A DNA stretch of 64,000 nucleotides. It comes from Antedon mediterranea (Eukaryota; Echinodermata; Crinoidea; Comatulida; Antedonidae). The notes below the pieces were generated by a model. It was not told where the DNA came from. It saw only the letters and a program-made list of their open reading frames with translations, and ran no database searches. Shown here in pieces: positions 1-64,000 of this stretch (position 1 is the stretch's first letter; each line of letters begins with the position of its first letter). Made by a program: the position numbers and the translations under genes. The stretch covers positions 7,817,001 through 7,881,000 of the forward strand of contig NC_092674.1 in assembly GCF_964355755.1 (NCBI RefSeq), given 5' to 3'.

Positions 1-1
1 T

Positions 2-1507
2 TGGAATAAGTTAGTGTGTGTATTTGCGTATGTGATGCGTTTTATAAATAACTGTAGGTTAAAAGACAAAGTCAGAGGACCATTAAATGTAGATGAGGTT
101 AAGGACTCGGAAATTGCCATAATTCAAAAGGCACATGGTGATGAGTTCTCAGACGAAATTAAGAGATTAAGTAAGGGTGAAATACTAAGTACAAAGAGTA
201 ATATAAGTGGATTGAATCCTCGAATGGATGCCGATTATTTGCTTAGAGCAAATGGACGTTTAAGTCTAAATGAGGCGATATCATATGATGTAAGATATCC
301 CATTATATTACCGAGGAAACATCATGTCACTAAATTAATTGTAAAAATGTATCATGAGTTAGGAAATCATGTAATAGGTACAAATCATACATTGTCATTA
401 TTATCTGAGAAGTACTGGGTACAAGCGGCTAGAGAAGAAATGAGAGAATGTGAAAAAAAATGTATGGGATGTAGGCGTAGATTAGCTAAACAATGGGAGC
501 AAATAATGGCTCCATTACCTAAGAATAGAACTAGAAATGAGAGTTTAAAGGCGTTTACTAGAGTCGCAGTAGACTATGCAGGTCCCTTCCTTACTAAGCA
601 GGGTAGAGGAAAGGTACAAACAAAACGTTATTTGTGTTTGTTCACATGTTTATCCTCTAGAGCCGTGCACTTGGAAATGGCGTACGGTTTAGACACAGAT
701 ACGTTTCTAAATGCTTTTCATAGATTTGTCAGTAGAATGGGTAAACCCGAGGAAATGATGTCTGATAACGGGACAAGTTTTGTAGGAGCTGACAAGGGAG
801 TGTTAAAATCCTTAAATAAAGATAAAATTCAAAGTGTGACAGTAGTCACTGGTATAAAGTGGAGTTTTATTCCACCTATGACCCCACATTTTGGTGGAGT
901 ACATGAAAGTCTTATAAAATCTGCTAAAAGGGCTATATATGGAGTATTAAGAAATGCCGACATAACGGATGAAGAGTTACATTCTGCATTTGTAGGAGCA
1001 GAGGGTATATTAAACTCACGTCCATTAACATATCAATCTGCCTCAGTAGAGGATGTAATTCCATTAACTCCAAACCATTTTTTACATGGTCAAATGGGAG
1101 GTAATCTAGCTCCAGAGAGCATATTAGACACAGCAGTTGTTAATCCTAGGAAACGATGGAGACGTGTCCAAGAATTAATGCGACACTTTTGGAATAGGTG
1201 GTTAAGTGAGTGGTTACCAGCATTGAACCAACGAAAAAAGTGGAGAGAACCCAAGAGGGTTCTTAGGGTTGATGAAGTGGTATTAGTAGTTCAGAAAGGT
1301 ACGGTACGTGGTCAATGGCCATTGGGTAGAATAAGAGAAATATATAAAGGACCAGACGGTCATGTAAGGGTAGTTAAGGTGAAAACTAACAATGGAGATG
1401 TAATTCGAGGTATTACAATAATTTGTCCACTAGAGATATACTTGATTAAAAGAATGTTAAATATCAAGATACAGAAAGGTGTTATATTAAGAAGCACAAC
1501 TGTTTAA
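2..1507 (+). CDS. BEL/Pao-type retrotransposon pol, integrase end (partial)
   Basis: This frame is open from the window edge to the stop at 1507, so the true start lies to the left and no start codon should be assigned. In order I see an H2C2-type integrase zinc-binding region (about residues 100-160, HHVTKLIVKMYHE then CEKKCMGCRRR), an integrase catalytic core (about 180-350, with the segment DNGTSFVGA and a following conserved glutamate region), and a basic C-terminal domain with RVLRVDEVVLVV and GQWPLGRI, typical of the DUF5641 domain that ends Pao/BEL polyproteins. The protein would insert element DNA into the host genome. The polyprotein part upstream is outside the window. It is probably an intronic or flanking insertion next to receptor gene 5. 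Family assignment is from domain order only. Confidence 0.85.
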   Translation, partial: WNKLVCVFAYVMRFINNCRLKDKVRGPLNVDEVKDSEIAIIQKAHGDEFSDEIKRLSKGEILSTKSNISGLNPRMDADYLLRANGRLSLNEAISYDVRYPIILPRKHHVTKLIVKMYHELGNHVIGTNHTLSLLSEKYWVQAAREEMRECEKKCMGCRRRLAKQWEQIMAPLPKNRTRNESLKAFTRVAVDYAGPFLTKQGRGKVQTKRYLCLFTCLSSRAVHLEMAYGLDTDTFLNAFHRFVSRMGKPEEMMSDNGTSFVGADKGVLKSLNKDKIQSVTVVTGIKWSFIPPMTPHFGGVHESLIKSAKRAIYGVLRNADITDEELHSAFVGAEGILNSRPLTYQSASVEDVIPLTPNHFLHGQMGGNLAPESILDTAVVNPRKRWRRVQELMRHFWNRWLSEWLPALNQRKKWREPKRVLRVDEVVLVVQKGTVRGQWPLGRIREIYKGPDGHVRVVKVKTNNGDVIRGITIICPLEIYLIKRMLNIKIQKGVILRSTTV

Positions 1508-1786
1508 GTTTTAGTGTTAATAAGTTTAGAGTTGAATTATGGTAGATTGTAAAAATTGATCATATAATTGTTATACATTGTTGGATAATGTTTAAATAAG
1601 GACAGTGATTTTAAATGAGTTATCAACAAGTTCAATGTGAATACTATCAGTGATGTTAAATAATTAAAGTGAATATAAGTGATAGGGTTTTTTGTTGATA
1701 ATGATGTTTCATGTTATTTATTATTATGTTAAAAAAAAATGTAATTTGAGATTGTAAAGGGATCGACAAACAACTGTATTGTCTGT

Positions 1787-1960
1787 CGAGGAAGGGGAGA
1801 ATGTTCTGAAGAACAACAAAAGAATAATGAGGGCGCTTATGTATAGTGTGTAAAAGGCCGTTTTGGCGTGTCATAGAAAAAAAAAGAAAAGAAAAACAAA
1901 TACCGATAGCGTGGATGGTAAGAAGTGTGCAAATAAATGATAATAAAAATCAGAAAGTTC
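1787..1960 (+). mobile_element. Polypurine tract and start of probable 3' LTR
   Basis: A purine run (GAGGAAGGGGAGAA, ending about 1801) directly precedes TGTTCTGAAGAAC at 1802. A polypurine tract followed by TG is the usual junction between the internal region and the 3' LTR. The far end of the LTR is not clear because LINE-like sequence begins by about 1960, so the LTR may be truncated. The matching 5' LTR would be outside the window. Confidence 0.5.
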
Positions 1961-2270
1961 TTGCGTTTATATTATTTATGGGCCTTTCTTCAGTACATAT
2001 AGTTAAGTTTGTTCATGACCAAATTAACGGCAAACCACCACATCAAAAAATGGAATACTTTTATTTAATTACACATAATGCTAGTAGCAGATTTAGTAAT
2101 AGATATAATTTTGCAATTCCGAAAGCTCGCACAGATGCTGGTAAATTTATAATTTCTTTTAATGGAGCTCAACTTTGGAATAATTTACCCTTAGTTATAA
2201 AATGTACCTCTTCTATATTTAAATTCATAAATGAAGTTATAATTTCAATGTTAACCATGATATCTGTAAT
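1960..2270 (+). pseudogene. LINE ORF2 C-terminal fragment
   Basis: The translation contains FAIPKARTDAGKFIISFNGA and then QLWNNLPLVIKCTSSIFKF, the pattern seen at the C-terminal end of many CR1/Jockey-type LINE proteins. It lies upstream of an RT core, which is the wrong order for one element. It is therefore either a separate older insertion or a rearranged copy. The open frame across the junction to the next fragment looks accidental. Confidence 0.55.
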
Positions 2271-3995
2271 TGTGTTCACCCAGATATTGTTCCCCTTAAT
2301 AACATTACTGAAAAAAACTATTTTCGAGGCTCTATTGTCCTTGAAACCCAACAAATCCCCTGGACCTGACGGGATTACACCTAAAATGTTATCCATGTCA
2401 GCTCCAATTATTGCCCCAGTGTTGTGCAAAATGTTTAACAAGTTCTTAACGGATGGCTTTGTACCAAAAGATTGGAAACTCGCGAATGTCACTCCTATTT
2501 TTAAGTCAGGTAATCGTAACGATGTTAATAATTATCGACCCATATCGCTATGTTCTATTATAGGTAAGGTTTTTGAACGTATTATAGCAGATAACATTCT
2601 TTTTCATCTTCAACTTTTTGGATTTATAAGTCCCACGCAACACGGGTTTTATCCTCAGCGTTATATCATGATTGGTCACAAACAATGGATGTTAGACAAC
2701 CTCCTGTAATTGATGCAATATTCCTTGATTGGGAGAAGGCCTTTGACCGTGTTCCTCATGATTTTGTAATCAAGAAACTTCACAACATGGGAGTATGTGG
2801 ATCTCTCCTAAAGTGTCTTCACTCCTTTCTCAGTGACAGATTCCAACGTGTTGTTCTCAATAAGGAGCATTCTGATTGGGATAGAGTGGGCTCGGGTGTT
2901 ACTCAGGGATCAGTGTTAGGCCCGCTTCTATTCAATCTCTTTGTTTATGACATACCTCTAAATACCTCTTCTGTTATGAAGCAGTATGCAGATGATACTG
3001 TAATTTATAAACCTGTATTCAGTCGTCATGATGCACTTACCTTACAACAGGATCTTTGTAAAATTTCCAAATGGTGTGAGGATAATAAAATGAAATTAAA
3101 TGCAAATAAGTTTAAAGTCATGCACATAACTAGAAAACATAATTATATCCCTCATTTTATTTATAAAATCGAATCCAATCCCCTTGAAGCTGTTAATTCA
3201 CATACATATCTTGGTATTAACTTCTCACGTGATTTAACATGGTGGCCTGCTCACGTTAATGATGTATCGATGAAATCTATGAGAATGCTTGGGTTTATCA
3301 AACGGTTTGTAAGTTTCAATGACACCGAAATCTTACTACGACTTTTTAATGCACTATGTCGACCTGTTATTGAATACGGTGCTCCTTTGTGGGATCCACA
3401 TCAAAAACAACATAATATAGCTATTAACAAGTCATTAAGACGGGTTACTAAATTGTGTGTTGAAGGCGATTTCACTGACAGGCTTAAGACACTAAATTTA
3501 CCAGATTTGGTTCAAAGAATGAAATTTCATAGTATAATTTTTGTAGTTAAGTGTTTGCATAAGTTAATTGATTTTGATATATTTGAATACCTTACAATTA
3601 ATTCTCGGTATCCAGAGTCCCTCACCTATAAACACATGTATGCTAGAACTAATGCATTTAAATACTCCCTGTTTGTTAATTTCCCTCGAATATGGGAATG
3701 TATCCCGCATGAAGTTCGTAACAAAGTCCTGTTTAACTTTGGGGGGTTTAGAAGGGATTTGAAAAAGTGTATTACTGATATCGAATTCATCTAGACTATC
3801 TCTGTGTTTTTATGTCTATTGCGTTTTGTGTACTATTAGTTGGGAAAGCCACTCGACAGTGCAGTTCTTTTGAACTGATCCACTTTTGGTTACCCGCAGG
3901 TGCTGATAGTACTTTGTTCTGTTTTTTTAATGATGCCGTACCTTGTTTATGATTTGTGTATGTTACCTGGAAATTGAATAAAATAAAAAAAAAAT
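2240..3995 (+). pseudogene. Decayed CR1/Jockey-like LINE, reverse transcriptase to A-rich tail
   Basis: A 5'-truncated non-LTR retrotransposon. The first part reads LKPNKSPGPDGITPKML and NNYRPISLCSIIGKVFERII, the start of an RT domain. After about 2690 a different frame continues with AIFLDWEKAFDRVPH, GVTQGSVLGPLLFNLF and QYADDTVIY, the catalytic YADD box. A frameshift in an A-run near 2315 and a further frame change with apparent sequence loss near 2680 break the protein. No endonuclease domain is visible. The stop at 3792 is followed by about 170 bases of 3' UTR and an A-rich tail ending near 4000. It cannot encode a working enzyme as it stands. Confidence 0.8.
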
Positions 3996-4237
3996 AAAAA
4001 ATAAATGTTTACTTTTACACAAATATTAATGTTAAGCCCTTGTTTACGTTATTTCTTTCATATAGTTGCTATTTCCTTCTTATTGAATTATTGTTGATAG
4101 ATGAAAATGTATGCATTATGACTAATTTATTTTTGTGACAGGAGTCAAACCTTGATTAGCTAAAGCTTTTCACACACACACATATTGTATTGTATTGTAC
4201 TATTTATGTATTATGATGTGAATAAAGTTGGTATAAT

Positions 4238-4400
4238 ATGATTACAAACGTGATTTTGTTAAATCGTGCGTAGACCGCGTAATGTTTGATTGCGCACTGT
4301 GAAAACATAATCACATAGATTCCTGGCCATAAGGAATATACTCTGAAAAATTGACTTAGCTAGATGAAACTGATATCAAGATAATTGACGGACAAAATAA
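4238..4400 (-). repeat. Interspersed repeat shared with the element in gene 2
   Basis: This stretch is close to the reverse complement of about 45745-45900, inside the element that interrupts the gene 2 tail. Shared words include GATTCCTGGCCATAAGGAAT and the run around CGTGCGTAGACCGCGTAAT. It is a partial copy of the same mobile family, lying beyond the last visible exon of gene 5. Confidence 0.7.
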
Positions 4401-4478
4401 TGCTAAGGAAAGAATAAATAAAGATTCTGACAGAATCAATAAGAGTAGGCCTACAGTACTGAACTATAATGTATTAAC

Positions 4479-7400
4479 CTGTATTACAATCGTTTCCCCC
4501 AAAACCATTTTGACAAGCACAGCCGACTGGATCAGGTGGACATAAAAGAGCTCCTTGGCAATTTCCACTAGAAGAACACACGACGTTGCAGTCACGACCC
4601 CAGTTGTTATTTCCACAACCTATAGCAAATGAAATAGGCTTAATGTTCAATAACATGTCATCTTTTTTGTTTACATTGTTATAATATGTACATAATGTAG
4701 CAATATTTATTTATTACCCTGTTTGCAAAAAGTTCCTTTAAATCCTGCTGGACAAATACAAACTCCTGTCTTATCGTCACACACTCCACCATTATAACAT
4801 ACAGGACAGTCCATTTCACAGTTTGGAGGATTCCATTTTGGCGAAGGACAAGCTAATAGACAACGATTTACAAAATGTAAATACATGGAATTGTATTGGT
4901 CAGTTTATAATACATCTTTATGTGAGCTATAGAACAAAACGTAACTTAAATTTGGCATTAAAGTAATTTCAGGCAGTTTCAATTACGTTGTAAAATCACA
5001 CAATTTATCAATAAATTGATTATTTGGATCCAAATATAATTGTTTCAAAATATAAACTAGTTTATTTTGGAAATAAAAACCTAACTTTAATTGTTTATTC
5101 GCCACTAAAAACTTTTAAATAATATTGAAATCAAATGTCTGTAGTAGTCTGACGTGTTATACATTTTACAGAATTTCTTGTATTCATCAATGTAGTTGAA
5201 AATCAAAACAATGATTGATTTTTAATAACTGTTTAAACTTACCTCTAACAATAAGTCTCATGATGCCATGGTCACCATCAGGACTATCACCTGTATAACA
5301 TTCATATACGCCATCATCTTTTCTTCGTATGTTTTCAATCACAGCAGAATTAAACCCCATCAGATTTTCAAATTCATTGTAATTATGTCTCCAACGTAAA
5401 TCGTGAAGATCACCGCCTTTACTGAGATTGATAGTGACAGACTCTCCAACACTGACCGTTATCGTTCTATACTCCATTTCAACATTTGCTATAACATTTT
5501 ACGAATATAAACTAACTGTTTAATATTTTTTATTTAATAATCACCTCTTTTAAAAAACAACGTTATATATTTGTTATACTTTAGGGATGTATTGTCCCAC
5601 TGAAAAACTAATTCTTAACCAAATTTTTGCTTAATATGCCGTTCTAATGTAACATAATAGTTATCCACTTTGACCAAATATTGGATATGAAAAAATAAAT
5701 TTACCTAAATAAAGCTGTAATGTAAAGCAAAAATGGTCAAATTGACTGGCAGCCAATGGGATTTTTATTGAAGTTAACCATTTATTTTGTCATTTTATAA
5801 GTGAAAACATAATTTTGTGAATTGATTCATTTTTGTATACAAAATAAAATAATAAAATATTTATCATGTTTTGGGGGAAAATACAGGTACATCTTTAATA
5901 TTTCACTAATAAATTTGATATATGATAATTTAAAACAAACTCCGAAAAAAGTAAGGCAAGCCATTGTGATTCAAAATTTAAACTTTATTTGTTTATCTTC
6001 AGTAATAAATCATATTTCCACATTGTGACATAAGTACACCGAGTGTTGAGATAGAAAATTAATTGACTATTAAAATAATAAATAAATTATGAACCAATAA
6101 AGAAATAAGCAATAAAAATAAGCAAATAACAGAACAAGATGTAATTTCGAAATATTGAATTTTTACAAAATAAGATACATCATGTCATTACTCACCAGAA
6201 ACGGATATCAGTACAATAGCTGAGTTGGTGACTTCAACATTTGTTTTGGCTTCGAATGAAAATACACCAACTCTATCTGCAGCCTGTAATCCACTAACAC
6301 CGAGATACGAAAAATAATTTTCTCTATTGCGTATTCGGTATGTAACTAAGCTTTCGGTGGGAAATATTTTACCGTCAGGCATATCTCTTATGGCGTCTTT
6401 AGTGTTTTGACCTGGAAAACCATCTGTATCAGCCCAAGTCACATTATCTTTCCCAATAATTTTCTTGTATAAAATTCCAACTGATAAATCTCTGATGCCT
6501 TTATCACTTTCAACTGTGTATCCTCTAAAATAACCATTTTGGTCAAACGATGGTTTTCCAGAAAATGCTGTTATATCTAATGGATCTTGAAAAAAATAAA
6601 ATGAAGATAATATAATTACTGCACTGCAATTAGGTCTAATTAATAAGAGAATAGCATTGCCCTAGAAGAGTAGGACGGGAATGGAACATCCCAAGCTGCT
6701 GCTTGTGACTCTCGTCAACTGACGTTCTTCCGTCACTCCGAAGAACCAGTAGTAGACCCACAAACACTATACTATACTTATTACTATTATTGTCAACGAG
6801 TAAAATAAAATCTATATTATGAACATTTACACAAAACACGAAGCGAACGGGCGCTTGATAGGAAATCCTGTCTACCAGATACGCATTTTACATATAGGAC
6901 AAGCTACGCGGTTCTCCGCTTACCGTTCCTGCTCGTCTGTCCAAATTGGCTTTAACAAAGAATGAAACGCCAAAATACAGTAGGGACGTTGTAACCAGTT
7001 TTACGACGAAAATGTGTTAAAAGCTGAATACCGCAAAATGTACTACCAAGGTACTTCTTAGGTTTAATTTAATTATTAAATTAACAACGTGACATTCTAA
7101 AACAGATATATCATCAGTGACAATAAAGTGTGTGCAAAGTCTCCCCTCGCACACCAGCGAATCTTTCGAATCCCCCGCGCCTTCTGTGCCACGTGATTGA
7201 TCCAATCAAGAAAGAGATAATACTGGTAAGTATTTCCTTAATGATCCAATCAGTGGAGCAATGTTCTCACTTAATCCTTGCTGTACTATATTATGTGAGG
7301 GCGTGTGGCGCTGTGTATTGGACGTTCGACTACTGATCGTTAGACCGAGGTTCGAATCCAACTCTCACCACATTGCTTGTATCGTTAGGCAAGATACTTT

Positions 7401-8979
7401 ACTTACGTTTGCCTCTCACCACCCAGGTATATAATTGGGAACCCGGTTAGATCAAGACACCACTTTGCGCTGATTACTAGCTGCATATATGGGAGTATGT
7501 TTCTATAGGTGTTTGATCAGGAAATGACTGGGGAAATAATGTTCAGCTCATTGAGAGCTTGATTATGCGCTATATAAAAATGAAGTATTATTATTATTAT
7601 TTATACCGAAACCGTCAAAGCAAATGCTCGTATTGTAAGCATATTCTACAAAAAGTCTGAAAATTAAGCAACACAATTAAGATTATTGAAGTCGGTTTGA
7701 AAATTCATTTCGCATACTGAATATACACATTTAAACCACGCTATATCTAATAAAATAGTGATACATTTGAAACATTTCAACCACCAGCACCACCACCACC
7801 ATCATTGTCATCATTGTGTTTGTATGCAGAGGAATTTCCACTATTTAGAAAAGAATAACAAATGGAATATTGCTTTGTAATCGACATGTTTTATGACACT
7901 TTAAAAACTTCCACGTAGAAAGAAATTTGGAAGATGGAAACATGGAAAGGCAAGCGCATTAGTCAACGCTTTCGATTTGCAAAAACAAATTCACCTGGAA
8001 AACATCTGTAAAGAAAACATTTTAGCTAGCCCACATTATAATTACACGCTATGAAATATTTTTTAGATTAGTGGATATTACGTTCCTTTCATAAATATAT
8101 TGTTTGTAGAGTCATGGAAAGGGTATCAAGTGTTATAGTAAACAGTTATTATAACTCATCATGACCTTAGCCATTGATTGCCAGCATACGCTGTTATGGT
8201 CACCCTCTATAACTAATTAGGTTGAATAAAAAAATTAATAAAAACAAATAAGACAAAATTCTTCAATATATTTTGCATCGACAAATGTGCGACTTTGTTG
8301 AATAGTTGCTAATAAAATTATATTCGTTTAGGCTAAGTTAACCAGAACATGTGCTGTATTTAGCAAAATGGCACCCTTACTCTATTTAATTTAATTATAT
8401 GTGGCCATAATTGCTATTAAAACATACATAGCTTCCTTACAATATGTATTATTTTATCTTATTGTGTTTTGGAAACAGTCTGAAATATTGAATATTGAAA
8501 TATCTTATTTATACTGGGCGATCGCTTCAGTCAAAGATTAGTCTCCCAGAGAGCCCAGTTATGATCAGCGACTGTGATGTACTAGTACACCGGTGTAACC
8601 CCCTACTCGTCTCGAAAGATATACTGATTCTTTAAAGTACACATGAGCTAGATGTGTACACTGGACTCAGGGTTTATAGTCCTTATCCTAGACGACTCGT
8701 TCTACCACCAGAACCACGGAGCAAGTGAGCCTCGACCCTTTGCCAATGCTATGGCTAGTTCCACTGTTTTAACCGCTCGGCCACTCACTCGTGTATCCCT
8801 CATGTCAAGTACCACGTTTATTCGAATAAAACTAAAAACTCCAATTTCAGATAAAGTCGGCCTGAGCAAGATTTTACAATTATACAAAACATAATTATAA
8901 ACATACCTGATCTTGAATGCAATGCCAAAGAGAAAGATATAACCAGAAGAAACAAGTTTACAAAACGTTTAGCCAACAT
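4479..8979 (-). CDS. Receptor gene 5: Tie-like ectodomain, 5' part only
   Basis: Five exons are visible: 8907-8979 (signal peptide, MLAKRFVNLFLLVISFSLAL), 6196-6585 (domain A, contains GKDNVTW and [10 protein letters not shown]), 5243-5488 (Ig-like, ends [10 protein letters not shown]...RLIVRG), 4718-4852 (EGF1, [20 protein letters not shown]) and 4479-4619 (EGF2, [19 protein letters not shown]). All junctions are GT...AG and in phase. EGF3 onward, the TM helix and the tail would lie left of the window. The BEL and LINE insertions at 1-4000 sit in the expected next intron or have cut the gene. The Ig-like domain has only the second canonical cysteine. The ATG was chosen because it opens a hydrophobic signal sequence conserved in all four paralogues with visible starts. 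Whether it belongs to the phosphatase or the ITAM class cannot be told. Confidence 0.85.
5585..5897. mobile_element. MITE, GATGTATTGTCCC family
   Basis: It begins GGATGTATTGTCCC and ends with degenerate GGGGGAAAATACA and TACATCTTTAA. The termini resemble those of the complete copy at 44362-44913. It lies in the intron between domain A and Ig exons of gene 5. Confidence 0.6.
6800..6955. repeat. Degenerate copy of the CGGTAACGGTAAGCGG inverted-repeat element
   Basis: The right side reads TCCGCTTACCGTTCCTGCTCG followed by TCTGTCCAAATTGGC, very like the right end of the element at 34870-35488. The left side (ATTTACACAAAACACGAAGCGAACGGGCG) also matches internal sequence there. It is a short, diverged member in the first intron of gene 5. 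Confidence 0.55.
7295..7602 (+). mobile_element. tRNA-derived SINE
   Basis: The first ~76 bases resemble a tRNA: a 7-bp acceptor-like pairing (GTGAGGG with CTCTCAC), an A-box-like segment (TGGCGCTGTGTATTGG) and a perfect B-box (GGTTCGAATCC). A tRNA-unrelated body follows, then the tail GCGCTATATAAAAATGAAG and a (TTA)n run. This is the head-body-tail layout of a polymerase III SINE. It sits in intron 1 of gene 5 on the opposite strand. It is not a functional tRNA: arm geometry between the boxes is irregular. Confidence 0.8.
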
Positions 8980-9186
8980 CTCCACTAATGTCTACACGTC
9001 ATCCATGTTCATTAAGTAGCCAGTTATAATAGCAATGGTACGCTCATACACGTGTCTAGAACTTTTTATTTGGATAGAATGCTATATAATACAATGTTAT
9101 AGCAATGAATTAGTTAAATTAGCGAAACACAACAGACTTCTACAGCACTTAATATTAATATGAAGTGTTTCCTTGTTTATTTAGGT

Positions 9187-9290
9187 GTCTGTATATTAAC
9201 CCATGACCCTTTTATCTAGTAATAATCCTATTTCCTCATACTTTAAAACCGGTACTATAAAAGCTGAATAGATATAACCCACAACAAAAA
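9187..9290 (-). promoter_or_regulatory. Conserved proximal upstream block of gene 5
   Basis: About 210 bases upstream of the start codon, this block has counterparts at 28929-29030 (gene 4), 41710-41815 (gene 3) and 56292-56395 (gene 2). Shared words include CCATGACCC, TTTATCT, ATTTCCTCATA and ACCGGTACTA. Position and conservation suggest a core promoter or 5' UTR, but part of the similarity is simply recent duplication. Confidence 0.4.
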
Positions 9291-10269
9291 CTATTGTCTA
9301 ATTTTAACATCGCGAAAGAAAAATAAATTTTATATAATGGTGTATTTGATTGATTCCTGTACTACATCAGAACTTTTCATCAGCAGTGAATTATTATTCA
9401 TAACAATGAGTTTGCTACTTTACACAACTCGTTTGGTAGGCTATATTAAGTCTTGGTAGTGTTTTTGTTTATTTATCACTACGTATATTCGCACAATAGG
9501 TTATACTTCAGGATCATAATTAGAATCTCTCCACAAAAGTTGAGCTTATTTTGAAAAGTGCACTGGCGATTTACAAAGCGTATAAGGAAATAATAATAAT
9601 ATTATTAACAATTATAAGTGGCGTGAATCGAACCATGGAGCGTACCCTTGTGTTTATAAAGAGATCCCTTTGTGTTTATTATAAGGAGATCCGTTTAAAA
9701 TTATTGACTTATGACGATATGCTTCAATGCATTTTGATAATATCTTTTAAACTATCACATAGGCTCATATTAAGAATCCTGATTGAATGCCGCTTGATAT
9801 CAAGAAACGATATTTTAACCAACAACATGTAACATTAATCCTAAGTAATAGAATAATTATAGCATGCACACAATATTTGTAAGGGTTATATTCACGAATA
9901 TTTCTAAAATAATTGCTACTATAAACATTTTGAGGCAGCTGATTACAAATCTAATACTGCTAAAATTATTGCATTAATGGTCTTATAAGGTTGAAGTTTG
10001 TTATGCTTATTTTGTTTATAATCATTAAATGTCCACAAAATACAGCATGTCTCAAAATGGTCTTTTAAAATATGCATTGAATTAATATTTTGTTTCTGTG
10101 TAAAATTCGTTAGTACAGTATGGCTTTCAAAATTCTACATCGATATATTCGTTGTCAAAACACAGGTGTGTAGGGACAAACCGGAATGTATGGATGTTTT
10201 TATATTATACATAGTCAACAGGTTTAGGAGAGTTATCCTACATTTTCGGCCTGAAATAATGTAACGTAC

Positions 10270-10580
10270 CGTACTGCTTGAGTTTAACCGATAGAGAACG
10301 ATACATTTGTCAATGTTGTTACTTCTTCCGTCGTTGTAAAACGTTTCTTCTACCTGTCAGCCTCATTAATGTTCATGTTGTTGTTGTTACACTGTATAAA
10401 ACGTTTTTTTACACCTGTCAGCCTATTACGTTTCATGCTGTTGTTGCTACACTATATAAAAAGCTTCTTTATTTATTCATATCAGCCTCAGTAATTACTT
10501 TGCTTCGCTATTGCTTTGGATTGAGTGCTTGGTCCATTCATTTGCACAGTATGTGGTCAAACCAGGTTAGCATACTTGGT
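10270..10580 (-). promoter_or_regulatory. Conserved distal upstream block of gene 5 with ~62-bp minisatellite
   Basis: This block recurs upstream of genes 4, 3 and 2. It holds about three diverged copies of a unit near 62 bp (word TATAAAACGTTT, then CCTGTCAGCC, then TGTTGTTG) and ends with CATTTGCACAGTATGTGGTCAAACCAGG. TGTGGT is a RUNX-type core. The octamer ATTTGCAT of the paralogues is ATTTGCAC here. Confidence 0.35.
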
Positions 10581-10599
10581 GACGGTTCTTGAATTGATG

Positions 10600-12690
10600 A
10601 TTACATTTTAATCTCCGACAACTCTCTTTTCAGAATAATTAGTGAATAATTGTGACTTGGAGTTTTGATTTGAAGTAATTTGAATGTTGTTTCAAATGAT
10701 AAAAGAAACATGATTGGTGATAATTTTATATAACATTTATTAAATAGTTATTTATGAAGATTGTAAGAAATAATTCAGTAGAAATTCTTCTCAAAATAAA
10801 TTCTTATTTGTATGTACACAGTTATAGGCCTACCAGTCTGGATTGCGAATGGTTTAAACTCTTAAAATATTTGAAAGTACATCTAACGAAGCATGTTTTT
10901 ATTATTAGTCCACAAAATTGTATAACATGTTCCGTTATTATTTCTTAATGTGCATCTTATTTTAACAGTAATGTCTTTCAAATGTTAGTCGTGAGAGTAT
11001 TGTTATTATACTGTACGAGTAGGCAACTGGTACGGTGACTGGTTGGAAAAAATCGGTTTTTAAAATAAAAATGTCCAGTTTTAAAAGAACGCTTACATGC
11101 GTATTTTAGTACTACTAATTTTAGTTTAAATTATTGTGGTATTTAGATCATCCTATGGCTAAATATTATATTTATTTATTTTTATTTTCTTTCAACTTAA
11201 ACTTCTGTACACGTGTCTGATCTATTTATTTCCGTAAAAATAGTTCAATTATAATTAAAAAATTGTGTTTATTAATAAAAAAAAGTGTTTCTTTTCTTTC
11301 GTATTGTATTGTTTTTGGTTTTTTTTTACACATTGGTTAAACATTTTTTGGAGAAGAGAACTTTAGAAAGAGCACTTTTAATCCAACTACCAGTTGTTTT
11401 TCAAAAATTCATACCGTATTTACTGGACCATGAGTAGGCTATAACCAACAATATAATAATACTGAAGACGTTATTTGATAATTTTGTTTTAAGTTACGCG
11501 ACCTATAAATAAGTTCAGGACAGTGATGTTGTGAAACTGTTGCTTACGAGTTCTTACGTTAGTTGGACGAAGTGTTGTTACCATCCACAACATATTTATA
11601 CAAGTATATACAAGTTTATAAGAAATACAACTCGCCCTTATTAATTAATAAAATACAAAGCCCAATGTATTGTGACTTTACTTAGACGGCATATAACATT
11701 ATTTGGAAAGACATATTCAACCGAATAAAGCGATTTCTTTCTTTATTCATCAAAAAATTAAAAACAAATATATAAATATAACATTACAATATATAATATA
11801 TAAAACATTTAAATAATTGATGTAAAACAAAAAAAAAACAAAAAAAAAATAAATAAATAAAATAAAATGAATAAATGAAGTACGAAAAATCTTAATCGTT
11901 GTGATTATGTAAATTAATACATTTTATACCTCGTGTTAACGGATAACAATTCACTGATGTTGATATTGGCCCATTATGTCGTCAATTGTGAAAACGTGTA
12001 GTGGCGACGCATGATTCACCATTGTAATTAGAAAATTATACTTATATACTTATACTAAATATAATATATTATTAAAATTATAATAACGAAATAAAGAATC
12101 ACAATATTAATACTTTATATTTATATTATATAAGTTATATTACAATAATAAACAGTATTAACGTGTTTGAATATGAAATTGATATATATAATGGCCATTG
12201 GAGTGAGACAATACGCATGGCCTAAACATCTTTCAATTGAAAATTAAGGGTGACCTAATTTAAAAAGAGTGTCAGGCAGTATGTAAGGTGAGGAACAGGT
12301 TGTATTACCTCTGAATGATGATGATTATGAGGTTTGGGGTGTTAGCCGATTTTAATTGTCAGTGTATGTGTATTACTGTACCTCCGAGTAACAGACTCGT
12401 TTTGGGCGTAGCATTCAATCGTGCGGTTTGTAAGAAAATCAGTATTCAACTTGTTACCTCTGACTACTGTGTAACGAGTGTTGTAATTGTTGGGATATTC
12501 AGCTAGTGTGTGAGTGTCTCAGCTAGTAGCACAAAACGTTGTGAGGTTTTAGTCTGTTAAATTTAAAGTAGGAAAAGGAAAAGGCTATCTGCATAGTCAA
12601 CCGTATGTATAACTTTTTTTTTGTTTTTCAATAGTAGTTATTACTTCTAGGTTTCTAGGTAATGAATATACGTATCAAGTATTAAGCACT
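10600..12690. other. Spacer between genes 4 and 5, no gene seen
   Basis: AT-rich sequence with A-, T- and TA-rich runs. I see no credible coding exon or recognisable mobile element. The 3' UTR of gene 4 must lie in the right-hand part. Confidence 0.5.
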
Positions 12691-12693
12691 CCT

Positions 12694-15600
12694 TTAAACA
12701 TTGACATATTCTTGATAATTCTGCAGGTAACATTTTGCTGCATCGTAGCAAAAGTTGTATTGAACCTACAAGTAAAACAGTCAATAAAATAATATAAGTA
12801 TGATATGTATGTGTAATTAGGCTTAAGTATAATAAGTATAGTATCGTATAATAACGTATGCAACAAATGTCTATGACTGAAAACAAATAATTTAAATACT
12901 TAACTGTAGACTTACTCGTGTTCGTGTAAGTATTTAACGAGGCTTGGTTGGTTATGAATTTGTTAAACTTAACTCAAAATATTGATAAAGGGAGTACAAA
13001 TCTCATGGAAGCAACCATTAAAACAGAAATACTCCGAAGCTATATCCTATCAATGTGAATCTTATCTTATCTAGGTGATCTTGGCGCTGATGAATGACGA
13101 TGGTGATACTAATAATGTATTATCTACAAGTTTATGACAATATTTAATAATAATTACAATACCTTAGTTTTCACCATAGTAGGACAGGTTGAACGCAGTG
13201 TTTTAAGTGTTTGGAATACATCCACCACCTTGTCATCTCTCATTTTCCCAATCATTGAATGAACTAGGCAGAATAATCCAGATCTGCAAACTCCATCCCT
13301 AATAGACAAAAAAAGCATTAATACAATGAAGCTAATTCTTCATGTAATTCGTTTTATTAAAAATATAAATATGGTTTGGTATGGTTGATAAAAATATCGT
13401 ACGCCATACAACCTAATAATTTAAAAGATGGTACGTGTAATAATCCTAAATGAATTTTTACATTCTTAAATTAAATTGACATTTCAATGTTGTAAAAACA
13501 TTTTTTTATTAAAAAATTATATTTTTGTCATTGAAACATTATATACTAAGATATCGAACTTACGCAATACAAACATAGTGAGTTTTTTAAATTTTGTTTG
13601 ATAAGCTCCAAATGGTTAGCCTAATTTATGTTAGTTCAATAATATCTTCTTTAAAACGAAACAGCTAATAAGGAAACATAATGACAATAATGTATTCTTA
13701 CAGACAGTGCACGATGGTTGGCTTGTTACTAGAAACAACGCCCTCTCCAATGTTTGTAATGAACCGCACAAACTGATCCACTTTGGGAACGGTCTTTCCG
13801 TTTGGCCATTGCCGGAACTCAAAGTGAGCAAATTCCCGTACGTTGTTTTCCTTAAAGACGAAACATAGCAATAGACTTAAAATTCAAGAAATGTTATTTT
13901 TCTACTTTGAAATGGAAATTTGTTTTGCTAGGCATAATTAAGACAATAAAACAACAAAGAAAAACTGTTTCAAAAACTTTAAAAAATGCAGATTTTAAAA
14001 ATGCCATAGGCCCTGTAAAATACTGTTCAATTCAAAAGTAAAATTACAGCAAAGAGTTATCTTCGAACGTTAGAATTGTACATATTAATGATATTTACAA
14101 CAAAAGACTTCCTAGTTCTACATAGATTATCATATAACAATATTCATATAAACTTCCTTATATTTATTGTTCTATAGTAATACCTTTACTAGACATAACA
14201 TTTATTCTATTCTTCGTATTGTTTTAATTACTGTAGAAATTACATCAATCTGTAATAATAATCAACAAAAGGTTACCTTTTCTAATGATATTTTTCTTTC
14301 GATCATAAAGTCATTCTTCATTGCAGATTTTACAGTGACAATATATTTCCCGAATTTCATTGGTTGTTTTATTTGCTTGGGAATGTACGCGCCACAACTT
14401 CTGTCCATGTCATTCAGCTGCACAATGACGTCAGATTTATAGTCAAACACCAAACGCCAGAAATCGTCGGTAGTATTTGCTGGGTCAGCCAAGGGAGCCT
14501 GTGTCACAATGTACGCGTTGCGCTTCTTGTAAACCTAGACATAGAAATAGAAAACAACACTCTACCTTTGCAACAACACAAGATATACAATGTTTATATT
14601 GCAATAACCATAACCATATCGTGTTTTATGGAAAAATTGAAGCATATTAACTGCAAAAAAAAGACGGCAAGGGGGTGGGGGTTGTTAGAGAAAAACTACA
14701 CCATTGATATCAAGACAATGATGTATTTGTTTGTTATGTAATAATATGTAAACTTGTAATTGTTTGTGTTAAAAAAATTAAATATCCTTACGTCACAGAA
14801 GGATGCATTTATATAATCAGTACCACGATCGGATTGTGACATCAATATCGGACGAGCTTTATTGACTGCAAAAAATAAAAAATTATATTAATTTGAATTA
14901 TTCCATCCAATCCAATAATTGCAACGCGATAAAGCTAATTTTTCCAGCAGAAAGAAGTAATTTATGAGTTATTAATAGGCCAGCAACAGCAAAACTACTA
15001 CTACAAAAAAAATTATGACGAGGCCTACTATGTTTTTAAGTGACTAGATTTAGATGCTAGTTTTAGTAAGGCCTTGTTTATACTGAGCATAACTCGATTA
15101 AAATATGTTTTCTTTTTGTAGTAGACACAGGCATCAGAACTTACGTGGTACTACGTCATCGAATCTATTTTTAAAAACATTCTCTGGTAGTCTAGCATGT
15201 GACGTAAGATCATCAACAGGAAGTGGAAACAAACAGTTCAAAGTCTAAATAAACAAAAAGTGTTGAAAGGGAGTTTCAAACTGGGGAAAGATTTTCTTTT
15301 AGAGAATAAGTGAAGCAAACGTGTTTTTAAAGATGTCACAAAAAAACATGAAAAATGCCTGAATAGGTTATTTTGTTGTTTAATAAAATCACTTCCGTAG
15401 ACTAAAAACAAACAAAAAATATTTTCACTTATAAATTAATTAATAAAAATGGTTTAAATCAACAAAAACACGTTGGCTGGCAGCTAATCTGACTTTTTGT
15501 TTTAAAGTTTTTCAGCTAAATACATTTTGTTTTGATCAAATTAAAAGTACTGTGACATTATAATGGCAAAAACAATGTTTAAGAATTATTTTTCAGGGGG

Positions 15601-15787
15601 ACAATACATCTATTATTAAAACAAATGATTGTTAGAAAAAAATGCTTACTTTGAGTTGATAATCAAAATGTGATGGCGTTTGTTGTGTTTGCCGCTGTAT
15701 TTCGTTTTGCAATTCAGTTACAGGAATTACAGTCTCTCCACAAAACAATTCCTCAAGTATAACGGCATAGATAAACTTATATTGTTC
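12694..15787 (-). other. Phosphatase domain D2 of gene 4, probable pseudophosphatase
   Basis: Seven exons encode D2. Recognisable parts are [59 protein letters not shown] and a final exon [20 protein letters not shown] before TAA at 12694-12696. The catalytic Cys and Arg of CX5R are kept, but the general acid Asp of WPD is Asn. In the family, D2 domains commonly lack strong activity and regulate D1. The last exon (12694-12765, 23 codons plus stop) is short but matches the family end (QYxFCY) and has a good acceptor. Confidence 0.85.
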
Positions 15788-18700
15788 CTGTAGATAAAAT
15801 ACATAGTTTAACAATGCAATATTAATGTTTGAAGTGCGAGAAACGGATGCCTAATGCTTGTCGGATGTGGCGCTGAGTGCCAAATAACGACGGGATGCGA
15901 ACAATATTGTAGGTCTGATAACATCTGTAATCTGGAAAAGTAAGGTAATCCAAGATTGTTATATTGTTATAGTAACATAACCGTACCGTAATGTATGTAG
16001 GTCTACACTTTATAGCTTATCGAGTTCACTATTTAAAAAAAAGTAGTATTTGGTAACACAGGTCATCCGTATAATCTGGGTACACTTTAGAATACAGATG
16101 AGCTTATAGTCGCGTGCAAACGCGACTCTATCTCACTATGTCGGTCGGTTGGTCGGTCGGTAAATACTAACTAAAATTTGAGCACGCGACTGCAGTCATG
16201 TATATGGCCTTGTTGTTTATTGAAGTTTCTGATTAAGCCAAAATAAACAAAATGTTTGTGTGTGTGTGTTATTGTAACTTTTCTTAATTGTGTTCATTTC
16301 TATGGTGCCAGTTATGGGTTCAACTTCACGTTCAACAAAAGGAAACAATAGATCAACTGATTTACGTCTAACCTCTGTTTGAACCATTTGGATACGTTTC
16401 TGCCTCATACTTCGTACAAAATTAAACACGTCCACTTTGCCTTGGTCCTTCGACATATCCAACATGGCGGCTATAGCGATTACAGTTCCAGTCCTACCAG
16501 CTCCCGCACTAACCGATTTTAAATATAATAATACAAAAATAATAATTACAAATTGTTTTGTTAGTCTCAACACATTTCTTTTTTTTCAATATATGTCTTT
16601 CCTTAACGTACAAAAAGGTATTGTGCTTAGAAAAATATCTAAATGTTTTTGGATACAATCAATTAACTAATCAACAATATTGAAAACGAAGATAAACTTT
16701 ATCAAATTACCTGCAATGTACAATAACTGGTCCACTACTAGACACTTTCTGCTGAGTTTTTCTAAATGTTTGGATAAAGTCGATTAACTGCGGAACGGCG
16801 TTGGAAACACTCTTGTCAGGCCATTCAGTAAAGTGATACTGGTATACAACGTTATAGATACTGTCTTCATCCCCTACCTATTAAAACAAAATTATTAAAA
16901 GTAGTCACAGCAGTAACTTCATTTGTTTTCCTCTTCCTGTTTTCAATTCACAGAATAAATGTAGAATTGAACTTGTGTCTGTACAACCCACTTAATTTAG
17001 TGTATAATTTGAATGAACGGAATGAACAAGTCATAAATTTAATATAAACCAATGCGGTCATTCTAAAACATATAAGCTCTTTCAAAGTATCTATATATAA
17101 ATTCACGTAAGGGCAAAATTCGGTAAATCGCGCCTTACTTCTAGAATGTTTACTCGATGGTATATAAAGTTGGTTCGTACTTTCGATACTGATTTTAACC
17201 ACCTGATGTAACCATGTTTACTAATGAAATGGAGTTCGATAATTAGTTATTGACGATTAAAACGAATTTAGGTTCAACGATTTGCCCCAAATAGGGGTGT
17301 TTTCCGATCGTGGTATACACTGTCCAATGCATGTCTATCTTGAAAAATACCCGCATACAATAATACGAGGATGCTTCGCATTTTCCTATCTCCTCCTACG
17401 ATAATTGTTTTTAATGGATGAAAACCGGTTGAACAGCTCGAGTACAGCATCATAATGTTGAAGACAGACCTATTTTCTTAAAAAAATACTATTTTGATAG
17501 ATTTGATATACATTTATACAAATGTATTGATTTCCGATGAATGGAACATTCCAATAATAACTCTTTGCTTTAACACAAGTACCACCAGCTGTAGGTAAAT
17601 TTATTGGCCCTTGGGGAATTAACCTAAAACGTATATATAGATATAGTATTGCAATAAATACGTATTAACATTTGTGGTCGCCATTGAATTTACTGTGAGT
17701 GTGGGTACTGTTAGATGTATAACACAATCATGTACAAATAAACGTATTACTGTGAGAGTAGGCCCTACTGTTATATAGAACGTACAATATTCAAATAAAC
17801 TGTAGTACTGACAGTTGCTTCTCAACGTTTGTATTAATTAATAATTACAAAGAATATAAACGTTGTAGTGGTACGTGTATCGTTACATGTACTACCGTAT
17901 TCTATTTCAATCGACTATGACAGTGACAGTTTTAACAATAAAGTATTAAGTCGCAAATGTGTTACTGTATCAAGTGGTATATTATTTATAGGCCTGTGAG
18001 TAGGCCCTACTGTTATACAAAACGTACAATATACAAATAAACTGTACTACTGACAGTTGCTTCTCAATGTTTGTATTAATTAATAATTACAAAGAATATA
18101 AACGTTGTAGTGGTACGTGTATCGTTACATGTACTATGCTATTTCAATGGACTATAACAGTGACAGTTTTAACAAAGTATTAAATCGCAAATGTGTTACT
18201 GTATCAAGTGGTATATTATTTATAGGCCTATCAAACATGAAAAACATATTTCGTTACTGAGTAGATAAAGAATATATTAAAACATTGTTCTTCTTTGTAC
18301 CCATATCCTCTTCCCCATCCCTCAACCCTAATGTTACACACAAAACACAAATTGGGTTTGTTTAAATGAGTCCAAATAACAAATTTGGACTCATTTTGTG
18401 ACAAGTTTCTCTTTCGGAAGTAATTTCCAGTGTGCTAATTTCAGTTTAATACATAAATCATCGTGTCTATTTATTCGTTTCTGTAAACAATAATAACTAT
18501 TATTATCCTGCAGTACGTACATTAAAAAAAAGCATTTTTTTACGCTGAAATTACTGTGTATTCGAGAACCATCTGTGGGCACGACCTAGATGGTACGCGA
18601 GCGAAGCGAGCGTACCATCTAGTACACACAATTGTAAGTATAATTATAGACAAAGATAATGATGAAACAGGATAAGGACCTAACTTAACTCATAATATAC

Positions 18701-21700
18701 CTTTTGAACTTGAAAAGTTCGGATGACATAATGACCGTAGTTGGTTTCACGTGCATTTGTAACAGATATACCTGCGTATTCCTGTCTATTATTTAAATCG
18801 GGCCAGTATTGTTCGCATTTTTTCTGAAAACAGATAAAAAACATTAATCAAATCATGGACCATGAACGTAATTGTAGGTCTAGCCATTTTTTTGTACTGG
18901 AGAATTCCACAAATTGACTGACTGAAATCAATCAACTCAATATTACTAATGCATACACATTTAGGTCATGTTTCCTACATTTTTCTCTATAACACAATCG
19001 CACAGTCATAATTACCCGTTTTCCCTCAACAAGATTCGTAACAACGACAATAACGCTAGATTTTTCTTTCCAGATCATTCTCCACATATCGTTCACTGAA
19101 GCAACATTCGGTCCTGAAAAATGGTGAATAAATAATATAAGTATCCTGTCTTATCAGGAAAGAGTGCGATTTCTTACCAAACGATTAGTTTTGTATAAGG
19201 TTAGATGTTGGCTATTAATTTGCGGTAAAATAAAATGTAATTCAGCAAAATAAAATGTAATTCAGCAAAATAATTTTTACCTTGACATGCGATGAATTCA
19301 TGCGGTATTGTATATCCCTGAAAAAAAGTTGTAAAACTACATTACATGCGATTGCATGACAAAATGTTAACTAATAACATACATTTAGGCCTACTATAAC
19401 TTAGCGATTACTAGCGACTAACAGATTAATATAATATTAATCTCATTCAAACGGCAACTGACGAGAAATGACTTAATGAATCTATGAATGTATTATAAAT
19501 GGCGATGGTTATTTTATTTAGTAAAATGTGTTTTCGACTGCAATTTTTTTTTGCTTCTAGTATGCGTAACCATGTCTCAATTTTAGTAGCCTAACTATTA
19601 CTTTTTAAAACTTACATCCAGATATGAAGCATTGATGTAGTCAGATCCCGGAACATTGTCAATCTTGTCAAGAACCACACGGGTATTGTCATCTGAAATT
19701 TAAATATTATAATCATTATAGTTGTAACTAAAATTGTAAGTTGAAGTTTAGCTGATAAAAAGAATAACAAATTAACACCATTACGTCATTACGTCATAAA
19801 TCTATACGTTTCTGCAGACCTTAATAATGATAGTGAACATGTTTGTGAAACTTACATGGTATTACGTTTGCATAGCGATTCTTTTTTTTATTTACTGAAG
19901 ATTTTGCGACTGTGCTCGGAAACAGGGGCTTGTTGCCAAGATCCTTCAGATAAAAGAACAATAAAATGGTGTATTATAGTGTTATGTAGTATTATATTAT
20001 CATCACAAGAATCAGACCACATGCATTCATACAAAAATACAATATTAAATGACCAAGTACAGTAAACATGACAAAGCTTAGTTCTAACTAGGACGAAATG
20101 CAATGACATAAGCGCAAGTGAGTTGACCAATCATAGTTGGCAGTTCAGATGATCCATCGCGTCGGGATTGGTCAAGATGAGCTTGCGCTGTACTTATTAC
20201 GAACCTCAAACTCTTTCTCAAAGCCACTTTCGAAACTTAATTGACGCTTCATCACATAGTCATGTAGTTTGGATAACTCAATGGGTTTGTACTCTTGGTT
20301 GTTCAACTGTGTGTTACCATACACTGGTTCCTGATCAATTTCAGTATCAGGCTGATATTCGGATTCAGACTCGACCTCGTCGTCAGTGTGTACTTGTTCT
20401 TTTGAAAAGTTTTCGACACCCCTCAATTCACCAGGGGCACCCTTCACTTCGTCATAGGCACTGTCTGTAAACACAAAACTTCAATTCAATTATTTTGTAA
20501 AATTTAATCGACCGGTACTTGTAAATCATAATACTACCAACAAGTATCACTCGCCAATGAGTACGGTACCTTTTTTACCCTATGATATTAGTATCTTACC
20601 TCCTATATCTTGTTCTTGTATAATTTGACGAGAGACATGACCACTAGTGGACACACAAGCACCGGATACACCACCAGCACTTTTATAACTTCTACGTCTA
20701 ATTTAAAGGAACAACATGTATGTGCATATTAAAGAAAGCGAGGTATTCTCCAAATAAAAAATAATCCCACTCAAGAATATTACTGGAAAGTATTCTAAAA
20801 CTTATTATAAAGTACAATTACGTAAGAGTAGGGAAAACCTCTGACCACAAAATAGTGATAAAAACCATTACAGGATTGGATTATAACAGACTATAAGAGC
20901 AACAAAAATGTCAATTACCGCTTAATTACAATCAACACCAGGAGAAGTATCACAAGCACTGGAATCAGGCATCCAATTATCACACCTATTGGAGCTCTAG
21001 AACCTTAAAATAAATAAGTATTGTGTAATTATTTAGTAATTTATTAAGTAAGTTGTTGGGAGAAGGGAGACATTTTACGTATAGTATAAGTATTATATTC
21101 TTTACTTAATCCAAAACGAGAATATAAATCAAGTGCGATATGTTTATAACATTGCTTACCCTGACTTCCAGATTCACAATCTGTCCCAAGCATAACTGCC
21201 GTTGTGTCAGATGTTCCTTCAACTTTTAAATATGACGCTAGTACTGTGAATGTATATTCTATACATAATTCAATTCCGTCAAAAAAAACTTCAGTTTCGT
21301 TAGTATTTCCTTGCTGAAATATTCCACCTGACAGTTTATAATGGTAAGTCAGCTGATAATCTGGGATGTCACATGTAGAAGTTTTCCACTTCATATGTAA
21401 ATGTGTTTCATTCGAGAATGGATTACTTTCTACCGATGGCTCTATTATAGAAACAGAGAATAAATAGACTATTGAACATAATTCGATTATTGAACATATA
21501 TATCTAATATAAATATCTTTAGAATAACAATACTGCAGTTCTCGTATAAGGACTCATTTTAACTCTATCTCTTTTATTATTTGTATTGATGTTGTACTAA
21601 ACCAGCCTAAATAGTTTATTGAATTGCTAACAATTACCTGATGGTGCTGTCTGTACCGTTATGTTCTCTCCCCAATTACCAGCAATCTCCATATTATTAA

Positions 21701-24700
21701 CAACTCGAGCGTTTATGATATAACCAGTACAACTTGATAATCCTGATAGTGTAACTTCTAAATGAGAGCTACTTGTTGTATTAACTACATCTTGTATATT
21801 TCCATTTATGTCATAGTATTGTACTTGATATCGAAGAATAGAATTACACTGGATTCGATCATAATCAGTAGAAACAGGCTGAAAATAAAATAAGAATAAT
21901 GTATGTCTTGTTTTAACAATTTTGTTCATTATTAAAAGGTAAACACCTACTTTAACAGAAATATGGCAGATAGATACAGATGAAAGCAATCTGTCTTTTA
22001 GAATCCACAAGCATCTAAATTTAACTCTGTCGATAAAATTCCAAATTAAATTATAATAAACATTTGCGCAAATATTTATGATTAATCAATTTATTAGTCG
22101 AGAAATATAAACTAGTTTCTCAATACAAGACGATTAAAAATTGACGAATACTCGGCATTTTCTCTGTGTTAAGGGATAGCTATACTGCTGGTGTCGTTTG
22201 TTTATCGTTAACCAGAATAAAAGTATATAGGCCTAACCATATTATAAATTGTATTGCTTTTTTCGATAAGATTGCCTAAAGAAAAAAAGTTTTATTTTGT
22301 TAACAAGTTATTTTGCAAACTTGTGATTACAAAATGTGATATATTATTTTAATCTTAAACGATAGCATGTTTAATATGTCTACAATAATATTAACGACAT
22401 TTTCAGAAGAAATGCATCAAAGAATACATTTAGGAAAACCTAGTGAAAGCTCTTACACGGCGTATAATTCAGAGCATAGATTAATACAGCAAACAATCAA
22501 ACCACGATGTACTATTTTTAAGACATGCATTAAGCAGATTTATGACAATAATAATTTGAAATTTACCATTAAACGTATGGAGACTTGGTGATCTTCAATG
22601 TTCTTTAACTCAATCTTGGGTTCTTCTAAAGGTTCTATATTATAGGTAATGCAATACTTGATTAGACTGAGAAACGAAATGGAATGTGTCACTAAAAGTA
22701 ATTATCAAACCCTGTATACAACAATGGAAGAGAGTCACTCCTCCCTAATAAAACAGTGTTCTTTTCTAAAAAATTACACATTGTTCTTCCGTGTATGGAA
22801 GAATAAATTGATATATTATCATAATCTTCCTTACTTTTTATTATATAATTTTAGACAAATTACAAATTATATACAAAATGCCATCATTTTCTTGTTGTAG
22901 TAACAAAGTAACTGGTAAGTTTTTCTTTTTTGGTAGGTTTTAATTTAGATCTCAAATTACTAAATTAGAGCTTACTTGTGCATATGGTGCTTGTTGATCC
23001 AAGTTCACTTCTTGGTCCATCTACCTCAGTACTACCAACCATCCTCGAAAATTGAGAGTAAAATTGAACTTGGGTATTTGGTATGAGATTATCAATGACA
23101 ATAAATACATCATTATCTGGTTCAGTTAGTGATATAAATGAATTCATTTGCGATGATTTATACGAAAGCTTCCGTTTTGTAATTGTTCCTGTTCCATAGT
23201 CTTCGCCGGGAATCCAAGTGACTTCAAACGTTAGAGTAGTTGCTGTCTGGTTTACAGTTGGAGAATCAGAGCGGTATGGTAAGGCTAATTACAAAAAAAA
23301 GACGCACTAAACATAATGTTATTCTGTTTAAAAAAATTTAAATCGAGAAGATATTAAAGAGTTTTTTGTGGAGAATGTTGTCGATAAGCAAATGTGACTG
23401 CATGGTATTAAAAGCTGAGGAAAGCAAATTTTTGCTGACATTTAAAAGCAATTCTAAATGAGAATACCAGAAATCCACTTTACACGTAACTGAAGCTTTA
23501 GTAATATGAATCGTGTACAAATGTACAGTATGCATGTTGGTTCAACATTTAGGATGTTAAATAAATTATATAACCTATAACTTTATGAGTATAACTTTAT
23601 GATATAATGTATTTTGTTACCTATGCTGCAATCAGTTCCTGCCCACGCCTCGTCACATCCATTAGGACAACTTCCATCGCTATTACAATCTGCAGAGTCT
23701 TTGCAGTGACATGGGAAATTACACAAATCACCAAAAAATCCAGGCGGACATGAAATAGGTTCTTTAAAAACAAAGTTAATGGTTTTGTGAAGTGAAACAT
23801 TTAAAAAGGCTCAATTAATGCACGTTATGCAACTCAAAAGTAAAGGAAGAAACATTTTTCTTGAAATATTTTTGTTTCTTTTTTATATTATGTTATTTAA
23901 ACTTTTTGACAAGATTTTTTCATTTGTATTAAAAGAATATTAATTAAGTAATAATTCTATTTCAGATTGTATACCGGACGGTTTATTTTGGATACTGTAC
24001 GCCGTTAAGTGTTATTTTATTGAATGATTTCGACTTCTGTGGAATTTCTATTAACTATTTTATTTTGAACGTTGGAGAAGGAAGAGTAGAATTCAATGTA
24101 ATATCAAAGAATGAAAAACAATGTGTTATGATATGATTGGTGTTTGGTATGTGGTAACTCATATTAAATAATGACAAATTTGGAAATCCAGTAAAACAAA
24201 TTAAGTAAAGATTTTAATAAATATTACTTTGATTTTAATAATTAGTTATTAATTAGGCCTAGATATCACTTTGATGTTACCGCAAGGAATGTATTTAATA
24301 ATATCGTGTTAATGCAGTGTCAATTGCAGTACCTAAACACATGTCTCCCGAGTAATCCTGCAAACATGTTGACCCGGAATTGCATCCTGTTTCATCATTA
24401 CAATCGTTAATGTCACAGTTACATTTTTGCCGACAATCTGCGCCATAGTATCCATCATCACATGCTTGAAATCATAAAATAAAATGGCAGATGAAAATAT
24501 TATCAATAAATAATACTGTAGATTGTGTTTTTTTTTTATGAATCATTTTTCTATATTTATTGTTGATATTTTTAGATATGTTATTGAAATGCTATATTTT
24601 ATCTTAATTTGCTACTCGGTAAGAGGGTAACACAGATGTTTAGCAATGGGGCTTTAGTTTTCTTTTGCGTTTCCTGCAACTTAGTTGTTTGCTGTTGTAT

Positions 24701-27700
24701 CGTTTAGTGTTGTTTACAATAAAGAATAATATACAGACGATACTGGGAATAATATTATATATTCAGAAAATGATAGTTGACCATAATATCACAATACTTT
24801 TAACAAATTAGACCTTTTGATAATATTAATTACGATATTATAAGTATATCAAAGTAACCTAATATTGTATACATTAATAGAAAACAACCAACCGTTTAAC
24901 TATACTATTCTATAATGTTCTCTTGACCTTCGCCTTGGACAAAAACATACTATTACATTCTAACCTGCCTTACAGTCTTTTCCTTTAAAACCATTAATGC
25001 ATGTACAGCCAACTGGATCAGGTGGACATAACAGAGCTCCATTGCAATTTGTTGAACCACACCTATTACTGCACTCATGACCCCAGTAATTTTTATCAAG
25101 ACAACCTTTAAACAAACAGTTTAAGATTTGGTATACAAATGTTGTATATACTAAATGCAAATGCAAATTCAAAAAGTAAGATCTACCAGAAATATTATTG
25201 TTCCATTGAAAATAATAGATAAAATGGGATATTCAAATATATAATATATCATTAAAAGTTGAATAAGTAACGCATACCTTGTTGTTTATCTATCAGTTGC
25301 ACTTATGTGACATGATGTTTGAATGTTGCCGCAATGGTCATAGATTAATATACGTTTTATAATGACGTACATTATTTTCGTATAAACGAATAATTCATCC
25401 AATTGCACTATGCAACATTTCTATAACTGTACTTTTTTTACTATTTTGTTTTGATGAAAATAGTCTTTTTGCAAACAACGTTGAACGAAATAACAGAAGT
25501 AAGCACTTCCGTCTGTATCATCTCTCATTTCTTTACATTATATATGCGCTATATAAGAATGAACTATTTTTATTATTATTCTATAGGACTTTTATTTGAA
25601 CCAACCAGAGAAGGTTTCATGTTCTATCAAATCCTGTTTCAGAATTTATTTATTTTTTACATTTGATATTTATACTGAAAGGCAACCAGCAATTTTTTTA
25701 ACATAAATTAACATCAACCAATCAAAAGTTATAGCAATACTATGCCTATGATTAATCATTTATTTTAACATTAATTATTGTTTGTGGTTACCAGTTTTAC
25801 AAGCATCGCCTTTGAATCCTGCTGGACAAATACAGACACCCGTCTTATCGTCACACACTCCGCCATTATAACATACCGGACAGTTCATTTCACAGTCTGG
25901 AGGATTCCATTTTGGTGAAGGACAAGCTATTAATTAGAATTAGTAAAATAAAATAATAACTTTTACGGTAAATATTTGCAGTGGTTAGGCTAATTTATGG
26001 GGTCAACGTTGTTATATTTATATACTTTGAAAAATATTCAGTATACACAAATTTATTTCTAAATGTTAACTTGATTGACATTGTGCAAGTCTTGAGTTTC
26101 ATCGATCAAATAGTTTACAATTAAATCTAGGCTTTTTATTGTATTCGGTCATTTGTTAAAGAGGTGGATAATTGCTGATTAACGAAAACAATTTCATAAA
26201 AAAAAATCTCTAGACATACCTCTAACAATAAGTCTCATGATACCATGGTTACCATCCGGACTATCACCTGTATAACATTCATATACGCCATCATCTTTTC
26301 TTCGTATGTTTTCAATCATAGCAGACGTATTACCCTTCAGATTGTGTATTTCCTCACCGTAATTATGTCTCCAACGTAAATCGTTAAGATTACCAACTTT
26401 ACTGAGGTTGATAGTGACAGACTCTCCAATGCTAACTGTTATCGTTCTATACTCCATTTCAATAATGGCTGAAGAATGATAATACATATATGAAAAAATA
26501 AAAGGAAAGCCCTCATAAAATCAATATTAAAAGGTGGTCTAAATATGGTACATTTTAACACAATGATTAATTCATTAAACCTTTGTTGGATTAAGCGATT
26601 ACTAAGCCCTGATCCGGGTAAATGTGTACCAAAACACTATATGTATTTAATTATACTATTAATACTAGTGAAAGGCATCTAGAACTGTTAAAATGTATGC
26701 CTGAATTTTATAAAGCAATGGTTCAAGTAGTAGAAGTGTATTTTAACAACATAAGTATGGCATACCCACAAAATGTAAACGAATTAGAAACACAACATTT
26801 GTGGGAAAATGCCTTTATAAAATGTAGTGGGAAAACATACTTCAAAAGTATAGGTTACAGACAGGTTATAAAACAATAAAAGATAAAAATAACATGGACT
26901 AATTTAATACTCCACACTTGTAAAGGCACTTCCCTCGAATTGGAAGAAAATAATTATAAGCAAAGTAAAAGTATTTAACAATTTTTTTATAAGCATTATA
27001 AATGATATATCTATTATTCCATCTTGTCAATCGAAATGGGAAACAGAATTTAGAAATATAAATTTTAAGTAGAAAGAACTATGGTATCAAAAAAGTATAT
27101 AGCATGAATCATGGAATAAAAGTAGATGTAAGCGTAAGCAACGCATGAATAAAATAAAAAAATCTTGATTTGTATGAACATTTCCAGAACGAAATTGAGA
27201 CAGATGAACACAATAATGCTTTTTAATGTAAAAGCATCCAATAAGTATTGACAAAATCAACAACATGATTGTAAAATGATAAATAAATCTAAAGGAAAAT
27301 AACTGGAAAAAATGACAAAAGATTATCAAATCAATCAAGTATTTTTGTTATTCATCATCATAAATATGAGAATAACATCGTGACCTAACTCACCAGAATC
27401 GGATGTCAATACAATTGCTGAATGTGTGATTACACCATTTTTCTTTGCTTCAAATGAAAATACACCAACTCGTTCAACCTGTGTTGGTAAGGAAACACCT
27501 AGCAACGCATGCAGACTGTGTACTCTGTATCTAATTGAGCAACTTGTTGGAAATATTTTATTGCTTGGCATATTTCTTGTTCTTTCATTTTTAGTATTGC
27601 CATCCGTATACGGTCCAGTATCATCCCAAGTCACGTTGTCTTTCCCATCGATATTCTTGTATAATATTCCAACTGACAAATCTCTAATGTCTTTGTCGTC

Positions 27701-28712
27701 GTCAAGAGTGTATCCTCGAAACTCACTATTGAGATTTCCAACCAGTGGTGTTCCAGAAAATGTTGTTATATCTAATGGCTCTTAAATAAAGAAAACAAAA
27801 TTAAGGATGATGTTATTAAGATATTGAAGTAGAATATGATGATAAATAACCGGCACACGGTGAATTTAATTTTTCTGATCTGCTATGGAATGTGCCCATC
27901 CGCTATTAATCACCAGTTTGTGCTACGCCCCCTTGACATGCTAAGAATACTGTGAAATAACATAAGTGAAATCAATTGGTTAACATTTATTCGTCTTCTC
28001 TATTTAAAACGATTAGTACACATGCAATTTTAGTGAAACCAAGATCTAAATTACGGAACTTCTGTAAAGAAAGAATTAGCCTAAGTAGCCTAAGTTGATT
28101 ACCGCGAGGATTAACTATTTATTAGTGTATAGAGTATGTTTCCTCATGCATGGCTTGACGTTGTATCAGTACAGTAAAATATATATCAGTGTACACTTAA
28201 CAATATAATCATAAAAGAACAAATAATACAGCTTATTCGATTGTGTTGGTACTGACGTATCTCAGCTGTATCGGAGTAGGCCTAAGACTTGAATAGGCTA
28301 TTATATATTCAGTAGAAACGCAATGAAGCACATTAAATTCTAAAGTTTTTTATTGTGATTTTTTAGACTTCAGTAGAAACACACCCTATACAATCTTTTA
28401 TATTTACCAGTAGAGTGACCACTTATTTTGGCTTCATTCAACACGCGCATCTCTCTCATTATGTTTGAAAAACATCGGTGGTATACCTTCCCATCCCTGA
28501 ACAACTAAATGTAAACTGTATGCTTGCGTACATTGTACGTCAACCTTTGTTTTATTCATGTAGGATCAACATAATATCAATGAATAAAATTACAGAACAC
28601 CGAATTTAAACAATGTATAAACTAAGTACATACCTGAGGAGAATCCGGAATGAAACGTCATAGACAGAGCTAGTATCAAGTAGAACGAGTTTGTAAAACG
28701 TTCAGCCAACAT
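12694..28712 (-). CDS. Receptor gene 4: Tie-like ectodomain with tandem tyrosine-phosphatase domains
   Basis: Type I membrane receptor phosphatase, 28 exons, 4260 coding bases, 1419 residues, all phases consistent. Exons: 28634-28712, 27394-27780, 26220-26468, 25792-25926, 24965-25105, 24333-24464, 23621-23761, 22976-23284, 22567-22634, 21638-21878, 21160-21441, 20919-21003, 20600-20697, 20205-20464, 19856-19943, 19616-19692, 19281-19317, 19016-19113, 18701-18823, 16711-16877, 16373-16508, 15650-15787, 15145-15244, 14792-14865, 14277-14534, 13702-13850, 13163-13298, 12694-12765. Layout by residue: signal 1-26, domain A 27-155, Ig-like to ~238, four EGF to ~421, FN3 ~422-524, linker, FN3 548-627 and 628-721, TM 722-749, D1 ~840-1111, D2 ~1112-1419. 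D1 should dephosphorylate phosphotyrosine proteins (WPD at 1029-1031, Cys1065). D2 (WPN, Cys1350) is probably regulatory. The D2 cysteine loop HCLDGVCRSG resembles R2B-type receptor phosphatases. Start chosen on the conserved signal peptide. Confidence 0.92.
15390..15612 (-). mobile_element. MITE fragment, GATGTATTGTCCC family
   Basis: On the minus strand it starts AGATGTATTGTCCCCCTGAAAA and goes on through AATTCTTAA, similar to the copy at 5585. It lies in an intron between D1 and D2 of gene 4. The other end is not clear. Confidence 0.5.
16108..16214 (+). mobile_element. Short AGTCGCGTGC element
   Basis: It starts AGTCGCGTGCAAACGCGACT (itself a hairpin), contains TCACTATGTCGGTCGG and ends GCACGCGACTGCAGTC then ATGTATATGGCCTTG. 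The inner ends AGTCGCGTGC and GCACGCGACT are inverted repeats. Sister copies are at 36893-37008, 57256-57350 (inverted) and, much longer, 45607-46408. Confidence 0.7.
17090..17560 (+). repeat. Interspersed repeat, inverted copy of 40445-40915
   Basis: The sequence from ACGTAAGGGCAAAATTCGG to TGATTTCCGATGAATGG matches the reverse complement of 40445-40915 along ~470 bases with moderate divergence. It lies in a gene 4 intron. A more diverged relative continues at 39895-40100. Confidence 0.75.
17753..18235. repeat. Tandem duplication, ~242-bp unit, two copies
   Basis: TAGGCCCTACTGTTATA recurs at 17759 and 18001, and most of the following ~235 bases is repeated with a few differences. A weaker partial unit precedes it (about 17695). 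It is intronic in gene 4. Confidence 0.85.
18585..18622. repeat. Short palindrome
   Basis: Arms TAGATGGTACGC and GCGTACCATCTA flank GAGCGAAGCGA. It could be the end of a small mobile element. A second hairpin, GAGTCCAAAT/ATTTGGACTC, is at about 18368-18393. Confidence 0.6.
20205..20697 (-). other. Juxtamembrane region of gene 4 with tyrosine motifs
   Basis: Two exons between TM and D1 carry tyrosines in signalling-like contexts: SAYDEV (fits the ITIM consensus S/I/V/LxYxxV/I/L), SEYQPD, PVYGNTQ (YxN, Grb2-SH2 type) and QEYKPI. The YGNTQ segment resembles YANTQ in the ITAM-type tails of genes 2 and 3, which hints at a common origin. Confidence 0.6.
25541..25585 (+). repeat. SINE tail remnant
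   Basis: TGCGCTATATAAGAATGAAC followed by a (TTA)-rich run matches the 3' tail of the SINE at 7295-7602. No tRNA-like head is visible, so this is a truncated copy or the tail of the partner LINE. Confidence 0.55.
26640..27110 (+). pseudogene. LINE fragment, L1/Tx1-like C-terminal region
   Basis: The translation reads [15 protein letters not shown] then [12 protein letters not shown] and, further on, [12 protein letters not shown], a pattern found after the RT domain in L1/Tx1-type LINEs. The frame is broken. It lies antisense in the gene 4 intron between domain A and Ig exons. Confidence 0.5.
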
Positions 28713-28920
28713 CTCTCCACTAAAGTCCACACACCTTCTTGTGTACAGAGAATGAGAAGGTGGTTAGTTCTAGCAGTGGTACCTTATTAAGTGTCTGAAA
28801 TTCAATATTCGGTTGGTATGCCGTGGTATACTTAACAAGGTAAAGCAATGAAGTTAACAGTCGCATTAGTAAATCTATTCTTAACAACAACAGACCTATC
28901 TCTCCCAATACAAATTGTTT

Positions 28921-29035
28921 CCTTGTTTATTTAGGTGTCGGTATATTAACCCATGACCCCTTTATCTTATAGTAATCGTAACTATTTCCTCATAGGCTAA
29001 AACCGGTACTAAAAGTTGAATAGCTATACAATCTA
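28921..29035 (-). promoter_or_regulatory. Conserved proximal upstream block of gene 4
   Basis: It starts about 209 bases before the start codon and matches the blocks of genes 3 and 5 at nearly the same distance (GGTGTCGGTATATTAACCCA, CATGACCCCTTTATCTTA). Confidence 0.4.
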
Positions 29036-30089
29036 TTTTAAAAAACAACTCGTAGAGAACAGAAACATTATAATGAATAGCAGAGGAAGAAAAAGGAGGA
29101 CCAGGGAGTGAGGTGGGAAGGGGTAGACATGTACATTACATCCCAACTGTTCACGTTTGAAAGCACTGAATATTATATTGTTTTTTGCTTTATTCACCAA
29201 CATTATTTGGATAGGTAGTGCTGTTATGACAACGAATATCATAACACGATATCACTACTTCAGGCCCATCATAACCAGGAGTTTTATAAGGTGCTTAAGA
29301 CGGGTCTTTCCCAAAAGTTAGGGTTAATTTAAGAGTTATTCAGCGAAGCATATGAGGAAATAATTTTAATTTCAAAATTAAATGACGTGGATTGAACCTT
29401 GGTGTTTAAATAAAGAGATCCGTTTTGTATTGTTGACATTTGTGACGATATGCTTCAATGAATAATATATTATAATAGAAATAGACCTTCCTTTTAAACT
29501 ATCACAGGCCACAACTGAATCCTGATTGGTATCCTAGATGATAGAATAATTATAGGTAATTAATACAGTATGCAATATTTTTAGGGTTTATATTCATGAA
29601 TATTTCACATTTCATTGATATTAGGCCTATATACAAACTGCCAAACTTTTGGGATTACACCAATGTATCATTGTTCACTTCAAACCGTATGAACCTTGGT
29701 TTAAATAAATATGTTACAATTAAATTATTTCTATATGGTTGAAGTTGTTATGTTTTTTTAATTTGATAATACCAGGGTTCTGATAATCTTACTCATTAAT
29801 TTTCACAAAATATATTTCATAATGCTATCCAAGTGGTCTTTTAAAATATTGTATTTTAATAAACTGTTTAAAATACGTTGGTTCAAGAATAATAATAGAC
29901 CCACATAGTTTTCATCATTTTGTAGAGCTATTCATTGTCAAAGCACTTTACACGTGTAGGCACAGATAACAATTGATGTATGTTTTTGTATGATAATAGG
30001 CAAAAAAGTGTCGACGGTTCCTTTACGCGAGTTATCCGAGAGATTCAACAACCTGTATAAATAATGTAACTTAGGCCCTACCGTACTGT

Positions 30090-30370
30090 TCATGAGTTTC
30101 TTCTAACTGTTAGCATGGACCAACGATACATGTTGATAGTAGGCCTACTTCTTCCGTTTGTTGTTCTTGTTGTTACCACACGTTCATTCTATCCGTCAGT
30201 CTCATTATACAAACAGCTTCTTTTACCAGTCTGCATCATTACTTCTTGTTTTAGGCCTATATTGTATAAAACGTTTCACTACCTGTCATTACTGCTCCTG
30301 TTGTTGGTGACTGTTGAGTTGGCTTGAGTTCTTGATCCATTCATTTGCATATGTGGTCAAACCAGGTGAT
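30090..30370 (-). promoter_or_regulatory. Conserved distal upstream block of gene 4
   Basis: Paralogous to 10270-10580 and 42895-43190. It contains CATTTGCATATGTGGTCAAA, that is an octamer ATTTGCAT (POU/Oct type) next to a RUNX-type TGTGGT. It is about 1.6 kb upstream of the start codon, as in genes 3 and 5. Function is inferred from conservation only. Confidence 0.35.
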
Positions 30371-31342
30371 TGGTAAACGCCGAGAACACAACATGTTTTG
30401 CTTTGTGAAGATTTTGAATTGGTGGTTGATAACTCTTTCTGTATTTCCTTTTTTTTTCAGAATATAAATTATTGATTTTTGCAAGCAACACAAAATAATA
30501 GTTAAATCACTAATCAGACGAAGACGGATGCAAATAAAAACATATATTAAAGTAAACAAATATAGTATTTTTGAAACCCACGGATACAGAATAAATTATA
30601 AACCGCCCGGTGATATCTGAATATTAATTAATTAATACATTTGAAACATATATAATTACATATTTAATTTGCATAAATTTAAATTTAATTAAAAAGTAAA
30701 TTATGGTATGAAAAACAACATTCTCACATTCAAGCCAATTTAAAAGTGTATGAAATATACATTGTCACCCTGGAAAAAACCATTTAAATATATTAATTAT
30801 AATATTAATTTAAAGTTGAAAAAAATTGAATTAAAAAATAATTAAAGAGTCAATGGGTTTCAATGCAAAAATCAACTCAAAACGTAAAATTCAAAAAATA
30901 TTAAAAAACCTTAATACTAATTTTAAAACTCAATTACATAATTGTTAGTTAAAGTTGATGTACTGCTTTTAAATCACTATGTAATATTTAAGATGTTTTA
31001 TGAACTGAATAATTGTTGTATTAATGATATTTATAATAATCGGCATTTGCCTATTTCCTGATAATTTCTATTCTCTCTTTTAGATATTTAGTTAACAATT
31101 AATAAAAAAAAAGATTGATTTTCTCCAACTAGGACAATCAAAAACGAGTTGACTAATGATAAGTGACAGGTCGGATGATCTATCGCTTGTGATTGGTAAA
31201 CAAACAATGTATTTACAATCACATTTTTTTTTTAAATGATTAGTTATAACTGTCGACTTGATTAATTTTTTTGTTGGTACTGTATTTACATATTTTTTTT
31301 TCTCTACACAGAAAACTCAATTGTTTTATATTCTTATATTCT

Positions 31343-31592
31343 TCATTTTTGAAATGTATTATCATAAACATGATCCGGTACAGGTTGAGTGTCAGGCTGG
31401 GTGTTTGCGTACAAGTGTTCACCAGCACCTGTAACTGTAGGCTTAATACCTTCATATTCACTTTCTTTATATTTTTTAGACAAACTTTGATAATCTGTAT
31501 CTATGGCGCAAACATTTTGTTGAGTAGTAGATACTTTATCAACGTCTTTATCAACGTCTTTATCAACGTCTTTTTCTGACTGATTTCTAAAT
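31343..31592 (-). other. Cytoplasmic exon of gene 3 with ITAM-like motif
   Basis: The exon begins on a split Arg codon after TM and encodes three DVDK units, then IDTDYQSLSKKYKESEYEGI. Eight residues separate YQSL from YEGI, and acidic residues precede the first Tyr, all within the ITAM consensus YxxL/I-x6-8-YxxL/I. It ends with HLYANTQPD and DHVYDNTFQK before TGA at 31343-31345. Confidence 0.88.
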
Positions 31593-34500
31593 CTAAAATG
31601 AACAAATGTACCGTAGTTAATAATAGTCCATCATCGCAAAGGGCTTTTTTTCAGAAATGATTTGATCGTAATGTTCTGTATATATCATTGTCTAATTTCT
31701 TTACCATAGTAAGAGTATAACATTAAACACATAAATTACTTTACTTTAGAGTAATACTTTACCGTTTAGAAACCGTCAAGGTGACAGCAACTGTGATAAC
31801 TGTCCAAAGTATTGAGCCAATTACAACTCCTATGACGTAACCTGAAAATAGGATATTTTATCGTTTTTGAAATTATCATTTGAAATTGTTTTACTCATGT
31901 TGAATTTTCTAAACGAAACACTACATACAGTTTCTTTACGAAAGGTCTAGTTTCTAAGCAATTATTTCTTTAACATTTAACAGTTATAACATATCTATAA
32001 AGCTATTACGAAAGCCCAATCTTAATCCAAAAGCAAAATAGAAAAATACACACCTTGAATATTCTGGTTTTTGTTTGGTGATTCACAATATGTCCCTAAC
32101 CTAAATTTCGTTGTGTCAGATGTACCTTCAACGTTTAAATATGATGCTGATACTGTGAATGTATATTCTATATTACAGGACTCAATTCCGCCAAACACAA
32201 CTTCCGTTTCTGTTGTAGTTTCTTGCTGAAGTATTCCACCTGACAGTTCATAATGGTAGGTCACCTGATAGTCTGAGATGTCACATGTAGAAGCGTTCCA
32301 TTTTATCTGCAAATGTGTTCCATTTGTGAATGGATTGCTTTGTATCGATGGTTCTATTATTAGAACAGAGAATAAATATAACTATTTGAAATAATACTGA
32401 AAATGTTGTAGTGTAATGTTCTTTTTCAATTTAGATAAACACACTAAATATAGCATTTACTTTATATTTATAAGAAAATAGCATTTAAAATATAACATAA
32501 TATATAATTTCAAATAAAATGGACTATTGTAAGACATACTTAATCGGAACTTAAATATAGCTAATCGTTACCTGATGGCGATGTGTGTACCATCATATCT
32601 TTTCCCCAATTACCAGCAATCTCAAAGTCATTAACAACTCGAGCGTTTACGACATATTCAGTACAACTTGATAATCCTGATAGTTCAACTTCTAATTGAG
32701 AACTACTTGTTGTGTTGACAACATCTTGTATATTTCCATCTATTTCTGAGTATTGCACTTGATATTGAAGAATAGAGTTACACTGAATTCGTTCAGGAGC
32801 ACTAGAAACCGCCTGAATATAATTATAATCAAAATATTTATATCAATAAAAATTCTTTATCAGGAGGTTAAAGAAATAAATAAAAAAGAATAATTATGTT
32901 ATTTTCATTAATTTGGAAACTGTTTTTTTTTTAACTAATTCGTGTTATATCAAGGGAAGAGTAACAATTTCCATAGTCCCACCGGGCGGTTTAAGATTCC
33001 CGTTTCTGCTTGATCTCTGTTGCATCGGTATATTTCAGCAAAGCTGCGTAAGAAAAATGATCAAAAAATAAAATAAAAACATTTTGAAATTTACCGTTAA
33101 ACTTATAGTGACCTCGTGATCCACAATGTTCTTAAACGCAACCTTAGGTTCTTCTAACGGTTCTATATCATAATCAATGCAATAAATGATTAGAACTGAG
33201 CGCATAGAAACGAAATATAATTATACTGTCACTTCAAAACATAGGATTATAGATTAATCCATGTATAAAGAACAATTACACAATGTATCTACTTTCATCT
33301 ATAAACCATTTAAAGATTAAATTGATATTCATTAATATTTATTATTATTATAAATGTTTTGAAGTATATTTGCATATTGAAAATGTATTAGTAATACAAA
33401 ATGTATTTGAAAATATTTTTCAAAAATGAATCAATTGATGATATTAAAAAAAAACAACAAATATTGATGCTACATTTAAAAGCTTACACAAAATATTCTT
33501 AATTGGTTGATTGTTATAATATTTATTCGGTCATCAATGTAAAAATAACCAGGAATGAGAATAGGCTAAAGCCCAAACAGATTCTGCACTCACTCCATAC
33601 AGTACAATCAGTTAAAGATAAAACCATATACAAGAAAAATACAAATAAATTATACATAACATGAAATATAGTGTTTTGTTAGAGCAGCCTTAAATATTGA
33701 AATTGTTTGTGAATCTTTTATGTCATTTGGTATTTGCTCCCATAGTCTAGGAAAGGAAACAAATACAGAATTGTGAAAAGTATTGCCTTTCGAATTCCAA
33801 CGTAAAAGCCTACCCGGACATCTTTCACTAGTTTTAATATACTCATTGAAAGAATGGGGACAGTAACCTTTCAACACCTTAAATCTTAATGAAAGTCTAT
33901 GTAATTTAAACAAGTCATCAATAGATAATAATTCAAGCACTTTCAACCTATGAAAATAAAGATGTGTCCCAGGAAACAATTACTGATAAATGTGTTGGTA
34001 GGGTCTGAATTCGATCTGAAATGATACGTTACTACCGGTACTATACTTACTAGTACATATGGTGCTCGTTTGTCCAAGTGCACTTCTTGGTCCATCTACC
34101 TCAATACCACCAACCATTCTCGAAAATTTAGAGTAGAATTGAACTTGAGTATTTGGGATGAGATTATCAATAAAAATAAATAAATCATTATCTAGTTTAA
34201 CTATAGAGGTAAATGAATCCATCTCCGATGATTTATACAAAAGCTTCCGTTTTGTAATTGTTCCTGTTCCAGAGTCTTCGCCGGGAATCCAAGTGACGTC
34301 AAACGTTAAAGTAGTTGCTGTTTGGTTTACTCCAGTCGGTGGTTCAGAACGGTATGGCAATGCTATTATAAAAAAAAACGCATTCGAACTTTTTTTAAAT
34401 AACACATTGTGTTTGTTTTAAATATAAAATCAAGAATAATTAATTTATTAGAATACGCAAATGTGGCCATTTGTTTATATATGATAATACATATTTACAA

Positions 34501-37500
34501 AAAAATAAAACTACATGTTTAGTAATACGTGATCCTTATGTAAGCAAACTATATCGATGTCATGATATATGCAAGATACATAAAAAACTGTTCTGTTTTT
34601 AACAATTTCTATTCACAGCAGCAGATAGTAATAACTAACAGGCCTATTCTCCCTATTTTAAGAAAAGAGTTTATCTACAAAATGCTATATCTGAGTAATT
34701 TACCTAAACGCGGTAAAAGTATAGTATTTTATTTTCAAATGAATATATATTTTTTAGAAGTAGATTAAAACAATATTTCACATAGTTTTCAATTATTATT
34801 ATTATTTTTTGGGGGGTGGAAATGGCAGATAAAGCCTTTTCCCGAATTATTTTGTACTGTACTTTTTTTGGCAGACTAGCGGTAACGGTAAGCGGTAAAG
34901 TTGAGCGGAAAACGCAAAAATAGAATCTATGTTATTTCTTATGACCATTTACACAGAACGCGGAGCGGACGAGCGGTTGAGCGGAAATTCGCTCAGGATC
35001 GAAACATATTCGATTTTGTGAAAATACCGCGCGGTAATTATTGATTCTGGCCAACCAACGACATGATTGAAATGACGTCATCTATCAACAACTTTTTTTT
35101 TGCGTCCGTCGAGTGAAAGACGACAATAAATACGAGTGCCGTAGTAGGCCTAGCCTATAGTTTCTTCTTCTTTTTATTCAGAAATACAAACACCTACGAC
35201 GTGACTAATGTTCGTATAAGCATAGTGAAAAGAAAATATACATTTTAGTACGTTATTAGGCAACAATTCCCTCTAAAACGTAGGCCTGTGTGTGCTAGGC
35301 CTACTGACAGTCAGTCACATCCAGGCCAGCAGTGACTGTAACATGCATTAGCCTCGAGGCCTACACGCACCTACTTTCCACCTCTCTCTGTTCGAGAACC
35401 GCCGCGCGCTGTGTAAATGGGAAAAGCCACGCGGTGTTTCGCTTACAATTACCGCTTACCGTTACCGCTCGTCTGTGTAAATTGGCCTTTAGACAAACAT
35501 CGACATTAAAAAAAAATGTAGTAGCCTTTTTCAAAGTTGGGCAGTATTATTCTCTATCTCTATTATACATTCCTGACTAAAATTGTTGACATCTTAATGT
35601 GTGTCGTTACCTATGCTGCATTTTGGTCCAGCCCAAGCCTCATGACATCCATTAGTACAACTTCCATCTCGATTACAATCGTCAGAATCTTTGCAGTGAC
35701 ACGGAAAGTTACACAACACACCAAAGAATCCGGGTGAACATGACGTAGGTTCTTTGGAATCAAGCATATGTTTTTAATTATTAATTAGTCTATCAACTAG
35801 ATACGTGTGCTCGCAAATTATAAATTATTATAAAAATAATATTGTTAATATCTATACTAATATACAAAAATATGATGAAAACAATAGAAAATAGTATCTA
35901 ATTAATATATACCTAGACATTGGTCACCAGTGTAACCAGATGAACATGTTGACATTGATTCACATCCTGTTACTGGATTACAGTTGCTATTGGCACAGTT
36001 ACATTTTTGCTGACAATCAGCTCCAAAGTATCCATTTCCACACCCTTTAAAACAAAGTGGCTCTGGTAGTAACTATTCAAAAAAATGTGAACAACAATGA
36101 CGAAAACCGTAACAGCGATAGAAACAAAAAAAGAAACAACACGTGGAGCACAAGTACCGAAAGTTCTATCACCATAATATTTACGTGACGGAGAAGAAGG
36201 GAGCGTCGATTACGCTCAGGAACGTAAGACTCATCAGTTCCACACCGGTGTGTGAACTACATACGGTACCGTCGGTAACTGAATGGCGCTAATTTGCGCT
36301 TTGTGGCTGCACTATGCCAAATGAACGTTATCATGAGAAATGAACGTTATCATGAGTAATAAACGTTTTATTTCTTTATATATTAAGTGTATCATCGAAC
36401 ATCTAAATAATACATAATACAACTTATGAGGCAGATGGAAAGTAGGGCTACGTATCATAAGTAAAATTGTTTTTGAAACAATATTTTACGACATTATAAC
36501 GGATTTATTAATAATAATATATAATATCTTATCTAAATATTTCCATCATAGAAAAACATTACCAATAATAAGTATTAACCTGTTGTACAGTCTTTTCCTC
36601 CAAAACCATTGATGCATGCACAACCAACTGGATCAGGCGGACATAAGAGAAATCCTCTGCAATTTCCAATAGAAGAACACACAGATGTGCAGTCACGACC
36701 CCAGTTATTTCTGCTACAACCTATTATGTTATTACAGTGCAATATTTGATATTTCATAATTCAAACATTATACACTTGTTTGCAAAATACCAATTCTATA
36801 TTTCTTAGAATGCTTTTCAATCATTGTTTTAGTTCTTATATCTTTTTAAGCAGATGTGCCTATTATTCTCATAATCCAAGTTAAGAATGTTTTAGTCGCG
36901 TGCAACGTGACTCTACAGCTCACTATGTCGGTCAGTTTGTCGGTTTGTCGGTCTGTCGGTAAACACTAACTTGAGCACGCGACTGCAGTCATGTATATGG
37001 CCTTGTGTAAAGTTTTAAGTATAGTATAAGTTAGAAGGTTCAGATTACTATATCTCAACCAATTATATTTTTTTCGTAGCTATGTTATATTTACATTTTC
37101 TATATGTACAAGTATTTATATATATATATGGCCTACTCTGATTTTTTAAAGATAATATATTATATTTTCCCAAAGATAAAATAAATGTTTAACATTTTGT
37201 TTTTATAGTTTTTCATTTTGATGTCACATAATAGTTATTTACAAAAAATTGAATATAAAAAAAAAGTATTTACCTGAAAAAAACTGTAGCAAAAAATGGC
37301 CTATTCAAGGTATTATTCTATAATCTTTATTTGTCATATTTGGGGTGGGGGAAATACATCTTTTTAAATAAATGTTCACAGTTTTTCTTTTACTATGAAT
37401 AACATGTAGCTTCCAAAACCAGTAACGAATCCGAGTATATTTTGTAATAACCTATTTCAGAATTTTTATTTTGTATCTTTTAACAATAACTATTATCTGC

Positions 37501-40500
37501 ATACTTAAACCAATATAAACTATTGTATGTTTTAACAATATTATGTAATTACCGTGTTTACAAGCATCGCCGTCGAATCCTGCTGGGCAAATACAGACAC
37601 CCATCTTATCGTCACACACTCCGCCATTATAACATACTGGACAGTCCATTTCACAATCTGGAGGATTCCATTTTGGTGAAGGACAGGCTAAACAAAATTG
37701 ATTAAAATACAATAATAATAACTTAGGTTTACTGTCTCTCTGAAAGCCAAATTATGGTCAATGTATTTTTTTTTTTTTATAATCAATCGATATAATTTAG
37801 GCCTATACTTCAAAATTGAATCATACACATTCAAATTGATTTCAGAACTTGATTGATAGTGTGCAATTACAGAAGTGTACAAAGGTATATACAGTGGTCT
37901 TTTCATTGCATTCAGCCATAGTAAAAAGGTAAATAATTGCTGATAAAAGATTTTAATAGAACATATTAAAAACAAAAATTAAGACTTACATCTAACAATA
38001 AGTCTCATGATACCATGGTTACCATTAGGACTATCACCTGTATAACATTCATATACGCCATCATCTTTTCTTCGTATTTTCTGAATCACAGCAGACGTAC
38101 TACCTCTCAGATTGTGTATTTCCTTTCCATAATTATGTCTCCAGCGTAAATCGTTGAGATCACCACCTTTACTGAGATTGATAGTGACAGACTCTCCAAT
38201 ACCGACCGTTATTGTTCTGTGCTCCATTTCAATAGTGGCTGTAAAACCATTATACAAATATTAATAATAAAAGTTAGGTTTGCGGTATAACGATGTGTTT
38301 CCAAACAGGAAGTATAATATTATTAAGAATGTCTTGACGTTTCGGTTGTTATGCTTCAGTCTTCTGGAGAAAGCTAGACAATGAAAGATGAGCAAGTGAG
38401 GTCATGAGAATGCAAATAATAGTACATGACGTATTGATATATAGACTTTGTTTTATGTTTTTTAATAAGCTATCAAACAGATATACATTTTTTTTAAATA
38501 AAAAGATGTATGAATAACACCATGACCTTACTCACCAAAAGCGGATGTCAAGACAATTGCCGAATTTGTGACTACTCCATTTTTCTTAGCTTCAAATGAA
38601 AAGACACCAACTCGTTCAGCCTGTGTTGGTAAGGTAACGCCTAGATACGTGTAATCAATGTGTACTCGGTATCTAATTGAGCAACTTGTTGGGAATATTT
38701 TATTATTTGGCATACTTCGAGATAGTTCAGAACCAGTACCGGTATTGGCACCCATATACGGCCCAGTATCATCCCAAGTTACGTTGTCTTTACCCTCAAT
38801 ATTCTTGTACAATATTCCAACTGATAAACCTCTAATTTCTTTGTCGCCGTCAATTGTAAATCCTCGAAAATAACTATTACCATTATTTTGAACCAGTGGT
38901 GTTCCAGAAAATGTTGTTATATCTAATGGACCTTTAAAGAAAATTTTATTTTATGATTAACTTATTATTAACATTATTGCAGTTATGTGAAGTAAGTGAA
39001 AGAGTAAATCAAGAGGTATTAGGCCTATTTGCCTTAGAATGTTTATAGAAAATAGAATGTAATACACAGTAATAAATTTGAAAGACAATATAATTTATTG
39101 TTTGACTTAACTGTATTTAGAGACCGCAAGGTTTTACATTAGAATACAGATCGGGTGAATGCACATTTTTAAAATTTGAATTAAAAAAATTAAATGTCAT
39201 ACTCATGTTTATTTATTTATTTTATTTATTTATTTCATTTTCCAACCAACAGTGAACTCATGGTTCACCACTTACAGGAGGGAACACAGACAAATACGTA
39301 CACAAACAATAAAAAAAGATTAAACTAAGCTACTAACAATGTTACGAAACTTACTGAGATTATTACTGAAGATATCTAACTCAGGATTTCTTAAAGTTCA
39401 TATTCCCCTTTAGACTTAGCACTCGCATTCATATTTAATAAATCACATACTCAGCCCGTGAATATATTAAACGTAACAAAACATGATATCTACTACTACT
39501 TTTATATTTAATAAATAAAAACATCATATTAGGGTTACTCTCCTCAAAAAGAGAGAACACGTGATATGTTTGAACATACGAGATGTTTACAAAATGAAAT
39601 ATAATTGTAATTTTGTAGATTTCCAACCATAATGCACCAGTGTGTTGTAAAAGCATTCAAACAGACATTTGCGAAAGAACGTCAGACATAAATTTGTTGT
39701 CACTATAATTTGTTTAGGGTATATTGAAATAGAAATTATTAACCGACATACGATCAGTTTCTCTATAGCTATAGAATGGTTTTCATGTTCCCATCCTCTA
39801 TCGCCAGCCTCCTACGCCATCTATGACAAGCGAACACGATTACGTAACATTAATTGGTTGAACACTAAACACAGTAAAACATTGCGATGTAATACTTTGT
39901 TGAAACTATCACCGTCCTAGTCGATTGAAATAGTACAGTAGGCCTTACATGTAACGATACATCACTACGACGTGTATAGGTTTATATAATGTAAAACAAT
40001 TTGTGAAAACCACCTCTATTCGGGAAAATCATAAATTCGATTTAATCGTCAATAAATATTAAATTATCTAACTCAACTTAATTAGTAGGCCTAATGGTTT
40101 TTAATTGTTTCTTAGAGCCAATTCATACTTAAGTTGGTTCCTACCCTACCCACCAAAGTTGTTCTGCGTTTAGGGCATGTGATGTACCGTAGGCCTATCC
40201 TCTACTGGTTTTACAACGCTACTCATGCCAGTGAGGGAAGGGTGATGATGTGGGTGATTTAACTGCAATAATAAAGATTTATACATAATATTCGGCGAGT
40301 GAAAACGCTAGCTCTTTATCCGTTTAAAAAAAATTTATATCCAACCTCTGCAGCACAGATTGAAAAAAAATGGATCGAATTTCTGTTATGAGTATACAGT
40401 ACTTGCCTTTACGACGCCTGAGGGAATATACACTTGTGGAACAGAGATTGGAATGTTCCATTCATCGCAAATCAATACATTTGTATAAACGTATATTAAA

Positions 40501-41502
40501 TCTATCAAAATAGTATTTTTTTTTTAAAATCGGCCGGTCTTCAACATTATGATGCTGTACTCGAGCTGTTCAACCGGCTTTCAGCCATTAAAAACAATTA
40601 TCGTAGGAGGAGATAGGAAAATGCGAAGCCTCCTCGTATTATCGTCTGCGGGTACTTTTCAAGACGGACATCCATTAGACAGTGTATACCACGACCAAAA
40701 ACACCCCTATTTGGGGAAAATCGTTGAACCTAAATTCGTTTTAATCGTCAATAACTAATTATCGAACTCAATTTAATTAGTAAACAGGGTTACATCAGGC
40801 GGTTAAAATCAGTACCGAAAGTACGAACCAACTTTATATACCATCGAGTAAACATTCTAGAAATAACGCGCGATTTACCGAATTTTGCCCTTACGTAAAT
40901 TTATATATAGATATGTTCCCTCATGCATGTCTAGACGTAACTAGTGTCAGTACAATAAAATAAATATCAGTCCTTAACAATTTATTCATACAAGAAAAAA
41001 ATAATACAGCTTATTCAATTGTTTTGGTACTATAGTGTGTAGTGTAATGTTGATCTGCTGTCAGCTGTATCGGAGTAGGCCTACAGTAGGCTTGAATATT
41101 ATATATAACCGTTTCGTTAGAAACGCAATGCGAGGCGCACCAAATAAGTTTTATGGAGATTTTTAATCGTTGTTGAATAGAAACACACCCTATACAATCC
41201 TATATGTTATATTTACTAGTAGAGTGGCCACTTAGTTTGGCTTCCTTCTACACGCGCATCTCTCATTATGTTCGAAAAACATTGGTTTCCCATCTGTATG
41301 CTTGCGTACATTGTAGTTAAGGGGTAGGCCTTTGTTTTTTTCATGTAGGATTAACATAGGCTAATATAATTGAATACAATTACAGAACACCAAATTTAAA
41401 CAATGTATACACTGAGTACATACCCGAGGAGAATCCGGAATGAAACGTCATATACAGAGCTAGTATCAAGTAGAACGAGTTTGTAAAAAGTTTAGCCAAC
41501 AT
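31343..41502 (-). CDS. Receptor gene 3: Tie-like ectodomain with ITAM-like tail
   Basis: Thirteen exons, 2523 coding bases, 840 residues, all phases consistent: 41424-41502 (signal, [20 protein letters not shown]), 38536-38931 (domain A), 37990-38238 (Ig-like), 37553-37687, 36580-36720, 35913-36044, 35611-35751 (EGF1-4), 34051-34362 (FN3), 33095-33162 (linker), 32572-32812 and 32054-32353 (FN3), 31763-31841 (TM, VIGVVIGSILWTVITVAVTL), 31343-31592 (tail and stop). The 82-residue tail has YQSL at 792-795 and YEGI at 804-807, spaced as an ITAM, then YAN at 819 and YDN at 834. In known ITAM receptors the paired phosphotyrosines recruit tandem-SH2 kinases of the Syk family. That role is inferred here. 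The ligand is unknown. It shares its domain-A type with gene 4 but its tail with genes 1 and 2. Confidence 0.92.
33536..33979 (-). pseudogene. LINE ORF2 C-terminal fragment in gene 3 intron
   Basis: The translation contains LKVLELLSIDDLFKLHRLSL and FVSFPRLWEQIPNDIKDSQT, typical of the C-terminal end of CR1/Jockey-like LINE proteins. It stops at 33650 and is followed by A-rich sequence. It lies between the first FN3 exon and the linker exon, in the same orientation as the gene. Confidence 0.65.
34870..35488. mobile_element. TIR element, CGGTAACGGTAAGCGG family
   Basis: The left end GACTAGCGGTAACGGTAAGC and the right end GCTTACCGTTACCGCTCGTC are inverted repeats, flanked on the right by TGTGTAAATTGGCC. 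No coding capacity is visible, so it is a MITE-like non-autonomous element. It lies in the intron between EGF4 and FN3 of gene 3. Confidence 0.7.
36893..37008 (+). mobile_element. Short AGTCGCGTGC element
   Basis: Same family as 16108-16214: starts AGTCGCGTGCAACGTGACTC, contains CGGTCTGTCGG and ends GAGCACGCGACTGCAGTC then ATGTATATGGCCTTG. Intronic in gene 3. Confidence 0.7.
37190..37365. mobile_element. MITE fragment, GATGTATTGTCCC family (diverged)
   Basis: The right end GGGTGGGGGAAATACATCTT resembles the right end of the copy at 5585-5897. The left end is uncertain. Confidence 0.35.
39207..39330 (-). mobile_element. LINE 3' end with (AAATA)n tail
   Basis: On the minus strand CCTGTAAGTGGTGAACCATG is followed by TTGGTTGGAAAATGAAATAAATAAATAAA. 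A short UTR ending in an A-rich tandem tail is the usual 3' end of a CR1-like LINE. The similar phrase CTGTAAGTGGTGGATTTG precedes the tail of the fragment at 58240-58600. Confidence 0.55.
40445..40915 (-). repeat. Interspersed repeat, inverted copy of 17090-17560
   Basis: See 17090-17560. A diverged continuation, including AATCGTCAATAA and AACTTAATTAGTAGGCC, is at 39895-40100. It lies in intron 1 of gene 3. Confidence 0.7.
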
Positions 41503-41699
41503 CTCCACTAAAGTCCACACACCTTCTTGTGTACAGAGAATGAGAAGGTGGTTAGTTCTAGCAGTAGTACCTTATTAAGTGTCTGAAACTCAATATTCGG
41601 TTGGTATGTCGTGGTATACTTAACAAAGTAAATCAATGAAGTTAACAGTCGCATTAATAAATCTATTCTTAGCAACAACAAACCTATCTCTCCCAATAC

Positions 41700-41820
41700 A
41701 AATTGTTTCTTTATTTATTTAGGTATCGGTATATTAACCCATGACCCCTTTTACTTATAGTAATTGTCATTACTTCCTTAATACGCTAAACCCGGTACTA
41801 AAAGCTGAATAGATATACAA
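41700..41820 (-). promoter_or_regulatory. Conserved proximal upstream block of gene 3
   Basis: Paralogous to the blocks of genes 4 and 5, about 200 bases upstream of the start codon (GGTATCGGTATATTAACCCA, CATGACCCC). Confidence 0.4.
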
Positions 41821-42894
41821 TCTATTTTAAAAAACAACTCATAGAGAACAGAAACATTATAATGGAATATGAGGGAAATGTAGAAGAAAAGAAAAGTACA
41901 GTATGCTTCATGGACATAGTGAGCAGAAGTCTGAGCAGAGGAAGAAAACGGACGGCCAGGGAGTGAGTGGGAATTTGGGTAGATATGATTGATTACAACA
42001 TCCCAACAGTTCACGTCTGAAAGCACTGAATATTATAAGGTTTTTTGCTTTATTCACCAAAATTATTTGGATAGGTAGTGCTGTTATGCCAATGAATTTA
42101 TAACACGATATCACTACTTCAGGCGAAGGTGATTAAGACGGGTCTTTCCCAAAAGTTAAGCCTATTTTTGAAAAGAGTTTTCAGCAAAACGTATGAGGAA
42201 ATAATATTAATTTCAAAATTAAGTGACGTGGATTGGTGTAAATAAAAGAGATCCGTTTTTGTATTGTTGTCATTTGTGACGATATGCTTCAATGAATTTT
42301 TATAATAAAAATAAATCATTCTTTTAAACTATCACGTAGGCCACCACTGAATCCTGAATGGGTGCCGCTTGGTATCAAGAAACGATTCTTATTATTTATC
42401 CTAGATGATAGAATAATTACAGAACGTAATCAATACGGTATGCAATATTTGTAGAGTTTATATTCATGAATATTTCACATTTATTATTATCCTAAATATG
42501 CATGGGCAGCTGATTACAAACTGACACATCCTTTGTTTAATATAAATATGCTACAATTAAATTATGTCTATATAGTTGAAGTTGCTATGTTATGTTTATT
42601 TAATAACACTAGGATCCCTGGTAATACTCATTAATTTTTACAAAATATACTTCATAATGTTATCCCAATGGTATTTTAAAGTATTGTATTTAATAAACTG
42701 TTTAAAATACGTTGGTTCAGTAATAATATTACTGACAATAATAAACCCACATTATAGTTTTCATCATTTTGTAGAACTATTCATTGTCAAAGCACTATGT
42801 TGTATGTTTTTGTATATTTATAGGCAAAAAAGTGTCGATGGTTTCTTAACGAGAATTATCCGAGGAATTCAACAACCTGTATAAAGTATGTAAC

Positions 42895-43195
42895 TCACCG
42901 TACTGTTCATGAGTTTCTTCTAACTGTTAGCATGGACCAACGATACATGTTTTGCTGTTAGTACTTCTTCCGTTTGTTGTTCTTGTTGCTGCTACCACAC
43001 GTTCATTCTACCTGCCAGTCTCAGTATACAAACATTTTCTTTTACCCGTCTGCCCCATTACTTCTTGTTGTAGGCTTATATTGCATAAAACGTTTCACTA
43101 CCTGTCATTACTCACCCTGTTGTTGTTGACTTGCGCTGGCTTGAGTTCTTGATCCATTCATTTGCATAATATGTGGTCAAACCAAGTTGGTGAAC
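42895..43195 (-). promoter_or_regulatory. Conserved distal upstream block of gene 3
   Basis: Paralogous to 30090-30370, with the octamer ATTTGCAT and the RUNX-like TGTGGTCAAACCA at about 43159-43185, ~1.66 kb upstream of the start codon. Confidence 0.35.
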
Positions 43196-43263
43196 ACAAC
43201 ATTTTTTACTTTGTGACGATTCTTAAATTGATGATACAACTCTCATTGTATTTCTTTTTTTTT

Positions 43264-43985
43264 TACTCGGGGTACCCGAGTCTAGGACTTACTCATTTTC
43301 TCCATCTGGACACTATTGAGTAAAAAGTGCGATTTTTAAAGTACTACTTCTCCCTTATTAGTTGTAGTATTGAGCTGGGATTTGGCATGAATATTCTACA
43401 GGGACATGTCCTCAAATCTATAGAGCCGGATTTTTAAATTTCAAACCGGATGCAGCCATATGTCGTTTCGAAGATGGTACAATATAGCCGTATTTGGTAG
43501 GTTATTGATGTGCATGTGACGTCACATCCCGTCTTATGACGTCATTACAGCTTCATTTGCTGTACCCCGAGTATCGCACATTCGTGCTTTTTTTAAGGTA
43601 CCTGGTTCGAGCCCGGGCGAAACTTTTTTTTTTTAACTTTATGGTGAAAAGTAGTGTATACGCAATATGATAATTATACACAGTACATCTTATTTTTATT
43701 ATTTTTTTTAATACTTATTTTGTGTAATCGGTAAATACTCCTCCCTTATTCGTTGTAGTATTGAGCTCGGATTTAGCATGAATATACTACAGGGACATGT
43801 CCTCAAAGCTATAGAGCCGGATTTGTTAATTTCATACCGGATGCAGCCATATCACGTCTCGAAGATGGTACCATATAGCCGTATTTGGTAGCGCGGTTAT
43901 TGATGTGTATGTGACGTTACATCCGGTCTTATGACGTCATTACAGCTTCTTTCGCTGTACCCCGAGTATTGCACATTCGTGCTTG
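43264..43985. repeat. Two ~250-bp direct repeats with CRE palindromes
   Basis: The units 43342-43589 and 43733-43984 are close copies. They share GGGACATGTCCTCAAA, CCGGATGCAGCCATA and GCTGTACCCCGAGTAT. TACTCGGGGTAC at 43264 is inverted relative to GTACCCCGAGTA at the unit ends, suggesting a small TIR element. TGACGTCA occurs twice in the first unit and once in the second. A B-box-like GGTTCGAGCCC lies between the units. Confidence 0.7.
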
Positions 43986-44361
43986 TTTTAAATAATTTAT
44001 TGATTTTGAGTTGTGATTTGAAGTGATTTTTATTTTTTTTTGCTAGCACGAGATAAACATATTATAGGTAAAGGCAAATGAAGACGGATACAAATAAAAA
44101 CACATATTAAAGTAAACAAATATATTCAAAAATATTTTTCGCACAGACACAGAACACATTCTAAACCGCCCGGTGATATCTGAATATTAATTAATTAATC
44201 AATTTGAAACATAAATTATATAATTACATATTTAATCTGCATAAATTTAAACTTAATTAAAAAGTTACATTCTCACATTCAAGCCAATTTAAAAGTTTAT
44301 GAAATATATATTGTCTCCCTGTAAAAAAACAATTTAAATATATGATTATATAATAATTTAA

Positions 44362-44913
44362 AGATGTATTGTCCCTTGAAACACAAACAAGTGAAGGTCA
44401 AAATATTCTAAATTTAAAGTTGCCATATCAAAGTAATATTAAAGTTATTCACTTTAAGTCGAAAATTCAAGCTAAAAACAACAAGTTTACGTAATAAACA
44501 GGTAAATTAGTTTGATTACATTTCATCTGGAAAATCATCGCGAGCGAAAGTAAACAAAGATTTCAAACCATGAGTACGATTTATGCATACGTTAATTAGG
44601 ATTGTTTACAACTTGTCACGGTTGAGAAGGTATTTTCACACGGATCATAAGGAAGTTTTATTATTATGGATACAGAGTAGCCTAACAAGCGCGTTTCATT
44701 ATGGGATATGTTTTTATCGAAAACCTTGACTGGAAGTCAAAGTTATTTTTTTAACCAAAAAAAAAAACATCTGTATTTCAGTTAAATGATTTTTTTTTTT
44801 CGAAAATTTGTTGGTGATAGTTAATAATTATTATGATACTTCAAAATGAGCCACCTTTTTTCGAAATCTTTTATCTTTATTTTTTGGGAATTAGTCAAAG
44901 GGACAATACATCT
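44362..44913. mobile_element. 552-bp MITE with TTAA target duplication
   Basis: Inverted ends AGATGTATTGTCCC and GGGACAATACATCT are flanked on both sides by TTAA (44358-44361 and 44914-44917). The paralogous spacer of gene 4 (near 30810) has a single TTAA and no element, so the empty site is visible. A TTAA duplication is typical of piggyBac-like and Kolobok-like elements. No coding capacity was seen. Confidence 0.85.
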
Positions 44914-45478
44914 TTAAAGTTGAAAAAATTTAATTAAAAAATAATTAAAGAGTCAATGGGTTTCAATGCAAAAATCAACGCAAAACGTAAAATTTTAAAA
45001 TATTAAAAACCTTAATACTAATTTAAAGACACGATTACATAATTATTAGTAAAACTTGATTTACTGCTTTTAAATCGACATGTAGTACTAAAAATGTTTT
45101 ATGAACTGAAGAATTATTGTATTAATAATATTTATAATAATTGAAATTTGCCTATTGCCTGAAATATTTATATTCTCTATTTTAGATATTTAGTTAACAA
45201 TTAATAAAAAAAGATTGGTTTTCTCTGCGTAAGCTTGGTTTCCACTAGGACATTCAAGGACGAGTTGACTAATGTTAAGTGACGGATGATCGGATGATCT
45301 ATCGTTTGTGATTAGTAAACAGACAATTTATGTACAATCACATTCTTTTGGAAATGATTAGTTATAACTGTCGACTTGATTAATTTTTGTGTCGGTACTG
45401 TATCTACATATTTTACATTACTACATTTAGGCCTACATTTGTTTCTCTACTACAGAAAACTCAATTGTTTTATATTCT

Positions 45479-45606
45479 TCACTTTTCAAATGTATTATCA
45501 TAAACATGATCCGGTACAGGTTGAGTGTCAGGTTGGGTGTTTGCGTACACGTGTTCACTAGAACCTGCAATGGTAGGCTTAATACCTTGATATTCACTTT
45601 CTTCAT
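45479..45606 (-). pseudogene. Cut-off end of gene 2 tail (second ITAM half)
   Basis: This still reads KYEESEYQGI, then EHVYANTQPD and DHVYDNTFEK followed by TGA at 45479, nearly the same as gene 3. It is separated from the rest of the tail exon by the insertion at 45607-46408. It would be translated only if the insertion were spliced out. I saw no strong donor and acceptor pair that does this in frame. Confidence 0.8.
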
Positions 45607-46408
45607 ATTTTTAGTCGCGTGGAAGCGACTCTATAGTTCACTATGTCGGTCGGTCGGTCTGTCTGTCTGTCTGTCTGTCTGTCGGTCTGTCTGTCGGTCT
45701 GTCTGTCTGTCTGTCGGTCCGGTATCACTATGCGTTTTATCGCTTTATGACCTTATCTTGATATCAGTTTAATCTAGCTAAGTCAATTTTTCACAGAATA
45801 TTCCTTATGGCCAGGAATCGATGTGGTTATGTTTTCACGGTGCGCAATAAAAAATTACGCGGTCTATGCACGATTTAACGAAATCACGTTTGTAATCATA
45901 TCTTAACAACCATGAATCACAATTAAATAAAATTTGGTACTCATAAATTTCAGGGCATAAATCATCATATGGCAATACAATTACGTGCGTAGCCCATGTA
46001 ACGCATGCGTACGCGCGCTTAAAATTTTCAAAATTTATTTTCGATGAAATAAGAGTACGTTTCAGGCAATTTTAAGCGTTTACAAAATTGCCATGAGTGC
46101 GCAGATTTTGGCGCGCGCAGTGCGCGTTAAATGTTATTGCGCACTCTTTTTGCCCGATTTCTGTTTTCTTGACTTACTTTTTAACTCGAAATTACGTTAT
46201 ACGAGCACGTCAAAAGTGACAGGCTACGCACGTGTAAATTTAAAAAATATAACTGTTTTTAAACATTTCAACATTTTTAAACATGTTCAGTAATTTCGGT
46301 CAGTATAGTTCACTATGTCGGTCGGTCCGTTTGTCTGTCGGTCTGTCTGTCTGTCGGTCTGTTTGTCTGTCGGTCCTGTATCACTATGCATCACTGTTGG
46401 CCTTGTTT
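45607..46408 (+). mobile_element. ~0.8-kb AGTCGCGTG-family element inside gene 2 tail exon
   Basis: It starts TCGCGTGGAAGCGACTC directly after TTTAG and ends GGCCTTG directly before TTTAG, so TTTAG looks like a 5-bp target duplication. It contains two tracts of CGGT/CTGT repeats (45644-45720 and 46316-46378) and the block shared with 4238-4400. The gene 3 exon shows the empty site (TTTTTTAGACAAACTTTG). Confidence 0.8.
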
Positions 46409-49400
46409 AGACAAACTTTGATAATCTGTATCTATGGCACAAACATTTTTTGGAGTAGCAGATGCTTTATCAACGTCTTTATCAACGTCTTTTTCTGACT
46501 GATTGCTAAATCTAAAATGAACAAATGTACCGAAGTTAACAAAAGTTCATAGTTCACCATCGTAAAGGTTGTCTTTCTAATTTTTTTCCAGAAATGATTT
46601 GATCGTAATGTTCTGTATTTATCATTGTCTAATTTCTTTACCATAGTAAGAGTATAACATTAAACACATAAATTACTTTACTTTAGAGTAATACTTTACC
46701 GTTTAGAAACCGTCAAGGTGACAGCAACTGTGATAACTGTCCAAAGTATTGAGCCAATTACAACTCCTATGACGTAACCTGAAAACAGGATATTTTATCG
46801 TTTTTAGAATTATCATTTGAAATTGTTTTTCTCATGTTGAATTTTCTAAACGAAATACTACATACAGCTTCTTCACGAAAGGTCTAGTTTCTAAGCAATT
46901 ATTTCTTTAACATTTAAAACATATCTATAAACTATTACGGGAAGCCCAATATTAATCTGAAAGCTAAATAGAAAAATACACACCTTGAATACTCTGGCTT
47001 TTGTTTGGTGAATCACAATTGGTCCCTAACCTAAATTTTGTTGTGTCAGATGTACCATTTACGTTTAAATATGAGGCTAATACTGTGAAAGTATATTCTA
47101 TACTTGGCTCAATTTCTCCACCAAATAATACAACTTCAGTTTTTTCCGTTCTTCCTTGCTGAAATATACCACTTGACAGTTCATAATGGTAGGTCACCTG
47201 ATAGTCTGGGATGTCGCACCAAGACGCGTTCCATTTCATCTCCAAATGCGTTCCATTTGTGAATGGATTACTTTCTAACGATGGCTCTATTTTTGGAACA
47301 GAGAATAAATAAACTATTGAAAAATATATAGTAGTTTATTCTTGGATTCTCCTTTTTATAAATTGTACAAATACTTGCCCTGAACACGCACAATTTATTA
47401 TAAACAATTACCTGATGGCGATGTTTGTACCATCATGTCCTCTCCCCAATTACCAGCTATCTCAAAGTCATTAACAACTCGAGCGTTTACGACATAAGCA
47501 GTACAACTTGATAATCCTGATAGTTCAACTTCTAATTGAGTACTGCTTGTTGTGTTGACAACATCTTGTATATTTCCATCAATGTCCGAGTATTTCACTT
47601 GATATCGAAGAATATAGTTACACTTAATTCGTTCAGGAGCACTGGAAAAAGGCTGAATATATATACAGTACAATCAAAATATTTATATCAAGTTAAAATA
47701 AATTCATTCTTTATCAGGAGGTTAAAAGAAAAAAAATAAAAAGGAATAATTATGTTATGTTCAATAATTTTAAAACTTTTTTATTTTTAGCAATTATCGT
47801 ATCGTTATATCGCAGGGCGGTTTAGCCTTTCTTCTTCTGCTTGATCTCTGTTGCGCGTACAATTGAGTGCAGTTGTTAAAGAAAATATGTAGTGAAAAAT
47901 CTAGTAAATGTTTGAGTATAAATCAATAATATGAAAAACAATGGCATTTTATTTTTAAAACATACATTCCGTATATTTATTTCGGCAAAGCTGCGTAGAA
48001 ACATGATTCCAAATTTAAAAAAAAAACATTTTTAAATTTACCATTAAACGTATAGTGACTTCGTGATCCTTAATGTTCCTAAACTCAATATTAGGTTCCT
48101 CTAAAGGTTCTATATCATAAGCAATGAAATAAATGAATAGAACTGAGCGAATAGAAATGAAATAAAATGTATCATGTCACTTCGAAATATAGATGAAACC
48201 AATTGCAACAATTTATGTACTTTCATCTATAAACCATACAAATATTAAATTGGTATTTATTAATATATATTATAGAATCTTAAAAATATATCTACACATC
48301 GAAAATGTATTAGTTCAAATAAAATATCAAATTAAAAAAAAAAATCAATCGATGATACCCAATTATTGTTGCTGCTAAAAGCCAACACAACATATTCTTA
48401 ATTGGTCGGTTGTTTCCATATTACTGATTTAATACTGATGTTGTTGGTACGGTGTTAGCTGAATTCAATCTCAAATTATTACGTTATTACTATACTTACT
48501 AGTACATATGGTGATAGTTTGTCCAAGTGTACTTCTTGGCCCATCTACCCCAATACCACAAACCATCCTCGAAAATTGAGAATAGAATTGATATTGAGTA
48601 TTTGGGATGAGATTATCAATAACAATAAATAAATCATTATCAGATTCAGTTATTGGTATAAATGAATCCATTTGCGTTGATTTATACGAAAGCTTCCGTC
48701 TTGTAATTGTTCCTGTTCCATAGTCTTCGCCGGGAATCCAAGTGACGTCAAACGTTAGAGTAGTTGCTGTTTGGTTTACAGTTGGTGGTTCAGAACGGTA
48801 CGGCAATGCTAATTATGAACAAGAAACTTTTTAAGAAGAACACGTTATGTTTTTTTTTTCTTAAAATATAAATCAATAATAATTTCTTAGAATATACATG
48901 TTTGGTTAATACATTCGGGCATAGTTGTCTTACACAAACAAAAAACTTAATTTTTAGTAATACGTGATCCTTATGTAGCAAACTGTATTGATGTCATGAT
49001 GTATATGCAAGATACAACAAAAATTATTGTTCTGTTCAACACTTTCTATTCATTGAAGCAGATATTACAGTAAAAAATGCGTAGGCACATTCGTCTCTAC
49101 TTTGAGAAAAGGGCTTTATCTACAAAATGCTACTTAATTTACCAAAATGGGGTTTTTTTTCATTAAAAAGGTTCAAGTAGTATTCTATTTTCAAAAGAAT
49201 ATATTTGTTTAAGAGTACATTAAAAAAAATATTTTACATAGTTTTCAATTTTTATAATGAACTTCATATTTATAGACATATTTTGGGGTAAATTTTCAAT
49301 TTAAGTAATAGTTTATACCGTCAATATTCAAATAAGACAACAATTTTTTTTTTTAAGTTGTGCAGTAATATTCTTTATCTCTATTATACATTCCTGAATA

Positions 49401-52400
49401 ATATTCTATGACATATCTTAATGTGTGTCGTTACCTATGCTGCATTTTGGTCCAGCCCAAGCCTCATGACATCCATTAGTACAACTTCCATCTCGATTAC
49501 AATCCTCAGAGTCTTTGCAGTGACATGGGAAATTACACAAAACACCGAAGAATCCAGGTGAACATGACATAGGTTCTTTGGAAGCAATCATGTGTTTTTA
49601 ATTAGTCTATCAACTATATACGTGTCATCGCAAATTATAATTATTTTAAAAATAATATTGATAATAAATACTACTGCAAAAATATGATGAAAACATTGAT
49701 AATAGTATCTAATTAATCTATACCTAGACATTGGTCACCAGTGTAACCAGATGAACATTCTGATGCTGAATTACATCCTGTTACTCGATTACAGTTGCTA
49801 TTGGCACAGTTACATTTTTGCTGACAATCAGCTCCATAGTATCCATTTCCACAATCTTTGAAAAAAGGTGGCTCTGGTAATAACTATTCATAACATTGTA
49901 ATTAAGAACATCAATGACGAAAACAGTAACAACATATAGAAACAAAAATAAAGAAATAACACGTGGAGCATAAGTGCTGACAGTCCTATCACCATCATAT
50001 TTATATATTACGTGAACAAGAAATAGAGAGCGTCGAAACGTAATGCTCATCAGTTCCGTCCACACCGGTGAACTACATCAGTCGAGCAGCAAAGTGCTCA
50101 TTTAACCGTTAAAACGCTGTTTTTTAACTGCGCAGGTCACTGAGCATCGCCAAGTTATAGTGACTTCCGGTTCGCTTTTCACTTCGCGGCAAGCATTTTG
50201 CATGGAAATACCCTTACAAATCTACTGCAATTTCCACCATCCGGGTTAAATTATATCTTTCTATATTTGGAAATTGTTACTCCTAATATGGATGATTATT
50301 CCCGCCACAAAATTTTGGTATAAATAGCTTAGGAAATGACGACAGAGCTTATTGAAGAAAAAAGTGCAGATGGAGGTGTTCGTTGAGGTAGGCTACATGA
50401 TTTATTTGTTTGGTTTCGTAGGGAATCCGGCACTTTTCTCATCAGCGCGGAACCTTTATAAAAACTTAGTGGTTGGTTATTAGGTTATTAATCTATCTTT
50501 TCTGAAAGTTTAAGCTTGGTTCAGCTTGTGGGACGGATTCAATATCCGTTCAAAGCTGGGGATATATTCTAAGCAGACTCCATCTTGGATTCGTATGTTT
50601 AGTACAGGCCGTGTGGTTGAGTAATTTCAATCCTTCAAAATCACTATGTGCAATCCGTTTTTAAACCAGTTAATATACCAAAATATGTTATTAGTAGCTT
50701 TATTATTTTGGATTTGGTGCTAGTTTGGTAAATATTGCAATATAATTGTAGATTATTTGGTTGTAAAAAAATTTACCCAACTTACTTGTATTTATTATCT
50801 AGGCCTAGGCTAGGCCTAGCCCATTTGCCGGAAACCCAGTGCTATTTGTAGAGGGATAGAGAGGGCTGCAGGCTAGTTTTTAGTGGCATATCGCCGACTT
50901 ATTATAATCAATGTGAAGCCATATTATGGTTAAAATGTTGAATCTATATCCACTGAATTATGGATATATATCGTCGGATATTTAAAGAAAGTCCTAGGCC
51001 TAGACCTTTTAATTTATTTAATTAATTTAGGACTATATTACGGGAAATTCTTTGCCAAAGAAAAGAAAATATGTTGTGGCTGTTGGAGGTTTGTAATGAC
51101 AATAATGTAGCCTAGGCTAGGAAGGACTGTAGGTAGGATGAGGTAATTTGGATGGTCGTACATAGTATGATATTTATATATACAGTATAGTAGTAGTGAT
51201 CATGGCGACACAATTTAGGATGACTAAAGTTGACATTAAAATTATTTAACTATAAATAGCTCATTATTGGTGTTTTTTTCTTTCAGGTTTCTAAGAATAA
51301 ACTATCCGACTTGTGATTCATCTTGATGTACGTAACAGATGTCTTTAAAAATAAAAAATAAAATAAAAATGTTTATTATCGCGATGATTTAACTCAAATA
51401 TTGACATATATAACTTGATATTTTAGCCTGAGCAAGATAGTTTGATAGGCATATTTTACTTCGATGTAAACAAGATATTACATGTTATACTGTATGTAAA
51501 ATACTTTTGTGTAAATAAAATTATTTAATGGTGGTTAATTTATTAACTTGTTAATTTGTTTGTTAGTTATATGATGTTATACTACTTACTGTATTAATTA
51601 TTTAGTTAGTAACCAAAGTGAAGTGGATTCGTGTCAGTTGCAACTTGACTGTAATATGCATATATATAATAATATAAATCGTGGTGAATTTAACGCAGAC
51701 CATGAAAGCGAAAGTGCTCGATACAAAATGTAGAGCCGAATATAAATAAATGAAAGACGCTAGTAAATTACCAACTGAACATTTTATTGCACTACAGGCT
51801 CTTTCATGAGTATGAACTCAATCTTCAGGTGCTTGGCTCTGATTCAGAGCCAAGCACCTGAAGATTGAGTTCATACTCATGAAACAGCCTGTAGTGCAAT
51901 AAAATGTTCAGTTGGTAATTTACTAGCGTCTTTCATTTATTTATATATATAATAATATGTACTTCTTGGATAAAGTTAAAGGAAAATAAGCAATAATAAA
52001 AATTAAATATTTATTTTGCCATAAAGAAAGCAAAAACTAAACATACAGTACTATATGTACAGTAATACCATGGACCTATAGGTCCATGGTAATACATACT
52101 GTAGTATTGAGCACCAGTAGCAGAGACGTCTGGACAATCGAATATAATCGTTATCAGCTGTCTGGGTACCCAAGGCTAGTGCTAGAAAATGGCGAAAATT
52201 CGTGTATTCATTCGCCGTCAGCGAAATGAATCCGGCACTTTTCTCATCAGAAGCAAATCAACAAATCCTTTTATCAGTTTGTTTTGATATATAATCTGGA
52301 TAATATATATTAAAATGGCCTTGGTTCAAGCATGTTTAACGGGTAAAATCAGATTTTTTCCTACCTAGGCCCCTTAGCACTGCGGTACCCTACGCCGTGT

Positions 52401-55400
52401 GGGGGAACCGATCTCGGCAGTATTTCTTAAGTAGCCTATCTTTCGTAAACTCCTTAGTTGAATTTTATTAATATAAATTTAATTGTATGAATATGCTATT
52501 TAAATGTTATTGAACATTTTTTTGCTGCATTTTGTAATTCCGCACTACTTGCTTTATCGCGATTCCAAGATGGCAGCAATTCAAATTTTGATTTGGTAAT
52601 AATTCGTGAGGTCAACCACTTTGCTGCCCGACTGTACATACGGCACCGTCGATCTGAATGAATGTTGGCGCTAATTTGCGCTTTGTGGCTGCACTCTGCC
52701 AAATGAACGTTATCATGAGAAATGAACGTTATCATGAGTAATAAACGTTTTATTTCTTTATATATTAAGTGTATCATCGAACATCTAAATAATACATAAT
52801 ACAACTTATGAAGCAGATGGAAAGTATGGCTACGTATCATAAGTAAAATTGTTTTTGAATATTTTAAGACATTATAACGGATTTATTAATCATGTAAATG
52901 TTCTTCTGATTTCCATAGAAAAACATTATCAATAATAATTATTAACCTGAAGTACAGTCTTTTCCTCCAAAACCATTGATACATGTACAACCAACTGGAT
53001 CAGGTGGACATAAAAGAGATCCTCTGCAATTTCCACTAGAAGAACACACAACATTGCAGTCACGACCCCAATTGTTATTTCCACAACCTATCGCAAATAA
53101 ACACGTTACATAGAATCCATTTAATATCTATTTGTTTACACAGATTTTAGCAGTTTATAATTAGCCCTACCGTTTTTACAAGAATCGCCGTTGAATCCTG
53201 CTGGACAAATACAGACACCCGTCTTATCCTCACACACTCCGCCATTATAACATACCGGACAGTTCATTTCACAGTCTGGAGGATTCCATTTTGGTGAAGG
53301 ACAAGCTAATAGATTTTCATTAAAATATAAAATACATGTAGTTGTATTACTCGACAGGTTTATAAATTATAGAACAGAAAGTAACTTTATGTTCGGCAAA
53401 TCTGAGTAATGGTTTAAATTACAGAAATATAAACTAATATATAATTAAATGTTTTTCAATATCAGAACAAAAATAACAACCGTACTATTATCTGTACTTA
53501 TTTATTTTCTCGCAGGTCTATTTTTATCAACAGAAGAGGAATTCATTATTTGGATCCAGATGAAATTAATTCAAAATATAAACTTTTGGAAACAAAAAAA
53601 TTACAGTATTCGGCATGAAAACCTTTAAACAAATGTGTACAGTAATAACATGCAGTTGTATTACTCGACAGGTTTATAAATTATAGAACAGAAAGTAACT
53701 TTATGTTCGGCAAATCTGAGTAATGGTTTAAATTACAGAAATATAAACTAATATATAATTAAATGTTTTTCAATATCAGAACAAAAATAACAACCGTACT
53801 ATTATCTGTACTTATTTATTTTCTCGCAGGTCTATTTTTATCAACAGAAGAGGAATTCATTATTTGGATCCAGATGAAATTAATTCAAAATATAAACTTT
53901 TGGAAACAAAAAAATTACAGTATTCGGCATGAAAACCTTTAAACAAATGTGTACAGTAATTATAATATTTGTGGTGGTTTGACGTGTTACACTTTTTACA
54001 TAATATTTTGTATTATTCATTTGTAACACTTACTTCTAACAATAAGTCTCATGATACCATGGGTGCCATTCGGGCTATCACCTGTATAACATTCATATAC
54101 GCCATCATCTTTTCTTCGTATGTTTTCAATCACAGCAGACGTATTACCCCTCAGATTGTGTATTTCCTCACCGTAGTTATGTCTCCAACGTAAATCGGTA
54201 AGATCACCACCTTTACTAAGATTGATAGTAACAGACTCTCCAATACCGACCGTTATTGTTCTGTACTCCATTTTCACATTAGCTGTAAAATTATACCAAT
54301 AAGCTAAGTAGTGTAATAGACTGGCTGATGTGTTATAATACCTATTAAAAATATAACATTAAAATGATACCATGCCATTACTCACCAGAAGCGGATGTCA
54401 GAACAATTGCTGAGTTTGTGACTACATCATTTTTCTTAGCTTCGAATGAAAAGACACCAACCCTGTCTGCGGCCTGTAAGCCACTAACACCTAGATATGT
54501 AAAATCTGCGTGTAATCGGTATATAACTTTACTTTCGGTGGGAAATATTTTACCGTCTTGCATATCCTTTGTCGTCGGTCTAGAAGAGGGACCGTTAAAA
54601 TTTCCAGTATCATCCCAAGTCACGTTATCTTTCCCATCAATATGTTTGTATAATACTCCAACTGATAAATCTCTAATGTTTCTGTCGTCTTGAAGTGTGA
54701 ATCCACTAAACCAACCAATACTATTATCGTCAACTAGTGGCGATCTAGAATGAATTGTTATATCTAATGGATCTATAAAAAATAAGATTGTATTAATGTA
54801 TATATTTAAATCTCACGAGGCAGATACAGAATGTCCGCACATACATACATACATGGCAGTCAATTTACGGCAGTTAAATTAATTCTGTAGGTCTAAAAGT
54901 AGACCATTTGCCTCAAAAGGTTTTGCCGAAATAATAGAGTCAGACGGAAATGCAATACATACAATAATTTAGGTAATGACGTATTATTATATCACAGTTC
55001 TACTTAACCGATGCTAATAATAATAGGACTATTTACAACAGATAGTTCATTTATCACATTGACAATGTGACACCCACTCCGTCTGGTATAGAGCGTATTT
55101 CAATCAGGGTGGGTTATAAAATAATAACAGCTTTACCGTTTCAGTTTTTATAAGACAGAGCATGGTGCGAACCGTCCCACGAAATTATTGTTTTCATACA
55201 CAAACACTTCAACAAGAATAACATTTGTATTACAAAGACTATTTTAATGAATACAATTAATTAGAACCATGAGTAAATAGTGAACAAGATAATATCTATA
55301 TTCTATATTATATACAATTATAATAATATGCCTGTAAAATTATAAAACACTACCTGCGAATCCAAAATGGAACGTCAAAGATAAAGCTATAACCAGCCGA

Positions 55401-55429
55401 AACAAGATTGGTAAACGTTCAGTCAACAT
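46391..55429 (-). CDS. Receptor gene 2: Tie-like ectodomain, ITAM tail truncated by insertion
   Basis: Thirteen exons, 793 residues, phases consistent: 55354-55429 (signal, MLTERLPILFRLVIALSLTF), 54386-54772 (domain A), 54034-54282 (Ig-like), 53171-53305, 52947-53087, 49724-49855, 49435-49575 (EGF1-4), 48500-48808 (FN3), 48042-48109 (linker), 47412-47652 and 46984-47286 (FN3), 46700-46778 (TM, identical in the readable core to gene 3), 46391-46511 (tail). The tail encodes two DVDK units and IDTDYQSLSK, then runs into the inserted element and stops after GQQ at 46391. Only the first YxxL of the ITAM remains. All exons upstream are open, so this is either a recent loss or a functional variant with a half ITAM. 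The 3-kb intron between EGF2 and EGF3 holds a 2.56-kb TIR element. Confidence 0.9.
51741..51945. repeat. Near-perfect 205-bp palindrome
   Basis: Two 102-base arms around a central T at 51843 are reverse complements. The one mismatch I found is CTCTTTCATG in the left arm against the complement of CATGAAACAG in the right. It would form a long hairpin. It lies inside the 2556-bp element. Confidence 0.92.
51854..51897 (+). ncRNA. Hammerhead-ribozyme-like motif in the palindrome arm
   Basis: In order: GCAC (stem I), CTGAAGA (core CUGANGA), TGAGT/ACTCA with loop TCAT (stem II), GAAA (core), CAG-C-CTG (very short stem III), TA (UH cleavage position, after 51893), GTGC (pairs with GCAC). All core elements are in the right order. 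Weak points are a T-T mismatch where stem II normally closes with G-C, and a minimal stem III. Hammerhead motifs with short stem III are known from Penelope-like retroelements, which this arm may derive from. Confidence 0.5.
52066..52091. repeat. Perfect 26-bp palindrome
   Basis: TACCATGGACCTA is followed directly by TAGGTCCATGGTA. It lies inside the 2556-bp element. Flanking sequence continues an imperfect symmetry. Confidence 0.9.
53341..53960. repeat. Perfect tandem duplication, 314-bp period
   Basis: The sequence from GTTGTATTACTCGACAGG at 53341 reappears at 53655, and I found no difference over ~306 bases, ending GTGTACAGTAAT. It lies in the gene 2 intron between Ig-like and EGF1 exons. 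Confidence 0.93.
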
Positions 55430-55577
55430 CTCCACTAAAGTCCAATTGTATGTGGCTAATAAGTTTAAGTGGTACGCTCATTTACGTGTCTAAACTCAAT
55501 ATTCGGTTAGTAAGTTGTATTATATTTAACAATGTAAAGCAATGAAATTAACCGAAATTATTAGATTACTCAATCTA

Positions 55578-56254
55578 AAGCCTGTTTTCCTGTCGACGTT
55601 GAAATACGTTGAGTTGCGTTGAGTTTAAAATCGTTAAAGTTGAAAATAAAATAGCGATGACGATGATCGAGTCGGACCGCTAATATTTACACATTTTTAC
55701 GCGATCGTTCATAGTTTCTTGGTTCTCTCGAGCGTTGCTGGGACACGCGGACGTGAAGTGTTGCAAAACTAAGGCCGGCCACGCGCAGCCGGGACCGCGT
55801 AAAAATTGAAAAAGTTACGGGTTTTGATGCTTAAACCCAGCCTAGGACATACTTTCGTTGATATCTTAATCTAGGCTTACACTAAAGACAAACATTAAAT
55901 TTAATTGGTTTAATATTATAATTTAATTTAACTTACACTTGTTTTTTTTAAATATCAGACCTTAAAAGTGTACAAAAAAGGTGAAAAACATCGTCGCGTT
56001 GTAAACATTCAAGAATTGTCAGCGCGTACCTATTTTTTCACAAACTGCAATGACGTAATTTGTGGACCATTTGATTGGTCAGTTTTAACGATCGTAACGA
56101 TCGTAATCTTTAAAGTTGAACCGAGTTCAACTTTAACGATTTAAGATTTTAACGATTTTCAACGTTAATTTTTACCCCCTTTTCCTGTTAAATCGTTGAA
56201 TATGTCAACTCAACGCAACTCAACGTAACTTAACGTCGACAGGAAAACAGGCTT
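55578..56254. mobile_element. 677-bp Tc1/mariner-like MITE upstream of gene 2
   Basis: Inverted ends begin AAGCCTGTTTTCCTGTCGAC, flanked by TA on both sides (55576-55577, 56255-56256). Further inside both arms repeat GTTGAGTTGCGTTGAGTT. No ORF. It sits between the signal-peptide exon and the conserved upstream block of gene 2, pushing them about 0.68 kb further apart. Confidence 0.75.
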
Positions 56255-56289
56255 TAACAACATACCATAATAATACAAAGTACTGTACT

Positions 56290-56400
56290 GTATTTCCTTG
56301 TTTATTTAAGTGTTGTTATCAACCAATGACTCCTTTATCTAGAAATCGTCTTATTTCTCCGTACGCTAAACCCGTCCTAAAAGTTCAATAGATATGTATA
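56290..56400 (-). promoter_or_regulatory. Conserved proximal upstream block of gene 2
   Basis: Paralogous to the blocks near 9187, 28921 and 41700. Here it starts about 860 bases upstream of the start codon because of the MITE insertion. Confidence 0.35.
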
Positions 56401-57178
56401 CAGCATAGCAAATGAAAAAGAAATATATGTGAAAAATGGGAAGAATTGAAGATGGTATGCTAAATGGACAAGGTGAGAATATGTATGATCATATGAAGAA
56501 AATAAAGGGCCTAAAGAGAAGGGATGGGGTAGATGATGATTACAATAATAATATAGTCCTACTGTTTTGCTTCTTTATTCATCAAAATGATTTCCAACTT
56601 TACATAACAATGTTTTATATACAGTATATGTTTTTGAATACCATAACCTTTTATTACTACGTACAATAATTATTATTCATATATATATATATATATAGGT
56701 CTTGGGGCGAGGAAGGGGTTTTCCGTCAAAAGAAAACTCAGAAAAGCGTATAAGGAAATAAATAAAAATTTTAAAATAAGTGGCGTGGATCGAACATTGG
56801 TGTTTATAAAGAGATTCGTTTTGTATTTTTGACAATTGTGACGATATGCCTCAATGAATTTTTATAATAACAATAGACTATCAAGGTTAGCTATTACTTA
56901 AGGACTTATTTATTATTAACAATAATTATAGAACGTAAACATGTAATACTTAGGTGGTATGGGTTTATGTTCACTAGTATTTCTAAATCCATTGATAATC
57001 ATTATAAATATTATATTTGTGCAGCTGATCTAATACTGCCAAAACTTATTGGATTACACATAATTATTTATTACATTTTCTCATTTTCATTCGTCTGAAC
57101 TAAATAAATATTCTAAAATTAATTATCTTTAGAAGGTTGAAGCTATGTTAATTTTTATTGATAATCACTAATTTCCTC

Positions 57179-57211
57179 ATAATGTTTCATAATGTTTCAT
57201 AATGTTTCATA
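57179..57211. repeat. Three copies of a 10-bp unit
   Basis: ATAATGTTTC repeats three times in direct succession. A TA run lies nearby at 56680-56697. Confidence 0.85.
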
Positions 57212-57255
57212 GGTAATTTATATTTCATTATACAGACTTATTCGTTGTTAAAACA

Positions 57256-57350
57256 AGGCCACATAGGTGGCTGCAGTCGCGTGCATAAGTTAGTGTTTAC
57301 CGACCGACAAACCGACCGGCATAGTGAGCTGTAGAGTCGCGTTGCGTTTA
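57256..57350 (-). mobile_element. Short AGTCGCGTGC element, inverted
   Basis: On the minus strand it reads from CAACGCGACTCTACAGCTCA through CGGTCGGTTTGTCGGTCGG to GCACGCGACTGCAGCC and a diverged GGCCTTG end. Confidence 0.65.
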
Positions 57351-57989
57351 TCATACAAAACATACACAAATGCCGATTTACATATTTTAGTCAAAAAGCG
57401 CTAACGATCGTTTACGAGAAATGTCCGAAATAAAGGTAGATTCCATTTGTATAAAAATAAAAAATGATATATGATAGAGGGCTCTCGCATCCGGACGGTA
57501 AATGAAGCGAGCGTGACGGTTATTTGGAGACAAACACGACGGCGGTCAATATATCCCTCCCCTTCCTTCCTCTCCTAGACATAGTCCGCAGAGCCTGTAC
57601 ACGTTGGTTTATGGGCGTGGTTGACAAGTTTTTTAGTTAGCAAAGTTCAAATGGATGGACTTTAAAACCTCAAAAGAGGCGTACAAGGGATGCTTATTTT
57701 GTTTAATGAATCTATAGGATCAAAGTGAAGTTACAATCTACAGATAAATTAAATATATAAACAAAATGCTGTAGTGGGTATTATAGGTTGGCACTCCTGT
57801 ATTAATTACTACAACTAAATTGAAAAACCTGCCACGTGCATTCGCTTCGACCATTTACTGTTCCGATGAGAACTGAACGGAGTATACTGTCTACAAATGC
57901 GCAGATTAATATTTTGTATACATCATCGAATCCATTCATATCTATACCGCCCCCTTTCGCTTACCGTCCTGAAGTGAAAGCTCACTAGT

Positions 57990-58175
57990 GTTGTTGTTGC
58001 TGCTTGCACTGTATAAAACATTGATTTTACCTGTCAACTTCTCATGTTGTTGTACTGTATACAACTTTTCTTCTACTTGTCAGCCTCATAACTTTTCATG
58101 TTATTGACTGTTACTTGAGCTGTTCGTCCCTTGATTTGCATAGTATGTGGACAAACCAGGTTGGGACGGTTCTTG
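57990..58175 (-). promoter_or_regulatory. Conserved distal upstream block of gene 2
   Basis: Paralogous to the other distal blocks: minisatellite-like CTGTATAAAACATTGATTTT and TTCATGTT units, then GATTTGCATAGTATGTGGAC. The octamer is kept, but the RUNX-like core reads TGTGGA here. Confidence 0.3.
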
Positions 58176-58239
58176 AACTGATGATGAAATTGTATTTCTG
58201 AAATACTAACTGTATTTCATTTTTTTTTTTTTGCAGAAG

Positions 58240-58600
58240 AGTTTTTATTTGAAGAATTCATTCTATTTTTGACTGCAACTTTATTTCCAATTTCGGTATT
58301 CGTGTTCCCGCCCGTAATTTAAAAAACAACAATATCCTTTGTGTTCCCTTTTGCAGAGTCAATGTTCTTAAAAATGGTTACATCAGTAGATTAAGTTTAT
58401 CTTATAATAGTTTAGTCCAGGCCCATCCCCATATCGACATTTTTAATTCCAATCTTTATCTGTTACGTCGTAATTTAAGTGTTTCTGAGTTGTTGTAATT
58501 GTCTTTGTATCTGTTAAACCAAGCTGTAAGTGGTGGATTTGTTTCTGCTGTTGTTTCTGGTTTTAAAAATAAAATAAAATAAAAATAAAAGGAATACAAA
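58240..58600 (+). pseudogene. LINE ORF2 C-terminal end with tail
   Basis: The frame reads IRVPARNLKNNNILCVPFCR and SRLSLSYNSL then a stop after LRRNLSVSELL at about 58498. This is followed by a short UTR and a (TAAAA)-rich tail. Typical 5'-truncated CR1/Jockey-like LINE end. Confidence 0.6.
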
Positions 58601-59527
58601 ATTAAAATTGTTTTAGATAGGCATAGACCTCAATTTAAATTATATTAAAAGAGGAGTCAACCAGCGTATTGAAAAGCAACATTCTTTATCATTCCCGACA
58701 ACTAAAAGTTTATTATATACTGCACCCCCTTTCCTTCACTCCTGAACAAATAATTTTTCAAAAGTTATTTGAGCCATTTTATTACTGTATAATATAGGTA
58801 TTTACTTGGACCGAAAATTGGAAAAAAATTATTTGCTGATTTGAAGATCTGATGAAGAAAAAAACTAGTCAATGGTCTGAAAGTCAATGGGTTTTGGTTC
58901 ATTTAATTGTTTATTTAATTTTTTCATAAGCGAAATCATTATTATCATTTTTTTTAGCAAAAGTGAAAAAATATTAAATTAAAAATGGCCTATTAAAAGA
59001 TTTAGTCATCTCACAATGTACTTTTAATCAGTGAAATGTTATTAAATTATAGTCGCGGAATAGTCGGGAATGCCTGGGATATATTTTTCCTATTGTTAAA
59101 CCTTGTGGAATCTATATTTTGAGTTTTCTTCTATATTTCGAATTTTAAAAATGTTTTTCTTTAGGCTAGCCTATTACTTGTTTCAGTTCCAGCAAAGTCT
59201 TAATTGTTGTATCTAGATCATCCTATCAAATTATTTATTTATTTTGATTCCAATTAAATCTTACTGTAAGCTATTTTACACGTGTCTGCTCTAATGATTA
59301 ATATTCATATATGTTAACACTAAAAATTGCAATTCTCTAATATACCAACGAGAACGTGAGAATTAGCGGGGTTGCTTTTCAAACTACCACATCTAAAAAA
59401 AAAAAAATTGTATTTACATTATTTACATCAGTTGATTTTGATGTAGTATGACAGCATCGATTTGATTGTTTTCCCTTCAGTATTTCTTCTCTAATAAGGG
59501 GAACTCAGTAGTAGTATTTTTCATTTT

Positions 59528-59744
59528 TCAATGATTACTATAAACATGATCCTGTACAGAATCAGACTCGGAGTTTGCATAAATGAATTCAGGCGGACAC
59601 GTAGTAACAGTAAGCTCAATATCTTCATATACACTTTGTTCATATTTTTCCGACAAACTGTGATAATCAGTATCTATTGTGCATACATTTTTTTGAACAG
59701 TAGAGGATTCACCAGCGTCTTTTTCTGAATCTATACGTCTACAT
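59528..59744 (-). other. Cytoplasmic exon of gene 1 with ITAM-like motif
   Basis: It begins on the split Arg codon as in genes 2-4. It has YHSL, eight residues, then YEDI, with Asp at -3 and -1 of the first Tyr. The DVDK repeat of genes 2 and 3 is absent. Conservation of motif and spacing against a diverged background argues for selection. Confidence 0.87.
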
Positions 59745-62700
59745 CTAAAATAAACAAAGTGTATGTATATTTATTTCATCAAAGGATCTCCTTTTTTCAG
59801 AATTAATTTGATCGTAACATTCATAAGTCATAGTCATTATCTAAAGTTTTTTCATTTTCAACCACAGTAACAATCTAGGAGTGATACTTTACCGTTTCGA
59901 TATCATCAAGGTGATAACAACTGTGAGAATTATCAAGAGTACTGATGATCCAATTACAACTCCTATTAGTATTACGTAATCTGAAAAACATGAAACATGT
60001 CACATTGTTATAGTTGTCATTTTTAATGTATGTAGAATTCTAGGTCTAAATCTCTTCGACTGTTTTCATTAACAATACTAACATTTTATCTCAATCAATC
60101 TCAATACACACCTAATTGCTCCTTCTGGCTTGGATCACAATTGGTTCCAAACCAAAATTTCTTTGTGTCAGATGTACTGTTATTGTTTACATATGATGCA
60201 AATACTGTGAATGTATATTCTATACTTGGCTCAATTTCTTCACCAAATAATACAAGTTCAGTTTCTGTTGTACTTCCTTGCTGAAAGATTCTACCTGACA
60301 ATTCATAATAGTAGATCAGCTGATAGTCTGTGATTCCACACGTAGGAGATTTCCACTTTATCACAAAATGTGTTCCATTTGTGAATGGCCCAATTTTAAT
60401 CGCTGGTTCTAGCATTACAAAATAGAATATAAAATAAATATTGTAAGCCTAATTTGTTTCTTACAAGGATAGACATAGACATCGCTTTATTCATCCTTAG
60501 ATTTGAATATTACAGTGTTCTTATCTTTCTCTCTTAATAATTATAAAAACAGTATTAAATAAAGACAAAAGAATATAACTAACGAACATATCTTCTATTG
60601 AAAAGGCCAAAAAGGATGGTATTATGTTTATTAGAATAGGGAAGAGTAAACATTCCACTCTTTCGGATTAGGACTGTTATTATTTTAGTTAATGGTCAAC
60701 CAACCTGACGGAGCTGTTTGTATCTTTGTATTTTGTCCCCAATTACCGGCAATATCCATATTATTAATAACTCGAGCGTTTACGACATATTCAGTACAAC
60801 TTGATAATCCTGATAGTTCAACTTCTAATTGAGAACTGTTTGTTGTGTTGACAACATCTTGTGTATTTCCATCAATGTCCGAGTATTGCACTTGATATCG
60901 AAGAATATAGTTACATTGGATGCTATCATAATTACTAGATACAGGCTGAAAATACAACAAAAAAATTCAGGTAAGGTAAAATGGGTATGACAGCTATGAC
61001 ATGGAAACCTGGGGCCGGGGAGAATTGGACGGCCCAAAACAACATGGCGGAAAACAGTGGAAAAAGTGGGAGAAACCCTTAGATGGGAGGACATGTAACG
61101 AATCAAAACTATAACCAACTAGAACATTGCCATTGCAGCCTTATGGCCCACGAGGTCTGAAGAGGTTAGGTAAGGTAAAATATAACCAAAATACAGTAAA
61201 TGACAAATACCGTTGTTTGGATATGATACAGGTAACCGTTAACAATTTTCGATTTAATATTTAAAATCTAAAAAAAAATAGAAAATACTTTGACACCTAG
61301 CTACTACTGAACTACAGGCAATGAATTATTTGCGGACCATTTTAAAAACTATTTACGTCATTAAAACCTAAAACAGCAACATAATGTATACCTTTAGGTG
61401 ACAGAACATTTGCGGAACCTTTGAGAAACCATTTACGTCATGAAAACTATGTAATACTTTCACTGAACATACATAAATACCAATAACGTAATGTATAATG
61501 TTTGAAACATTATAACAAACAAAAATAAATCTATATTAAACAATGTACCTTTACACTCACGATCATCTGATTATCTTCAACGGTTTCTAATTCTATCTCA
61601 GGTTCTTCTAAAGGTTCTATTTCATAATACAAAAAAATCAATTTCAAACAGTAGGTAAGTCGATGTTATAGATTTACGCCCTATTATAGATATAAAATAA
61701 ATGCATTTGGTTAATTTGCTGATCGCAGTAATATAACTAATATACTTTGTATTGTTTTACATGATTTTGGTGTAATAATAGAGTTTACCTAAACAGATTG
61801 TATTTGTTGTTCCAAGTGTACTTCTTGGTCCATCTATCTCAATACCACCAACCACCCTCGAAAATTGAGAGTAGAACTGAACTTGAGTATTTGGGATGAG
61901 ATTATCAATAACAATAAATACATCGTTTTCTGGTTTAACTATAGATGTAAATGAATCCATCTGCGATGATTTATATGAAAGCTTTCGTCTTGTAATTGTT
62001 CCTGTTCCATAGTCTTCACCAGGAATCCAAATGACATCAAATGCTATATTTGTTGCTGTCTGGTTTACAACACTTGGCGGTTCAGAACGATATGGCAATG
62101 CTAATTGTTATAAATACAAAATGTTTTGTAAAAACTGTAAGTTTTAACTAACTAAGTAACTCATTTGAATAGGGTATAGCAGAAAATGCTGATCATGTGT
62201 CATTATGGAGGATCTTGAATATGTCACATATTAACAGATTGTATGTTTTATAATTTAATAGAATTACCACTGGAGTCACATTTGATTACGGGAAAGCATC
62301 AAGTGCTCGACTACAATAGTTGATGCTAATGCTAGTAGTAGGCCTACCAATACCATGCTTGCATCAAGCTACTGCAGTATTATGTTGTATTATGCCTATC
62401 TATCCAAACTGAAAAATACACTTTTTATATTTGTTTATTATCGTTACCTATGCTGCATTCATCTCCCGTCCATGCCTCATGACATCCATTAGGGCAAATT
62501 CCATCTCGATTGCAATTTACAGAATGTTTGCAGTGACATGGATAGTTACACAAAACACCAAAGAATCCGGATGGACAGAACGGCGGTACTATTATAAACA
62601 AAACAGGTACATATAATTTTAAAAACAAAACAGTTTTTTAAATCTTTGGTCCGTAAATACATTTTTTAAATAGATTTTCTTTTAAAAATATGACTATAAA

Positions 62701-63917
62701 ACGTTATTTTTGGGATTTAAAGTAAAAAAAAAAACTATTATGGAGCCATGGTTTTGAATATTGAATAATATTTATATAGTAAGTTAACTTTAGTTTGCAA
62801 AGTGAAGATAAACCAAACAACCTAAATAAATCAGAAATTAAGCGAAATACTTGGCAATATAGAGATAGCAACAGAGGGCGTGCTGTTTATTATTTTGGCC
62901 CATATATTGAATATATATATACAAATAACTCCAGATTTTAATCAGAATTTGTCACCAATACATCAATTGTTCTGACAATCAACAGACATGTCTGGAAGTA
63001 TATACCCATTAACGCCTAACAATTCAGGAAGAAGATTTTGGGCGCAACCGTGCAAACAAACAAACAAAAACAAACAAACAAAAGACACAAAGCAAGTACT
63101 ATAAATTTATACTTTGCTAAGTAACAATTGTGGTTAATTGTGGTACAGTAGTATCATAAAGTGTATACTTTTAGAGTATACAGTACCTTGACAAGTATCA
63201 CCAGTGTATCCATCCAAACGGTTTGACCCGGATGAACATCCTGTGTGTTTATCACAAACACTATCATCACAGTGACATTCTTGGCGACAATCTGCTCCAT
63301 AGTATCCAGCCCCACACACTATAAAACGTAGTTCAATATTATTCCATCACAGATAATATTATGTTTACAGTTTTCACATCTTATTCTATCATTATTTCTT
63401 ATCTTACTTGAGTGAACATGTAATAATCATTACAATAATATTATATTATAATCATATTATAGCAATAATTCTAATACAGTATTAATTATAAACTTTTTAA
63501 ATCTATATATAAATTTACATAGGGGAACATTTTTGTAACAATAACCTGTACTACAATCGTTTCCTCCAAAACCATTGATGCATGTACAACCAACTGGATC
63601 AGGTGGACAAAAAAGTATTCCAGTACAATTCGCACCCTCGCTGCTACACACAGAGTCACATTTACGACCCCAGTTGTTATTTCCACAACCTATCGAAAAT
63701 AAAATACATAAAATAACGTTCAATGTATGTTTATTTGTTAATTACACGTCCACGTATTTTAGCAGTTTATATTTAGGCCTACCGTTTTCACAAGAATCGC
63801 CGTTGAATCCTGCTTGGCAAATACAAACACCCGTTTTATCGTCACACACTCCACCATTATAACATACGGGACAGTCCATTTCACAGTCTGGAGGGTTCCA
63901 CTTTGGCGAGGGACAAG
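59528..63917 (-). CDS. Receptor gene 1: Tie-like ectodomain with ITAM-like tail (5' end outside)
   Basis: Ten exons visible, in phase: 63783-63917, 63546-63689, 63187-63318, 62448-62588 (EGF1-4), 61789-62100 (FN3), 61549-61616 (linker), 60705-60945 and 60112-60408 (FN3), 59893-59980 (TM, VVIGSSVLLIILTVVITLMI), 59528-59744 (tail). Signal peptide, domain A and Ig-like exons must lie right of the window. The tail has TDYHSLSEKYEQSVYEDIEL, an ITAM-like YxxL-x8-YxxI, followed by FIYANSES and HVYSNH (two YxN sites) and TGA. It is the most diverged of the three ITAM-type members yet keeps exactly the same motif spacing. In EGF3 a cysteine present in genes 2-4 is replaced (GSNRLDGYTG), which should break one disulphide. 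Confidence 0.9.
60969..61190 (+). pseudogene. LINE C-terminal fragment with GGTAA tail
   Basis: The frame contains PGRIGRPKTTWRKTVEKVG, LRWEDM, stops, and ALWPTRSEEVR, the C-terminal pattern of RTE-like LINE proteins. It ends in AGGTAAGGTAAAAT, and the same word AGGTAAGGTAAAAT lies at its left edge (60970), perhaps a target duplication. It lies in the gene 1 intron between the linker and second FN3 exons. Confidence 0.6.
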
Positions 63918-64000
63918 CTAATAAAGACAACATTTAAAATGAATACACTACTGTATACGATTATATTGGTCGGTATATTTTTGCTTAGTACAAACAGAAT

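Follow-up and report, generated by a model that had tools for sequence, protein, structure and literature searches.

Paired receptors are usually pictured as an ITAM-bearing member set against an ITIM-bearing member that recruits a phosphatase. The vertebrate paired receptors KIR, LILR, SIRP and Siglec are encoded in clusters, with matched ectodomains, opposite tails and sequence exchange between members, and Draper, CED-1 and MEGF10 are EGF-bearing receptors with an ITAM or ITAM-like tail. The receptor genes described here, from a 64,000-nt window (the whole stretch of Antedon mediterranea DNA that was analysed), resemble KIR, LILR, SIRP and Siglec in their clustering, matched ectodomains, opposite tails and exchange among members; however, the putatively opposing member is a receptor phosphatase in its own right, and the ectodomain is Tie-like. 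With Draper, CED-1 and MEGF10 they share the combination of EGF repeats and an ITAM or ITAM-like tail, but they differ in having an Ig and three FN3 domains, in belonging to a receptor tyrosine phosphatase (RPTP) family and in a tail that is homologous to the RPTP juxtamembrane exon. The phosphatase members have a D1 with catalytic motifs and a degenerate D2, as do the two-domain RPTPs LAR/PTPRS, PTPRA and CD45, in contrast to which the ectodomain is Tie-like and certain paralogues either have an ITAM within the juxtamembrane exon or are without D1. Invertebrate receptor clusters with ITAM/ITIM-type motifs are likewise found in Botryllus (FF/FcoR) and Hydractinia (Alr), although their domains differ, according to the accessible part of PMC12065747, in which CD45-like phosphatases are mentioned as separate proteins rather than as ectodomain-matched partners. 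A literature search covering titles and abstract openings named no Tie-like ITAM/RPTP receptor family.

An earlier, sequence-only reading proposed five head-to-tail genes with a common ectodomain plan, and exon models together with gene order bore this out: all five follow one exon plan, i.e., signal peptide, N-domain, Ig, four EGF, three FN3 and a transmembrane segment (TM). All coding exons found in the window lie on the minus strand, and the models of genes 1–4 were built by hand with GT-AG introns and consistent phases. The five-gene cluster holds within the window but not as the full extent of the family, since the genome contains 30 close loci. These comprise 11 ITAM-only genes (gene 2 counted here), six phosphatases without an ITAM, four genes that combine an ITAM with a decaying phosphatase in a single chain, six with a degenerate D2 alone (five of them with a loose ITAM) and three others. 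The short-tail copy at C7:9530 is frameshifted, and the phosphatase encoded by the outgroup gene at C5:12.03M shows WPD, KNRY and also YTN, with no ITAM seen. Ectodomain trees were weakly resolved and did not group the ITAM-only genes in one clade; the joined ectodomain tree requires six changes, three of them forced by starred branches. Of 11 homeobox matches in the genome, ten are clustered on one strand of C2; the stretches read contain Hox9/10-like and Hox11/13-like homeodomains and lack a Lox5-type tail, signatures that suit an ambulacrarian (echinoderm or hemichordate). A bryozoan origin was considered and dropped, and COX1 was looked for and not found.

Gene 1 is ITAM-only. Its ten 3' exons, encoding EGF1–4, three FN3 domains, TM and tail (59528–63917, minus strand; GT-AG, phase-consistent model), lie in the window, and its 5' exons are beyond it, with the N-domain at C5:7882306 by gene order. 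The tail ends in YHSL-x8-YEDI, within the ITAM YHSLSEKYEQSVYEDI (59618–59665, minus strand, counted by hand). Gene 3 (31343–41502, minus strand), modelled with 13 exons, is an uninterrupted ITAM-only receptor of 840 aa whose tail ends in YQSL-x8-YEGI, within the ITAM YQSLSKKYKESEYEGI (31445–31492, minus strand, also counted by hand); by blastn it is a mosaic, with a 5' part resembling gene 4 and a 3' half resembling gene 2. The gene models thus agree with the YxxL-x8-YxxI tails claimed for genes 1 and 3, and the broken motif claimed for gene 2 was traced to an insertion. Gene 2 (46391–55429, minus strand; 13 exons, 793 aa) is an ITAM-type gene with a truncated tail, the reading frame of which ends after the first YxxL because an insert of ~796 bp splits the tail exon. 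This insert (45607–46402, minus strand, ends approximate) is a young high-copy TGTC-bearing repeat within the ITAM exon; a 276-bp piece of it has 39 further scored matches, all 98–99% identical (1377 candidates). Beyond it lies the stranded end of the tail (45478–45606, minus strand), which holds the latter half of the ITAM along with two YxN motifs. Gene 5, ITAM-only and cut by the window edge, contributes its 5' part with the shared flank, signal exon, N-domain, Ig, EGF1 and EGF2 (4479–9859, minus strand), and the tail assigned to it by gene order, at C5:7803148, is an ITAM. In genes 1–3 the TM exon continues in phase into the tail exon, and the tails are predicted to belong to the receptors, as had been supposed. 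Splicing of the ITAM-only genes to downstream phosphatase exons was considered and found no support in the window, where a scan at E<1e-2 turned up PTP exons in gene 4 alone.

Gene 4 (12694–28712, minus strand) has 28 exons that encode the common ectodomain, TM, a YxNT juxtamembrane segment, D1 and D2, with exon 28 (12694–12765) showing an AG acceptor and the stop. D1 (exons 15–21; 16373–19943, minus strand) has intact catalytic motifs, KNRY, WPD and HCX5R, and D2 (exons 23–28; 12694–15244, minus strand) is degenerate (WPN, HCLDGVCRSG). Both the motifs and Pfam Y_phosphatase, which matched two stretches at 2e-134, support the proposal of a tyrosine phosphatase with a presumably catalytic D1 and a D2, and D1 finds its best PDB matches in PTPRS, PTPRA and LAR. 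An ITAM exon was looked for inside gene 4 and none was found. The five other ITAM-less phosphatase genes carry KNRY, WPD and HCX5R in the fetched stretches, with the HC of h25321 falling past the end of its stretch. ITIM-like sites occur in three of the six phosphatase tails (gene 4, h25321 and g7662), with SAYDEV in the juxtamembrane segment of gene 4 fitting the ITIM pattern and the h25321 juxtamembrane segment doing likewise; for this reason we keep the classical ITIM/SHP route as one that may contribute in phosphatase members. A gene with tandem SH2 and PTP lies at C3:14.10 Mb (positions only).

The likeness to Tie receptors, also put forward earlier, is real homology, with a TEK ectodomain match of E 1.8e-33 spanning Ig2-EGF1-3. 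The order of EGF followed by FN3 is also that of Tie2/TEK, the angiopoietin receptor; unlike Tie2, however, these proteins have the N-domain at the position of Ig1, four EGFs and ITAM or PTP tails. Genes 3 and 4 end in an ITAM tail and a PTP, respectively, and among the kinase matches listed none fell in the receptor clusters, so that kinase-tailed family members were rejected. For two versions of the N-domain Pfam yielded nothing up to E 5, and the N-domain matched no PDB sequence at E 0.001, by which it is a putative new domain; the AlphaFold model from a four-sequence alignment had a pLDDT of 39.5. Positive selection on the N-domain was not supported (dN/dS 0.35–0.61 for four genes, not >1). 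We also dropped the idea that it is the fastest module of the window genes, because its dN is highest when gene 2 is compared with gene 3 or gene 4, but not when genes 3 and 4 are compared with each other.

Two adjacent ITAM/phosphatase couples were identified, genes 3 and 4, and gene 5 with its phosphatase neighbour g7784. In both, the 5' flank, signal peptide and N-domain are common to the partners. The 5' flank, presumed promoter and signal exon of gene 3 (40906–45087, minus strand) align in blocks, at 77.6–89%, to the counterpart module of gene 4 (28128–30986, minus strand). Over the 5' flank and signal exon, the shared length is 3275 bp for genes 3 and 4 and 2857 bp for gene 5 and g7784, in comparison to 0–1069 bp in the remaining 19 of 21 tested pairs among seven genes. 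Between gene 5 and g7784 the signal exon is 93% identical, the N-domain 83% (72–77% between couples), Ig to EGF4 95–99% and FN1 90% (83–86% between couples), falling to 76–83% in FN2a, FN2b and FN3-3, near background before the membrane; the match extends through aligned introns and the 5' flank. Both pairs are starred in the N-domain tree (97/90 for genes 3 and 4, 97/86 for gene 5 and g7784). The N-domains of neighbours of opposite class are more alike than expected (a value this high arose in 64 of 5000 permutations), but their FN3-3 domains are no closer than chance (756 of 5000 permutations), and for this reason we confine the matching to the N-terminal part. Matched partners are demonstrated in two couples only. 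In these, an activating-type and an opposing-type ectodomain, the hallmark of paired receptors, are closely matched in the N-terminal part, from which the premise of similar ligands for both types gains support. The matching presumably arose by sequence exchange, which could be neutral gene conversion.

A YxxL/I-x6-12-YxxL/I motif in the tail of a TM protein was found in 10 of the 11 ITAM-only genes; the strict ITAM is present in the same proportion of them and in none of the six phosphatase genes. The x8 spacing is kept, at the same exon position, in 10/11 ITAM-only tails, so that the expected conservation of YxxL-x8-YxxI is upheld among paralogues. The window is AT-rich, and the bare pattern is common there: it occurs in 15 of 177 window ORFs of at least 60 aa and, for each of five tails, in 0.2–2.2% of the shuffled versions. 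Across ten intact tails, the ITAM core has pN 0.096 and pS 0.44, and the rest of the same stretch 0.25 and 0.33. Given this constraint and the retained spacing, pure chance was rejected as the sole explanation.

The tail exons of ITAM-only and phosphatase members are homologous. In six of the 11 ITAM-only genes, DNA 3' of the stop aligns with phosphatase juxtamembrane codons at a score unreached by any of 300 shuffles, as in gene 3 (31302–31346, minus strand, from the stop; 0/300); two further post-stop sequences are marginal (10 and 11 of 300 shuffles), and three show no relic codons. On account of these post-stop codons, a receptor phosphatase of the family was probably the ancestor of the ITAM-only receptors. 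KNRY is changed or was not found in all four members with ITAM and phosphatase, one of which has VHR at the expected position of the catalytic Cys. Living tails would accordingly represent stages, namely phosphatase alone, ITAM with a D1 losing motifs, ITAM-like motif with a degenerate D2, and ITAM with post-stop phosphatase codons. The juxtamembrane exon of an ancestral phosphatase would have gained an ITAM, after which D1 decayed and a frameshift in that exon cut the phosphatase off; the order of these steps is our inference. To the fuller proposal, that the family passed stepwise from phosphatase to ITAM receptor, after which neighbours traded 5' flank and ectodomain and thereby kept both signalling types on one ligand, we give an even chance.

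The genome also contains a tandem-SH2 kinase gene of the Syk/ZAP-70 type at C6:537616-545400: its tandem SH2 best matches SYK/ZAP-70 (E 5e-38), and the adjoining kinase exon matches SYK. Syk is tabulated as emerging in vertebrates in the portion available of PMC8662651, contrary to the gene found here, and syk-family kinases are reported in Botryllus in the accessible text of PMC12065747. Considering the exon plan, motifs, tail classes, matched couples, relic codons and Syk gene, all read directly from the DNA, we regard as probable (about 0.65) a tandem paired-receptor family in which an ITAM set faces a set with built-in phosphatase, with matched couples and with ITAM-only members derived from phosphatases. 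In such a system, matched 5' flanks would lead couple partners to be expressed together and matched N-terminal domains would bind the same ligand. A Src-type kinase would phosphorylate the receptor ITAM, to which the tandem-SH2 Syk would bind, giving an activating signal; D1 of the phosphatase member would dephosphorylate ITAMs (or Syk) that cluster with it on a common ligand, the opposing signal coming from an enzyme built into the receptor. Expression, the shared ligand, Syk recruitment and phosphatase action on the ITAM are thus predictions from the gene sequences, and the ITAM and phosphatase types may oppose each other.

Other explanations were weighed against these data. The family could consist of Tie-like receptor phosphatases that multiplied in this lineage for adhesion or development, with short tails acting as ligand-competing decoys and the ITAM spacing incidental. 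The ITAM-only tails do resemble truncations with relic codons, the bare motif is common, the C7:9530 copy is frameshifted and the gene 2 tail broken; but the ITAM core is under more constraint than the rest of the exon, 10/11 ITAM-only tails keep x8, and a Syk gene is present, which leaves decoys unlikely. Alternatively, the tails could be scaffolds for Grb2-type (YxN) and YxxP-binding SH2 adaptors, with ITAM-like tyrosines among several SH2 sites on which the phosphatases act. YxN motifs in 10/11 ITAM-only and 6/6 phosphatase tails, YxxP in 6/6 D2-only tails and one family tail that is a long YDDT/YNN repeat fit such a role, yet the YxxL-x8-YxxI is kept in 10/11 ITAM-only tails and is better conserved than the exon around it, and we consider this explanation improbable.

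A third proposal, tentative but compatible with the paired-receptor reading, is that these are variable receptors that recognise microbes or serve allorecognition, in which N-domain diversity and shuffling are the point and tail polarity is secondary. Over the 20-gene array, N-domains differ more than FN3-3 domains do (mean identity between classes 0.60 vs 0.71), the N-domain has been exchanged along with the 5' flank, and the accessible part of PMC12065747 describes Botryllus and Hydractinia allorecognition genes with ITIM, hemITAM or ITAM motifs; the N-domain dN/dS of four genes, however, does not exceed 1.

If the paired-receptor reading is correct, the phosphatase would sit in the receptor itself, unlike the picture of an ITAM opposed by an ITIM-recruited phosphatase, and one gene family would record a possible evolutionary route between signalling polarities, offering a testable origin for non-vertebrate ITAM receptors. 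The couples would constitute a natural experiment in keeping a phosphatase and the motif that is its likely substrate matched to one ligand, and the family would supply this Syk-bearing genome with candidate Syk-coupled recognition receptors.

Based on models of genes 1–4 spliced by hand at GT-AG sites, with consistent phases, the five receptor genes of the window are all minus-strand, with transcription running toward lower coordinates, and have the exon order signal peptide (SP), N-terminal domain (N-domain), Ig, EGF1–4, FN3-1, FN3-2, FN3-3, transmembrane segment (TM) and tail. The N-domain and each EGF occupy one exon, and FN3-2 two. Gene 3 is complete (840 aa), and the window limits cut off the 5′ end of gene 1 and the 3′ end of gene 5. 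These models bear out the common ectodomain plan of the sequence-only reading, as well as its phosphatase ending for gene 4, where juxtamembrane exons, a catalytic domain (D1) and a degenerate one (D2) follow the TM. The gene 5 tail, assigned by gene order, is an intact ITAM at C5:7803148. The tail of gene 2 is indeed broken: a ~796-bp repeat splits its exon and leaves a lone in-frame YxxL (DTDYQSL). Since a 276-bp piece of this insert has 39 other scored matches at 98–99%, out of 1377 candidates, the ITAM loss looks recent. Gene 2 also carries a 314-bp direct duplication (99% match; window 53334–53960) in the intron between its Ig and EGF1 exons. A 12-bp repeat (31534–31573 and 46465–46492) codes for a KDVD linker in the tails, with copy number differing between genes 2 and 3. 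Two plus-strand ORFs at 1831–3794 with reverse-transcriptase matches (RVT_1, 2e-4, below the cut-off, and 2.7e-23) mark a retroelement inside gene 5.

The gene 3 ectodomain matched TEK/Tie2 over Ig2-EGF1-3 (E 1.8e-33, PDB sequences), in agreement with the Tie-like character proposed; four PDB sequences were matched at E 0.001, three of them TEK and one an EGF protein. Ig matches of the Ig domain were weak, under Pfam cut-offs, and the N-domain had no match in Pfam or PDB. The nearest relatives of D1 are PTPRS, PTPRA and LAR.

A genome search with the FN3-3 exon as query returned 38 matches. Of the 31 with E < 1e-20, two share a locus, which makes 30 loci. Twenty lie at C5:7.66–8.07 Mb, seven at C5:25.20–25.32 Mb and the rest singly on C7, C1 and C17; the member on C17, a 20.6-kb contig, is perhaps an allele or unplaced copy. 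By tail, 11 are ITAM-only (including gene 2), six have D1+D2 without ITAM, four combine an ITAM with D1+D2 and six keep D2 only. Another has a long YDDT/YNN repeat array with no phosphatase exon seen (L053, C5:25217600–25220700), one was not placed in a class, and one, where the contig ends, is phosphatase-like by its TM. At C7:9530300–9531000 (L017) lies an ITAM-type tail with a frameshift. In the 27 loci of the four main classes, a strict ITAM (Y..[LI]-x6-12-Y..[LI]) occurred in 10/11 ITAM-only, 0/6 phosphatase, 2/4 ITAM+phosphatase and 0/6 D2-only genes; a relaxed pattern added 0, 0, 2 and 5, respectively. D1 is altered in all four ITAM+phosphatase genes. In two, KNRY has become KNQN; in the others no KNRY exon was found. 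Of these two, one shows a five-residue loss beyond the active site; the second has WSD and VHR for WPD and VHC, and its splice junction is uncertain. No D1 exon was found in the six D2-only genes, where weak D1 matches fall on D2 exons. Therefore, a strict ITAM and a D1 bearing all three motifs were not seen together in any one gene. The six members with the degenerate D2 alone (L061–L065, L070), in which several YxxP motifs precede that domain, have the design of a receptor pseudophosphatase. Elsewhere, at C2:7.896–8.206 Mb, ten Hox-type homeoboxes share one strand and seem to be in order.

Nucleotide alignment within the window revealed gene 3 to be a mosaic. It resembles gene 4 across the 5′ flank, signal exon and N-domain (aligned blocks of 77.6–89%, some 3.4 kb) and gene 2 across the 3′ half, introns included (74.5–88.6%). 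Among seven genes whose 5′ flanks were compared over 3.5–7.3 kb per gene (21 pairs), gene 3/gene 4 share 3275 bp and gene 5/g7784, the adjoining phosphatase gene, 2857 bp, against 0–1069 bp for other pairs. In both couples the ITAM gene is directly upstream of the phosphatase gene. Gene 5 and g7784, some of whose exons were compared over part of their length, agree at SP 93%, N-domain 83%, Ig 95%, EGF1–4 96, 99, 97 and 98% and FN1 90%, then FN2a 76, FN2b 79 and FN3-3 83%, while four between-couple comparisons gave 66–92% throughout. Their last intron-spanning block ends at C5:7806524, with only two exon-sized blocks beyond. For genes 3/4 the excess lies in SP (95% vs 73–77% background), N-domain (84% vs 72–77%) and the 68-nt FN2a exon (81% vs 66–73%); FN1 is one point above background and the remaining exons are within it. 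The juxtamembrane and phosphatase exons of gene 4 and g7784 are 79–100% alike as protein, the opposite trend to the ectodomains. Among 20 array genes, N-domains of cross-class neighbours were closer than expected (64 of 5000 permutations as high), and FN3-3 was not (756 of 5000).

The tail exon of ITAM-only genes and the juxtamembrane exon of ITAM+phosphatase and D2-only genes are homologous. The 45 nt from the ITAM-only stop were aligned against the juxtamembrane codons of 13 reference sequences from the family: six of 11 tails beat all 300 shuffles, three showed nothing in that stretch, and two were borderline (score reached by 10 and 11 of the shuffles). Behind the gene 5 stop, 27/29 nt match the ...EDYKPIELS... 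codons of another member, g7984, in a different frame; the stop of the ITAM-only tails presumably arose by frameshift. A more distant phosphatase gene at C5:12.03M has KNRY and WPD, with no ITAM seen. Tail-exon homology, post-stop relics and this ITAM-less gene together favour the direction from phosphatase to ITAM-only. Neither PTP nor ITAM was seen in the stretches read of the C4 relatives, and trees do not settle how many events made the ITAM-only genes.

Candidate partners are also encoded. For the tandem SH2 exons at C6:542–545 kb, SYK and ZAP-70 are by far the best matches; a kinase exon located within a few kb also matches SYK, with one two-stretch EGFR entry topping that list. A gene at C3:14.097–14.104 Mb, with tandem SH2 and PTP joined by position only, would suit SHP2. 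An ITIM-like site is present in three of the six phosphatase tails, in gene 4 as SAYDEV, so an SHP route alongside the built-in phosphatase is possible.

Vertebrate paired receptors are one known parallel to such a system. Invertebrate allorecognition systems with ITAM/ITIM motifs are another (PMC12065747). In vertebrates, according to PMC10815196, exclusion of CD45/CD148 permits Dectin-1 ITAM signalling, and VE-PTP, a separate phosphatase, acts on Tie-2; there two proteins are involved, whereas here phosphatase and Tie-like ectodomain form one. No earlier description of a Tie-like ITAM/phosphatase receptor system was found in the literature covered, the sea urchin phosphatase survey (PMC3045532) lying outside it. 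The analysis confirms the tandem cluster as observed, and it supports and extends the proposed paired-receptor reading. The best overall explanation, to which we give a probability of about 0.65, is a tandem paired-receptor family in which ITAM members are set against members with a built-in phosphatase; the ITIM-like sites weigh slightly against it. The mechanism predicted from sequence is that Syk would be recruited once a ligand clusters the ITAM members, and that a phosphatase twin, sharing the N-terminal half, would gather at that ligand too and dephosphorylate the ITAM. A receptor that combines the two in one chain may limit its own signal or, given D1 decay, be a de facto ITAM receptor.
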